From Zeus faber (taxonomy: Eukaryota; Chordata; Actinopteri; Zeiformes; Zeidae): a stretch of 64,000 nucleotides of DNA. This document shows, piece by piece, positions 1 to 64,000 of the stretch; position 1 is the stretch's first letter; the number at the start of each line of letters is the position of its first letter. Under the pieces are notes generated by a model, which worked only from the letters and a program-made list of their open reading frames with translations, was not told the DNA's origin and ran no database searches. The translations under genes and the position numbers were made by a program. The DNA lies in the NCBI GenBank assembly GCA_960531495.1, contig CAUIJY010000091.1, forward strand, positions 5,001 through 69,000, written 5' to 3'.

Positions 1-3000
1 CCTAACCCTAACCCTAACCCTAACCCTAACCCTAACCCTAACCCTAACCCTAACCCTAACCCTAACCCTAACCCTAACCCTAACCCTAACCCTAACCCTA
101 ACCCTAACCCTAACCCTAACCCTAACCCTAACCCTAACCCTAACCCTAACCCTAACCCTAACCCTAACCCTAACCCTAACCCTAACCCTAACCCTAACCC
201 TAACCCTAACCCTAACCCTAACCCTAACCCTAACCCTAACCCTAACCCTAACCCTAACCCTAACCCTAACCCTAACCCTAACCCTAACCCTAACCCTAAC
301 CCTAACCCTAACCCTAACCCTAACCCTAACCCTAACCCTAACCCTAACCCTAACCCTAACCCTAACCCTAACCCTAACCCTAACCCTAACCCTAACCCTA
401 ACCCTAACCCTAACCCTAACCCTAACCCTAACCCTAACCCTAACCCTAACCCTAACCCTAACCCTAACCCTAACCCTAACCCTAACCCTAACCCTAACCC
501 TAACCCTAACCCTAACCCTAACCCTAACCCTAACCCTAACCCTAACCCTAACCCTAACCCTAACCCTAACCCTAACCCTAACCCTAACCCTAACCCTAAC
601 CCTAACCCTAACCCTAACCCTAACCCTAACCCTAACCCTAACCCTAACCCTAACCCTAACCCTAACCCTAACCCTAACCCTAACCCTAACCCTAACCCTA
701 ACCCTAACCCTAACCCTAACCCTAACCCTAACCCTAACCCTAACCCTAACCCTAACCCTAACCCTAACCCTAACCCTAACCCTAACCCTAACCCTAACCC
801 TAACCCTAACCCTAACCCTAACCCTAACCCTAACCCTAACCCTAACCCTAACCCTAACCCTAACCCTAACCCTAACCCTAACCCTAACCCTAACCCTAAC
901 CCTAACCCTAACCCTAACCCTAACCCTAACCCTAACCCTAACCCTAACCCTAACCCTAACCCTAACCCTAACCCTAACCCTAACCCTAACCCTAACCCTA
1001 ACCCTAACCCTAACCCTAACCCTAACCCTAACCCTAACCCTAACCCTAACCCTAACCCTAACCCTAACCCTAACCCTAACCCTAACCCTAACCCTAACCC
1101 TAACCCTAACCCTAACCCTAACCCTAACCCTAACCCTAACCCTAACCCTAACCCTAACCCTAACCCTAACCCTAACCCTAACCCTAACCCTAACCCTAAC
1201 CCTAACCCTAACCCTAACCCTAACCCTAACCCTAACCCTAACCCTAACCCTAACCCTAACCCTAACCCTAACCCTAACCCTAACCCTAACCCTAACCCTA
1301 ACCCTAACCCTAACCCTAACCCTAACCCTAACCCTAACCCTAACCCTAACCCTAACCCTAACCCTAACCCTAACCCTAACCCTAACCCTAACCCTAACCC
1401 TAACCCTAACCCTAACCCTAACCCTAACCCTAACCCTAACCCTAACCCTAACCCTAACCCTAACCCTAACCCTAACCCTAACCCTAACCCTAACCCTAAC
1501 CCTAACCCTAACCCTAACCCTAACCCTAACCCTAACCCTAACCCTAACCCTAACCCTAACCCTAACCCTAACCCTAACCCTAACCCTAACCCTAACCCTA
1601 ACCCTAACCCTAACCCTAACCCTAACCCTAACCCTAACCCTAACCCTAACCCTAACCCTAACCCTAACCCTAACCCTAACCCTAACCCTAACCCTAACCC
1701 TAACCCTAACCCTAACCCTAACCCTAACCCTAACCCTAACCCTAACCCTAACCCTAACCCTAACCCTAACCCTAACCCTAACCCTAACCCTAACCCTAAC
1801 CCTAACCCTAACCCTAACCCTAACCCTAACCCTAACCCTAACCCTAACCCTAACCCTAACCCTAACCCTAACCCTAACCCTAACCCTAACCCTAACCCTA
1901 ACCCTAACCCTAACCCTAACCCTAACCCTAACCCTAACCCTAACCCTAACCCTAACCCTAACCCTAACCCTAACCCTAACCCTAACCCTAACCCTAACCC
2001 TAACCCTAACCCTAACCCTAACCCTAACCCTAACCCTAACCCTAACCCTAACCCTAACCCTAACCCTAACCCTAACCCTAACCCTAACCCTAACCCTAAC
2101 CCTAACCCTAACCCTAACCCTAACCCTAACCCTAACCCTAACCCTAACCCTAACCCTAACCCTAACCCTAACCCTAACCCTAACCCTAACCCTAACCCTA
2201 ACCCTAACCCTAACCCTAACCCTAACCCTAACCCTAACCCTAACCCTAACCCTAACCCTAACCCTAACCCTAACCCTAACCCTAACCCTAACCCTAACCC
2301 TAACCCTAACCCTAACCCTAACCCTAACCCTAACCCTAACCCTAACCCTAACCCTAACCCTAACCCTAACCCTAACCCTAACCCTAACCCTAACCCTAAC
2401 CCTAACCCTAACCCTAACCCTAACCCTAACCCTAACCCTAACCCTAACCCTAACCCTAACCCTAACCCTAACCCTAACCCTAACCCTAACCCTAACCCTA
2501 ACCCTAACCCTAACCCTAACCCTAACCCTAACCCTAACCCTAACCCTAACCCTAACCCTAACCCTAACCCTAACCCTAACCCTAACCCTAACCCTAACCC
2601 TAACCCTAACCCTAACCCTAACCCTAACCCTAACCCTAACCCTAACCCTAACCCTAACCCTAACCCTAACCCTAACCCTAACCCTAACCCTAACCCTAAC
2701 CCTAACCCTAACCCTAACCCTAACCCTAACCCTAACCCTAACCCTAACCCTAACCCTAACCCTAACCCTAACCCTAACCCTAACCCTAACCCTAACCCTA
2801 ACCCTAACCCTAACCCTAACCCTAACCCTAACCCTAACCCTAACCCTAACCCTAACCCTAACCCTAACCCTAACCCTAACCCTAACCCTAACCCTAACCC
2901 TAACCCTAACCCTAACCCTAACCCTAACCCTAACCCTAACCCTAACCCTAACCCTAACCCTAACCCTAACCCTAACCCTAACCCTAACCCTAACCCTAAC

Positions 3001-3900
3001 CCTAACCCTAACCCTAACCCTAACCCTAACCCTAACCCTAACCCTAACCCTAACCCTAACCCTAACCCTAACCCTAACCCTAACCCTAACCCTAACCCTA
3101 ACCCTAACCCTAACCCTAACCCTAACCCTAACCCTAACCCTAACCCTAACCCTAACCCTAACCCTAACCCTAACCCTAACCCTAACCCTAACCCTAACCC
3201 TAACCCTAACCCTAACCCTAACCCTAACCCTAACCCTAACCCTAACCCTAACCCTAACCCTAACCCTAACCCTAACCCTAACCCTAACCCTAACCCTAAC
3301 CCTAACCCTAACCCTAACCCTAACCCTAACCCTAACCCTAACCCTAACCCTAACCCTAACCCTAACCCTAACCCTAACCCTAACCCTAACCCTAACCCTA
3401 ACCCTAACCCTAACCCTAACCCTAACCCTAACCCTAACCCTAACCCTAACCCTAACCCTAACCCTAACCCTAACCCTAACCCTAACCCTAACCCTAACCC
3501 TAACCCTAACCCTAACCCTAACCCTAACCCTAACCCTAACCCTAACCCTAACCCTAACCCTAACCCTAACCCTAACCCTAACCCTAACCCTAACCCTAAC
3601 CCTAACCCTAACCCTAACCCTAACCCTAACCCTAACCCTAACCCTAACCCTAACCCTAACCCTAACCCTAACCCTAACCCTAACCCTAACCCTAACCCTA
3701 ACCCTAACCCTAACCCTAACCCTAACCCTAACCCTAACCCTAACCCTAACCCTAACCCTAACCCTAACCCTAACCCTAACCCTAACCCTAACCCTAACCC
3801 TAACCCTAACCCTAACCCTAACCCTAACCCTAACCCTAACCCTAACCCTAACCCTAACCCTAACCCTAACCCTAACCCTTAACCCTAACCCTAACCCTAA
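1..3900 (-). repeat. Terminal telomere array, (CCCTAA)n / (TTAGGG)n
   Basis: About 650 tandem hexamers form the chromosome cap. The + strand is C-rich from the first base, so the TTAGGG strand runs 5'->3' towards base 1, the correct polarity for a left end. In a eukaryote this is the telomerase product and the binding platform for shelterin-type proteins. The array is essentially free of variant repeats. The only irregularity I see is one extra T at 3879-3880, four hexamers before the array stops. The last CTAA (3897-3900) is also native sequence of the adjoining 318-bp repeat, so the boundary sits on 4 bp of microhomology. The true length is unknown, since the window may start inside the array. 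Confidence 0.98.
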
Positions 3901-4292
3901 AAATAAACCTTATAATGAATTAATCTTCATAACAAACAAACTAACCGTAACCCGGAGTCTATCCCAATATACTTAATCAAACATTACCGGATTAATATAA
4001 CCCACTACCACCTAGGACCAATTAGAATTTATGCCCGAACAAAATAACCCAAACAATTTAACTCACAAACCTTTTTTTCACTCTCTTCCCTTTCTCTCAT
4101 GAAAATGAGAGAGTTGGGACGGTAGAGAACAGCCCGAACAGGCAGGAGGAGAATGCAGTCCGAACAGACGGCTCTCCTTCCCTCTACCTCCCTCCTACCT
4201 CCCTCTTGCTCCTTCTAAAAATAAACCTTATAATGAATTAATCTTCATAACAAACAAACTAACCGTAACCCGGAGTCTATCCCAATATACTT
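3897..4292 (+). repeat. Distal 318-bp subtelomeric repeat, about 1.2 copies
   Basis: A full unit (3897-4214) is followed by the first 78 bases of a second, ending after CCCAATATACTT (4281-4292). The same unit occurs four times in a row at 40926-42209, where the 318-bp period is exact. Each unit holds a T-rich tract, a GAAA-capped hairpin (4093-4112 here), a purine-rich stretch with GGCAGGAGGAG, and a pyrimidine-rich end. About 130 bp around the hairpin are also present in every 1.7-kb unit (for example 10425-10553). No open frame of note lies here. The telomere is joined directly inside the unit. Confidence 0.93.
4093..4112. other. GAAA-tetraloop hairpin in the 318-bp repeat
   Basis: TCTCTCAT, GAAA loop, ATGAGAGA: an 8-bp perfect stem capped by a GNRA-type loop. 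The counterpart in the 1.7-kb units is TCTCTCAG-GAAA-CTGAGAGA (10449-10468 and every later unit). The loop-closing pair changes from T-A to G-C on both sides, so pairing is kept. Further copies lie at 41056-41075 and +318 steps. Whether it acts as DNA or RNA cannot be told from sequence. Confidence 0.75.
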
Positions 4293-5055
4293 GGTAAACC
4301 CTCAACACATTCCCAACCCTAACCCTAACCCTAACCCTAACCCTAACCCTAACCCCTAACCCTAACCCTTAACATATTCCTAACCCTAACCCAAACCCTA
4401 ACCCTAACCCTAACCCAAACCCTAAACCCTAACCCTAACCCTTAACACGAGTCCTTGAATCCAAACCTAACCCTAACCCTAACCCCTACCCTTAACACAT
4501 TCCTAACCCTAACCCTAACCCTAACCCTATTAACCCTTACCCAATCCTGAATCCGGACCTAAACCCTAAACTTAACCCCTACCCTCAACACATTCCCAAC
4601 CCTAACCCTAACCCTAACCCCAACCCCAACCTTAAGCTTAACTAACCCCAACCTAACTCTGAATCTAAACCTAACCCCAACCCCTACCCTAACCATATTC
4701 CCCACCCTAACCCTAACCCTAACCCCTAACCCCTAACCCTAACCCTAACCTAGCCCTAAACCTAACCCTAAAACTAACCCTAGCCCTGGTTCTAAACCTA
4801 ACCCTAACGTTTACCCTAAGACCTAGCCCTAAACCCGACCCTAAACCTAACCCTAGCGCTTAACCTAACCCTAAACCTAACCCTAAACTTAACCCTCAAT
4901 CCAACCCTAAACTTAACCCTCAATCTAACCCTAAACTTAACCCTCAATCTAACCCTAAACCTAACCCTAAACCTAACCCTAAACCTAACCCTAAACCTAG
5001 CCCTGAGCCTAACCTTAGACCTAACCCTAAACCTAACCTTAGCTCTAAAACCATC
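4293..5055 (-). repeat. Degenerate telomeric sequence, distal cassette
   Basis: A run of CCCTAA-like hexamers and drifted variants (CCTAAA, CTTAAC, CCTAGC, CTCAAT) keeping the same polarity as the terminal telomere. The stretch starts with GGTAAACCCTCAACACATTC and ends before the T-rich tract at 5070. Decay is graded: nearly pure blocks at 4315-4360 and alternating CCTAAA/CCCTAA near 4840-5000. On the minus strand it reads as an 83-residue Arg/Val/Phe/Leu repeat peptide (4816-5067), which is simply translated telomeric DNA. The sequence has a close copy at 42210-42975 and a shorter relative in every 1.7-kb unit (for example 10587-10852). Confidence 0.93.
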
Positions 5056-5340
5056 ACTGTTACCCAATCTTTTTTATATATAAAAAAAACGTAACAAAAA
5101 AAACCCCACCCCTTTCCCCAACCCTAAAATCTCTAATTACTACAGATGTAGTTAAAATGAATAGTTATGTGGGAAGGTTTGTTTTTATATATATATATTT
5201 TTTTTCTCATATATATATTTTTTTTATTATGTTTTTATTATATTTTTTTTATATATATTTTTTTATATATTTATAGATTTTTTCTAAATTATTTATGTAT
5301 TTATTTATTAGTTTTTTCTATTTATTTATATATTTATATA
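5056..5340. repeat. AT-rich low-complexity tract
   Basis: Short A and T homopolymers and TATATA tracts flank about 90 bp of ordinary sequence with a C-rich patch (5103-5125). From 5180 to 5340 it is almost wholly T-rich with alternating TA, a likely easily unwound region. It separates degenerate telomere from the CpG-dense segment. The other copy (42976-43262) differs mainly in homopolymer length: A8 plus A8 near 5084-5104 is replaced by A46 at 42986-43031. No gene seen. Confidence 0.85.
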
Positions 5341-5633
5341 ATGACTACGGACATTCCAACACGGAGCGTTCTCCGTGCCCAAGTGTATAGCCCCACGCGT
5401 AGTGTGTGTAGTCAGCCGGATCCACCGAGAGTGATGGAGTGCCACTTTAATCGCGGCGCGAGTTTCGCTCGCGATGCCGATGGACTGCCTTTACTTCTCT
5501 TTGAGGGCCGGTTTTCTCGGCGGCGAGTTGCTCGCTGTCGACCGGATTGTTTTGGACAGAAGTTGTCCACCCGGAGATTATTTTGTTTTCCCGCTGTCAT
5601 GTCATTACAAGCGCTACCGCTATCGCTCATGGT

Positions 5634-5641
<8 letters not shown>
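5341..5641 (+). other. CpG-dense segment with unrecognised open frame, distal copy
   Basis: About 300 bp of GC- and CpG-rich DNA stands out between an AT-rich tract and a poly(A) run. A + frame is open from ATG 5341 to a stop at 5641-5643 (about 100 residues; the frame also extends upstream to 5167 through low-complexity DNA). The translation is Arg/Ser/Pro-rich and matches no family I recognise. A 72-codon frame is open on the other strand, as expected of high-GC DNA. Two hairpins are visible: CACGGAG-CGTT-CTCCGTG (5360-5377) and CGCGAG-TTTCG-CTCGCG (5457-5473). The second copy (43266-43568) is nearly identical, which reflects recent duplication and does not show selection. Alternatives are an inserted retro-sequence (a poly(A) follows), a CpG promoter for telomere-directed transcription, or a gene fragment. 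A coding role is weakly supported. Confidence 0.4.

Positions 5642-5689
<48 letters not shown>
5642..5689 (+). repeat. Poly(A) run, A48
   Basis: Forty-eight uninterrupted A follow the CpG-dense segment directly. The duplicate has T6 then only A9 at this site (43563-43577). It could be a retroposition tail or an expanded homopolymer. Sequencing or consensus error in homopolymers is also possible. Confidence 0.9.
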
Positions 5690-5692
<3 letters not shown>

Positions 5693-6141
5693 ACAACATC
5701 CCCACGTTAATGAAACACTTCCGCGATGTTTTTTCTGGTTAAAATAATTTCAGTAGGCTATTGAAAATTATTTAACATACAAAAACATAGTCAACTAATA
5801 AAATAGAGGAATTATGGGATAATTATAGAGGACCAATCAGAGGATGAACATCATGCTAGAGACTCCCCTTCAGGAAGTAGCGGCCGTTCCTACCGAAAAA
5901 AACCGCTATGAACCATGGGTACTTTTAATTTTAATTTCTTCACGCATTTTATTGCACGAAAAAATATTTATATGCCACCAATCGTTTAATGAAATTCTAA
6001 ATATAATATTCAGGACCCCAACTACATTATTAAAAACATAAAATCCCAGGAACCAGGAGGGTGAAAGACATAACCCGAGTAGACCCTATACGAAATTTAA
6101 GTGATAAAATAATGAAGACCTGGCTGGGGTAAGTGTTATCC
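5690..6141. other. Cassette-only spacer, no recognised gene
   Basis: Ordinary AT-rich, non-tandem sequence, present only here and at 43578-44029. One + frame (5844-6041, 65 codons) is open in both copies. The only difference I noticed inside it (around 6001 against 43890) is a silent A/T change, which is too little to argue for coding. A GT-rich match to a splice-donor consensus (GGGGTAAGT, 6127-6135) lies close to the downstream end. No function recognised. Confidence 0.7.
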
Positions 6142-6341
6142 AAGGTTTCTAGGTGTAAAACTAAAAAAAACATAGATATATTGGACAATTCCTGGAGTTG
6201 TGCGGTGTACGGGACACAGGAATTGTTCCTTTAAAAGTAGAATGCTGTTTTTACAGCAATTTAAATTTTCACACCCTTATTTCCTCATCCCCTGGTCCAA
6301 ACTTAGGGACCAGGCCGTGGATGCACCGGGACCTAGACCTT
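6142..6341. other. Multi-hairpin foldback segment, distal copy
   Basis: Nested inverted repeats suggest a branched fold of about 200 nt. Outer arms AAGGTTTCTAGGT (6142-6154) and ACCTAGACCTT (6331-6341) pair over 11 bp with a TT bulge. Inside are three hairpins in series: CAATTCCTG/CAGGAATTG (6186-6194 with 6217-6225), TGCTGT-TTTT-ACAGCA (6243-6258), and CTGGTCC/GGACCAG (6292-6298 with 6307-6313). The other copy at 44030-44229 reads the same, so there is no covariation to test the fold. It resembles no RNA family I can name. A decayed foldback element is equally possible. Confidence 0.5.
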
Positions 6342-6649
6342 TTAGAACTAACTACCTATCTCCATCCTTTAACCCAACCTGTATAATAATACCTAGGAGA
6401 TAACAGTAACCACTTACTCTACTAGGTCTAATTTATCCTTACTCCCAAGACATACCCGTAATCAGATCTTATTATCCATTATAACCGAAGTAACCAAACT
6501 ATCATCAAACAGACGATAGCTTACCCAAGAAAATAACCAAAACCCAACCAACTTGAATAACGTTAGAACAACGGTATTTCAATTTAGCCAAACTCGACTA
6601 CCTCGTCTAACAACAGCAGAAATGTACCTGGGATAAATTAAAAGGCAAC
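6342..6649. other. Cassette-only spacer, nothing recognised
   Basis: AT-rich, A/C-biased sequence with no tandem period, no long open frame and no RNA signature that I can see. It is repeated at 44230-44537 with very few changes (for example CCCAACC near 6542 against CCCGACC near 44431). Confidence 0.7.
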
Positions 6650-6942
6650 GTATCCAAGCTCAACAAAGTCCAACCAATAATACCGGAGGCACCTTAAGAA
6701 AAAATAGTGATACAAACTTACCCAAACTCAACAGAATCCTAGGACAGAAATATCTTACCGACAAAGAAAGACCGTACCCAAACTCAACAAAATCCGAATG
6801 ACCATAGTAAGAACTACCCAATGACAAAGACAGAACCTAACCAAAAAAAACTCAAAGTCTAAGGAAAAGAATATCCTACCAACGTATAAAGGTCGTACCC
6901 AAATGCAACGAAATCCAACGAACAAATTTTTTTTAAATAAAA
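6650..6942 (+). repeat. Diverged relatives of the 123-bp repeat
   Basis: The phrase CCCAAACTCAACAAAATCC and close variants recur near 6656, 6721, 6778 and 6898, separated by GACAAAGA- and ATATC-containing spacers. This is the pattern that forms clean 123-bp repeats inside the 1.7-kb units (10857-11218). Here spacing and sequence have drifted, so this looks like the older form. It leads straight into the conserved core, as it does in the units. Confidence 0.7.
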
Positions 6943-7115
6943 CCAATTGACCGGGGGACACACACCAGGGTCTTGATCAAACCCAGGTGGCCTGCCTCAA
7001 GGAGAGGGTGTATAGTTTGTTTAAAAGGCTGAAACACTCAATGATCCTGAGGTACACTACTGATGAATGTGTCCTAAATTCCTAAAAGTAATCATATGGA
7101 AATTCAGAGAAAGAA
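6943..7115. repeat. 173-bp conserved core element, first copy
   Basis: Runs from CCAATTGACCGGGGGACAC to GAGAAAGAA. It occurs once in each cassette (also 44863-45035) and once in every 1.7-kb unit of both arrays (9526 + 1703n, and 46637 onward), about 32 copies in the window. Length is the same (173 bp) in cassette and array 1. It contains a potential hairpin, CTTGA...CAGG-TGG-CCTG...TCAAG (6972-7001). It carries no tRNA-type A/B boxes that I can find. Its uniformity across otherwise drifting modules makes it the best candidate for a protein-binding or replication-related element, but no function is shown. Confidence 0.8.
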
Positions 7116-7608
7116 GAAACAGGGTGCGCTTAACCATCCGTAACAACTTGAAACAAAAAACAATAAGGTGTACCTAACCACGCTTAAACTCGTAATAAAA
7201 AACAAACAAGGTTTTCTTACCATCCGTAACAACTTTAAACAAGAAACTAACAAGGTGTACTTAACCACGCTTAAACCCGTAATAAGGAACAAACAAGGTG
7301 TTCTGAACCAATCCGTAAAAACTTGAAACAGAAACAAATAAGGTGTACCTAACCACGCTTAAACCCGTAACCAAAAAAACAAACAAGGTGATCTTAACCA
7401 TTCGTAACAACTTGAAACAAAAACAAACAAGGTTTATTTAACCACGCTTAAACCCATAACAAATGAACACCCAAATAAAACAAATAGGGTGTTCTTAACC
7501 ATCCATAAACAACTGGAAACAAAAACAAACAAGGTGTATTTAACCACGTTTAAACCCAGAACAAAAAACAAACAAAACGTTCTTAACCATCCGCAACAAC
7601 TTGAACAG

Positions 7609-7795
7609 GAACCTAACTCTCTACCTAACATAATACGGGATTGGAGAATCTTGATAACGTGCGACGGCCCGTGCATTACCTTTGGTCCCCTATACCAAAC
7701 TGCCCATGCTGGCCAGGGGGGAACATAGGAATAGTACTCACCAATACATGCCAGGATACCCAACTGGGTAAACGGAATCATCTATACAGTACTCA
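7609..7795. repeat. 187/188-bp boundary element ending in CAGTACTCA (HOR type)
   Basis: A GC-richer segment from GAACCTAAC to CAGTACTCA. It is found three times in the distal layered repeat (ending 7795, 8627, 9460), twice in the proximal one, and once in each 1.7-kb unit (10013-10200 + 1703n; 11 times in array 2), about 35 copies. It holds a near-palindrome TGCGACGG-C-CCGTGCA and a hairpin built on ACCCA/TGGGT. HOR-type and array-type versions differ at fixed sites (for example GGAATAGT against GGAAAAGT). Sequence breaks at its CAGTACTCA end in several contexts. A minus-strand frame across it is not supported as coding. Confidence 0.8.
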
Positions 7796-9284
7796 ACAAA
7801 CCCAAATCAAAAAACAATAAGGTGTACCTAACCACGCTTAAACTCGTAATAAAAAACAAACAAGGTTTTCTTACCATCCGTAACAACTTTAAACAAGAAA
7901 CTAACAAGGTGTACTTAACCACGCTTCAACCCGTAATAAGGAACAAACAAGGTGTTCTGAACCAATCCGTAAAAACTTGAAACAGAAACAAATAAGGTGT
8001 ACCTAACCACGCTTAAACCCGTAACCAAAAAAACAAACAAGGTGATCTTAACCATCCGTAACAACTTTAAACAAGAAACTAACAAGGTGTACTTAACCAC
8101 GCTTAAACCCGTAATAAGGAACAAACAAGGTGTTCTGAACCAATCCGTAAAAACTTGAAACAGAAACAAATAAGGTGTACCTAACCACGCTTAAACCCGT
8201 AACCAAAAAAACAAACAAGGTGATCTTAACCATTCGTAACAACTTGAAACAAAAACAAACAAGGTTTATTTAACCACGCTTAAACCCATAACAAATGAAC
8301 ACCCAAATAAAACAAATAGGGTGTTCTTAACCATCCATAAACAACTGGAAACAAAAACAAACAAGGTGTATTTAACCACGTTTACACCCAGAACAAAAAA
8401 CAAACAAAACGTTCTTAACCATCCGCAACAACTTGAACAGGAACCTAACTCTCTCCCTAACATAATACGGGATTGGAGAATCTTGATAACGTGCGACGGC
8501 CCGTGCATTACCTTTGGTCCCCTATACCAAACTGCCCATGCTGGCCAGGGGGGAACATAGGAATAGTACTCACCAATACATGCCAGGATACCCAACTGGG
8601 TAAACGGAATCATCTATACAGTACTCAACAAACCCAAATCAAAAAACAATAAGGTGTACCTAACCACGCTTAAACTCGTAATAAAAAACAAACAAGGTTT
8701 TCTTACCATCCGTAACAACTTTAAACAAGAAACTAACAAGGTGTACTTAACCACGCTTAAACCCGTAATAAGGAACAAACAAGGTGTTCTGAACCAATCC
8801 GTAAAAACTTGTAACAGAAACAAATAAGGTGTACCTAACCACGCTTAAACCCGTAACCAAAAAAACAAACAAGGTGATCTTAACCATCCGTAACAACTTT
8901 AAACAAGAAACTAACAAGGTGTACTTAACCACGCTTAAACCCGTAATAAGGAACAAACAAGGTGTTCTGAACCAATCCGTAAAAACTTGAAACAGAAACA
9001 AATAAGGTGTACCTAACCACGCTTAAACCCGTAACCAAAAAAACAAACAAGGTGATCTTAACCATTCGTAACAACTTGAAACAAAAACAAACAAGGTTTA
9101 TTTAACCACGCTTAAACCCATAACAAATGAACACCCAAATAAAACAAATAGGGTGTTCTTAACCATCCATAAACAACTGGAAACAAAAACAAACAAGGTG
9201 TATTTAACCACGTTTACACCCAGAACAAAAAACAAACAAAACGTTCTTAACCATCCGCAACAACTTGAACAGGAACCTAACTCT

Positions 9285-9460
9285 CTACCTAACATAATAC
9301 GGGATTGGAGAATCTTGATAACGTGCGACGGCCCGTGCATTACCTTTGGTCCCCTATACCAAACTGCCCTTGCTGGCCAGGGGGGAACATAGGAAAAGTA
9401 CTCACCAATACATACCAGGCTACCCAAACTGGGTAGACGGGATCATCAATACAGTACTCA
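9285..9460. repeat. Chimeric boundary element (HOR-type start, array-type end)
   Basis: The last 187/188-bp element of the distal layered repeat begins like the HOR version (AACTCTCTACC) but ends like the array version (GGAAAAGTACTC, CATACCAGGCTACCC, GATCATCAAT). A private T at 9370 (CCCTTGC instead of CCCATGC) lies near the switch. The proximal cassette carries the same hybrid with the same private base at 46480, so the exchange predates the cassette duplication. Confidence 0.7.
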
Positions 9461-9698
9461 ACCAACTCAACCAACCAACTCAACAAAATCCAACCAACAA
9501 GAGTAGAAATATTTCCTAAAATAAACCAATTGACCGGGGGACACACACCAGGGTCTTGACGAAGCCCAGGTGGCCTGCCTCAAGGAGAGGGTGTATAGTT
9601 TGTTTAAAAGGCTGAAACACTCAATGATCCTGAGGTACACTACTGATGAATGTGTCCTAAATTTCTAAAAGTAATCATATAGAAATGCGGAGAAAGAA

Positions 9699-9814
9699 CA
9701 AATAAGGTGTTCTTAACCACTCTTAACAGGAAACAAAAAAACAAACAGGGTATTCTCAACCACTCTTAACAACTTGAAACAAAAAACAAATAAGGTGTTC
9801 TTAACCACTCTTAA
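9699..9814 (+). repeat. Short repeats within the 1703-bp unit
   Basis: Three imperfect copies of AAGGTGTTCTTAACCACTC (the second reads GGGTATTCTC) spaced about 40-45 bp with A/C-rich linkers. They are related to the 59-bp monomers of the cassette and sit in the same position after the core element. Array 2 units have lost about 42 bp here, an exchange between the first two copies. They recur every 1703 bp. Confidence 0.85.
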
Positions 9815-10012
9815 AGAAAACAACTACGTCTACCAACGACTAATAAAGCATCTAAACAACAAATATAAGACAAATTACTCTGGACCTATACTACTAAGAG
9901 GAAACAAGCATCCTTTTAAATGTAAGTCACCTTAAACCCTGGTTAGCGGACTTCTCCTTGAAGCCAGAATATGCCTATATTCTTTAACCCAAATGGGATA
10001 ACTACAAAACAT
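9815..10012. other. Spacer within the 1703-bp unit
   Basis: AT-rich sequence found only in the 1.7-kb units and not in either cassette. It contains a strong splice-donor-like TGTAAGT (9921-9927) and the perfect 10-mer repeat TATTCTTTAA region at 9979. No gene or RNA recognised. Array 2 differs by a few substitutions (CAACGAC to CAACAAC, GGTTAGCGG to GGTTAGGGG). Confidence 0.6.
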
Positions 10013-10200
10013 GAACCTAACACTCTACCTAACATAATACGGGATTGGAGAATCTTGATAACGTGCGACGGCCCGTGCATTACCTTTGGTCCCCTATACC
10101 AAACTGCCCATGCTGGCCAGGGGGGAACATAGGAAAAGTACTCACCAATACATACCAGGCTACCCAAACTGGGTAGACGGGATCATCAATACAGTACTCA
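10013..10200. repeat. 188-bp boundary element, array type (first unit)
   Basis: Array version of the element that closes each 832-bp unit in the cassette. It includes the hairpin CTACCCA-AAC-TGGGTAG (10160-10176), with a 7-bp stem. AGTACTCACC occurs at both ends of its last 65 bp. The minus-strand frame of 74 codons across it (9943-10167) is identical in array 1 simply because the units are. Between arrays the four coding differences I can identify (A/S, Q/H, L/S, R/P) all change the amino acid, so there is no sign of protein-level constraint. Confidence 0.8.
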
Positions 10201-10448
10201 CCCAACCTAATCTAGCCTGTGCCTCGGAAAGCAGATTCTCCTTATAACCCATTATATGTATTATCTAACCAAATCTCTCTCCCCTTTCTTTCCTCCTCTT
10301 AAAGGCATTGACATGGCGCAAGATAAGGTGTACAACAACTTCCAACTATTGATTAGAGTCTATTCTCATAAATTAACAACTATACAAAATAACTTAGCTT
10401 ACAATTTTTTTTTCTCTTTTTTCATTCTTTTTCTCACTCTCTTCCCCT
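10201..10448. other. Spacer and polypyrimidine tract within the 1703-bp unit
   Basis: Found only in the 1.7-kb units. It opens with CCAACCTAATCTAGCCTGTG and ends in about 65 bp of nearly pure pyrimidine (10405-10455) starting with T9. The tract followed by CTCAG|GAAA resembles a eukaryotic 3' splice acceptor on the + strand. A 112-codon + frame (10256-10594) crosses it. In array 2 the T run is 13-17 long, and the frame is shifted and truncated to 70-77 codons in most copies, so it is not a conserved gene. Confidence 0.6.
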
Positions 10449-10553
10449 TCTCTCAGGAAACTGAGAGAGCTGGGACGGTAGAGAATAGCCCGAACAGGCA
10501 GGAGGAGAATGCAGTCCGAACAGACGGCTCTCCTTCCCTCTACCTCCCTTCTA
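10425..10553 (+). repeat. Embedded fragment of the 318-bp repeat
   Basis: About 130 bp matching the middle of the 318-bp unit, from the T/C tract through GGCAGGAGGAGAATGCAGTC to the CTACCTCCCT end. It includes the hairpin TCTCTCAG-GAAA-CTGAGAGA (10449-10468). It lies directly before degenerate telomere, the same order as at the chromosome end (318-bp repeat then degenerate telomere). It is present in every unit of both arrays. Confidence 0.85.
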
Positions 10554-10586
10554 CATATACTTCTCCTCCACTTCCCTCTCCTCTCC

Positions 10587-10852
10587 AACCCTAATCCTAA
10601 AACCCTGACCCTAACCCTAACCCCAACTCTAGCTCTAAACCTAACCCTAATCCTAACGTTAACCCTAAGACTTAACCCTAAACCTAACCCTAGACCTAAC
10701 CCTTAGCCTAACCCTAAACCTAAGCCTAGCCCTGGTTCTAAACCTAACCCTAACCCTAACGTTAACCCTAAGACCTAGCCCTAAACCTAACCCCAAACCT
10801 AACCCTAAACCTAACCCTTATCCTAACCCTTAAACCAAATCCTAACCCTAAC
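10587..10852 (-). repeat. Degenerate telomeric module of the 1703-bp unit
   Basis: CCCTAA-derived hexamers with the drift seen at 4740-5050, including shared phrases such as AGCCCTGGTTCTAAACC and AACGTTAACCCTAAGACC. Polarity matches the terminal telomere. Each unit therefore carries an internal telomere-like stretch of about 265 bp that could act as a seed or pairing site for telomere maintenance. Array 2 versions lack a 6-bp and a 12-bp repeat found here. Confidence 0.9.
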
Positions 10853-10856
10853 CATT

Positions 10857-11218
10857 GACGAATAGAGGTCGTACCCAAACTCAACAAAATCCAAGAACAA
10901 AAATATCCCACTGACAAATAGAGGTCTCACCCAAACTCTACAAAATCCAATTGAAAATGGAAGAAGTTTCCCAATGACAAACTGAGACGGAACTTACCTA
11001 TACTCAACAAAATCTAAGAACATAGATATCCCACTGACAAATAGAGGTCGTACCCAAACTCTACAAAATCCAATTGAAAATGGAAGAAGTTTCCCAATGA
11101 CAAACTGAGACGGAATTTACCTATACTCAACAAAATCTAAGAACATAGATATCCCACGGACAAATAGAGGTCGTACCCAAACTCAACAAAATCCAACCAA
11201 CAAGAGTAGAAATATTTC
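10857..11218 (-). repeat. 123-bp tandem repeat inside the 1703-bp unit
   Basis: ATATCCCAC recurs at 10903, 11026 and 11149, an exact 123-bp step, with GACAAATAGAGGTC and CCCAAACTC(A/T)ACAAAATCC in each copy. Because 123 is a multiple of three, the minus strand gives a periodic peptide (FVEFGYDLYLSVGY); this is a by-product of the repeat length. It corresponds to the diverged repeats at 6650-6942 and runs into the next core element. Confidence 0.9.
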
Positions 11219-14200
11219 CTAAAATAAACCAATTGACCGGGGGACACACACCAGGGTCTTGACGAAGCCCAGGTGGCCTGCCTCAAGGAGAGGGTGTATA
11301 GTTTGTTTAAAAGGCTGAAACACTCAATGATCCTGAGGTACACTACTGATGAATGTGTCCTAAATTTCTAAAAGTAATCATATAGAAATGCGGAGAAAGA
11401 ACAAATAAGGTGTTCTTAACCACTCTTAACAGGAAACAAAAAAACAAACAGGGTATTCTCAACCACTCTTAACAACTTGAAACAAAAAACAAATAAGGTG
11501 TTCTTAACCACTCTTAAAGAAAACAACTACGTCTACCAACGACTAATAAAGCATCTAAACAACAAATATAAGACAAATTACTCTGGACCTATACTACTAA
11601 GAGGAAACAAGCATCCTTTTAAATGTAAGTCACCTTAAACCCTGGTTAGCGGACTTCTCCTTGAAGCCAGAATATGCCTATATTCTTTAACCCAAATGGG
11701 ATAACTACAAAACATGAACCTAACACTCTACCTAACATAATACGGGATTGGAGAATCTTGATAACGTGCGACGGCCCGTGCATTACCTTTGGTCCCCTAT
11801 ACCAAACTGCCCATGCTGGCCAGGGGGGAACATAGGAAAAGTACTCACCAATACATACCAGGCTACCCAAACTGGGTAGACGGGATCATCAATACAGTAC
11901 TCACCCAACCTAATCTAGCCTGTGCCTCGGAAAGCAGATTCTCCTTATAACCCATTATATGTATTATCTAACCAAATCTCTCTCCCCTTTCTTTCCTCCT
12001 CTTAAAGGCATTGACATGGCGCAAGATAAGGTGTACAACAACTTCCAACTATTGATTAGAGTCTATTCTCATAAATTAACAACTATACAAAATAACTTAG
12101 CTTACAATTTTTTTTTCTCTTTTTTCATTCTTTTTCTCACTCTCTTCCCCTTCTCTCAGGAAACTGAGAGAGCTGGGACGGTAGAGAATAGCCCGAACAG
12201 GCAGGAGGAGAATGCAGTCCGAACAGACGGCTCTCCTTCCCTCTACCTCCCTTCTACATATACTTCTCCTCCACTTCCCTCTCCTCTCCAACCCTAATCC
12301 TAAAACCCTGACCCTAACCCTAACCCCAACTCTAGCTCTAAACCTAACCCTAATCCTAACGTTAACCCTAAGACTTAACCCTAAACCTAACCCTAGACCT
12401 AACCCTTAGCCTAACCCTAAACCTAAGCCTAGCCCTGGTTCTAAACCTAACCCTAACCCTAACGTTAACCCTAAGACCTAGCCCTAAACCTAACCCCAAA
12501 CCTAACCCTAAACCTAACCCTTATCCTAACCCTTAAACCAAATCCTAACCCTAACCATTGACGAATAGAGGTCGTACCCAAACTCAACAAAATCCAAGAA
12601 CAAAAATATCCCACTGACAAATAGAGGTCTCACCCAAACTCTACAAAATCCAATTGAAAATGGAAGAAGTTTCCCAATGACAAACTGAGACGGAACTTAC
12701 CTATACTCAACAAAATCTAAGAACATAGATATCCCACTGACAAATAGAGGTCGTACCCAAACTCTACAAAATCCAATTGAAAATGGAAGAAGTTTCCCAA
12801 TGACAAACTGAGACGGAATTTACCTATACTCAACAAAATCTAAGAACATAGATATCCCACGGACAAATAGAGGTCGTACCCAAACTCAACAAAATCCAAC
12901 CAACAAGAGTAGAAATATTTCCTAAAATAAACCAATTGACCGGGGGACACACACCAGGGTCTTGACGAAGCCCAGGTGGCCTGCCTCAAGGAGAGGGTGT
13001 ATAGTTTGTTTAAAAGGCTGAAACACTCAATGATCCTGAGGTACACTACTGATGAATGTGTCCTAAATTTCTAAAAGTAATCATATAGAAATGCGGAGAA
13101 AGAACAAATAAGGTGTTCTTAACCACTCTTAACAGGAAACAAAAAAACAAACAGGGTATTCTCAACCACTCTTAACAACTTGAAACAAAAAACAAATAAG
13201 GTGTTCTTAACCACTCTTAAAGAAAACAACTACGTCTACCAACGACTAATAAAGCATCTAAACAACAAATATAAGACAAATTACTCTGGACCTATACTAC
13301 TAAGAGGAAACAAGCATCCTTTTAAATGTAAGTCACCTTAAACCCTGGTTAGCGGACTTCTCCTTGAAGCCAGAATATGCCTATATTCTTTAACCCAAAT
13401 GGGATAACTACAAAACATGAACCTAACACTCTACCTAACATAATACGGGATTGGAGAATCTTGATAACGTGCGACGGCCCGTGCATTACCTTTGGTCCCC
13501 TATACCAAACTGCCCATGCTGGCCAGGGGGGAACATAGGAAAAGTACTCACCAATACATACCAGGCTACCCAAACTGGGTAGACGGGATCATCAATACAG
13601 TACTCACCCAACCTAATCTAGCCTGTGCCTCGGAAAGCAGATTCTCCTTATAACCCATTATATGTATTATCTAACCAAATCTCTCTCCCCTTTCTTTCCT
13701 CCTCTTAAAGGCATTGACATGGCGCAAGATAAGGTGTACAACAACTTCCAACTATTGATTAGAGTCTATTCTCATAAATTAACAACTATACAAAATAACT
13801 TAGCTTACAATTTTTTTTTCTCTTTTTTCATTCTTTTTCTCACTCTCTTCCCCTTCTCTCAGGAAACTGAGAGAGCTGGGACGGTAGAGAATAGCCCGAA
13901 CAGGCAGGAGGAGAATGCAGTCCGAACAGACGGCTCTCCTTCCCTCTACCTCCCTTCTACATATACTTCTCCTCCACTTCCCTCTCCTCTCCAACCCTAA
14001 TCCTAAAACCCTGACCCTAACCCTAACCCCAACTCTAGCTCTAAACCTAACCCTAATCCTAACGTTAACCCTAAGACTTAACCCTAAACCTAACCCTAGA
14101 CCTAACCCTTAGCCTAACCCTAAACCTAAGCCTAGCCCTGGTTCTAAACCTAACCCTAACCCTAACGTTAACCCTAAGACCTAGCCCTAAACCTAACCCC

Positions 14201-17200
14201 AAACCTAACCCTAAACCTAACCCTTATCCTAACCCTTAAACCAAATCCTAACCCTAACCATTGACGAATAGAGGTCGTACCCAAACTCAACAAAATCCAA
14301 GAACAAAAATATCCCACTGACAAATAGAGGTCTCACCCAAACTCTACAAAATCCAATTGAAAATGGAAGAAGTTTCCCAATGACAAACTGAGACGGAACT
14401 TACCTATACTCAACAAAATCTAAGAACATAGATATCCCACTGACAAATAGAGGTCGTACCCAAACTCTACAAAATCCAATTGAAAATGGAAGAAGTTTCC
14501 CAATGACAAACTGAGACGGAATTTACCTATACTCAACAAAATCTAAGAACATAGATATCCCACGGACAAATAGAGGTCGTACCCAAACTCAACAAAATCC
14601 AACCAACAAGAGTAGAAATATTTCCTAAAATAAACCAATTGACCGGGGGACACACACCAGGGTCTTGACGAAGCCCAGGTGGCCTGCCTCAAGGAGAGGG
14701 TGTATAGTTTGTTTAAAAGGCTGAAACACTCAATGATCCTGAGGTACACTACTGATGAATGTGTCCTAAATTTCTAAAAGTAATCATATAGAAATGCGGA
14801 GAAAGAACAAATAAGGTGTTCTTAACCACTCTTAACAGGAAACAAAAAAACAAACAGGGTATTCTCAACCACTCTTAACAACTTGAAACAAAAAACAAAT
14901 AAGGTGTTCTTAACCACTCTTAAAGAAAACAACTACGTCTACCAACGACTAATAAAGCATCTAAACAACAAATATAAGACAAATTACTCTGGACCTATAC
15001 TACTAAGAGGAAACAAGCATCCTTTTAAATGTAAGTCACCTTAAACCCTGGTTAGCGGACTTCTCCTTGAAGCCAGAATATGCCTATATTCTTTAACCCA
15101 AATGGGATAACTACAAAACATGAACCTAACACTCTACCTAACATAATACGGGATTGGAGAATCTTGATAACGTGCGACGGCCCGTGCATTACCTTTGGTC
15201 CCCTATACCAAACTGCCCATGCTGGCCAGGGGGGAACATAGGAAAAGTACTCACCAATACATACCAGGCTACCCAAACTGGGTAGACGGGATCATCAATA
15301 CAGTACTCACCCAACCTAATCTAGCCTGTGCCTCGGAAAGCAGATTCTCCTTATAACCCATTATATGTATTATCTAACCAAATCTCTCTCCCCTTTCTTT
15401 CCTCCTCTTAAAGGCATTGACATGGCGCAAGATAAGGTGTACAACAACTTCCAACTATTGATTAGAGTCTATTCTCATAAATTAACAACTATACAAAATA
15501 ACTTAGCTTACAATTTTTTTTTCTCTTTTTTCATTCTTTTTCTCACTCTCTTCCCCTTCTCTCAGGAAACTGAGAGAGCTGGGACGGTAGAGAATAGCCC
15601 GAACAGGCAGGAGGAGAATGCAGTCCGAACAGACGGCTCTCCTTCCCTCTACCTCCCTTCTACATATACTTCTCCTCCACTTCCCTCTCCTCTCCAACCC
15701 TAATCCTAAAACCCTGACCCTAACCCTAACCCCAACTCTAGCTCTAAACCTAACCCTAATCCTAACGTTAACCCTAAGACTTAACCCTAAACCTAACCCT
15801 AGACCTAACCCTTAGCCTAACCCTAAACCTAAGCCTAGCCCTGGTTCTAAACCTAACCCTAACCCTAACGTTAACCCTAAGACCTAGCCCTAAACCTAAC
15901 CCCAAACCTAACCCTAAACCTAACCCTTATCCTAACCCTTAAACCAAATCCTAACCCTAACCATTGACGAATAGAGGTCGTACCCAAACTCAACAAAATC
16001 CAAGAACAAAAATATCCCACTGACAAATAGAGGTCTCACCCAAACTCTACAAAATCCAATTGAAAATGGAAGAAGTTTCCCAATGACAAACTGAGACGGA
16101 ACTTACCTATACTCAACAAAATCTAAGAACATAGATATCCCACTGACAAATAGAGGTCGTACCCAAACTCTACAAAATCCAATTGAAAATGGAAGAAGTT
16201 TCCCAATGACAAACTGAGACGGAATTTACCTATACTCAACAAAATCTAAGAACATAGATATCCCACGGACAAATAGAGGTCGTACCCAAACTCAACAAAA
16301 TCCAACCAACAAGAGTAGAAATATTTCCTAAAATAAACCAATTGACCGGGGGACACACACCAGGGTCTTGACGAAGCCCAGGTGGCCTGCCTCAAGGAGA
16401 GGGTGTATAGTTTGTTTAAAAGGCTGAAACACTCAATGATCCTGAGGTACACTACTGATGAATGTGTCCTAAATTTCTAAAAGTAATCATATAGAAATGC
16501 GGAGAAAGAACAAATAAGGTGTTCTTAACCACTCTTAACAGGAAACAAAAAAACAAACAGGGTATTCTCAACCACTCTTAACAACTTGAAACAAAAAACA
16601 AATAAGGTGTTCTTAACCACTCTTAAAGAAAACAACTACGTCTACCAACGACTAATAAAGCATCTAAACAACAAATATAAGACAAATTACTCTGGACCTA
16701 TACTACTAAGAGGAAACAAGCATCCTTTTAAATGTAAGTCACCTTAAACCCTGGTTAGCGGACTTCTCCTTGAAGCCAGAATATGCCTATATTCTTTAAC
16801 CCAAATGGGATAACTACAAAACATGAACCTAACACTCTACCTAACATAATACGGGATTGGAGAATCTTGATAACGTGCGACGGCCCGTGCATTACCTTTG
16901 GTCCCCTATACCAAACTGCCCATGCTGGCCAGGGGGGAACATAGGAAAAGTACTCACCAATACATACCAGGCTACCCAAACTGGGTAGACGGGATCATCA
17001 ATACAGTACTCACCCAACCTAATCTAGCCTGTGCCTCGGAAAGCAGATTCTCCTTATAACCCATTATATGTATTATCTAACCAAATCTCTCTCCCCTTTC
17101 TTTCCTCCTCTTAAAGGCATTGACATGGCGCAAGATAAGGTGTACAACAACTTCCAACTATTGATTAGAGTCTATTCTCATAAATTAACAACTATACAAA

Positions 17201-20200
17201 ATAACTTAGCTTACAATTTTTTTTTCTCTTTTTTCATTCTTTTTCTCACTCTCTTCCCCTTCTCTCAGGAAACTGAGAGAGCTGGGACGGTAGAGAATAG
17301 CCCGAACAGGCAGGAGGAGAATGCAGTCCGAACAGACGGCTCTCCTTCCCTCTACCTCCCTTCTACATATACTTCTCCTCCACTTCCCTCTCCTCTCCAA
17401 CCCTAATCCTAAAACCCTGACCCTAACCCTAACCCCAACTCTAGCTCTAAACCTAACCCTAATCCTAACGTTAACCCTAAGACTTAACCCTAAACCTAAC
17501 CCTAGACCTAACCCTTAGCCTAACCCTAAACCTAAGCCTAGCCCTGGTTCTAAACCTAACCCTAACCCTAACGTTAACCCTAAGACCTAGCCCTAAACCT
17601 AACCCCAAACCTAACCCTAAACCTAACCCTTATCCTAACCCTTAAACCAAATCCTAACCCTAACCATTGACGAATAGAGGTCGTACCCAAACTCAACAAA
17701 ATCCAAGAACAAAAATATCCCACTGACAAATAGAGGTCTCACCCAAACTCTACAAAATCCAATTGAAAATGGAAGAAGTTTCCCAATGACAAACTGAGAC
17801 GGAACTTACCTATACTCAACAAAATCTAAGAACATAGATATCCCACTGACAAATAGAGGTCGTACCCAAACTCTACAAAATCCAATTGAAAATGGAAGAA
17901 GTTTCCCAATGACAAACTGAGACGGAATTTACCTATACTCAACAAAATCTAAGAACATAGATATCCCACGGACAAATAGAGGTCGTACCCAAACTCAACA
18001 AAATCCAACCAACAAGAGTAGAAATATTTCCTAAAATAAACCAATTGACCGGGGGACACACACCAGGGTCTTGACGAAGCCCAGGTGGCCTGCCTCAAGG
18101 AGAGGGTGTATAGTTTGTTTAAAAGGCTGAAACACTCAATGATCCTGAGGTACACTACTGATGAATGTGTCCTAAATTTCTAAAAGTAATCATATAGAAA
18201 TGCGGAGAAAGAACAAATAAGGTGTTCTTAACCACTCTTAACAGGAAACAAAAAAACAAACAGGGTATTCTCAACCACTCTTAACAACTTGAAACAAAAA
18301 ACAAATAAGGTGTTCTTAACCACTCTTAAAGAAAACAACTACGTCTACCAACGACTAATAAAGCATCTAAACAACAAATATAAGACAAATTACTCTGGAC
18401 CTATACTACTAAGAGGAAACAAGCATCCTTTTAAATGTAAGTCACCTTAAACCCTGGTTAGCGGACTTCTCCTTGAAGCCAGAATATGCCTATATTCTTT
18501 AACCCAAATGGGATAACTACAAAACATGAACCTAACACTCTACCTAACATAATACGGGATTGGAGAATCTTGATAACGTGCGACGGCCCGTGCATTACCT
18601 TTGGTCCCCTATACCAAACTGCCCATGCTGGCCAGGGGGGAACATAGGAAAAGTACTCACCAATACATACCAGGCTACCCAAACTGGGTAGACGGGATCA
18701 TCAATACAGTACTCACCCAACCTAATCTAGCCTGTGCCTCGGAAAGCAGATTCTCCTTATAACCCATTATATGTATTATCTAACCAAATCTCTCTCCCCT
18801 TTCTTTCCTCCTCTTAAAGGCATTGACATGGCGCAAGATAAGGTGTACAACAACTTCCAACTATTGATTAGAGTCTATTCTCATAAATTAACAACTATAC
18901 AAAATAACTTAGCTTACAATTTTTTTTTCTCTTTTTTCATTCTTTTTCTCACTCTCTTCCCCTTCTCTCAGGAAACTGAGAGAGCTGGGACGGTAGAGAA
19001 TAGCCCGAACAGGCAGGAGGAGAATGCAGTCCGAACAGACGGCTCTCCTTCCCTCTACCTCCCTTCTACATATACTTCTCCTCCACTTCCCTCTCCTCTC
19101 CAACCCTAATCCTAAAACCCTGACCCTAACCCTAACCCCAACTCTAGCTCTAAACCTAACCCTAATCCTAACGTTAACCCTAAGACTTAACCCTAAACCT
19201 AACCCTAGACCTAACCCTTAGCCTAACCCTAAACCTAAGCCTAGCCCTGGTTCTAAACCTAACCCTAACCCTAACGTTAACCCTAAGACCTAGCCCTAAA
19301 CCTAACCCCAAACCTAACCCTAAACCTAACCCTTATCCTAACCCTTAAACCAAATCCTAACCCTAACCATTGACGAATAGAGGTCGTACCCAAACTCAAC
19401 AAAATCCAAGAACAAAAATATCCCACTGACAAATAGAGGTCTCACCCAAACTCTACAAAATCCAATTGAAAATGGAAGAAGTTTCCCAATGACAAACTGA
19501 GACGGAACTTACCTATACTCAACAAAATCTAAGAACATAGATATCCCACTGACAAATAGAGGTCGTACCCAAACTCTACAAAATCCAATTGAAAATGGAA
19601 GAAGTTTCCCAATGACAAACTGAGACGGAATTTACCTATACTCAACAAAATCTAAGAACATAGATATCCCACGGACAAATAGAGGTCGTACCCAAACTCA
19701 ACAAAATCCAACCAACAAGAGTAGAAATATTTCCTAAAATAAACCAATTGACCGGGGGACACACACCAGGGTCTTGACGAAGCCCAGGTGGCCTGCCTCA
19801 AGGAGAGGGTGTATAGTTTGTTTAAAAGGCTGAAACACTCAATGATCCTGAGGTACACTACTGATGAATGTGTCCTAAATTTCTAAAAGTAATCATATAG
19901 AAATGCGGAGAAAGAACAAATAAGGTGTTCTTAACCACTCTTAACAGGAAACAAAAAAACAAACAGGGTATTCTCAACCACTCTTAACAACTTGAAACAA
20001 AAAACAAATAAGGTGTTCTTAACCACTCTTAAAGAAAACAACTACGTCTACCAACGACTAATAAAGCATCTAAACAACAAATATAAGACAAATTACTCTG
20101 GACCTATACTACTAAGAGGAAACAAGCATCCTTTTAAATGTAAGTCACCTTAAACCCTGGTTAGCGGACTTCTCCTTGAAGCCAGAATATGCCTATATTC

Positions 20201-23200
20201 TTTAACCCAAATGGGATAACTACAAAACATGAACCTAACACTCTACCTAACATAATACGGGATTGGAGAATCTTGATAACGTGCGACGGCCCGTGCATTA
20301 CCTTTGGTCCCCTATACCAAACTGCCCATGCTGGCCAGGGGGGAACATAGGAAAAGTACTCACCAATACATACCAGGCTACCCAAACTGGGTAGACGGGA
20401 TCATCAATACAGTACTCACCCAACCTAATCTAGCCTGTGCCTCGGAAAGCAGATTCTCCTTATAACCCATTATATGTATTATCTAACCAAATCTCTCTCC
20501 CCTTTCTTTCCTCCTCTTAAAGGCATTGACATGGCGCAAGATAAGGTGTACAACAACTTCCAACTATTGATTAGAGTCTATTCTCATAAATTAACAACTA
20601 TACAAAATAACTTAGCTTACAATTTTTTTTTCTCTTTTTTCATTCTTTTTCTCACTCTCTTCCCCTTCTCTCAGGAAACTGAGAGAGCTGGGACGGTAGA
20701 GAATAGCCCGAACAGGCAGGAGGAGAATGCAGTCCGAACAGACGGCTCTCCTTCCCTCTACCTCCCTTCTACATATACTTCTCCTCCACTTCCCTCTCCT
20801 CTCCAACCCTAATCCTAAAACCCTGACCCTAACCCTAACCCCAACTCTAGCTCTAAACCTAACCCTAATCCTAACGTTAACCCTAAGACTTAACCCTAAA
20901 CCTAACCCTAGACCTAACCCTTAGCCTAACCCTAAACCTAAGCCTAGCCCTGGTTCTAAACCTAACCCTAACCCTAACGTTAACCCTAAGACCTAGCCCT
21001 AAACCTAACCCCAAACCTAACCCTAAACCTAACCCTTATCCTAACCCTTAAACCAAATCCTAACCCTAACCATTGACGAATAGAGGTCGTACCCAAACTC
21101 AACAAAATCCAAGAACAAAAATATCCCACTGACAAATAGAGGTCTCACCCAAACTCTACAAAATCCAATTGAAAATGGAAGAAGTTTCCCAATGACAAAC
21201 TGAGACGGAACTTACCTATACTCAACAAAATCTAAGAACATAGATATCCCACTGACAAATAGAGGTCGTACCCAAACTCTACAAAATCCAATTGAAAATG
21301 GAAGAAGTTTCCCAATGACAAACTGAGACGGAATTTACCTATACTCAACAAAATCTAAGAACATAGATATCCCACGGACAAATAGAGGTCGTACCCAAAC
21401 TCAACAAAATCCAACCAACAAGAGTAGAAATATTTCCTAAAATAAACCAATTGACCGGGGGACACACACCAGGGTCTTGACGAAGCCCAGGTGGCCTGCC
21501 TCAAGGAGAGGGTGTATAGTTTGTTTAAAAGGCTGAAACACTCAATGATCCTGAGGTACACTACTGATGAATGTGTCCTAAATTTCTAAAAGTAATCATA
21601 TAGAAATGCGGAGAAAGAACAAATAAGGTGTTCTTAACCACTCTTAACAGGAAACAAAAAAACAAACAGGGTATTCTCAACCACTCTTAACAACTTGAAA
21701 CAAAAAACAAATAAGGTGTTCTTAACCACTCTTAAAGAAAACAACTACGTCTACCAACGACTAATAAAGCATCTAAACAACAAATATAAGACAAATTACT
21801 CTGGACCTATACTACTAAGAGGAAACAAGCATCCTTTTAAATGTAAGTCACCTTAAACCCTGGTTAGCGGACTTCTCCTTGAAGCCAGAATATGCCTATA
21901 TTCTTTAACCCAAATGGGATAACTACAAAACATGAACCTAACACTCTACCTAACATAATACGGGATTGGAGAATCTTGATAACGTGCGACGGCCCGTGCA
22001 TTACCTTTGGTCCCCTATACCAAACTGCCCATGCTGGCCAGGGGGGAACATAGGAAAAGTACTCACCAATACATACCAGGCTACCCAAACTGGGTAGACG
22101 GGATCATCAATACAGTACTCACCCAACCTAATCTAGCCTGTGCCTCGGAAAGCAGATTCTCCTTATAACCCATTATATGTATTATCTAACCAAATCTCTC
22201 TCCCCTTTCTTTCCTCCTCTTAAAGGCATTGACATGGCGCAAGATAAGGTGTACAACAACTTCCAACTATTGATTAGAGTCTATTCTCATAAATTAACAA
22301 CTATACAAAATAACTTAGCTTACAATTTTTTTTTCTCTTTTTTCATTCTTTTTCTCACTCTCTTCCCCTTCTCTCAGGAAACTGAGAGAGCTGGGACGGT
22401 AGAGAATAGCCCGAACAGGCAGGAGGAGAATGCAGTCCGAACAGACGGCTCTCCTTCCCTCTACCTCCCTTCTACATATACTTCTCCTCCACTTCCCTCT
22501 CCTCTCCAACCCTAATCCTAAAACCCTGACCCTAACCCTAACCCCAACTCTAGCTCTAAACCTAACCCTAATCCTAACGTTAACCCTAAGACTTAACCCT
22601 AAACCTAACCCTAGACCTAACCCTTAGCCTAACCCTAAACCTAAGCCTAGCCCTGGTTCTAAACCTAACCCTAACCCTAACGTTAACCCTAAGACCTAGC
22701 CCTAAACCTAACCCCAAACCTAACCCTAAACCTAACCCTTATCCTAACCCTTAAACCAAATCCTAACCCTAACCATTGACGAATAGAGGTCGTACCCAAA
22801 CTCAACAAAATCCAAGAACAAAAATATCCCACTGACAAATAGAGGTCTCACCCAAACTCTACAAAATCCAATTGAAAATGGAAGAAGTTTCCCAATGACA
22901 AACTGAGACGGAACTTACCTATACTCAACAAAATCTAAGAACATAGATATCCCACTGACAAATAGAGGTCGTACCCAAACTCTACAAAATCCAATTGAAA
23001 ATGGAAGAAGTTTCCCAATGACAAACTGAGACGGAATTTACCTATACTCAACAAAATCTAAGAACATAGATATCCCACGGACAAATAGAGGTCGTACCCA
23101 AACTCAACAAAATCCAACCAACAAGAGTAGAAATATTTCCTAAAATAAACCAATTGACCGGGGGACACACACCAGGGTCTTGACGAAGCCCAGGTGGCCT

Positions 23201-26200
23201 GCCTCAAGGAGAGGGTGTATAGTTTGTTTAAAAGGCTGAAACACTCAATGATCCTGAGGTACACTACTGATGAATGTGTCCTAAATTTCTAAAAGTAATC
23301 ATATAGAAATGCGGAGAAAGAACAAATAAGGTGTTCTTAACCACTCTTAACAGGAAACAAAAAAACAAACAGGGTATTCTCAACCACTCTTAACAACTTG
23401 AAACAAAAAACAAATAAGGTGTTCTTAACCACTCTTAAAGAAAACAACTACGTCTACCAACGACTAATAAAGCATCTAAACAACAAATATAAGACAAATT
23501 ACTCTGGACCTATACTACTAAGAGGAAACAAGCATCCTTTTAAATGTAAGTCACCTTAAACCCTGGTTAGCGGACTTCTCCTTGAAGCCAGAATATGCCT
23601 ATATTCTTTAACCCAAATGGGATAACTACAAAACATGAACCTAACACTCTACCTAACATAATACGGGATTGGAGAATCTTGATAACGTGCGACGGCCCGT
23701 GCATTACCTTTGGTCCCCTATACCAAACTGCCCATGCTGGCCAGGGGGGAACATAGGAAAAGTACTCACCAATACATACCAGGCTACCCAAACTGGGTAG
23801 ACGGGATCATCAATACAGTACTCACCCAACCTAATCTAGCCTGTGCCTCGGAAAGCAGATTCTCCTTATAACCCATTATATGTATTATCTAACCAAATCT
23901 CTCTCCCCTTTCTTTCCTCCTCTTAAAGGCATTGACATGGCGCAAGATAAGGTGTACAACAACTTCCAACTATTGATTAGAGTCTATTCTCATAAATTAA
24001 CAACTATACAAAATAACTTAGCTTACAATTTTTTTTTCTCTTTTTTCATTCTTTTTCTCACTCTCTTCCCCTTCTCTCAGGAAACTGAGAGAGCTGGGAC
24101 GGTAGAGAATAGCCCGAACAGGCAGGAGGAGAATGCAGTCCGAACAGACGGCTCTCCTTCCCTCTACCTCCCTTCTACATATACTTCTCCTCCACTTCCC
24201 TCTCCTCTCCAACCCTAATCCTAAAACCCTGACCCTAACCCTAACCCCAACTCTAGCTCTAAACCTAACCCTAATCCTAACGTTAACCCTAAGACTTAAC
24301 CCTAAACCTAACCCTAGACCTAACCCTTAGCCTAACCCTAAACCTAAGCCTAGCCCTGGTTCTAAACCTAACCCTAACCCTAACGTTAACCCTAAGACCT
24401 AGCCCTAAACCTAACCCCAAACCTAACCCTAAACCTAACCCTTATCCTAACCCTTAAACCAAATCCTAACCCTAACCATTGACGAATAGAGGTCGTACCC
24501 AAACTCAACAAAATCCAAGAACAAAAATATCCCACTGACAAATAGAGGTCTCACCCAAACTCTACAAAATCCAATTGAAAATGGAAGAAGTTTCCCAATG
24601 ACAAACTGAGACGGAACTTACCTATACTCAACAAAATCTAAGAACATAGATATCCCACTGACAAATAGAGGTCGTACCCAAACTCTACAAAATCCAATTG
24701 AAAATGGAAGAAGTTTCCCAATGACAAACTGAGACGGAATTTACCTATACTCAACAAAATCTAAGAACATAGATATCCCACGGACAAATAGAGGTCGTAC
24801 CCAAACTCAACAAAATCCAACCAACAAGAGTAGAAATATTTCCTAAAATAAACCAATTGACCGGGGGACACACACCAGGGTCTTGACGAAGCCCAGGTGG
24901 CCTGCCTCAAGGAGAGGGTGTATAGTTTGTTTAAAAGGCTGAAACACTCAATGATCCTGAGGTACACTACTGATGAATGTGTCCTAAATTTCTAAAAGTA
25001 ATCATATAGAAATGCGGAGAAAGAACAAATAAGGTGTTCTTAACCACTCTTAACAGGAAACAAAAAAACAAACAGGGTATTCTCAACCACTCTTAACAAC
25101 TTGAAACAAAAAACAAATAAGGTGTTCTTAACCACTCTTAAAGAAAACAACTACGTCTACCAACGACTAATAAAGCATCTAAACAACAAATATAAGACAA
25201 ATTACTCTGGACCTATACTACTAAGAGGAAACAAGCATCCTTTTAAATGTAAGTCACCTTAAACCCTGGTTAGCGGACTTCTCCTTGAAGCCAGAATATG
25301 CCTATATTCTTTAACCCAAATGGGATAACTACAAAACATGAACCTAACACTCTACCTAACATAATACGGGATTGGAGAATCTTGATAACGTGCGACGGCC
25401 CGTGCATTACCTTTGGTCCCCTATACCAAACTGCCCATGCTGGCCAGGGGGGAACATAGGAAAAGTACTCACCAATACATACCAGGCTACCCAAACTGGG
25501 TAGACGGGATCATCAATACAGTACTCACCCAACCTAATCTAGCCTGTGCCTCGGAAAGCAGATTCTCCTTATAACCCATTATATGTATTATCTAACCAAA
25601 TCTCTCTCCCCTTTCTTTCCTCCTCTTAAAGGCATTGACATGGCGCAAGATAAGGTGTACAACAACTTCCAACTATTGATTAGAGTCTATTCTCATAAAT
25701 TAACAACTATACAAAATAACTTAGCTTACAATTTTTTTTTCTCTTTTTTCATTCTTTTTCTCACTCTCTTCCCCTTCTCTCAGGAAACTGAGAGAGCTGG
25801 GACGGTAGAGAATAGCCCGAACAGGCAGGAGGAGAATGCAGTCCGAACAGACGGCTCTCCTTCCCTCTACCTCCCTTCTACATATACTTCTCCTCCACTT
25901 CCCTCTCCTCTCCAACCCTAATCCTAAAACCCTGACCCTAACCCTAACCCCAACTCTAGCTCTAAACCTAACCCTAATCCTAACGTTAACCCTAAGACTT
26001 AACCCTAAACCTAACCCTAGACCTAACCCTTAGCCTAACCCTAAACCTAAGCCTAGCCCTGGTTCTAAACCTAACCCTAACCCTAACGTTAACCCTAAGA
26101 CCTAGCCCTAAACCTAACCCCAAACCTAACCCTAAACCTAACCCTTATCCTAACCCTTAAACCAAATCCTAACCCTAACCATTGACGAATAGAGGTCGTA

Positions 26201-29200
26201 CCCAAACTCAACAAAATCCAAGAACAAAAATATCCCACTGACAAATAGAGGTCTCACCCAAACTCTACAAAATCCAATTGAAAATGGAAGAAGTTTCCCA
26301 ATGACAAACTGAGACGGAACTTACCTATACTCAACAAAATCTAAGAACATAGATATCCCACTGACAAATAGAGGTCGTACCCAAACTCTACAAAATCCAA
26401 TTGAAAATGGAAGAAGTTTCCCAATGACAAACTGAGACGGAATTTACCTATACTCAACAAAATCTAAGAACATAGATATCCCACGGACAAATAGAGGTCG
26501 TACCCAAACTCAACAAAATCCAACCAACAAGAGTAGAAATATTTCCTAAAATAAACCAATTGACCGGGGGACACACACCAGGGTCTTGACGAAGCCCAGG
26601 TGGCCTGCCTCAAGGAGAGGGTGTATAGTTTGTTTAAAAGGCTGAAACACTCAATGATCCTGAGGTACACTACTGATGAATGTGTCCTAAATTTCTAAAA
26701 GTAATCATATAGAAATGCGGAGAAAGAACAAATAAGGTGTTCTTAACCACTCTTAACAGGAAACAAAAAAACAAACAGGGTATTCTCAACCACTCTTAAC
26801 AACTTGAAACAAAAAACAAATAAGGTGTTCTTAACCACTCTTAAAGAAAACAACTACGTCTACCAACGACTAATAAAGCATCTAAACAACAAATATAAGA
26901 CAAATTACTCTGGACCTATACTACTAAGAGGAAACAAGCATCCTTTTAAATGTAAGTCACCTTAAACCCTGGTTAGCGGACTTCTCCTTGAAGCCAGAAT
27001 ATGCCTATATTCTTTAACCCAAATGGGATAACTACAAAACATGAACCTAACACTCTACCTAACATAATACGGGATTGGAGAATCTTGATAACGTGCGACG
27101 GCCCGTGCATTACCTTTGGTCCCCTATACCAAACTGCCCATGCTGGCCAGGGGGGAACATAGGAAAAGTACTCACCAATACATACCAGGCTACCCAAACT
27201 GGGTAGACGGGATCATCAATACAGTACTCACCCAACCTAATCTAGCCTGTGCCTCGGAAAGCAGATTCTCCTTATAACCCATTATATGTATTATCTAACC
27301 AAATCTCTCTCCCCTTTCTTTCCTCCTCTTAAAGGCATTGACATGGCGCAAGATAAGGTGTACAACAACTTCCAACTATTGATTAGAGTCTATTCTCATA
27401 AATTAACAACTATACAAAATAACTTAGCTTACAATTTTTTTTTCTCTTTTTTCATTCTTTTTCTCACTCTCTTCCCCTTCTCTCAGGAAACTGAGAGAGC
27501 TGGGACGGTAGAGAATAGCCCGAACAGGCAGGAGGAGAATGCAGTCCGAACAGACGGCTCTCCTTCCCTCTACCTCCCTTCTACATATACTTCTCCTCCA
27601 CTTCCCTCTCCTCTCCAACCCTAATCCTAAAACCCTGACCCTAACCCTAACCCCAACTCTAGCTCTAAACCTAACCCTAATCCTAACGTTAACCCTAAGA
27701 CTTAACCCTAAACCTAACCCTAGACCTAACCCTTAGCCTAACCCTAAACCTAAGCCTAGCCCTGGTTCTAAACCTAACCCTAACCCTAACGTTAACCCTA
27801 AGACCTAGCCCTAAACCTAACCCCAAACCTAACCCTAAACCTAACCCTTATCCTAACCCTTAAACCAAATCCTAACCCTAACCATTGACGAATAGAGGTC
27901 GTACCCAAACTCAACAAAATCCAAGAACAAAAATATCCCACTGACAAATAGAGGTCTCACCCAAACTCTACAAAATCCAATTGAAAATGGAAGAAGTTTC
28001 CCAATGACAAACTGAGACGGAACTTACCTATACTCAACAAAATCTAAGAACATAGATATCCCACTGACAAATAGAGGTCGTACCCAAACTCTACAAAATC
28101 CAATTGAAAATGGAAGAAGTTTCCCAATGACAAACTGAGACGGAATTTACCTATACTCAACAAAATCTAAGAACATAGATATCCCACGGACAAATAGAGG
28201 TCGTACCCAAACTCAACAAAATCCAACCAACAAGAGTAGAAATATTTCCTAAAATAAACCAATTGACCGGGGGACACACACCAGGGTCTTGACGAAGCCC
28301 AGGTGGCCTGCCTCAAGGAGAGGGTGTATAGTTTGTTTAAAAGGCTGAAACACTCAATGATCCTGAGGTACACTACTGATGAATGTGTCCTAAATTTCTA
28401 AAAGTAATCATATAGAAATGCGGAGAAAGAACAAATAAGGTGTTCTTAACCACTCTTAACAGGAAACAAAAAAACAAACAGGGTATTCTCAACCACTCTT
28501 AACAACTTGAAACAAAAAACAAATAAGGTGTTCTTAACCACTCTTAAAGAAAACAACTACGTCTACCAACGACTAATAAAGCATCTAAACAACAAATATA
28601 AGACAAATTACTCTGGACCTATACTACTAAGAGGAAACAAGCATCCTTTTAAATGTAAGTCACCTTAAACCCTGGTTAGCGGACTTCTCCTTGAAGCCAG
28701 AATATGCCTATATTCTTTAACCCAAATGGGATAACTACAAAACATGAACCTAACACTCTACCTAACATAATACGGGATTGGAGAATCTTGATAACGTGCG
28801 ACGGCCCGTGCATTACCTTTGGTCCCCTATACCAAACTGCCCATGCTGGCCAGGGGGGAACATAGGAAAAGTACTCACCAATACATACCAGGCTACCCAA
28901 ACTGGGTAGACGGGATCATCAATACAGTACTCACCCAACCTAATCTAGCCTGTGCCTCGGAAAGCAGATTCTCCTTATAACCCATTATATGTATTATCTA
29001 ACCAAATCTCTCTCCCCTTTCTTTCCTCCTCTTAAAGGCATTGACATGGCGCAAGATAAGGTGTACAACAACTTCCAACTATTGATTAGAGTCTATTCTC
29101 ATAAATTAACAACTATACAAAATAACTTAGCTTACAATTTTTTTTTCTCTTTTTTCATTCTTTTTCTCACTCTCTTCCCCTTCTCTCAGGAAACTGAGAG

Positions 29201-32200
29201 AGCTGGGACGGTAGAGAATAGCCCGAACAGGCAGGAGGAGAATGCAGTCCGAACAGACGGCTCTCCTTCCCTCTACCTCCCTTCTACATATACTTCTCCT
29301 CCACTTCCCTCTCCTCTCCAACCCTAATCCTAAAACCCTGACCCTAACCCTAACCCCAACTCTAGCTCTAAACCTAACCCTAATCCTAACGTTAACCCTA
29401 AGACTTAACCCTAAACCTAACCCTAGACCTAACCCTTAGCCTAACCCTAAACCTAAGCCTAGCCCTGGTTCTAAACCTAACCCTAACCCTAACGTTAACC
29501 CTAAGACCTAGCCCTAAACCTAACCCCAAACCTAACCCTAAACCTAACCCTTATCCTAACCCTTAAACCAAATCCTAACCCTAACCATTGACGAATAGAG
29601 GTCGTACCCAAACTCAACAAAATCCAAGAACAAAAATATCCCACTGACAAATAGAGGTCTCACCCAAACTCTACAAAATCCAATTGAAAATGGAAGAAGT
29701 TTCCCAATGACAAACTGAGACGGAACTTACCTATACTCAACAAAATCTAAGAACATAGATATCCCACTGACAAATAGAGGTCGTACCCAAACTCTACAAA
29801 ATCCAATTGAAAATGGAAGAAGTTTCCCAATGACAAACTGAGACGGAATTTACCTATACTCAACAAAATCTAAGAACATAGATATCCCACGGACAAATAG
29901 AGGTCGTACCCAAACTCAACAAAATCCAACCAACAAGAGTAGAAATATTTCCTAAAATAAACCAATTGACCGGGGGACACACACCAGGGTCTTGACGAAG
30001 CCCAGGTGGCCTGCCTCAAGGAGAGGGTGTATAGTTTGTTTAAAAGGCTGAAACACTCAATGATCCTGAGGTACACTACTGATGAATGTGTCCTAAATTT
30101 CTAAAAGTAATCATATAGAAATGCGGAGAAAGAACAAATAAGGTGTTCTTAACCACTCTTAACAGGAAACAAAAAAACAAACAGGGTATTCTCAACCACT
30201 CTTAACAACTTGAAACAAAAAACAAATAAGGTGTTCTTAACCACTCTTAAAGAAAACAACTACGTCTACCAACGACTAATAAAGCATCTAAACAACAAAT
30301 ATAAGACAAATTACTCTGGACCTATACTACTAAGAGGAAACAAGCATCCTTTTAAATGTAAGTCACCTTAAACCCTGGTTAGCGGACTTCTCCTTGAAGC
30401 CAGAATATGCCTATATTCTTTAACCCAAATGGGATAACTACAAAACATGAACCTAACACTCTACCTAACATAATACGGGATTGGAGAATCTTGATAACGT
30501 GCGACGGCCCGTGCATTACCTTTGGTCCCCTATACCAAACTGCCCATGCTGGCCAGGGGGGAACATAGGAAAAGTACTCACCAATACATACCAGGCTACC
30601 CAAACTGGGTAGACGGGATCATCAATACAGTACTCACCCAACCTAATCTAGCCTGTGCCTCGGAAAGCAGATTCTCCTTATAACCCATTATATGTATTAT
30701 CTAACCAAATCTCTCTCCCCTTTCTTTCCTCCTCTTAAAGGCATTGACATGGCGCAAGATAAGGTGTACAACAACTTCCAACTATTGATTAGAGTCTATT
30801 CTCATAAATTAACAACTATACAAAATAACTTAGCTTACAATTTTTTTTTCTCTTTTTTCATTCTTTTTCTCACTCTCTTCCCCTTCTCTCAGGAAACTGA
30901 GAGAGCTGGGACGGTAGAGAATAGCCCGAACAGGCAGGAGGAGAATGCAGTCCGAACAGACGGCTCTCCTTCCCTCTACCTCCCTTCTACATATACTTCT
31001 CCTCCACTTCCCTCTCCTCTCCAACCCTAATCCTAAAACCCTGACCCTAACCCTAACCCCAACTCTAGCTCTAAACCTAACCCTAATCCTAACGTTAACC
31101 CTAAGACTTAACCCTAAACCTAACCCTAGACCTAACCCTTAGCCTAACCCTAAACCTAAGCCTAGCCCTGGTTCTAAACCTAACCCTAACCCTAACGTTA
31201 ACCCTAAGACCTAGCCCTAAACCTAACCCCAAACCTAACCCTAAACCTAACCCTTATCCTAACCCTTAAACCAAATCCTAACCCTAACCATTGACGAATA
31301 GAGGTCGTACCCAAACTCAACAAAATCCAAGAACAAAAATATCCCACTGACAAATAGAGGTCTCACCCAAACTCTACAAAATCCAATTGAAAATGGAAGA
31401 AGTTTCCCAATGACAAACTGAGACGGAACTTACCTATACTCAACAAAATCTAAGAACATAGATATCCCACTGACAAATAGAGGTCGTACCCAAACTCTAC
31501 AAAATCCAATTGAAAATGGAAGAAGTTTCCCAATGACAAACTGAGACGGAATTTACCTATACTCAACAAAATCTAAGAACATAGATATCCCACGGACAAA
31601 TAGAGGTCGTACCCAAACTCAACAAAATCCAACCAACAAGAGTAGAAATATTTCCTAAAATAAACCAATTGACCGGGGGACACACACCAGGGTCTTGACG
31701 AAGCCCAGGTGGCCTGCCTCAAGGAGAGGGTGTATAGTTTGTTTAAAAGGCTGAAACACTCAATGATCCTGAGGTACACTACTGATGAATGTGTCCTAAA
31801 TTTCTAAAAGTAATCATATAGAAATGCGGAGAAAGAACAAATAAGGTGTTCTTAACCACTCTTAACAGGAAACAAAAAAACAAACAGGGTATTCTCAACC
31901 ACTCTTAACAACTTGAAACAAAAAACAAATAAGGTGTTCTTAACCACTCTTAAAGAAAACAACTACGTCTACCAACGACTAATAAAGCATCTAAACAACA
32001 AATATAAGACAAATTACTCTGGACCTATACTACTAAGAGGAAACAAGCATCCTTTTAAATGTAAGTCACCTTAAACCCTGGTTAGCGGACTTCTCCTTGA
32101 AGCCAGAATATGCCTATATTCTTTAACCCAAATGGGATAACTACAAAACATGAACCTAACACTCTACCTAACATAATACGGGATTGGAGAATCTTGATAA

Positions 32201-35200
32201 CGTGCGACGGCCCGTGCATTACCTTTGGTCCCCTATACCAAACTGCCCATGCTGGCCAGGGGGGAACATAGGAAAAGTACTCACCAATACATACCAGGCT
32301 ACCCAAACTGGGTAGACGGGATCATCAATACAGTACTCACCCAACCTAATCTAGCCTGTGCCTCGGAAAGCAGATTCTCCTTATAACCCATTATATGTAT
32401 TATCTAACCAAATCTCTCTCCCCTTTCTTTCCTCCTCTTAAAGGCATTGACATGGCGCAAGATAAGGTGTACAACAACTTCCAACTATTGATTAGAGTCT
32501 ATTCTCATAAATTAACAACTATACAAAATAACTTAGCTTACAATTTTTTTTTCTCTTTTTTCATTCTTTTTCTCACTCTCTTCCCCTTCTCTCAGGAAAC
32601 TGAGAGAGCTGGGACGGTAGAGAATAGCCCGAACAGGCAGGAGGAGAATGCAGTCCGAACAGACGGCTCTCCTTCCCTCTACCTCCCTTCTACATATACT
32701 TCTCCTCCACTTCCCTCTCCTCTCCAACCCTAATCCTAAAACCCTGACCCTAACCCTAACCCCAACTCTAGCTCTAAACCTAACCCTAATCCTAACGTTA
32801 ACCCTAAGACTTAACCCTAAACCTAACCCTAGACCTAACCCTTAGCCTAACCCTAAACCTAAGCCTAGCCCTGGTTCTAAACCTAACCCTAACCCTAACG
32901 TTAACCCTAAGACCTAGCCCTAAACCTAACCCCAAACCTAACCCTAAACCTAACCCTTATCCTAACCCTTAAACCAAATCCTAACCCTAACCATTGACGA
33001 ATAGAGGTCGTACCCAAACTCAACAAAATCCAAGAACAAAAATATCCCACTGACAAATAGAGGTCTCACCCAAACTCTACAAAATCCAATTGAAAATGGA
33101 AGAAGTTTCCCAATGACAAACTGAGACGGAACTTACCTATACTCAACAAAATCTAAGAACATAGATATCCCACTGACAAATAGAGGTCGTACCCAAACTC
33201 TACAAAATCCAATTGAAAATGGAAGAAGTTTCCCAATGACAAACTGAGACGGAATTTACCTATACTCAACAAAATCTAAGAACATAGATATCCCACGGAC
33301 AAATAGAGGTCGTACCCAAACTCAACAAAATCCAACCAACAAGAGTAGAAATATTTCCTAAAATAAACCAATTGACCGGGGGACACACACCAGGGTCTTG
33401 ACGAAGCCCAGGTGGCCTGCCTCAAGGAGAGGGTGTATAGTTTGTTTAAAAGGCTGAAACACTCAATGATCCTGAGGTACACTACTGATGAATGTGTCCT
33501 AAATTTCTAAAAGTAATCATATAGAAATGCGGAGAAAGAACAAATAAGGTGTTCTTAACCACTCTTAACAGGAAACAAAAAAACAAACAGGGTATTCTCA
33601 ACCACTCTTAACAACTTGAAACAAAAAACAAATAAGGTGTTCTTAACCACTCTTAAAGAAAACAACTACGTCTACCAACGACTAATAAAGCATCTAAACA
33701 ACAAATATAAGACAAATTACTCTGGACCTATACTACTAAGAGGAAACAAGCATCCTTTTAAATGTAAGTCACCTTAAACCCTGGTTAGCGGACTTCTCCT
33801 TGAAGCCAGAATATGCCTATATTCTTTAACCCAAATGGGATAACTACAAAACATGAACCTAACACTCTACCTAACATAATACGGGATTGGAGAATCTTGA
33901 TAACGTGCGACGGCCCGTGCATTACCTTTGGTCCCCTATACCAAACTGCCCATGCTGGCCAGGGGGGAACATAGGAAAAGTACTCACCAATACATACCAG
34001 GCTACCCAAACTGGGTAGACGGGATCATCAATACAGTACTCACCCAACCTAATCTAGCCTGTGCCTCGGAAAGCAGATTCTCCTTATAACCCATTATATG
34101 TATTATCTAACCAAATCTCTCTCCCCTTTCTTTCCTCCTCTTAAAGGCATTGACATGGCGCAAGATAAGGTGTACAACAACTTCCAACTATTGATTAGAG
34201 TCTATTCTCATAAATTAACAACTATACAAAATAACTTAGCTTACAATTTTTTTTTCTCTTTTTTCATTCTTTTTCTCACTCTCTTCCCCTTCTCTCAGGA
34301 AACTGAGAGAGCTGGGACGGTAGAGAATAGCCCGAACAGGCAGGAGGAGAATGCAGTCCGAACAGACGGCTCTCCTTCCCTCTACCTCCCTTCTACATAT
34401 ACTTCTCCTCCACTTCCCTCTCCTCTCCAACCCTAATCCTAAAACCCTGACCCTAACCCTAACCCCAACTCTAGCTCTAAACCTAACCCTAATCCTAACG
34501 TTAACCCTAAGACTTAACCCTAAACCTAACCCTAGACCTAACCCTTAGCCTAACCCTAAACCTAAGCCTAGCCCTGGTTCTAAACCTAACCCTAACCCTA
34601 ACGTTAACCCTAAGACCTAGCCCTAAACCTAACCCCAAACCTAACCCTAAACCTAACCCTTATCCTAACCCTTAAACCAAATCCTAACCCTAACCATTGA
34701 CGAATAGAGGTCGTACCCAAACTCAACAAAATCCAAGAACAAAAATATCCCACTGACAAATAGAGGTCTCACCCAAACTCTACAAAATCCAATTGAAAAT
34801 GGAAGAAGTTTCCCAATGACAAACTGAGACGGAACTTACCTATACTCAACAAAATCTAAGAACATAGATATCCCACTGACAAATAGAGGTCGTACCCAAA
34901 CTCTACAAAATCCAATTGAAAATGGAAGAAGTTTCCCAATGACAAACTGAGACGGAATTTACCTATACTCAACAAAATCTAAGAACATAGATATCCCACG
35001 GACAAATAGAGGTCGTACCCAAACTCAACAAAATCCAACCAACAAGAGTAGAAATATTTCCTAAAATAAACCAATTGACCGGGGGACACACACCAGGGTC
35101 TTGACGAAGCCCAGGTGGCCTGCCTCAAGGAGAGGGTGTATAGTTTGTTTAAAAGGCTGAAACACTCAATGATCCTGAGGTACACTACTGATGAATGTGT

Positions 35201-38200
35201 CCTAAATTTCTAAAAGTAATCATATAGAAATGCGGAGAAAGAACAAATAAGGTGTTCTTAACCACTCTTAACAGGAAACAAAAAAACAAACAGGGTATTC
35301 TCAACCACTCTTAACAACTTGAAACAAAAAACAAATAAGGTGTTCTTAACCACTCTTAAAGAAAACAACTACGTCTACCAACGACTAATAAAGCATCTAA
35401 ACAACAAATATAAGACAAATTACTCTGGACCTATACTACTAAGAGGAAACAAGCATCCTTTTAAATGTAAGTCACCTTAAACCCTGGTTAGCGGACTTCT
35501 CCTTGAAGCCAGAATATGCCTATATTCTTTAACCCAAATGGGATAACTACAAAACATGAACCTAACACTCTACCTAACATAATACGGGATTGGAGAATCT
35601 TGATAACGTGCGACGGCCCGTGCATTACCTTTGGTCCCCTATACCAAACTGCCCATGCTGGCCAGGGGGGAACATAGGAAAAGTACTCACCAATACATAC
35701 CAGGCTACCCAAACTGGGTAGACGGGATCATCAATACAGTACTCACCCAACCTAATCTAGCCTGTGCCTCGGAAAGCAGATTCTCCTTATAACCCATTAT
35801 ATGTATTATCTAACCAAATCTCTCTCCCCTTTCTTTCCTCCTCTTAAAGGCATTGACATGGCGCAAGATAAGGTGTACAACAACTTCCAACTATTGATTA
35901 GAGTCTATTCTCATAAATTAACAACTATACAAAATAACTTAGCTTACAATTTTTTTTTCTCTTTTTTCATTCTTTTTCTCACTCTCTTCCCCTTCTCTCA
36001 GGAAACTGAGAGAGCTGGGACGGTAGAGAATAGCCCGAACAGGCAGGAGGAGAATGCAGTCCGAACAGACGGCTCTCCTTCCCTCTACCTCCCTTCTACA
36101 TATACTTCTCCTCCACTTCCCTCTCCTCTCCAACCCTAATCCTAAAACCCTGACCCTAACCCTAACCCCAACTCTAGCTCTAAACCTAACCCTAATCCTA
36201 ACGTTAACCCTAAGACTTAACCCTAAACCTAACCCTAGACCTAACCCTTAGCCTAACCCTAAACCTAAGCCTAGCCCTGGTTCTAAACCTAACCCTAACC
36301 CTAACGTTAACCCTAAGACCTAGCCCTAAACCTAACCCCAAACCTAACCCTAAACCTAACCCTTATCCTAACCCTTAAACCAAATCCTAACCCTAACCAT
36401 TGACGAATAGAGGTCGTACCCAAACTCAACAAAATCCAAGAACAAAAATATCCCACTGACAAATAGAGGTCTCACCCAAACTCTACAAAATCCAATTGAA
36501 AATGGAAGAAGTTTCCCAATGACAAACTGAGACGGAACTTACCTATACTCAACAAAATCTAAGAACATAGATATCCCACTGACAAATAGAGGTCGTACCC
36601 AAACTCTACAAAATCCAATTGAAAATGGAAGAAGTTTCCCAATGACAAACTGAGACGGAATTTACCTATACTCAACAAAATCTAAGAACATAGATATCCC
36701 ACGGACAAATAGAGGTCGTACCCAAACTCAACAAAATCCAACCAACAAGAGTAGAAATATTTCCTAAAATAAACCAATTGACCGGGGGACACACACCAGG
36801 GTCTTGACGAAGCCCAGGTGGCCTGCCTCAAGGAGAGGGTGTATAGTTTGTTTAAAAGGCTGAAACACTCAATGATCCTGAGGTACACTACTGATGAATG
36901 TGTCCTAAATTTCTAAAAGTAATCATATAGAAATGCGGAGAAAGAACAAATAAGGTGTTCTTAACCACTCTTAACAGGAAACAAAAAAACAAACAGGGTA
37001 TTCTCAACCACTCTTAACAACTTGAAACAAAAAACAAATAAGGTGTTCTTAACCACTCTTAAAGAAAACAACTACGTCTACCAACGACTAATAAAGCATC
37101 TAAACAACAAATATAAGACAAATTACTCTGGACCTATACTACTAAGAGGAAACAAGCATCCTTTTAAATGTAAGTCACCTTAAACCCTGGTTAGCGGACT
37201 TCTCCTTGAAGCCAGAATATGCCTATATTCTTTAACCCAAATGGGATAACTACAAAACATGAACCTAACACTCTACCTAACATAATACGGGATTGGAGAA
37301 TCTTGATAACGTGCGACGGCCCGTGCATTACCTTTGGTCCCCTATACCAAACTGCCCATGCTGGCCAGGGGGGAACATAGGAAAAGTACTCACCAATACA
37401 TACCAGGCTACCCAAACTGGGTAGACGGGATCATCAATACAGTACTCACCCAACCTAATCTAGCCTGTGCCTCGGAAAGCAGATTCTCCTTATAACCCAT
37501 TATATGTATTATCTAACCAAATCTCTCTCCCCTTTCTTTCCTCCTCTTAAAGGCATTGACATGGCGCAAGATAAGGTGTACAACAACTTCCAACTATTGA
37601 TTAGAGTCTATTCTCATAAATTAACAACTATACAAAATAACTTAGCTTACAATTTTTTTTTCTCTTTTTTCATTCTTTTTCTCACTCTCTTCCCCTTCTC
37701 TCAGGAAACTGAGAGAGCTGGGACGGTAGAGAATAGCCCGAACAGGCAGGAGGAGAATGCAGTCCGAACAGACGGCTCTCCTTCCCTCTACCTCCCTTCT
37801 ACATATACTTCTCCTCCACTTCCCTCTCCTCTCCAACCCTAATCCTAAAACCCTGACCCTAACCCTAACCCCAACTCTAGCTCTAAACCTAACCCTAATC
37901 CTAACGTTAACCCTAAGACTTAACCCTAAACCTAACCCTAGACCTAACCCTTAGCCTAACCCTAAACCTAAGCCTAGCCCTGGTTCTAAACCTAACCCTA
38001 ACCCTAACGTTAACCCTAAGACCTAGCCCTAAACCTAACCCCAAACCTAACCCTAAACCTAACCCTTATCCTAACCCTTAAACCAAATCCTAACCCTAAC
38101 CATTGACGAATAGAGGTCGTACCCAAACTCAACAAAATCCAAGAACAAAAATATCCCACTGACAAATAGAGGTCTCACCCAAACTCTACAAAATCCAATT

Positions 38201-40858
38201 GAAAATGGAAGAAGTTTCCCAATGACAAACTGAGACGGAACTTACCTATACTCAACAAAATCTAAGAACATAGATATCCCACTGACAAATAGAGGTCGTA
38301 CCCAAACTCTACAAAATCCAATTGAAAATGGAAGAAGTTTCCCAATGACAAACTGAGACGGAATTTACCTATACTCAACAAAATCTAAGAACATAGATAT
38401 CCCACGGACAAATAGAGGTCGTACCCAAACTCAACAAAATCCAACCAACAAGAGTAGAAATATTTCCTAAAATAAACCAATTGACCGGGGGACACACACC
38501 AGGGTCTTGACGAAGCCCAGGTGGCCTGCCTCAAGGAGAGGGTGTATAGTTTGTTTAAAAGGCTGAAACACTCAATGATCCTGAGGTACACTACTGATGA
38601 ATGTGTCCTAAATTTCTAAAAGTAATCATATAGAAATGCGGAGAAAGAACAAATAAGGTGTTCTTAACCACTCTTAACAGGAAACAAAAAAACAAACAGG
38701 GTATTCTCAACCACTCTTAACAACTTGAAACAAAAAACAAATAAGGTGTTCTTAACCACTCTTAAAGAAAACAACTACGTCTACCAACGACTAATAAAGC
38801 ATCTAAACAACAAATATAAGACAAATTACTCTGGACCTATACTACTAAGAGGAAACAAGCATCCTTTTAAATGTAAGTCACCTTAAACCCTGGTTAGCGG
38901 ACTTCTCCTTGAAGCCAGAATATGCCTATATTCTTTAACCCAAATGGGATAACTACAAAACATGAACCTAACACTCTACCTAACATAATACGGGATTGGA
39001 GAATCTTGATAACGTGCGACGGCCCGTGCATTACCTTTGGTCCCCTATACCAAACTGCCCATGCTGGCCAGGGGGGAACATAGGAAAAGTACTCACCAAT
39101 ACATACCAGGCTACCCAAACTGGGTAGACGGGATCATCAATACAGTACTCACCCAACCTAATCTAGCCTGTGCCTCGGAAAGCAGATTCTCCTTATAACC
39201 CATTATATGTATTATCTAACCAAATCTCTCTCCCCTTTCTTTCCTCCTCTTAAAGGCATTGACATGGCGCAAGATAAGGTGTACAACAACTTCCAACTAT
39301 TGATTAGAGTCTATTCTCATAAATTAACAACTATACAAAATAACTTAGCTTACAATTTTTTTTTCTCTTTTTTCATTCTTTTTCTCACTCTCTTCCCCTT
39401 CTCTCAGGAAACTGAGAGAGCTGGGACGGTAGAGAATAGCCCGAACAGGCAGGAGGAGAATGCAGTCCGAACAGACGGCTCTCCTTCCCTCTACCTCCCT
39501 TCTACATATACTTCTCCTCCACTTCCCTCTCCTCTCCAACCCTAATCCTAAAACCCTGACCCTAACCCTAACCCCAACTCTAGCTCTAAACCTAACCCTA
39601 ATCCTAACGTTAACCCTAAGACTTAACCCTAAACCTAACCCTAGACCTAACCCTTAGCCTAACCCTAAACCTAAGCCTAGCCCTGGTTCTAAACCTAACC
39701 CTACCCCTAACGTTAACCCTAAGACCTAGCCCTAAACCTAACCCCAAACCTAACCCTAAACCTAACCCTTATCCTAACCCTTAAACCAAATCCTAACCCT
39801 AACCATTGACGAATAGAGGTCGTACCCAAACTCAACAAAATCCAAGAACAAAAATATCCCACTGACAAATAGAGGTCTCACCCAAACTCTACAAAATCCA
39901 ATTGAAAATGGAAGAAGTTTCCCAATGACAAACTGAGACGGAACTTACCTATACTCAACAAAATCTAAGAACATAGATATCCCACTGACAAATAGAGGTC
40001 GTACCCAAACTCTACAAAATCCAATTGAAAATGGAAGAAGTTTCCCAATGACAAACTGAGACGGAATTTACCTATACTCAACAAAATCTAAGAACATAGA
40101 TATCCCACGGACAAATAGAGGTCGTACCCAAACTCAACAAAATCCAACCAACAAGAGTAGAAATATTTCCTAAAATAAACCAATTGACCGGGGGACACAC
40201 ACCAGGGTCTTGACGAAGCCCAGGTGGCCTGCCTCAAGGAGAGGGTGTATAGTTTGTTTAAAAGGCTGAAACACTCAATGATCCTGAGGTACACTACTGA
40301 TGAATGTGTCCTAAATTTCTAAAAGTAATCATATAGAAATGCGGAGAAAGAACAAATAAGGTGTTCTTAACCACTCTTAACAGGAAACAAAAAAACAAAC
40401 AGGGTATTCTCAACCACTCTTAACAACTTGAAACAAAAAACAAATAAGGTGTTCTTAACCACTCTTAAAGAAAACAACTACGTCTACCAACGACTAATAA
40501 AGCATCTAAACAACAAATATAAGACAAATTACTCTGGACCTATACTACTAAGAGGAAACAAGCATCCTTTTAAATGTAAGTCACCTTAAACCCTGGTTAG
40601 CGGACTTCTCCTTGAAGCCAGAATATGCCTATATTCTTTAACCCAAATGGGATAACTACAAAACATGAACCTAACACTCTACCTAACATAATACGGGATT
40701 GGAGAATCTTGATAACGTGCGACGGCCCGTGCATTACCTTTGGTCCCCTATACCAAACTGCCCATGCTGGCCAGGGGGGAACATAGGAAAAGTACTCACC
40801 AATACATACCAGGCTACCCAAACTGGGTAGACGGGATCATCAATACAGTACTCACCCA

Positions 40859-40928
40859 CCCTAACCCTAACCCTAACCCTAACCCTAACCCTAACCCTAA
40901 CCCCTAACCCTAACCCTAACCCTAACCC
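40859..40928 (-). repeat. Interstitial telomeric tract
   Basis: About 70 bp of CCCTAA repeats, in the same polarity as the terminal telomere, with one variant CCCCTAA near 40900. On the left it abuts a broken 1703-bp unit (after CTCACCCA); on the right it enters the 318-bp repeat at CCCAATATACTT (40926), sharing CCC. The flanks are two unlike subtelomeric modules, so this is a junction: most simply a former chromosome terminus onto which the distal 40 kb was added. Confidence 0.92.
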
Positions 40929-42209
40929 AATATACTTGATATAACACTACCGGATTAATATAACCCACTACCACCTAGGACCAATTAGAATTTACGCCCG
41001 AACAAAATAACCCAAACAATTTAACTCACAAACCTTTTTTTCACTCTCTTCCCTTTCTCTCATGAAAATGAGAGAGTTGGGACGGTAGAGAACAGCCCGA
41101 ACAGGCAGGAGGAGAATGCAGTCCGAACAGACGGCTCTCCTTCCCTCTACCTCCCTCCTACCTCCCTCTTGCTCCTTCTAAAAATAAACCTTATAATTAA
41201 TTAATCTTCATAACAAACAAACTAACCGTAACCCGGAGTCTATCCCAATATACTTGATATAACATTACCGGATTAATATAACCCACTACCACCTAGGACC
41301 AATTAGAATTTACGCCCGAACAAAATAACCCAAACAATTTAACTCACAAACCTTTTTTTCACTCTCTTCCCTTTCTCTCATGAAAATGAGAGAGTTGGGA
41401 CGGTAGAGAACAGCCCGAACAGGCAGGAGGAGAATGCAGTCCGAACAGACGGCTCTCCTTCCCTCTACCTCCCTCCTACCTCCCTCTTGCTCCTTCTAAA
41501 AATAAACCTTATAATGAATTAATCTTCATAACAAACAAACTAACCGTAACCCGGAGTCTATCCCAATATACTTAATAAAACATTACCGGATTAATATAAC
41601 CCACTACCACCTAGGACCAATTAGAATTTATGCCCGAACAAAATAACCCAAACAATTTAACTCACAAACCTTTTTTTCACTCTCTTCCCTTTCTCTCATG
41701 AAAATGAGAGAGTTGGGACGGTAGAGAACAGCCCGAACAGGCAGGAGGAGAATGCAGTCCGAACAGACGGCTCTCCTTCCCTCTACCTCCCTCCTACCTC
41801 CCTCTTGCTCCTTCTAAAAATAAACCTTATAATGAATTAATCTTCATAACAAACAAACTAACCGTAACCCGGTATCTATCCCAATATACTTGATATAATA
41901 TTACCGGATTAATATAACCCACTACCACCTAGGACCAATTAGAATTTATGCCCGAACAAAATAACCCAAACAATTTAACTCACAAACCTTTTTTTCACTC
42001 TCTTCCCTTTCTCTCATGAAAATGAGAGAGTTGGGACGGTAGAGAACAGCCCGAACAGGCAGGAGGAGAATGCAGTCCGAACAGACGGCTCTCCTTCCCT
42101 CTACCTCCCTCCTACCTCCCTCTTGCTCCTTCTAAAAATAAACCTTATAATTAATTAATCTTCATAACAAACAAACTAACCGTAACCCGGAGTCTATCCC
42201 AATATACTT
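40926..42209 (+). repeat. Proximal 318-bp repeat array, 4 copies
   Basis: CCCAATATACTT starts units at 40926, 41244, 41562, 41880 and 42198, an exact 318-bp step. Copies differ by few bases (for example ATTAATTAATC against ATGAATTAATC, CGGAGTC against CGGTATC). Each has the GAAA hairpin (41056-41075 and +318). The distal cassette has only 1.2 copies because the telomere there cuts into the unit. Confidence 0.95.
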
Positions 42210-42975
42210 GGTAAACCCTCAACACATTCCCAACCCTAACCCTAACCCTAACCCTAACCCCTAACCCTAACCCTTAACATATTCCCAACCCTAACCCTAA
42301 CCCTAACCCAAACCCTAACCCTAACCCAAACCCTAAACCCTAACCCTAACCCTTAACACGAGTCCTTGAATCCAAACCTAACCCTAACCCTAACCCCTAC
42401 CCTTAACACATTCCTAACCCTAACCCTAACCCTAACCCTATTAACCCTTACCCAATCCTGAATCCGGACCTAAACCCTAAACTTAACCCCTACCCTCAAC
42501 ACATTCCCAACCCTAACCCTAACCCTAACCCCAACCCCAACCTTAAGCTTAACTAACCCCAACCTAACTCTGAATCTAAACCTAACCCCAACCCCTACCC
42601 TAACCATATTCCCCACCCTAACCCTAACCCTAACCCCTAACCCCTAACCCTAACCCTAACCCTAACCTAACCCTAAAACTAACCCTAGCCCTGGTTCTAA
42701 ACCTAACCCTAACGTTAACCCTAAGACCTAGCCCTAAACCCGACCCTAAACCTAACCCTAGCGCTTAACCTAACCCTAAACCTAACCCTAAACTTAACCC
42801 TCAATCCAACCCTAAACTTAACCCTCAATCTAACCCTAAACTTAACCCTCAATCTAACCCTAAACCTAACCCTAAACCTAACCCTAAACCTAACCCTAAA
42901 CCTAGCCCTGAGCCTAACCTTAGACCTAACCCTAAACCTAACCTTAGCTCTAAAACCATCACTGTTACCCAATCT
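42210..42975 (-). repeat. Degenerate telomeric sequence, proximal cassette
   Basis: Close copy of 4293-5055, with the same opening GGTAAACCCTCAACACATTC and the same drifted hexamers. Small differences lie in the number of near-perfect CCCTAA units, and one CCTAGCCCTAAA phrase (near 4750) is missing. The 83-residue minus-strand frame here (42721-42972) is again translated telomeric DNA. Confidence 0.92.
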
Positions 42976-42979
42976 TTTT

Positions 42980-43033
<54 letters not shown>

Positions 43034-43262
43034 CACCCTTTTCCCCAACCCTAAAATCTCTAATTACTACAGATGTAGTTAAAATGAATAGTTATGTGGG
43101 AAGGTTTGTTTTTATATATATATATTTTTTTCATATATATATATTTTTTTATTATGTTTTTATTATATTTTTTTTATATATATTTTTTTATATATTTATA
43201 GATTTTTTCTAAATTATTTATGTATTTATTTATTAGTTTTTTCTATTTATTTATATATTTAT
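42976..43262. repeat. AT-rich tract with A46, proximal copy
   Basis: Copy of 5056-5340. An uninterrupted A46 (42986-43031) stands where the distal copy has two A8 runs separated by CGTAAC. The TATATA/T-rich part (43110-43262) is slightly shorter. No gene seen. Confidence 0.85.
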
Positions 43263-43568
43263 ATAATGACTACGGACATTCCAACACGGAGCGTTCTCCG
43301 TGCCCAGGTGTATAGCCCCACGCGTAGTGTGTGTAGTCAGCCGGATCCACCGAGAGTGATGGAGTGCCACTTTAATCGCGGCGCGAGTTTCGCTCGCGAT
43401 GCCGATGGACTGCCTTTACTTCTCTTTGAGGGCCGGTTTTCTCGGCGGCGAGTTGCTCGCTGTCGACCGGATTGTTTTGGACAGAAGTTGTCCACCCGGA
43501 GATTATTTTGTTTTCCCGCTGTCATGTCATTACAAGCGCTACCGCTATCGCTCATGGTACCGTTTTTT
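43263..43568 (+). other. CpG-dense segment with unrecognised open frame, proximal copy
   Basis: Near-identical to 5341-5641 (one visible change, CCAAGTG to CCAGGTG near 43307). The + frame from 43266 runs to 43598 because the T6A9 junction shifts the end; the distal copy stops at the start of its poly(A). The product is not recognised. Both GC-rich hairpins are kept. As with the distal copy, promoter-like CpG island, retro-insert and gene fragment all remain open. Confidence 0.4.
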
Positions 43569-43577
43569 AAAAAAAAA

Positions 43578-44730
43578 CCTACAACATCCCCACGTTAATG
43601 AAACACTTCCGCGATGTTTTTTCTGGTTAAAATAATTTCAGTAGGCTATTGAAAATTATTTAACATACAAAAACATAGTCAACTAATAAAATAGAGGAAT
43701 TATGGGATAATTATAGAGGACCAATCAGAGGATGAACATCATGCTAGAGACTCCCCTTCAGGAAGTAGCGGCCGTTCCTACCGAAAAAAACCGCTATGAA
43801 CCATGGGTACTTTTAATTTTAATTTCTTCACGCATTTTATTGCACGAAAAAATATTTATATGCCACCAATCGTTTAATGAAATTCTAAATATTATATTCA
43901 GGACCCCAACTACATTATTAAAAACATAAAATCCCAGGAACCAGGAGGGTGAAAGACATAACCCGAGTAGACCCTATACGAAATTTAAGTGATAAAATAA
44001 TGAAGACCTGGCTGGGGTAAGTGTTATCCAAGGTTTCTAGGTGTAAAACTAAAAAAAACATAGATATATTGGACAATTCCTGGAGTTGTGCGGTGTACGG
44101 GACACAGGAATTGTTCCTTTAAAAGTAGAATGCTGTTTTTACAGCAATTTAAATTTTCACACCCTTATTTCCTCATCCCCTGGTCCAAACTTAGGGACCA
44201 GGCCGTGGATGCACCGGGACCTAGACCTTTTAGAACTAACTACCTATCTCCATCCTTTAACCCAACCTGTATAATAATACCTAGGAGATAACAGTAACCA
44301 CTTACTCTACTAGGTCTAATTTATCCTTACTCCCAAGACATACCCGTAATCAGATCTTATTATCCATTATAACCGAAGTAACCAAACTATCATCAAACAG
44401 ACGATAGCTTACCCAAGAAAATAACCAAAACCCGACCAACTTGAATAACGTTAGAACAACGGTATTTCAATTTAGCCAAACTCGACTACCTCGTCTAACA
44501 ACAGCAGAAATGTACCTGGGATAAATTAAAAGGCAACGTATCCAAGCTCAACAAAGTCCAACCAATAATACCGGAGGCACCTTAAGAAAAAATAGTGATA
44601 CAAACTTACCCAAACTCAACAGAATCCTAGGACAGAAATATCTTACCGACAAAGAAAGACCGTACCCAAACTCAACAAAATCCGAATGACCATAGTAAGA
44701 ACTACCCAATGACAAAGACAGAACCTAACC

Positions 44731-44761
<31 letters not shown>

Positions 44762-44862
44762 AAAGTCTAAGGAAAAGAATATCCTACCAACGTATAAAGG
44801 TCGTACCCAAATGCAACGAAATCCAACGAACAATTTTTTTTTTTAAATAAAACCAATTGACC
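43578..44862. other. Cassette-only block, proximal copy
   Basis: Copy of 5690-6942 at a constant offset of 37888 for most of its length. It contains the multi-hairpin foldback (44030-44229) and the diverged 123-bp-like repeats (about 44538-44862). An A28 run (44731-44758) replaces A8 (6843-6850). Open frames of 62-67 codons (43732-43929, 44086-44291) match the distal copy and are not recognised. Divergence is very low, so this block was duplicated recently or is kept uniform by exchange. Confidence 0.75.
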
Positions 44863-45035
44863 GGGGGACACACACCAGGGTCTTGATCAAACCCAGGTGG
44901 CCTGCCTCAAGGAGAGGGTGTATAGTTTGTTTAAAAGGCTGAAACACTCAATGATCCTGAGGTACACTACTGATGAATGTGTCCTAAATTCCTAAAAGTA
45001 ATCATATGGAAATTCAGAGAAAGAAGAAACAGGGT
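44863..45035. repeat. 173-bp conserved core element, proximal cassette
   Basis: Same sequence type as 6943-7115, including the TTGATCAA variant within the hairpin region (CTTGATCAAACCC), whereas the array units read CTTGACGAAGCCC. This cassette-type spelling separates the two cassette cores from all array cores. Confidence 0.8.
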
Positions 45036-46570
45036 GCGCTTAACCATCCGTAACAACTTGAAACAAAAAACAATAAGGTGTACCTAACCACGCTTAAACT
45101 CGTAATAAAAAACAAACAAGGTTTTCTTACCATCCGTAACAACTTTAAACAAGAAACTAACAAGGTGTACTTAACCACGCTTAAACCCGTAATAAGGAAC
45201 AAACAAGGTGTTCTGAACCAATCCGTAAAAACTTGAAACAGAAACAAATAAGGTGTACCTAACCACGCTTAAACCCGTAACCAAAAAAACAAACAAGGTG
45301 ATCTTAACCATCCGTAACAACTTTAAACAAGAAACTAACAAGGTGTACCTAACCACGCTTAAACCCGTAATAAGGAACAAACAAGGTGTTCTGAACCAAT
45401 CCGTAAAAACTTGAAACAGAAACAAATAAGGTGTACCTAACCACGCTTAAACCCATAACCAAAAAAACAAACAAGGTGATCTTAACCATTCGTAACAACT
45501 GGAAACAAAAACAAACAAGGTTTATTTAACCACGCTTAAACCCATAACAAATGAACACCCAAATAAAACAAATAGGGTGTTCTTAACCATCCATAAACAA
45601 CTGGAAACAAAAACAAACAAGGTGTATTTAACCACGTTTAAACCCAGAACAAAAAACAAACAAAACGTTCTTAACCATCCGCAACAACTTGAACAGGAAC
45701 CTAACTCTCTACCTAACATAATACGGGATTGGAGAATCTTGATAACGTGCGACGGCCCGTGCATTACCTTTGGTCCCCTATACCAAACTGCCCATGCTGG
45801 CCAGGGGGGAACATAGGAATAGTACTCACCAATACATGCCAGGATACCCAACTGGGTAAACGGAATCATCTATACAGTACTCAACAAACCCAAATCAAAA
45901 AACAATAAGGTGTACCTAACCACGCTTAAACTCGTAATAAAAAACAAACAAGGTTTTCTTACCATCCGTAACAACTTTAAACAAGAAACTAACAAGGTGT
46001 ACTTAACCACGCTTAAACCCGTAATAAGGAACAAACAAGGTGTTCTGAACCAATCCGTAAAAACTTGTAACAGAAACAAATAAGGTGTACCTAACCACGC
46101 TTAAACCCGTAACCAAAAAAACAAACAAGGTGATCTTAACCATCCGTAACAACTTTAAACAAGAAACTAACAAGGTGTACTTAACCACGCTTAAACCCGT
46201 AATAAGGAACAAACAAGGTGTTCTGAACCAATCCGTAAAAACTTGAAACAGAAACAAATAAGGTGTACCTAACCACGCTTAAACCCGTAACCAAAAAAAC
46301 AAACAAGGTGTATTTAACCACGTTTACACCCAGAACAAAAAACAAACAAAACGTTCTTAACCATCCGCAACAACTTGAACAGGAACCTAACTCTCTACCT
46401 AACATAATACGGGATTGGAGAATCTTGATAACGTGCGACGGCCCGTGCATTACCTTTGGTCCCCTATACCAAACTGCCCTTGCTGGCCAGGGGGGAACAT
46501 AGGAAAAGTACTCACCAATACATACCAGGCTACCCAAACTGGGTAGACGGGATCATCAATACAGTACTCA
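45036..46570 (+). repeat. Layered 59/178/832-bp repeat, proximal cassette
   Basis: Two higher-order units against three in the distal cassette; closing CAGTACTCA at 45875 and 46562. The first unit has one more 178-bp subunit than its distal counterpart (804 against 626 bp between matching sites). The second is about 146 bp shorter than the 833-bp distal unit, through a direct fusion near 46305 that joins two monomers and creates a longer minus-strand frame (46181-46537). The last element is the HOR/array chimera with the private T at 46480. Confidence 0.9.
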
Positions 46571-46626
46571 ACCAACCTAACCCTAACCTCATCAATACAG
46601 TACTCACCCAACCCTAACCCTAACCC
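46571..46626. other. Telomere-seeded junction between cassette and array 2
   Basis: After CAGTACTCAACCAACC come CTAACCCTAACC, then a second copy of ATCAATACAGTACTCACCCA (46589-46608), then about three CCCTAA repeats, then TTTCCTAAAATAAACC, which is the interior of the 1.7-kb unit. Two short telomeric fillers thus bracket a repeated end motif. The distal cassette has a different filler at this place (ACCAACTCAACCAACC, about 9461-9476). Confidence 0.8.
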
Positions 46627-49600
46627 TTTCCTAAAATAAACCAATTGACCGGGGGACACACACCAGGGTCTTGACGAAGCCCAGGTGGCCTGCCTCAAGG
46701 AGAGGGTGTATAGTTTGTTTAAAAGGCTGAAACACTCAATGATCCTGAGGTACACTACTGATGAATGTGTCCTAAATTTCTAAAAGTAATCATATAGAAA
46801 TGCGGAGAAAGAACAAATAAGGTATTCTTAACCACTCTTAACAACTTGAAACAAAAAACAAATAAGGTGTTCTTAACCACTCTTAAAGAAAACAACTACG
46901 TCTACCAACAACTAATAAAGCATCTAAACAACAAATATAAGACAAATTACTCTGGACCTATACTACTAAGAGGAAACAAGCATCCTTTTAAATGTAAGTC
47001 ACCTTAAACCCTGGTTAGGGGACTTCTCCTTGAAGCCAGAATATGCCTATATTCTTTAACCCAAATGGGATAACTACAAAACATGAACCTGACACTCTAC
47101 CTAACATAATACGGGAATGGAGAATCTTGATAACGTGCGACGGCCCGTGCATTACCTTTGGTCCCCTATACCAAACTGACCATGCTGGCCAGGGGGGAAC
47201 ATAGGAAAAGTACTCACCAATACATACCAGGCTACCCAAACTGGGTAGACGGGATCATCAATACAGTACTCACCCAACCTAATCTAGCCTGTGCCTCGGA
47301 AAGCAGATTCTCCTTATAACCCATTATATGTATTATCTAACCAAATATCTCTCCCCTTTCTTTCCTCCTCTTAAAGGCATTGACATGGCGCAAGATAAGG
47401 TGTACAACAACTTCCAACTATTGATTAGAGTCTATTCTCATAAATTAACAACTATACAAAATAACTTAGCTTACAATTTTTTTTTTTTTTCTCTTTTTTC
47501 ATTCTTTTTCTCACTCTCTTCCCCTTCTCTCAGGAAACTGAGAGAGCTGGGACGGTAGAGAATAGCCCGAACAGGCAGGAGGAGAATGCAGTCCGAACAG
47601 ACGGCTCTCCTTCCCTCTACCTCCCTTCTACATATACTTCTCCTCCACTTCCCTCTCCTCTCCAACCCTAATCCTAAAACCCTGACCCTAACCCTAACCC
47701 TAACTCTAGCTCTAAACCTAACCCTAACGTTAACCCTAAGACTTAACCCTAAACCTAACCCTTAGCCTAACCCTAAACCTAAGCCTAGCCCTGGTTCTAA
47801 ACCTAACCCTAACCCTAACGTTAACCCTAAGACCTAGCCCTAAACCTAACCCCAAACCTAACCCTAAACCTAACCCTTATCCTAACCCTAAAACCAAATC
47901 CTAACCCTAACCATTGACGAATAGAGGTCGTACCCAAACTCAACAAAATCCAAGAACAAAAATATCCCACTGACAAATAGAGGTCGTACCCAAACTCTAC
48001 AAAATCCAATTGAAAATGGAAGAAGTTTCCCAATGACAAACTGAGACAGAACTGACCTATACTCAATAAAATCTAAGAACATAGATATCCCACTGACAAA
48101 TAGAGGTCGTACCCAAACTCTACAAAATCCAATTGAAAATGGAAGAAGTTTCCCAATGACAAACAGAGACGGAACTTACCTATACTCAACTAAATCTAAG
48201 AACATAGATATCCCACGGACAAATAGAGGTCATACCCAAACTCATCAAAATCCAACCAACAAGAGTAGAAATATTTCCTAAAATAAACCAATTGACCGGG
48301 GGACACACACCAGGGTCTTGACGAAGCCCAGGTGGCCTGCCTCAAGGAGAGGGTGTATAGTTTGTTTAAAAGGCTGAAACACTCAATGATCCTGAGGTAC
48401 ACTACTGATGAATGTGTCCTAAATTTCTAAAAGTAATCATATAGAAATGCGGAGAAAGAACAAATAAGGTATTCTTAACCACTCTTAACAACTTGAAACA
48501 AAAAACAAATAAGGTGTTCTTAACCACTCTTAAAGAAAACAACTACGTCTACCAACAACTAATAAAGCATCTAAACAACAAATATAAGACAAATTACTCT
48601 GGACCTATACTACTAAGAGGAAACAAGCATCCTTTTAAATGTAAGTCACCTTAAACCCTGGTTAGGGGACTTCTCCTTGAAGCCAGAATATGCCTATATT
48701 CTTTAACCCAAATGGGATAACTACAAAACATGAACCTGACACTCTACCTAACATAATACGGGAATGGAGAATCTTGATAACGTGCGACGGCCCGTGCATT
48801 ACCTTTGGTCCCCTATACCAAACTGACCATGCTGGCCAGGGGGGAACATAGGAAAAGTACTCACCAATACATACCAGGCTACCCAAACTGGGTAGACGGG
48901 ATCATCAATACAGTACTCACCCAACCTAATCTAGCCTGTGCCTCGGAAAGCAGATTCTCCTTATAACCCATTATATGTATTATCTAACCAAATATCTCTC
49001 CCCTTTCTTTCCTCCTCTTAAAGGCATTGACATGGCGCAAGATAAGGTGTACAACAACTTCCAACTATTGATTAGAGTCTATTCTCATAAATTAACAACT
49101 ATACAAAATAACTTAGCTTACAATTTTTTTTTTTTTTCTCTTTTTTCATTCTTTTTCTCACTCTCTTCCCCTTCTCTCAGGAAACTGAGAGAGCTGGGAC
49201 GGTAGAGAATAGCCCGAACAGGCAGGAGGAGAATGCAGTCCGAACAGACGGCTCTCCTTCCCTCTACCTCCCTTCTACATATACTTCTCCTCCACTTCCC
49301 TCTCCTCTCCAACCCTAATCCTAAAACCCTGACCCTAACCCTAACCCTAACTCTAGCTCTAAACCTAACCCTAACGTTAACCCTAAGACTTAACCCTAAA
49401 CCTAACCCTTAGCCTAACCCTAAACCTAAGCCTAGCCCTGGTTCTAAACCTAACCCTAACCCTAACGTTAACCCTAAGACCTAGCCCTAAACCTAACCCC
49501 AAACCTAACCCTAAACCTAACCCTTATCCTAACCCTAAAACCAAATCCTAACCCTAACCATTGACGAATAGAGGTCGTACCCAAACTCAACAAAATCCAA

Positions 49601-52600
49601 GAACAAAAATATCCCACTGACAAATAGAGGTCGTACCCAAACTCTACAAAATCCAATTGAAAATGGAAGAAGTTTCCCAATGACAAACTGAGACAGAACT
49701 GACCTATACTCAATAAAATCTAAGAACATAGATATCCCACTGACAAATAGAGGTCGTACCCAAACTCTACAAAATCCAATTGAAAATGGAAGAAGTTTCC
49801 CAATGACAAACAGAGACGGAACTTACCTATACTCAACTAAATCTAAGAACATAGATATCCCACGGACAAATAGAGGTCATACCCAAACTCATCAAAATCC
49901 AACCAACAAGAGTAGAAATATTTCCTAAAATAAACCAATTGACCGGGGGACACACACCAGGGTCTTGACGAAGCCCAGGTGGCCTGCCTCAAGGAGAGGG
50001 TGTATAGTTTGTTTAAAAGGCTGAAACACTCAATGATCCTGAGGTACACTACTGATGAATGTGTCCTAAATTTCTAAAAGTAATCATATAGAAATGCGGA
50101 GAAAGAACAAATAAGGTATTCTTAACCACTCTTAACAACTTGAAACAAAAAACAAATAAGGTGTTCTTAACCACTCTTAAAGAAAACAACTACGTCTACC
50201 AACAACTAATAAAGCATCTAAACAACAAATATAAGACAAATTACTCTGGACCTATACTACTAAGAGGAAACAAGCATCCTTTTAAATGTAAGTCACCTTA
50301 AACCCTGGTTAGGGGACTTCTCCTTGAAGCCAGAATATGCCTATATTCTTTAACCCAAATGGGATAACTACAAAACATGAACCTGACACTCTACCTAACA
50401 TAATACGGGAATGGAGAATCTTGATAACGTGCGACGGCCCGTGCATTACCTTTGGTCCCCTATACCAAACTGACCATGCTGGCCAGGGGGGAACATAGGA
50501 AAAGTACTCACCAATACATACCAGGCTACCCAAACTGGGTAGACGGGATCATCAATACAGTACTCACCCAACCTAATCTAGCCTGTGCCTCGGAAAGCAG
50601 ATTCTCCTTATAACCCATTATATGTATTATCTAACCAAATATCTCTCCCCTTTCTTTCCTCCTCTTAAAGGCATTGACATGGCGCAAGATAAGGTGTACA
50701 ACAACTTCCAACTATTGATTAGAGTCTATTCTCATAAATTAACAACTATACAAAATAACTTAGCTTACAATTTTTTTTTTTTTTTCTCTTTTTTCATTCT
50801 TTTTCTCACTCTCTTCCCCTTCTCTCAGGAAACTGAGAGAGCTGGGACGGTAGAGAATAGCCCGAACAGGCAGGAGGAGAATGCAGTCCGAACAGACGGC
50901 TCTCCTTCCCTCTACCTCCCTTCTACATATACTTCTCCTCCACTTCCCTCTCCTCTCCAACCCTAATCCTAAAACCCTGACCCTAACCCTAACCCTAACT
51001 CTAGCTCTAAACCTAACCCTAACGTTAACCCTAAGACTTAACCCTAAACCTAACCCTTAGCCTAACCCTAAACCTAAGCCTAGCCCTGGTTCTAAACCTA
51101 ACCCTAACCCTAACGTTAACCCTAAGACCTAGCCCTAAACCTAACCCCAAACCTAACCCTAAACCTAACCCTTATCCTAACCCTAAAACCAAATCCTAAC
51201 CCTAACCATTGACGAATAGAGGTCGTACCCAAACTCAACAAAATCCAAGAACAAAAATATCCCACTGACAAATAGAGGTCGTACCCAAACTCTACAAAAT
51301 CCAATTGAAAATGGAAGAAGTTTCCCAATGACAAACTGAGACAGAACTGACCTATACTCAATAAAATCTAAGAACATAGATATCCCACTGACAAATAGAG
51401 GTCGTACCCAAACTCTACAAAATCCAATTGAAAATGGAAGAAGTTTCCCAATGACAAACAGAGACGGAACTTACCTATACTCAACTAAATCTAAGAACAT
51501 AGATATCCCACGGACAAATAGAGGTCATACCCAAACTCATCAAAATCCAACCAACAAGAGTAGAAATATTTCCTAAAATAAACCAATTGACCGGGGGACA
51601 CACACCAGGGTCTTGACGAAGCCCAGGTGGCCTGCCTCAAGGAGAGGGTGTATAGTTTGTTTAAAAGGCTGAAACACTCAATGATCCTGAGGTACACTAC
51701 TGATGAATGTGTCCTAAATTTCTAAAAGTAATCATATAGAAATGCGGAGAAAGAACAAATAAGGTATTCTTAACCACTCTTAACAACTTGAAACAAAAAA
51801 CAAATAAGGTGTTCTTAACCACTCTTAAAGAAAACAACTACGTCTACCAACAACTAATAAAGCATCTAAACAACAAATATAAGACAAATTACTCTGGACC
51901 TATACTACTAAGAGGAAACAAGCATCCTTTTAAATGTAAGTCACCTTAAACCCTGGTTAGGGGACTTCTCCTTGAAGCCAGAATATGCCTATATTCTTTA
52001 ACCCAAATGGGATAACTACAAAACATGAACCTGACACTCTACCTAACATAATACGGGAATGGAGAATCTTGATAACGTGCGACGGCCCGTGCATTACCTT
52101 TGGTCCCCTATACCAAACTGACCATGCTGGCCAGGGGGGAACATAGGAAAAGTACTCACCAATACATACCAGGCTACCCAAACTGGGTAGACGGGATCAT
52201 CAATACAGTACTCACCCAACCTAATCTAGCCTGTGCCTCGGAAAGCAGATTCTCCTTATAACCCATTATATGTATTATCTAACCAAATATCTCTCCCCTT
52301 TCTTTCCTCCTCTTAAAGGCATTGACATGGCGCAAGATAAGGTGTACAACAACTTCCAACTATTGATTAGAGTCTATTCTCATAAATTAACAACTATACA
52401 AAATAACTTAGCTTACAATTTTTTTTTTTTTTTCTCTTTTTTCATTCTTTTTCTCACTCTCTTCCCCTTCTCTCAGGAAACTGAGAGAGCTGGGACGGTA
52501 GAGAATAGCCCGAACAGGCAGGAGGAGAATGCAGTCCGAACAGACGGCTCTCCTTCCCTCTACCTCCCTTCTACATATACTTCTCCTCCACTTCCCTCTC

Positions 52601-55600
52601 CTCTCCAACCCTAATCCTAAAACCCTGACCCTAACCCTAACCCTAACTCTAGCTCTAAACCTAACCCTAACGTTAACCCTAAGACTTAACCCTAAACCTA
52701 ACCCTTAGCCTAACCCTAAACCTAAGCCTAGCCCTGCCCTGGTTCTAAACCTAACCCTAACCCTAACGTTAACCCTAAGACCTAGCCCTAAACCTAACCC
52801 CAAACCTAACCCTAAACCTAACCCTTATCCTAACCCTAAAACCAAATCCTAACCCTAACCATTGACGAATAGAGGTCGTACCCAAACTCAACAAAATCCA
52901 AGAACAAAAATATCCCACTGACAAATAGAGGTCGTACCCAAACTCTACAAAATCCAATTGAAAATGGAAGAAGTTTCCCAATGACAAACTGAGACAGAAC
53001 TGACCTATACTCAATAAAATCTAAGAACATAGATATCCCACTGACAAATAGAGGTCGTACCCAAACTCTACAAAATCCAATTGAAAATGGAAGAAGTTTC
53101 CCAATGACAAACAGAGACGGAACTTACCTATACTCAACTAAATCTAAGAACATAGATATCCCACGGACAAATAGAGGTCATACCCAAACTCATCAAAATC
53201 CAACCAACAAGAGTAGAAATATTTCCTAAAATAAACCAATTGACCGGGGGACACACACCAGGGTCTTGACGAAGCCCAGGTGGCCTGCCTCAAGGAGAGG
53301 GTGTATAGTTTGTTTAAAAGGCTGAAACACTCAATGATCCTGAGGTACACTACTGATGAATGTGTCCTAAATTTCTAAAAGTAATCATATAGAAATGCGG
53401 AGAAAGAACAAATAAGGTATTCTTAACCACTCTTAACAACTTGAAACAAAAAACAAATAAGGTGTTCTTAACCACTCTTAAAGAAAACAACTACGTCTAC
53501 CAACAACTAATAAAGCATCTAAACAACAAATATAAGACAAATTACTCTGGACCTATACTACTAAGAGGAAACAAGCATCCTTTTAAATGTAAGTCACCTT
53601 AAACCCTGGTTAGGGGACTTCTCCTTGAAGCCAGAATATGCCTATATTCTTTAACCCAAATGGGATAACTACAAAACATGAACCTGACACTCTACCTAAC
53701 ATAATACGGGAATGGAGAATCTTGATAACGTGCGACGGCCCGTGCATTACCTTTGGTCCCCTATACCAAACTGACCATGCTGGCCAGGGGGGAACATAGG
53801 AAAAGTACTCACCAATACATACCAGGCTACCCAAACTGGGTAGACGGGATCATCAATACAGTACTCACCCAACCTAATCTAGCCTGTGCCTCGGAAAGCA
53901 GATTCTCCTTATAACCCATTATATGTATTATCTAACCAAATATCTCTCCCCTTTCTTTCCTCCTCTTAAAGGCATTGACATGGCGCAAGATAAGGTGTAC
54001 AACAACTTCCAACTATTGATTAGAGTCTATTCTCATAAATTAACAACTATACAAAATAACTTAGCTTACAATTTTTTTTTTTTTTCTCTTTTTTCATTCT
54101 TTTTCTCACTCTCTTCCCCTTCTCTCAGGAAACTGAGAGAGCTGGGACGGTAGAGAATAGCCCGAACAGGCAGGAGGAGAATGCAGTCCGAACAGACGGC
54201 TCTCCTTCCCTCTACCTCCCTTCTACATATACTTCTCCTCCACTTCCCTCTCCTCTCCAACCCTAATCCTAAAACCCTGACCCTAACCCTAACCCTAACT
54301 CTAGCTCTAAACCTAACCCTAACGTTAACCCTAAGACTTAACCCTAAACCTAACCCTTAGCCTAACCCTAAACCTAAGCCTAGCCCTGGTTCTAAACCTA
54401 ACCCTAACCCTAACGTTAACCCTAAGACCTAGCCCTAAACCTAACCCCAAACCTAACCCTTATCCTAACCCTAAAACCAAATCCTAACCCTAACCATTGA
54501 CGAATAGAGGTCGTACCCAAACTCAACAAAATCCAAGAACAAAAATATCCCACTGACAAATAGAGGTCGTACCCAAACTCTACAAAATCCAATTGAAAAT
54601 GGAAGAAGTTTCCCAATGACAAACTGAGACAGAACTGACCTATACTCAATAAAATCTAAGAACATAGATATCCCACTGACAAATAGAGGTCGTACCCAAA
54701 CTCTACAAAATCCAATTGAAAATGGAAGAAGTTTCCCAATGACAAACAGAGACGGAACTTACCTATACTCAACTAAATCTAAGAACATAGATATCCCACG
54801 GACAAATAGAGGTCATACCCAAACTCATCAAAATCCAACCAACAAGAGTAGAAATATTTCCTAAAATAAACCAATTGACCGGGGGACACACACCAGGGTC
54901 TTGACGAAGCCCAGGTGGCCTGCCTCAAGGAGAGGGTGTATAGTTTGTTTAAAAGGCTGAAACACTCAATGATCCTGAGGTACACTACTGATGAATGTGT
55001 CCTAAATTTCTAAAAGTAATCATATAGAAATGCGGAGAAAGAACAAATAAGGTATTCTTAACCACTCTTAACAACTTGAAACAAAAAACAAATAAGGTGT
55101 TCTTAACCACTCTTAAAGAAAACAACTACGTCTACCAACAACTAATAAAGCATCTAAACAACAAATATAAGACAAATTACTCTGGACCTATACTACTAAG
55201 AGGAAACAAGCATCCTTTTAAATGTAAGTCACCTTAAACCCTGGTTAGGGGACTTCTCCTTGAAGCCAGAATATGCCTATATTCTTTAACCCAAATGGGA
55301 TAACTACAAAACATGAACCTGACACTCTACCTAACATAATACGGGAATGGAGAATCTTGATAACGTGCGACGGCCCGTGCATTACCTTTGGTCCCCTATA
55401 CCAAACTGACCATGCTGGCCAGGGGGGAACATAGGAAAAGTACTCACCAATACATACCAGGCTACCCAAACTGGGTAGACGGGATCATCAATACAGTACT
55501 CACCCAACCTAATCTAGCCTGTGCCTCGGAAAGCAGATTCTCCTTATAACCCATTATATGTATTATCTAACCAAATATCTCTCCCCTTTCTTTCCTCCTC

Positions 55601-58600
55601 TTAAAGGCATTGACATGGCGCAAGATAAGGTGTACAACAACTTCCAACTATTGATTAGAGTCTATTCTCATAAATTAACAACTATACAAAATAACTTAGC
55701 TTACAATTATTTTTTTTTTTTTTCTCTTTTTTCATTCTTTTTCTCACTCTCTTCCCCTTCTCTCAGGAAACTGAGAGAGCTGGGACGGTAGAGAATAGCC
55801 CGAACAGGCAGGAGGAGAATGCAGTCCGAACAGACGGCTCTCCTTCCCTCTACCTCCCTTCTACATATACTTCTCCTCCACTTCCCTCTCCTCTCCAACC
55901 CTAATCCTAAAACCCTGACCCTAACCCTAACCCTAACTCTAGCTCTAAACCTAACCCTAACGTTAACCCTAAGACTTAACCCTAAACCTAACCCTTAGCC
56001 TAACCCTAAACCTAAGCCTAGCCCTGGTTCTAAACCTAACCCTAACCCTAACGTTAACCCTAAGACCTAGCCCTAAACCTAACCCCAAACCTAACCCTAA
56101 ACCTAACCCTTATCCTAACCCTAAAACCAAATCCTAACCCTAACCATTGACGAATAGAGGTCGTACCCAAACTCAACAAAATCCAAGAACAAAAATATCC
56201 CACTGACAAATAGAGGTCGTACCCAAACTCTACAAAATCCAATTGAAAATGGAAGAAGTTTCCCAATGACAAACTGAGACAGAACTGACCTATACTCAAT
56301 AAAATCTAAGAACATAGATATCCCACTGACAAATAGAGGTCGTACCCAAACTCTACAAAATCCAATTGAAAATGGAAGAAGTTTCCCAATGACAAACAGA
56401 GACGGAACTTACCTATACTCAACTAAATCTAAGAACATAGATATCCCACGGACAAATAGAGGTCATACCCAAACTCATCAAAATCCAACCAACAAGAGTA
56501 GAAATATTTCCTAAAATAAACCAATTGACCGGGGGACACACACCAGGGTCTTGACGAAGCCCAGGTGGCCTGCCTCAAGGAGAGGGTGTATAGTTTGTTT
56601 AAAAGGCTGAAACACTCAATGATCCTGAGGTACACTACTGATGAATGTGTCCTAAATTTCTAAAAGTAATCATATAGAAATGCGGAGAAAGAACAAATAA
56701 GGTATTCTTAACCACTCTTAACAACTTGAAACAAAAAACAAATAAGGTGTTCTTAACCACTCTTAAAGAAAACAACTACGTCTACCAACAACTAATAAAG
56801 CATCTAAACAACAAATATAAGACAAATTACTCTGGACCTATACTACTAAGAGGAAACAAGCATCCTTTTAAATGTAAGTCACCTTAAACCCTGGTTAGGG
56901 GACTTCTCCTTGAAGCCAGAATATGCCTATATTCTTTAACCCAAATGGGATAACTACAAAACATGAACCTGACACTCTACCTAACATAATACGGGAATGG
57001 AGAATCTTGATAACGTGCGACGGCCCGTGCATTACCTTTGGTCCCCTATACCAAACTGACCATGCTGGCCAGGGGGGAACATAGGAAAAGTACTCACCAA
57101 TACATACCAGGCTACCCAAACTGGGTAGACGGGATCATCAATACAGTACTCACCCAACCTAATCTAGCCTGTGCCTCGGAAAGCAGATTCTCCTTATAAC
57201 CCATTATATGTATTATCTAACCAAATATCTCTCCCCTTTCTTTCCTCCTCTTAAAGGCATTGACATGGCACAAGATAAGGTGTACAACAACTTCCAACTA
57301 TTGATTAGAGTCTATTCTCATAAATTAACAACTATACAAAATAACTTAGCTTACAATTTTTTTTTTTTTTTTTCTCTTTTTTCATTCTTTTTCTCACTCT
57401 CTTCCCCTTCTCTCAGGAAACTGAGAGAGCTGGGACGGTAGAGAATAGCCCGAACAGGCAGGAGGAGAATGCAGTCCGAACAGACGGCTCTCCTTCCCTC
57501 TACCTCCCTTCTACATATACTTCTCCTCCACTTCCCTCTCCTCTCCAACCCTAATCCTAAAACCCTGACCCTAACCCTAACCCTAACTCTAGCTCTAAAC
57601 CTAACCCTAACGTTAACCCTAAGACTTAACCCTAAACCTAACCCTTAGCCTAACCCTAAACCTAAGCCTAGCCCTGGTTCTAAACCTAACCCTAACCCTA
57701 ACGTTAACCCTAAGACCTAGCCCTAAACCTAACCCCAAACCTAACCCTAAACCTAACCCTTATCCTAACCCTAAAACCAAATCCTAACCCTAACCATTGA
57801 CGAATAGAGGTCGTACCCAAACTCAACAAAATCCAAGAACAAAAATATCCCACTGACAAATAGAGGTCGTACCCAAACTCTACAAAATCCAATTGAAAAT
57901 GGAAGAAGTTTCCCAATGACAAACTGAGACAGAACTGACCTATACTCAATAAAATCTAAGAACATAGATATCCCACTGACAAATAGAGGTCGTACCCAAA
58001 CTCTACAAAATCCAATTGAAAATGGAAGAAGTTTCCCAATGACAAACAGAGACGGAACTTACCTATACTCAACTAAATCTAAGAACATAGATATCCCACG
58101 GACAAATAGAGGTCATACCCAAACTCATCAAAATCCAACCAACAAGAGTAGAAATATTTCCTAAAATAAACCAATTGACCGGGGGACACACACCAGGGTC
58201 TTGACGAACCCCAGGTGGCCTGCCTCAAGGAGAGGGTGTATAGTTTGTTTAAAAGGCTGAAACACTCAATGATCCTGAGGTACACTACTGATGAATGTGT
58301 CCTAAATTTCTAAAAGTAATCATATAGAAATGCGGAGAAAGAACAAATAAGGTATTCTTAACCACTCTTAACAACTTGAAACAAAAAACAAATAAGGTGT
58401 TCTTAACCACTCTTAAAGAAAACAACTACGTCTACCAACAACTAATAAAGCATCTAAACAACAAATATAAGACAAATTACTCTGGACCTATACTACTAAG
58501 AGGAAACAAGCATCCTTTTAAATGTAAGTCACCTTAAACCCTGGTTAGGGGACTTCTCCTTGAAGCCAGAATATGCCTATATTCTTTAACCCAAATGGGA

Positions 58601-61600
58601 TAACTACAAAACATGAACCTGACACTCTACCTAACATAATACGGGAATGGAGAATCTTGATAACGTGCGACGGCCCGTGCATTACCTTTGGTCCCCTATA
58701 CCAAACTGACCATGCTGGCCAGGGGGGAACATAGGAAAAGTACTCACCAATACATACCAGGCTACCCAAACTGGGTAGACGGGATCATCAATACAGTACT
58801 CACCCAACCTAATCTAGCCTGTGCCTCGGAAAGCAGATTCTCCTTATAACCCATTATATGTATTATCTAACCAAATATCTCTCCCCTTTCTTTCCTCCTC
58901 TTAAAGGCATTGACATGGCGCAAGATAAGGTGTACAACAACTTCCAACTATTGATTAGAGTCTATTCTCATAAATTAACAACTATACAAAATAACTTAGC
59001 TTACAATTTTTTTTTTTTTTTCTCTTTTTTCATTCTTTTTCTCACTCTCTTCCCCTTCTCTCAGGAAACTGAGAGAGCTGGGACGGTAGAGAATAGCCCG
59101 AACAGGCAGGAGGAGAATGCAGTCCGAACAGACGGCTCTCCTTCCCTCTACCTCCCTTCTACATATACTTCTCCTCCACTTCCCTCTCCTCTCCAACCCT
59201 AATCCTAAAACCCTGACCCTAACCCTAACCCTAACTCTAGCTCTAAACCTAACCCTAACGTTAACCCTAAGACTTAACCCTAAACCTAACCCTTAGCCTA
59301 ACCCTAAACCTAAGCCTAGCCCTGGTTCTAAACCTAACCCTAACCCTAACGTTAACCCTAAGACCTAGCCCTAAACCTAACCCCAAACCTAACCCTAAAC
59401 CTAACCCTTATCCTAACCCTAAAACCAAATCCTAACCCTAACCATTGACGAATAGAGGTCGTACCCAAACTCAACAAAATCCAAGAACAAAAATATCCCA
59501 CTGACAAATAGAGGTCGTACCCAAACTCTACAAAATCCAATTGAAAATGGAAGAAGTTTCCCAATGACAAACTGAGACAGAACTGACCTATACTCAATAA
59601 AATCTAAGAACATAGATATCCCACTGACAAATAGAGGTCGTACCCAAACTCTACAAAATCCAATTGAAAATGGAAGAAGTTCCCCAATGACAAACAGAGA
59701 CGGAACTTACCTATACTCAACTAAATCTAAGAACATAGATATCCCACGGACAAATAGAGGTCATACCCAAACTCATCAAAATCCAACCAACAAGAGTAGA
59801 AATATTTCCTAAAATAAACCAATTGACCGGGGGACACACACCAGGGTCTTGACGAAGCCCAGGTGGCCTGCCTCAAGGAGAGGGTGTATAGTTTGTTTAA
59901 AAGGCTGAAACACTCAATGATCCTGAGGTACACTACTGATGAATGTGTCCTAAATTTCTAAAAGTAATCATATAGAAATGCGGAGAAAGAACAAATAAGG
60001 TATTCTTAACCACTCTTAACAACTTGAAACAAAAAACAAATAAGGTGTTCTTAACCACTCTTAAAGAAAACAACTACGTCTACCAACAACTAATAAAGCA
60101 TCTAAACAACAAATATAAGACAAATTACTCTGGACCTATACTACTAAGAGGAAACAAGCATCCTTTTAAATGTAAGTCACCTTAAACCCTGGTTAGGGGA
60201 CTTCTCCTTGAAGCCAGAATATGCCTATATTCTTTAACCCAAATGGGATAACTACAAAACATGAACCTGACACTCTACCTAACATAATACGGGAATGGAG
60301 AATCTTGATAACGTGCGACGGCCCGTGCATTACCTTTGGTCCCCTATACCAAACTGACCATGCTGGCCAGGGGGGAACATAGGAAAAGTACTCACCAATA
60401 CATACCAGGCTACCCAAACTGGGTAGACGGGATCATCAATACAGTACTCACCCAACCTAATCTAGCCTGTGCCTCGGAAAGCAGATTCTCCTTATAACCC
60501 ATTATATGTATTATCTAACCAAATATCTCTCCCCTTTCTTTCCTCCTCTTAAAGGCATTGACATGGCGCAAGATAAGGTGTACAACAACTTCCAACTATT
60601 GATTAGAGTCTATTCTCATAAATTAACAACTATACAAAATAACTTAGCTTACAATTATTTTTTTTTTTTTTCTCTTTTTTCATTCTTTTTCTCACTCTCT
60701 TCCCCTTCTCTCAGGAAACTGAGAGAGCTGGGACGGTAGAGAATAGCCCGAACAGGCAGGAGGAGAATGCAGTCCGAACAGACGGCTCTCCTTCCCTCTA
60801 CCTCCCTTCTATATATACTTCTCCTCCACTTCCCTCTCCTCTCCAACCCTAATCCTAAAACCCTGACCCTAACCCTAACCCTAACTCTAGCTCTAAACCT
60901 AACCCTAACGTTAACCCTAAGACTTAACCCTAAACCTAACCCTTAGCCTAACCCTAAACCTAAGCCTAGCCCTGGTTCTAAACCTAACCCTAACCCTAAC
61001 GTTAACCCTAAGACCTAGCCCTAAACCTAACCCCAAACCTAACCCTAAACCTAACCCTTATCCTAACCCTAAAACCAAATCCTAACCCTAACCATTGACG
61101 AATAGAGGTCGTACCCAAACTCAACAAAATCCAAGAACAAAAATATCCCACTGACAAATAGAGGTCGTACCCAAACTCTACAAAATCCAATTGAAAATGG
61201 AAGAAGTTTCCCAATGACAAACTGAGACAGAACTGACCTATACTCAATAAAATCTAAGAACATAGATATCCCACTGACAAATAGAGGTCGTACCCAAACT
61301 CTACAAAATCCAATTGAAAATGGAAGAAGTTTCCCAATGACAAACAGAGACGGAACTTACCTATACTCAACTAAATCTAAGAACATAGATATCCCACGGA
61401 CAAATAGAGGTCATACCCAAACTCATCAAAATCCAACCAACAAGAGTAGAAATATTTCCTAAAATAAACCAATTGACCGGGGGACACACACCAGGGTCTT
61501 GACGAAGCCCAGGTGGCCTGCCTCAAGGAGAGGGTGTATAGTTTGTTTAAAAGGCTGAAACACTCAATGATCCTGAGGTACACTACTGATGAATGTGTCC

Positions 61601-64000
61601 TAAATTTCTAAAAGTAATCATATAGAAATGCGGAGAAAGAACAAATAAGGTATTCTTAACCACTCTTAACAACTTGAAACAAAAAACAAATAAGGTGTTC
61701 TTAACCACTCTTAAAGAAAACAACTACGTCTACCAACAACTAATAAAGCATCTAAACAACAAATATAAGACAAATTACTCTGGACCTATACTACTAAGAG
61801 GAAACAAGCATCCTTTTAAATGTAAGTCACCTTAAACCCTGGTTAGGGGACTTCTCCTTGAAGCCAGAATATGCCTATATTCTTTAACCCAAATGGGATA
61901 ACTACAAAACATGAACCTGACACTCTACCTAACATAATACGGGAATGGAGAATCTTGATAACGTGCGACGGCCCGTGCATTACCTTTGGTCCCCTATACC
62001 AAACTGACCATGCTGGCCAGGGGGGAACATAGGAAAAGTACTCACCAATACATACCAGGCTACCCAAACTGGGTAGACGGGATCATCAATACAGTACTCA
62101 CCCAACCTAATCTAGCCTGTGCCTCGGAAAGCAGATTCTCCTTATAACCCATTATATGTATTATCTAACCAAATATCTCTCCCCTTTCTTTCCTCCTCTT
62201 AAAGGCATTGACATGGCGCAAGATAAGGTGTACAACAACTTCCAACTATTGATTAGAGTCTATTCTCATAAATTAACAACTATACAAAATAACTTAGCTT
62301 ACAATTTTTTTTTTTTTCTCTTTTTTCATTCTTTTTCTCACTCTCTTCCCCTTCTCTCAGGAAACTGAGAGAGCTGGGACGGTAGAGAATAGCCCGAACA
62401 GGCAGGAGGAGAATGCAGTCCGAACAGACGGCTCTCCTTCCCTCTACCTCCCTTCTACATATACTTCTCCTCCACTTCCCTCTCCTCTCCAACCCTAATC
62501 CTAAAACCCTGACCCTAACCCTAACCCTAACTCTAGCTCTAAACCTAACCCTAACGTTAACCCTAAGACTTAACCCTAAACCTAACCCTTAGCCTAACCC
62601 TAAACCTAAGCCTAGCCCTGGTTCTAAACCTAACCCTAACCCTAACGTTAACCCTAAGACCTAGCCCTAAACCTAACCCCAAACCTAACCCTAAACCTAA
62701 CCCTTATCCTAACCCTAAAACCAAATCCTAACCCTAACCATTGACGAATAGAGGTCGTACCCAAACTCAACAAAATCCAAGAACAAAAATATCCCACTGA
62801 CAAATAGAGGTCGTACCCAAACTCTACAAAATCCAATTGAAAATGGAAGAAGTTTCCCAATGACAAACTGAGACAGAACTGACCTATACTCAATAAAATC
62901 TAAGAACATAGATATCCCACTGACAAATAGAGGTCGTACCCAAACTCTACAAAATCCAATTGAAAATGGAAGAAGTTTCCCAATGACAAACAGAGACGGA
63001 ACTTACCTATACTCAACTAAATCTAAGAACATAGATATCCCACGGACAAATAGAGGTCATACCCAAACTCATCAAAATCCAACCAACAAGAGTAGAAATA
63101 TTTCCTAAAATAAACCAATTGACCGGGGGACACACACCAGGGTCTTGACGAAGCCCAGGTGGCCTGCCTCAAGGAGAGGGTGTATAGTTTGTTTAAAAGG
63201 CTGAAACACTCAATGATCCTGAGGTACACTACTGATGAATGTGTCCTAAATTTCTAAAAGTAATCATATAGAAATGCGGAGAAAGAACAAATAAGGTATT
63301 CTTAACCACTCTTAACAACTTGAAACAAAAAACAAATAAGGTGTTCTTAACCACTCTTAAAGAAAACAACTACGTCTACCAACAACTAATAAAGCATCTA
63401 AACAACAAATATAAGACAAATTACTCTGGACCTATACTACTAAGAGGAAACAAGCATCCTTTTAAATGTAAGTCACCTTAAACCCTGGTTAGGGGACTTC
63501 TCCTTGAAGCCAGAATATGCCTATATTCTTTAACCCAAATGGGATAACTACAAAACATGAACCTGACACTCTACCTAACATAATACGGGAATGGAGAATC
63601 TTGATAACGTGCGACGGCCCGTGCATTACCTTTGGTCCCCTATACCAAACTGACCATGCTGGCCAGGGGGGAACATAGGAAAAGTACTCACCAATACATA
63701 CCAGGCTACCCAAACTGGGTAGACGGGATCATCAATACAGTACTCACCCAACCTAATCTAGCCTGTGCCTCGGAAAGCAGATTCTCCTTATAACCCATTA
63801 TATGTATTATCTAACCAAATATCTCTCCCCTTTCTTTCCTCCTCTTAAAGGCATTGACATGGCGCAAGATAAGGTGTACAACAACTTCCAACTATTGATT
63901 AGAGTCTATTCTCATAAATTAACAACTATACAAAATAACTTAGCTTACAATTATTTTTTTTTTTTTTCTCTTTTTTCATTCTTTTTCTCACTCTCTTCCC
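46627..64000 (+). repeat. Array 2: about 10.5 copies of a ~1648-bp unit, continuing past the window
   Basis: Units start (TTTCCTAAAA) at 46627, 48274, 49921, 51569, 53222, 54857, 56507, 58157, 59805, 61455 and 63101. Lengths are 1647, 1647, 1648, 1653, 1635, 1650, 1650, 1648, 1650 and 1646. The unit has the same modules as array 1 but lacks about 42 bp in the short repeats plus 6- and 12-bp telomeric hexamer groups, and has a longer poly-T (13-17 against 9). Array-wide fixed differences (for example GGGATTGG to GGGAATGG, CTGCCCATG to CTGACCATG) make it a separate subfamily. Copies also carry private changes: 5 extra bases at 52731-52741, 12 bases lost near 54450, G to A near 57270, G to C near 58209, T to C near 59681. 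Confidence 0.96.

Follow-up and report, generated by a model that had tools for sequence, protein, structure and literature searches.

The Y' elements of Saccharomyces cerevisiae have defined borders on both sides. At the junctions between tandem Y' elements, a telomere tract, mostly of 20 to 500 bp, is found in 145 of 234 cases, and both the acquisition and the amplification of these elements require homologous recombination, including break-induced replication (PMC13177704, excerpt). In the TALT1 and TALT2 systems of C. elegans, a block lying between like-oriented interstitial telomere sequences (ITSs) is copied in cis and in trans onto chromosome ends (PMC4595603, excerpt). The MoTeR elements of Magnaporthe have 3' telomere repeats and form head-to-tail arrays with interstitial telomeres and with distal truncations that are healed; further gains arise by break-induced replication, and a 1.7-kb member shares both ends with a longer one (PMC7367193, excerpt). 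Finally, after transient uncapping in yeast cdc13-1 cells, end units are lost, gained, or duplicated terminally (PMC13022453, excerpt).

The stretch of Zeus faber DNA analyzed here (the window; 64,000 nucleotides) is part of contig C94 of an 803-Mb genome and shares features with each of these systems. As with Y', there are tandem units of several kilobases at chromosome ends, many of which are separated by telomere tracts some tens to hundreds of base pairs long (PMC13177704, excerpt); unlike Y' elements, which carry ORFs, the present units gave no sign of coding capacity, they are cut at varying points on the distal side, and the scars adjoin many kinds of stump. The resemblance to TALT, in which a nontelomeric block is flanked by interstitial telomere tracts of like orientation, is a real architectural one (PMC4595603, excerpt). 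However, TALT was amplified in telomerase-deleted survivors, whereas the present genome contains a telomerase domain and its layers are numerous and diverse. The comparison with C. elegans ALT lines drawn in the initial annotation is supported for the architecture; telomerase-less ALT is not supported. The head-to-tail arrays, interstitial telomeres, healed distal truncations, and 1.7-kb member recall MoTeR (PMC7367193, excerpt), but MoTeR1 encodes a reverse transcriptase, none of which was found in the present unit, and the latter is made of tandem repeats. A comparable loss, gain, and terminal duplication of such units follows cdc13-1 uncapping (PMC13022453, excerpt), in cells that presumably have telomerase; those events were induced in the laboratory over multiple generations, whereas the present case is a natural record.

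All features of the window listed in this paragraph lie on the forward strand. Preceded in the contig by 5000 N, a nearly pure (CCCTAA)n terminal telomere (1..3896) sits directly on the distal edge of unit 1, a 318-bp repeat cut at its own position ~260 (3897..4273), with CTAA common to both by eye. Unit 1 continues with a degenerate telomere block (4297..5055), an AT/CpG-rich core (5338..6672), a layered repeat that terminates with the element end CAATACAGTACTCA-ACCAAC (7110..9468), and, across a joint without telomere, a 1703-bp tandem array that also ends at the element end (9513..40858). This array spans 31 kb, with 18 copies that are 99.94 to 100% alike and a partial copy, a number that the assembly may misstate. 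It is followed by a 70-bp interstitial scar of (CCCTAA)n in terminal polarity (40859..40928), with the left form CCCACCC and, as its right partner, the 318-bp repeat at its own position 11, the two sharing CCC. Unit 2 then comprises four 318-bp repeats, the first truncated (40929..42190), a degenerate telomere block (42214..42960), a core (43263..44560), a layered repeat (45020..46570) up to the element end at 46557 to 46570, two short telomere scars (46571 to 46588 and 46607 to 46627; 46571..46627 overall) with an 18-bp fragment of the element end between them, and a 1.65-kb array (46628..64000). The initial annotation had described two subtelomeric units in head-to-tail order with a same-polarity CCCTAA tract between them, and both points were borne out: units starting at 3897 and 40929 have the same orientation and the same order of 318-bp repeat, degenerate telomere, core, layered repeat, and ~1.7-kb array, and the self-comparison that it proposed aligned 41814 to 45504 with 3897 to 7605 at 95.3% identity over 3764 columns in self-BLAST. 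Its second unit, given as 40926 to 64000, is present but does not end there, since the array runs past the window to window coordinate ~71,992.

Deeper layers of the same contig are given here in window coordinates. Below the unit 2 array lie a 39-bp scar (71,993 to 72,031) and a 1.628-kb array, followed by a 96-bp scar (~104,079 to 104,174) on a core cut near its own position 391, with a layered repeat and then a short 1.69-kb array below it. The deepest scar (18 bp; 110,604 to 110,621) lies on a 208-bp satellite and is common to C94 and C7R, the exact 33-mer occurring nowhere else in the genome. The stack above it differs between C7 and C94. C94 is cut and capped ~64 bp inside the core of C7R. 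In the core part compared, the C94 copy differs from those of C10R, C12R, and C17R at 3 of 908 sites and from that of C7R, which is thus farther, at 5 of 908.

In a genome-wide pattern search, the proximal element end CAATACAGTACTCA met telomere repeats at 209 places, versus none for the reversed-pattern control, and the exact left form of the window was found at 48 places. The first 100 joints listed of the 209 fall on 17 contig ends with consistent polarity; among these 100, every forward joint is at a contig position under 93 kb and every reverse joint at one beyond 31.6 Mb. This pattern presets the left side by design; the left side was tested by a free scan of 268,921 bp, in pieces chosen near hits, for perfect tracts of at least 24 bp with no left end assumed. 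The 40 tracts recovered comprised 2 terminal tracts, 13 with the element end at their left, 25 in a degenerate context, and none of any other kind. Read row by row, 22 of the 25 lie in the unit's own block and 3 continue one of the 13; pure internal tracts of at least 24 bp outside the unit's degenerate-telomere block have the element end at their left in every case in these 268,921 bp. None of the 40 tracts in the scan is reversed, and head-to-head fusion was rejected on this ground. That the assembly joined different ends is very improbable: C94 (178,000 bp) and C89 (141,000 bp) are both small and begin with 5000 N, and a near-identical 31-kb array exceeds usual accurate read lengths, but this reading is opposed by 209 joints of one kind, the consistent polarity on the 17 ends of the first 100 listed, and the recurrence of the deepest C94 scar on C7.

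Tandem subtelomeric units parted by telomere tracts of outward polarity, a unit between like-oriented interstitial telomere tracts on several chromosome ends, and a constant proximal (3') end with variable distal truncation were all found. In the 96 joints parsed, 85 right sides were readable and fell into 74 distinct kinds. The left joint occurs in 11 small forms and is therefore not one founder faithfully copied. Seven right sides are common to different ends, five of them in telomere-like stretches, where recurrence is possible; of the other two, one (C5R and C12R) has an identical left form at both ends. A right side outside telomere-like sequence is common to C7L and C7R, with differing left forms and scar lengths.

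The initial annotation took the window to hold one whole subtelomere present twice and proposed comparison with other ends of the assembly, which yielded the same joint type at 209 places and, on C10, a unit nearer to unit 2 than unit 1 is. The unit 2 core has 39 other scored matches at 99 to 100% in the genome (132 candidates). Among the 16 cores compared of these 132 (gaps ignored), the unit 2 core differs from the C10 unit core at 1 of 1298 sites and from the unit 1 core at 5 of 1298; unit 1 differs from C10R at 4 of 1298, a slight margin relative to its distance from unit 2. Identity among array units is 99.99% in unit 1, 99.94% in unit 2, and 98.75% when the two arrays are compared with each other (gaps ignored), and homogeneity shows no age gradient with depth (99.99, 99.94, and 99.97% within three arrays). 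Judged from these sequences, neither unit is likely to be a copy of the other, and duplication of a whole subtelomere is unsupported because unit 2 is nearer to the C10 unit than to unit 1 and its distal side is a truncation. Tandem duplication in place, by unequal sister exchange or a rolling circle, is clearly at work elsewhere: on C10 the cores are spaced by exactly 6234 bp in four instances, on C17 by 6537 bp in two, and on C25 by 7144 bp in two, and C89 cores are 0 or 1 difference apart. As the origin of the window's two units it is very improbable, as their cores, array sequences, and array periods are not the same and the nearer relative of unit 2 is on C10.

Microhomology between the right side and the telomere repeat averages 2.48 bp over 33 distinct breakpoints, versus 0.84 bp expected by simulation, and none of 5000 simulated means was as high; it is 2.10 bp over 39 breakpoints when zero is entered for six rows that align poorly. 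Broken stumps thus carry telomere joined to them directly at short microhomology, and cut units capped directly by telomere form the living termini in all three telomere-carrying cases read (C94, C10R, and C89), the C89 cap sharing only 1 bp by eye. The right breakpoints fit telomerase healing, although microhomology end joining would look alike. It is conceivable, if unlikely, that a fragile internal tract by the element end breaks and that the freed unit with its telomere joins any stump by microhomology, with no need of a healing step. Such end-joining capture would explain the constant left end, scar lengths varying down to zero, telomere-free joints, and the right-side microhomology, but healed, uncovered stumps are the living ends at 3 of the 3 telomere-carrying termini read, and one right side with two left forms on different ends would require an extra exchange step.

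Joints of the element end that lack telomere include, in the fetched pieces, 10 copies of ACCAAC|GTATCCC and 3 of ACCAAC|TTTAATG; these are not explained by telomere homology alone. On C10, C12, and C17, the element end meets the 318-bp repeat without telomere, with another left allele and the native TATCCC kept, which rules out that this joint is a simple shrinkage of a window-type scar. The contiguous version of the joint at 40859, with the element end directly on AATATACTTGAT, has no exact match in the genome; this absence, together with the other left allele and native TATCCC on C10, C12, and C17, led us to reject insertion of an ITS into an unbroken site during repair.

The longest ORF listed in 40859 to 48280 is of 118 aa, none of the 10 ORFs given (22 listed) in the unit has a Pfam match at E values up to 1, and Rfam gave no match in 40000 to 50000; the same ORF listing and Pfam searches found no Y' helicase ORF, reverse transcriptase, or gag within the unit. 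That the unit is a noncoding, telomere-targeted retroelement, its fixed 3' end reverse transcribed from the chromosome's own 3' end and its distal (5') truncations healed later, like MoTeR, SART/TRAS, and HeT-A, is quite unlikely. The fixed proximal and variable distal ends, joints with and without telomere, and the end block common to the long unit and the 1.7-kb unit agree with it, as does a weak signal in the last 82 nt of the element, which fold somewhat better than shuffles (z = −2.78) in one of four folds tried (the others giving −0.45, −0.25, and 0.10). Against it stand the short ORFs and empty domain searches in the unit and layers of up to 37 kb of tandem arrays, far above the usual retroelement length. 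A related, rather unlikely idea is that CAATACAGTACTCA is the true mobility terminus of an enzyme-less, noncoding subtelomeric element, repeatedly attached to healed or bare stumps, with a host reverse transcriptase perhaps priming on the chromosome end; this would place a mobile end element beside telomerase.

The window's end is best read as a stack of old broken ends, each sealed by telomere and later overlain by freshly copied end DNA. We consider it reasonably probable that such ends are rebuilt by repeated truncation, telomere healing, and capture of distal units through telomere-repeat homology. In favor of this are the 209 joints set beside the empty reversed-pattern control, the free scan, the 74 kinds of right side, the right-breakpoint microhomology, the three capped termini, the right side with two left forms on C7L and C7R, the deepest scar common to C94 and C7R together with the C94 cut inside the C7R core, and the Telomerase_RBD match. 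Against it count the telomere-free joints, the 11 left forms, the microhomology that end joining would also leave, the location of most shared right sides in telomere-like stretches, the C94 core copy being nearer to C10R, C12R, and C17R than to C7R, and the 1-bp C89 cap. The chromosome end would be cut back to an arbitrary point, and new telomere repeats would cap the stump, starting where a few bases agree with it; the cutting and the capping are both read from the anatomy. Capture is the step that we infer: the repeat end of a short or broken telomere would pair with an internal telomere tract or telomere-like vestige immediately within a subtelomeric unit's fixed proximal end, on its own or another chromosome, and break-induced replication or exchange would copy the donor out to its tip. 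What persists of the old telomere would be a scar between the constant element end and the old stump. Captured units and the 1.6- to 1.7-kb repeats would then expand in place, as is partly evident from constant periods and from units that are almost the same. The 1.7-kb repeat has the look of an older unit that shrank and was joined end to end. The earlier proposal that a distal unit was added to an already capped end, here a shortened one, fits well, but the event is not unique, given the 209 places, and duplication of a complete subtelomere is not supported. An ALT-like route that dispenses with telomerase is unsupported: a Telomerase_RBD match lies on C1 (E = 3.7 × 10−34; one TAA within the matched stretch) and speaks against it, terminal telomere runs reach at least 3.9 kb on C94 and ~10.4 kb on C89, and the right breakpoints fit telomerase healing.

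On this reading, ordinary chromosome ends preserve, stacked in order, the natural events by which ends broke and were repaired. About 200 scars, in a single genome with a telomerase domain of its own, offer a readable record of end breaking and rebuilding, by which the frequency of natural end breaks and the start sites of new telomeres become directly testable. Recombination-based renewal of ends likewise becomes testable in healthy germlines, beyond telomerase mutants or tumors.

The contig that holds the window at its positions 5,001 to 69,000 (C94; 178,000 bp, of which the first 5,000 are N) ends in a pile of subtelomeric units. The initial annotation had described a whole subtelomere present twice, head to tail, with an old telomere scar in between. 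Tandem repeat and self-BLAST maps bore out the module order and the CCCTAA tract of the same polarity at 40859 to 40928, and both copies are present, but they are only the uppermost part of a pile that goes further down, and both are composites. Read inward, at least 3.9 kb of terminal telomere at the 5' edge of the window is followed by unit 1 (318-bp repeat cut at position ~260, degenerate telomere, core, layered repeat, and the constant proximal "element end"), a 1,703-bp array, the 40859-to-40928 scar, unit 2 (the same modules, with the 318-bp repeat cut at position 11), two short scars within 46571 to 46627, a 1.65-kb array, and a 39-bp scar (71,993 to 72,031; window coordinates above 64,000 continue along the contig). 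Below these lie a 1.628-kb array that begins mid-unit, a 96-bp scar (about 104,079 to 104,174) sitting on a core cut near position 391, a layered repeat, a short 1.69-kb array, the deepest scar on C94 (18 bp; 110,604 to 110,621), and, from 110,622 onward, a 208-bp satellite that also shows higher-order periodicity at 612 and 820 bp and that C94:172,001-172,600 still resembles by eye. Contigs C94 and C89 (141,000 bp) both begin with 5,000 N and have whole-thousand lengths, the look left by cutting in scaffolding or by masking.

The C94 arrays (window positions 9513 to 40166 and two deeper) are 99.94 to 99.99% alike within a layer and 98.5 to 98.75% alike between layers, gaps ignored, with repeat lengths of 1,703, about 1,648, and 1,628 bp; each layer has been homogenized separately. 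Once the 1.7-kb repeat is rotated at the element end, it proves colinear with the unit as a whole, matching the 318-bp repeat end plus degenerate telomere at 74%, the core end plus layered repeat start at 77%, and the end block at 98%; by this likeness it would most simply be an older, shrunken unit that was tandemly expanded.

At all of the listed C94 scars, read inward, CAATACAGTACTCA and a few further bases stand directly before the telomere tract. A pattern search of 803,497,848 bases in 153 contigs recovered an element end followed by telomere repeat at 209 places (75 forward and 134 reverse); the reversed-pattern control over the whole genome recovered none in either direction. The first 100 of these joints fall on 17 ends of 16 contigs (C7 at both ends), every forward one below contig position 93 kb and every reverse one above 31.6 Mb, end placement on C13 to C16 being read from position alone rather than from total length. 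Because the joint pattern fixes the left side, contiguous DNA (268,921 bp, in pieces picked near hits) was also scanned for any perfect tract of at least four repeats. This yielded 40 tracts, namely, 2 terminal, 13 with an element end on the left, and 25 in degenerate context (by our own reading, 22 belong to the degenerate block of the unit itself and 3 extend one of those 13 tracts); among them, none had another left side and none was reversed.

We read 96 joints (82 of the 100 listed and 14 on C94, C89, and C72), of which 11 extend beyond the fetched piece and 85 are readable on the right. By their first 16 bases these have 74 distinct right sides, a count that may be somewhat high because not every boundary within degenerate telomere is sharp. 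The right side is unit body (29), one of two 1.7-kb unit types (28 and 14), 318-bp repeat (3), satellite (2), or other DNA (9), and the scars have a median length of 79 bp (range, 11 to 272 bp). The bases closing the element end are CCCAACC (38), CCCACCC (25), CCCAACCC (10), ACCAACC (8), or one of seven rarer forms; CCCACCC, the form at the 40859-to-40928 scar, occurs 48 times genome-wide. On C4 (37,919,980 to 37,920,690), three successive scars spaced 136 to 145 bp apart have between them only the element's final ~60 bp, which is the whole process in miniature.

Truncation and healing of ends are read from the anatomy. Forty-three joints with right breakpoints in nontelomeric reference sequence were aligned; with 4 repeats and 6 poor alignments dropped, the remaining 33 share a mean of 2.48 bp with the telomere tract, versus 0.84 bp when breakpoints and phases are drawn at random (0 of 5,000 simulated means as high). 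With the six poor alignments included at a score of zero, the mean is 2.10 bp (n = 39; 0 of 20,000 as high). At the termini that carry telomere today on C94, the right end of C10 (C10R; L and R denote contig ends), and C89, telomere directly abuts a unit, truncated at a separate point in each case, with 4, 6, and 1 bp, respectively, common to both by eye. No terminal telomere is seen at the four further contig ends that were read (C12R, C7R, C2R, and the start of C72). A Telomerase_RBD match on C1 (E = 3.7e-34) contains one TAA, which could mark an intron.

Onto such a healed end, a distal unit would be captured via telomere-repeat homology; we infer this step because the left end is constant, the polarity is outward, and the scars show shuffling between ends. 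Eleven right sides were each seen twice among the 85, and 7 of these are common to different ends (C7R/C94 left aside), with the left form differing in 6 and the scar length in all 7; 5 of the 7 fall within telomere-like sequence, where the same right side could arise more than once. As for the remaining two, GTTTTCTTACCATCGG, with a shared variant base, follows ACCAACC and a 36-bp scar on C7L and CCCACCC and an 80-bp scar on C7R, and TTGTTTAAAAGGCTGA has CCCAACC as its left form at C5R (31-bp scar) and again at C12R (129-bp scar). This small sample fits exchange inside the scar.

The main thing that such capture leaves unexplained is that the ACCAAC element end is also joined without telomere to several partners, namely, 318-bp repeat, core, layered repeat, and 1.7-kb unit (pieces L089, L090, and L091, C7R, and C89). 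Two rivals therefore stay alive, and these joints speak for both: end joining of distal pieces onto broken stumps, and the unit being a telomere-targeted retroelement. The unit yielded no coding sequence (118 aa for the longest of the open reading frames listed), none of 10 open reading frames tested matched Pfam, and no Rfam family was found. The last 82 nt of the unit (window positions 46500 to 46581) form a stem-loop with CTACCCAAACTGGGTAG inside AGTACT...AGTACT (z = -2.78 against shuffles, one of four folds tried; the others gave -0.45, -0.25, and 0.10).

Amplification in place happens too, as exact core periods show on C10 (34,448,251 to 34,474,480; 6,234 bp), C17 (31,624,924 to 31,639,291; 6,537 bp), C25 (48,490 to 64,071; 7,144 bp), and C13 (4,235 to 31,365; 6,807 bp); these blocks, each end with its own period, are recent local amplification. 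Where read, units in the C10 and C17 blocks are joined without telomere. In a comparison of 16 cores, local tandem pairs on C89 are 0 or 1 difference apart. Units 1 and 2 of the window differ at 5 of 1,298 sites, with unit 2 at 1 and unit 1 at 4 of 1,298 from C10R; judged by these distances, neither unit is likely to have been copied from the other.

Kim et al. 2019 reportedly deals with how new subtelomeres form in C. elegans. The nearest known systems are yeast Y' elements (PMC13177704), C. elegans TALT (PMC4595603), and Magnaporthe MoTeRs (PMC7367193), and a yeast uncapping study (PMC13022453) was also compared. A nematode review states that interstitial tracts can serve uncapped ends as a synthesis start (PMC9071541). 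Among the titles and abstract openings of the papers listed, a scope with most subscription journals outside it, we found no genome-wide stack of healed, buried ends of this kind.

The exact 33-mer of the deepest C94 scar has a single other occurrence, on C7 at 36,035,680. Beside this scar C94 and C7R are identical over 1,154 bp, and farther out they differ at 6 sites in 4,742 bp without gaps, C94 having one more 1.69-kb copy. About 22 kb deeper, the best satellite identity is 97.9% over 1,959 bp, a match bounded by the end of the C94 sequence used and ~320 bp off the expected offset; other registers give 90 to 93% over longer stretches. In its core part, however, C94 is closer to C10R, C12R, and C17R (3/908) than to C7R (5/908). 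The simplest reading is that C94 and C7R would be two haplotypes of the same end, though one end may instead have been copied recently onto another. The C7R core runs to position 327, where it joins an element end, whereas the C94 core stops near 391, followed by telomere and then another array. On the two-haplotype reading, C94 would therefore have lost its outer part, gained a telomere cap, and been covered over once the haplotypes had diverged.
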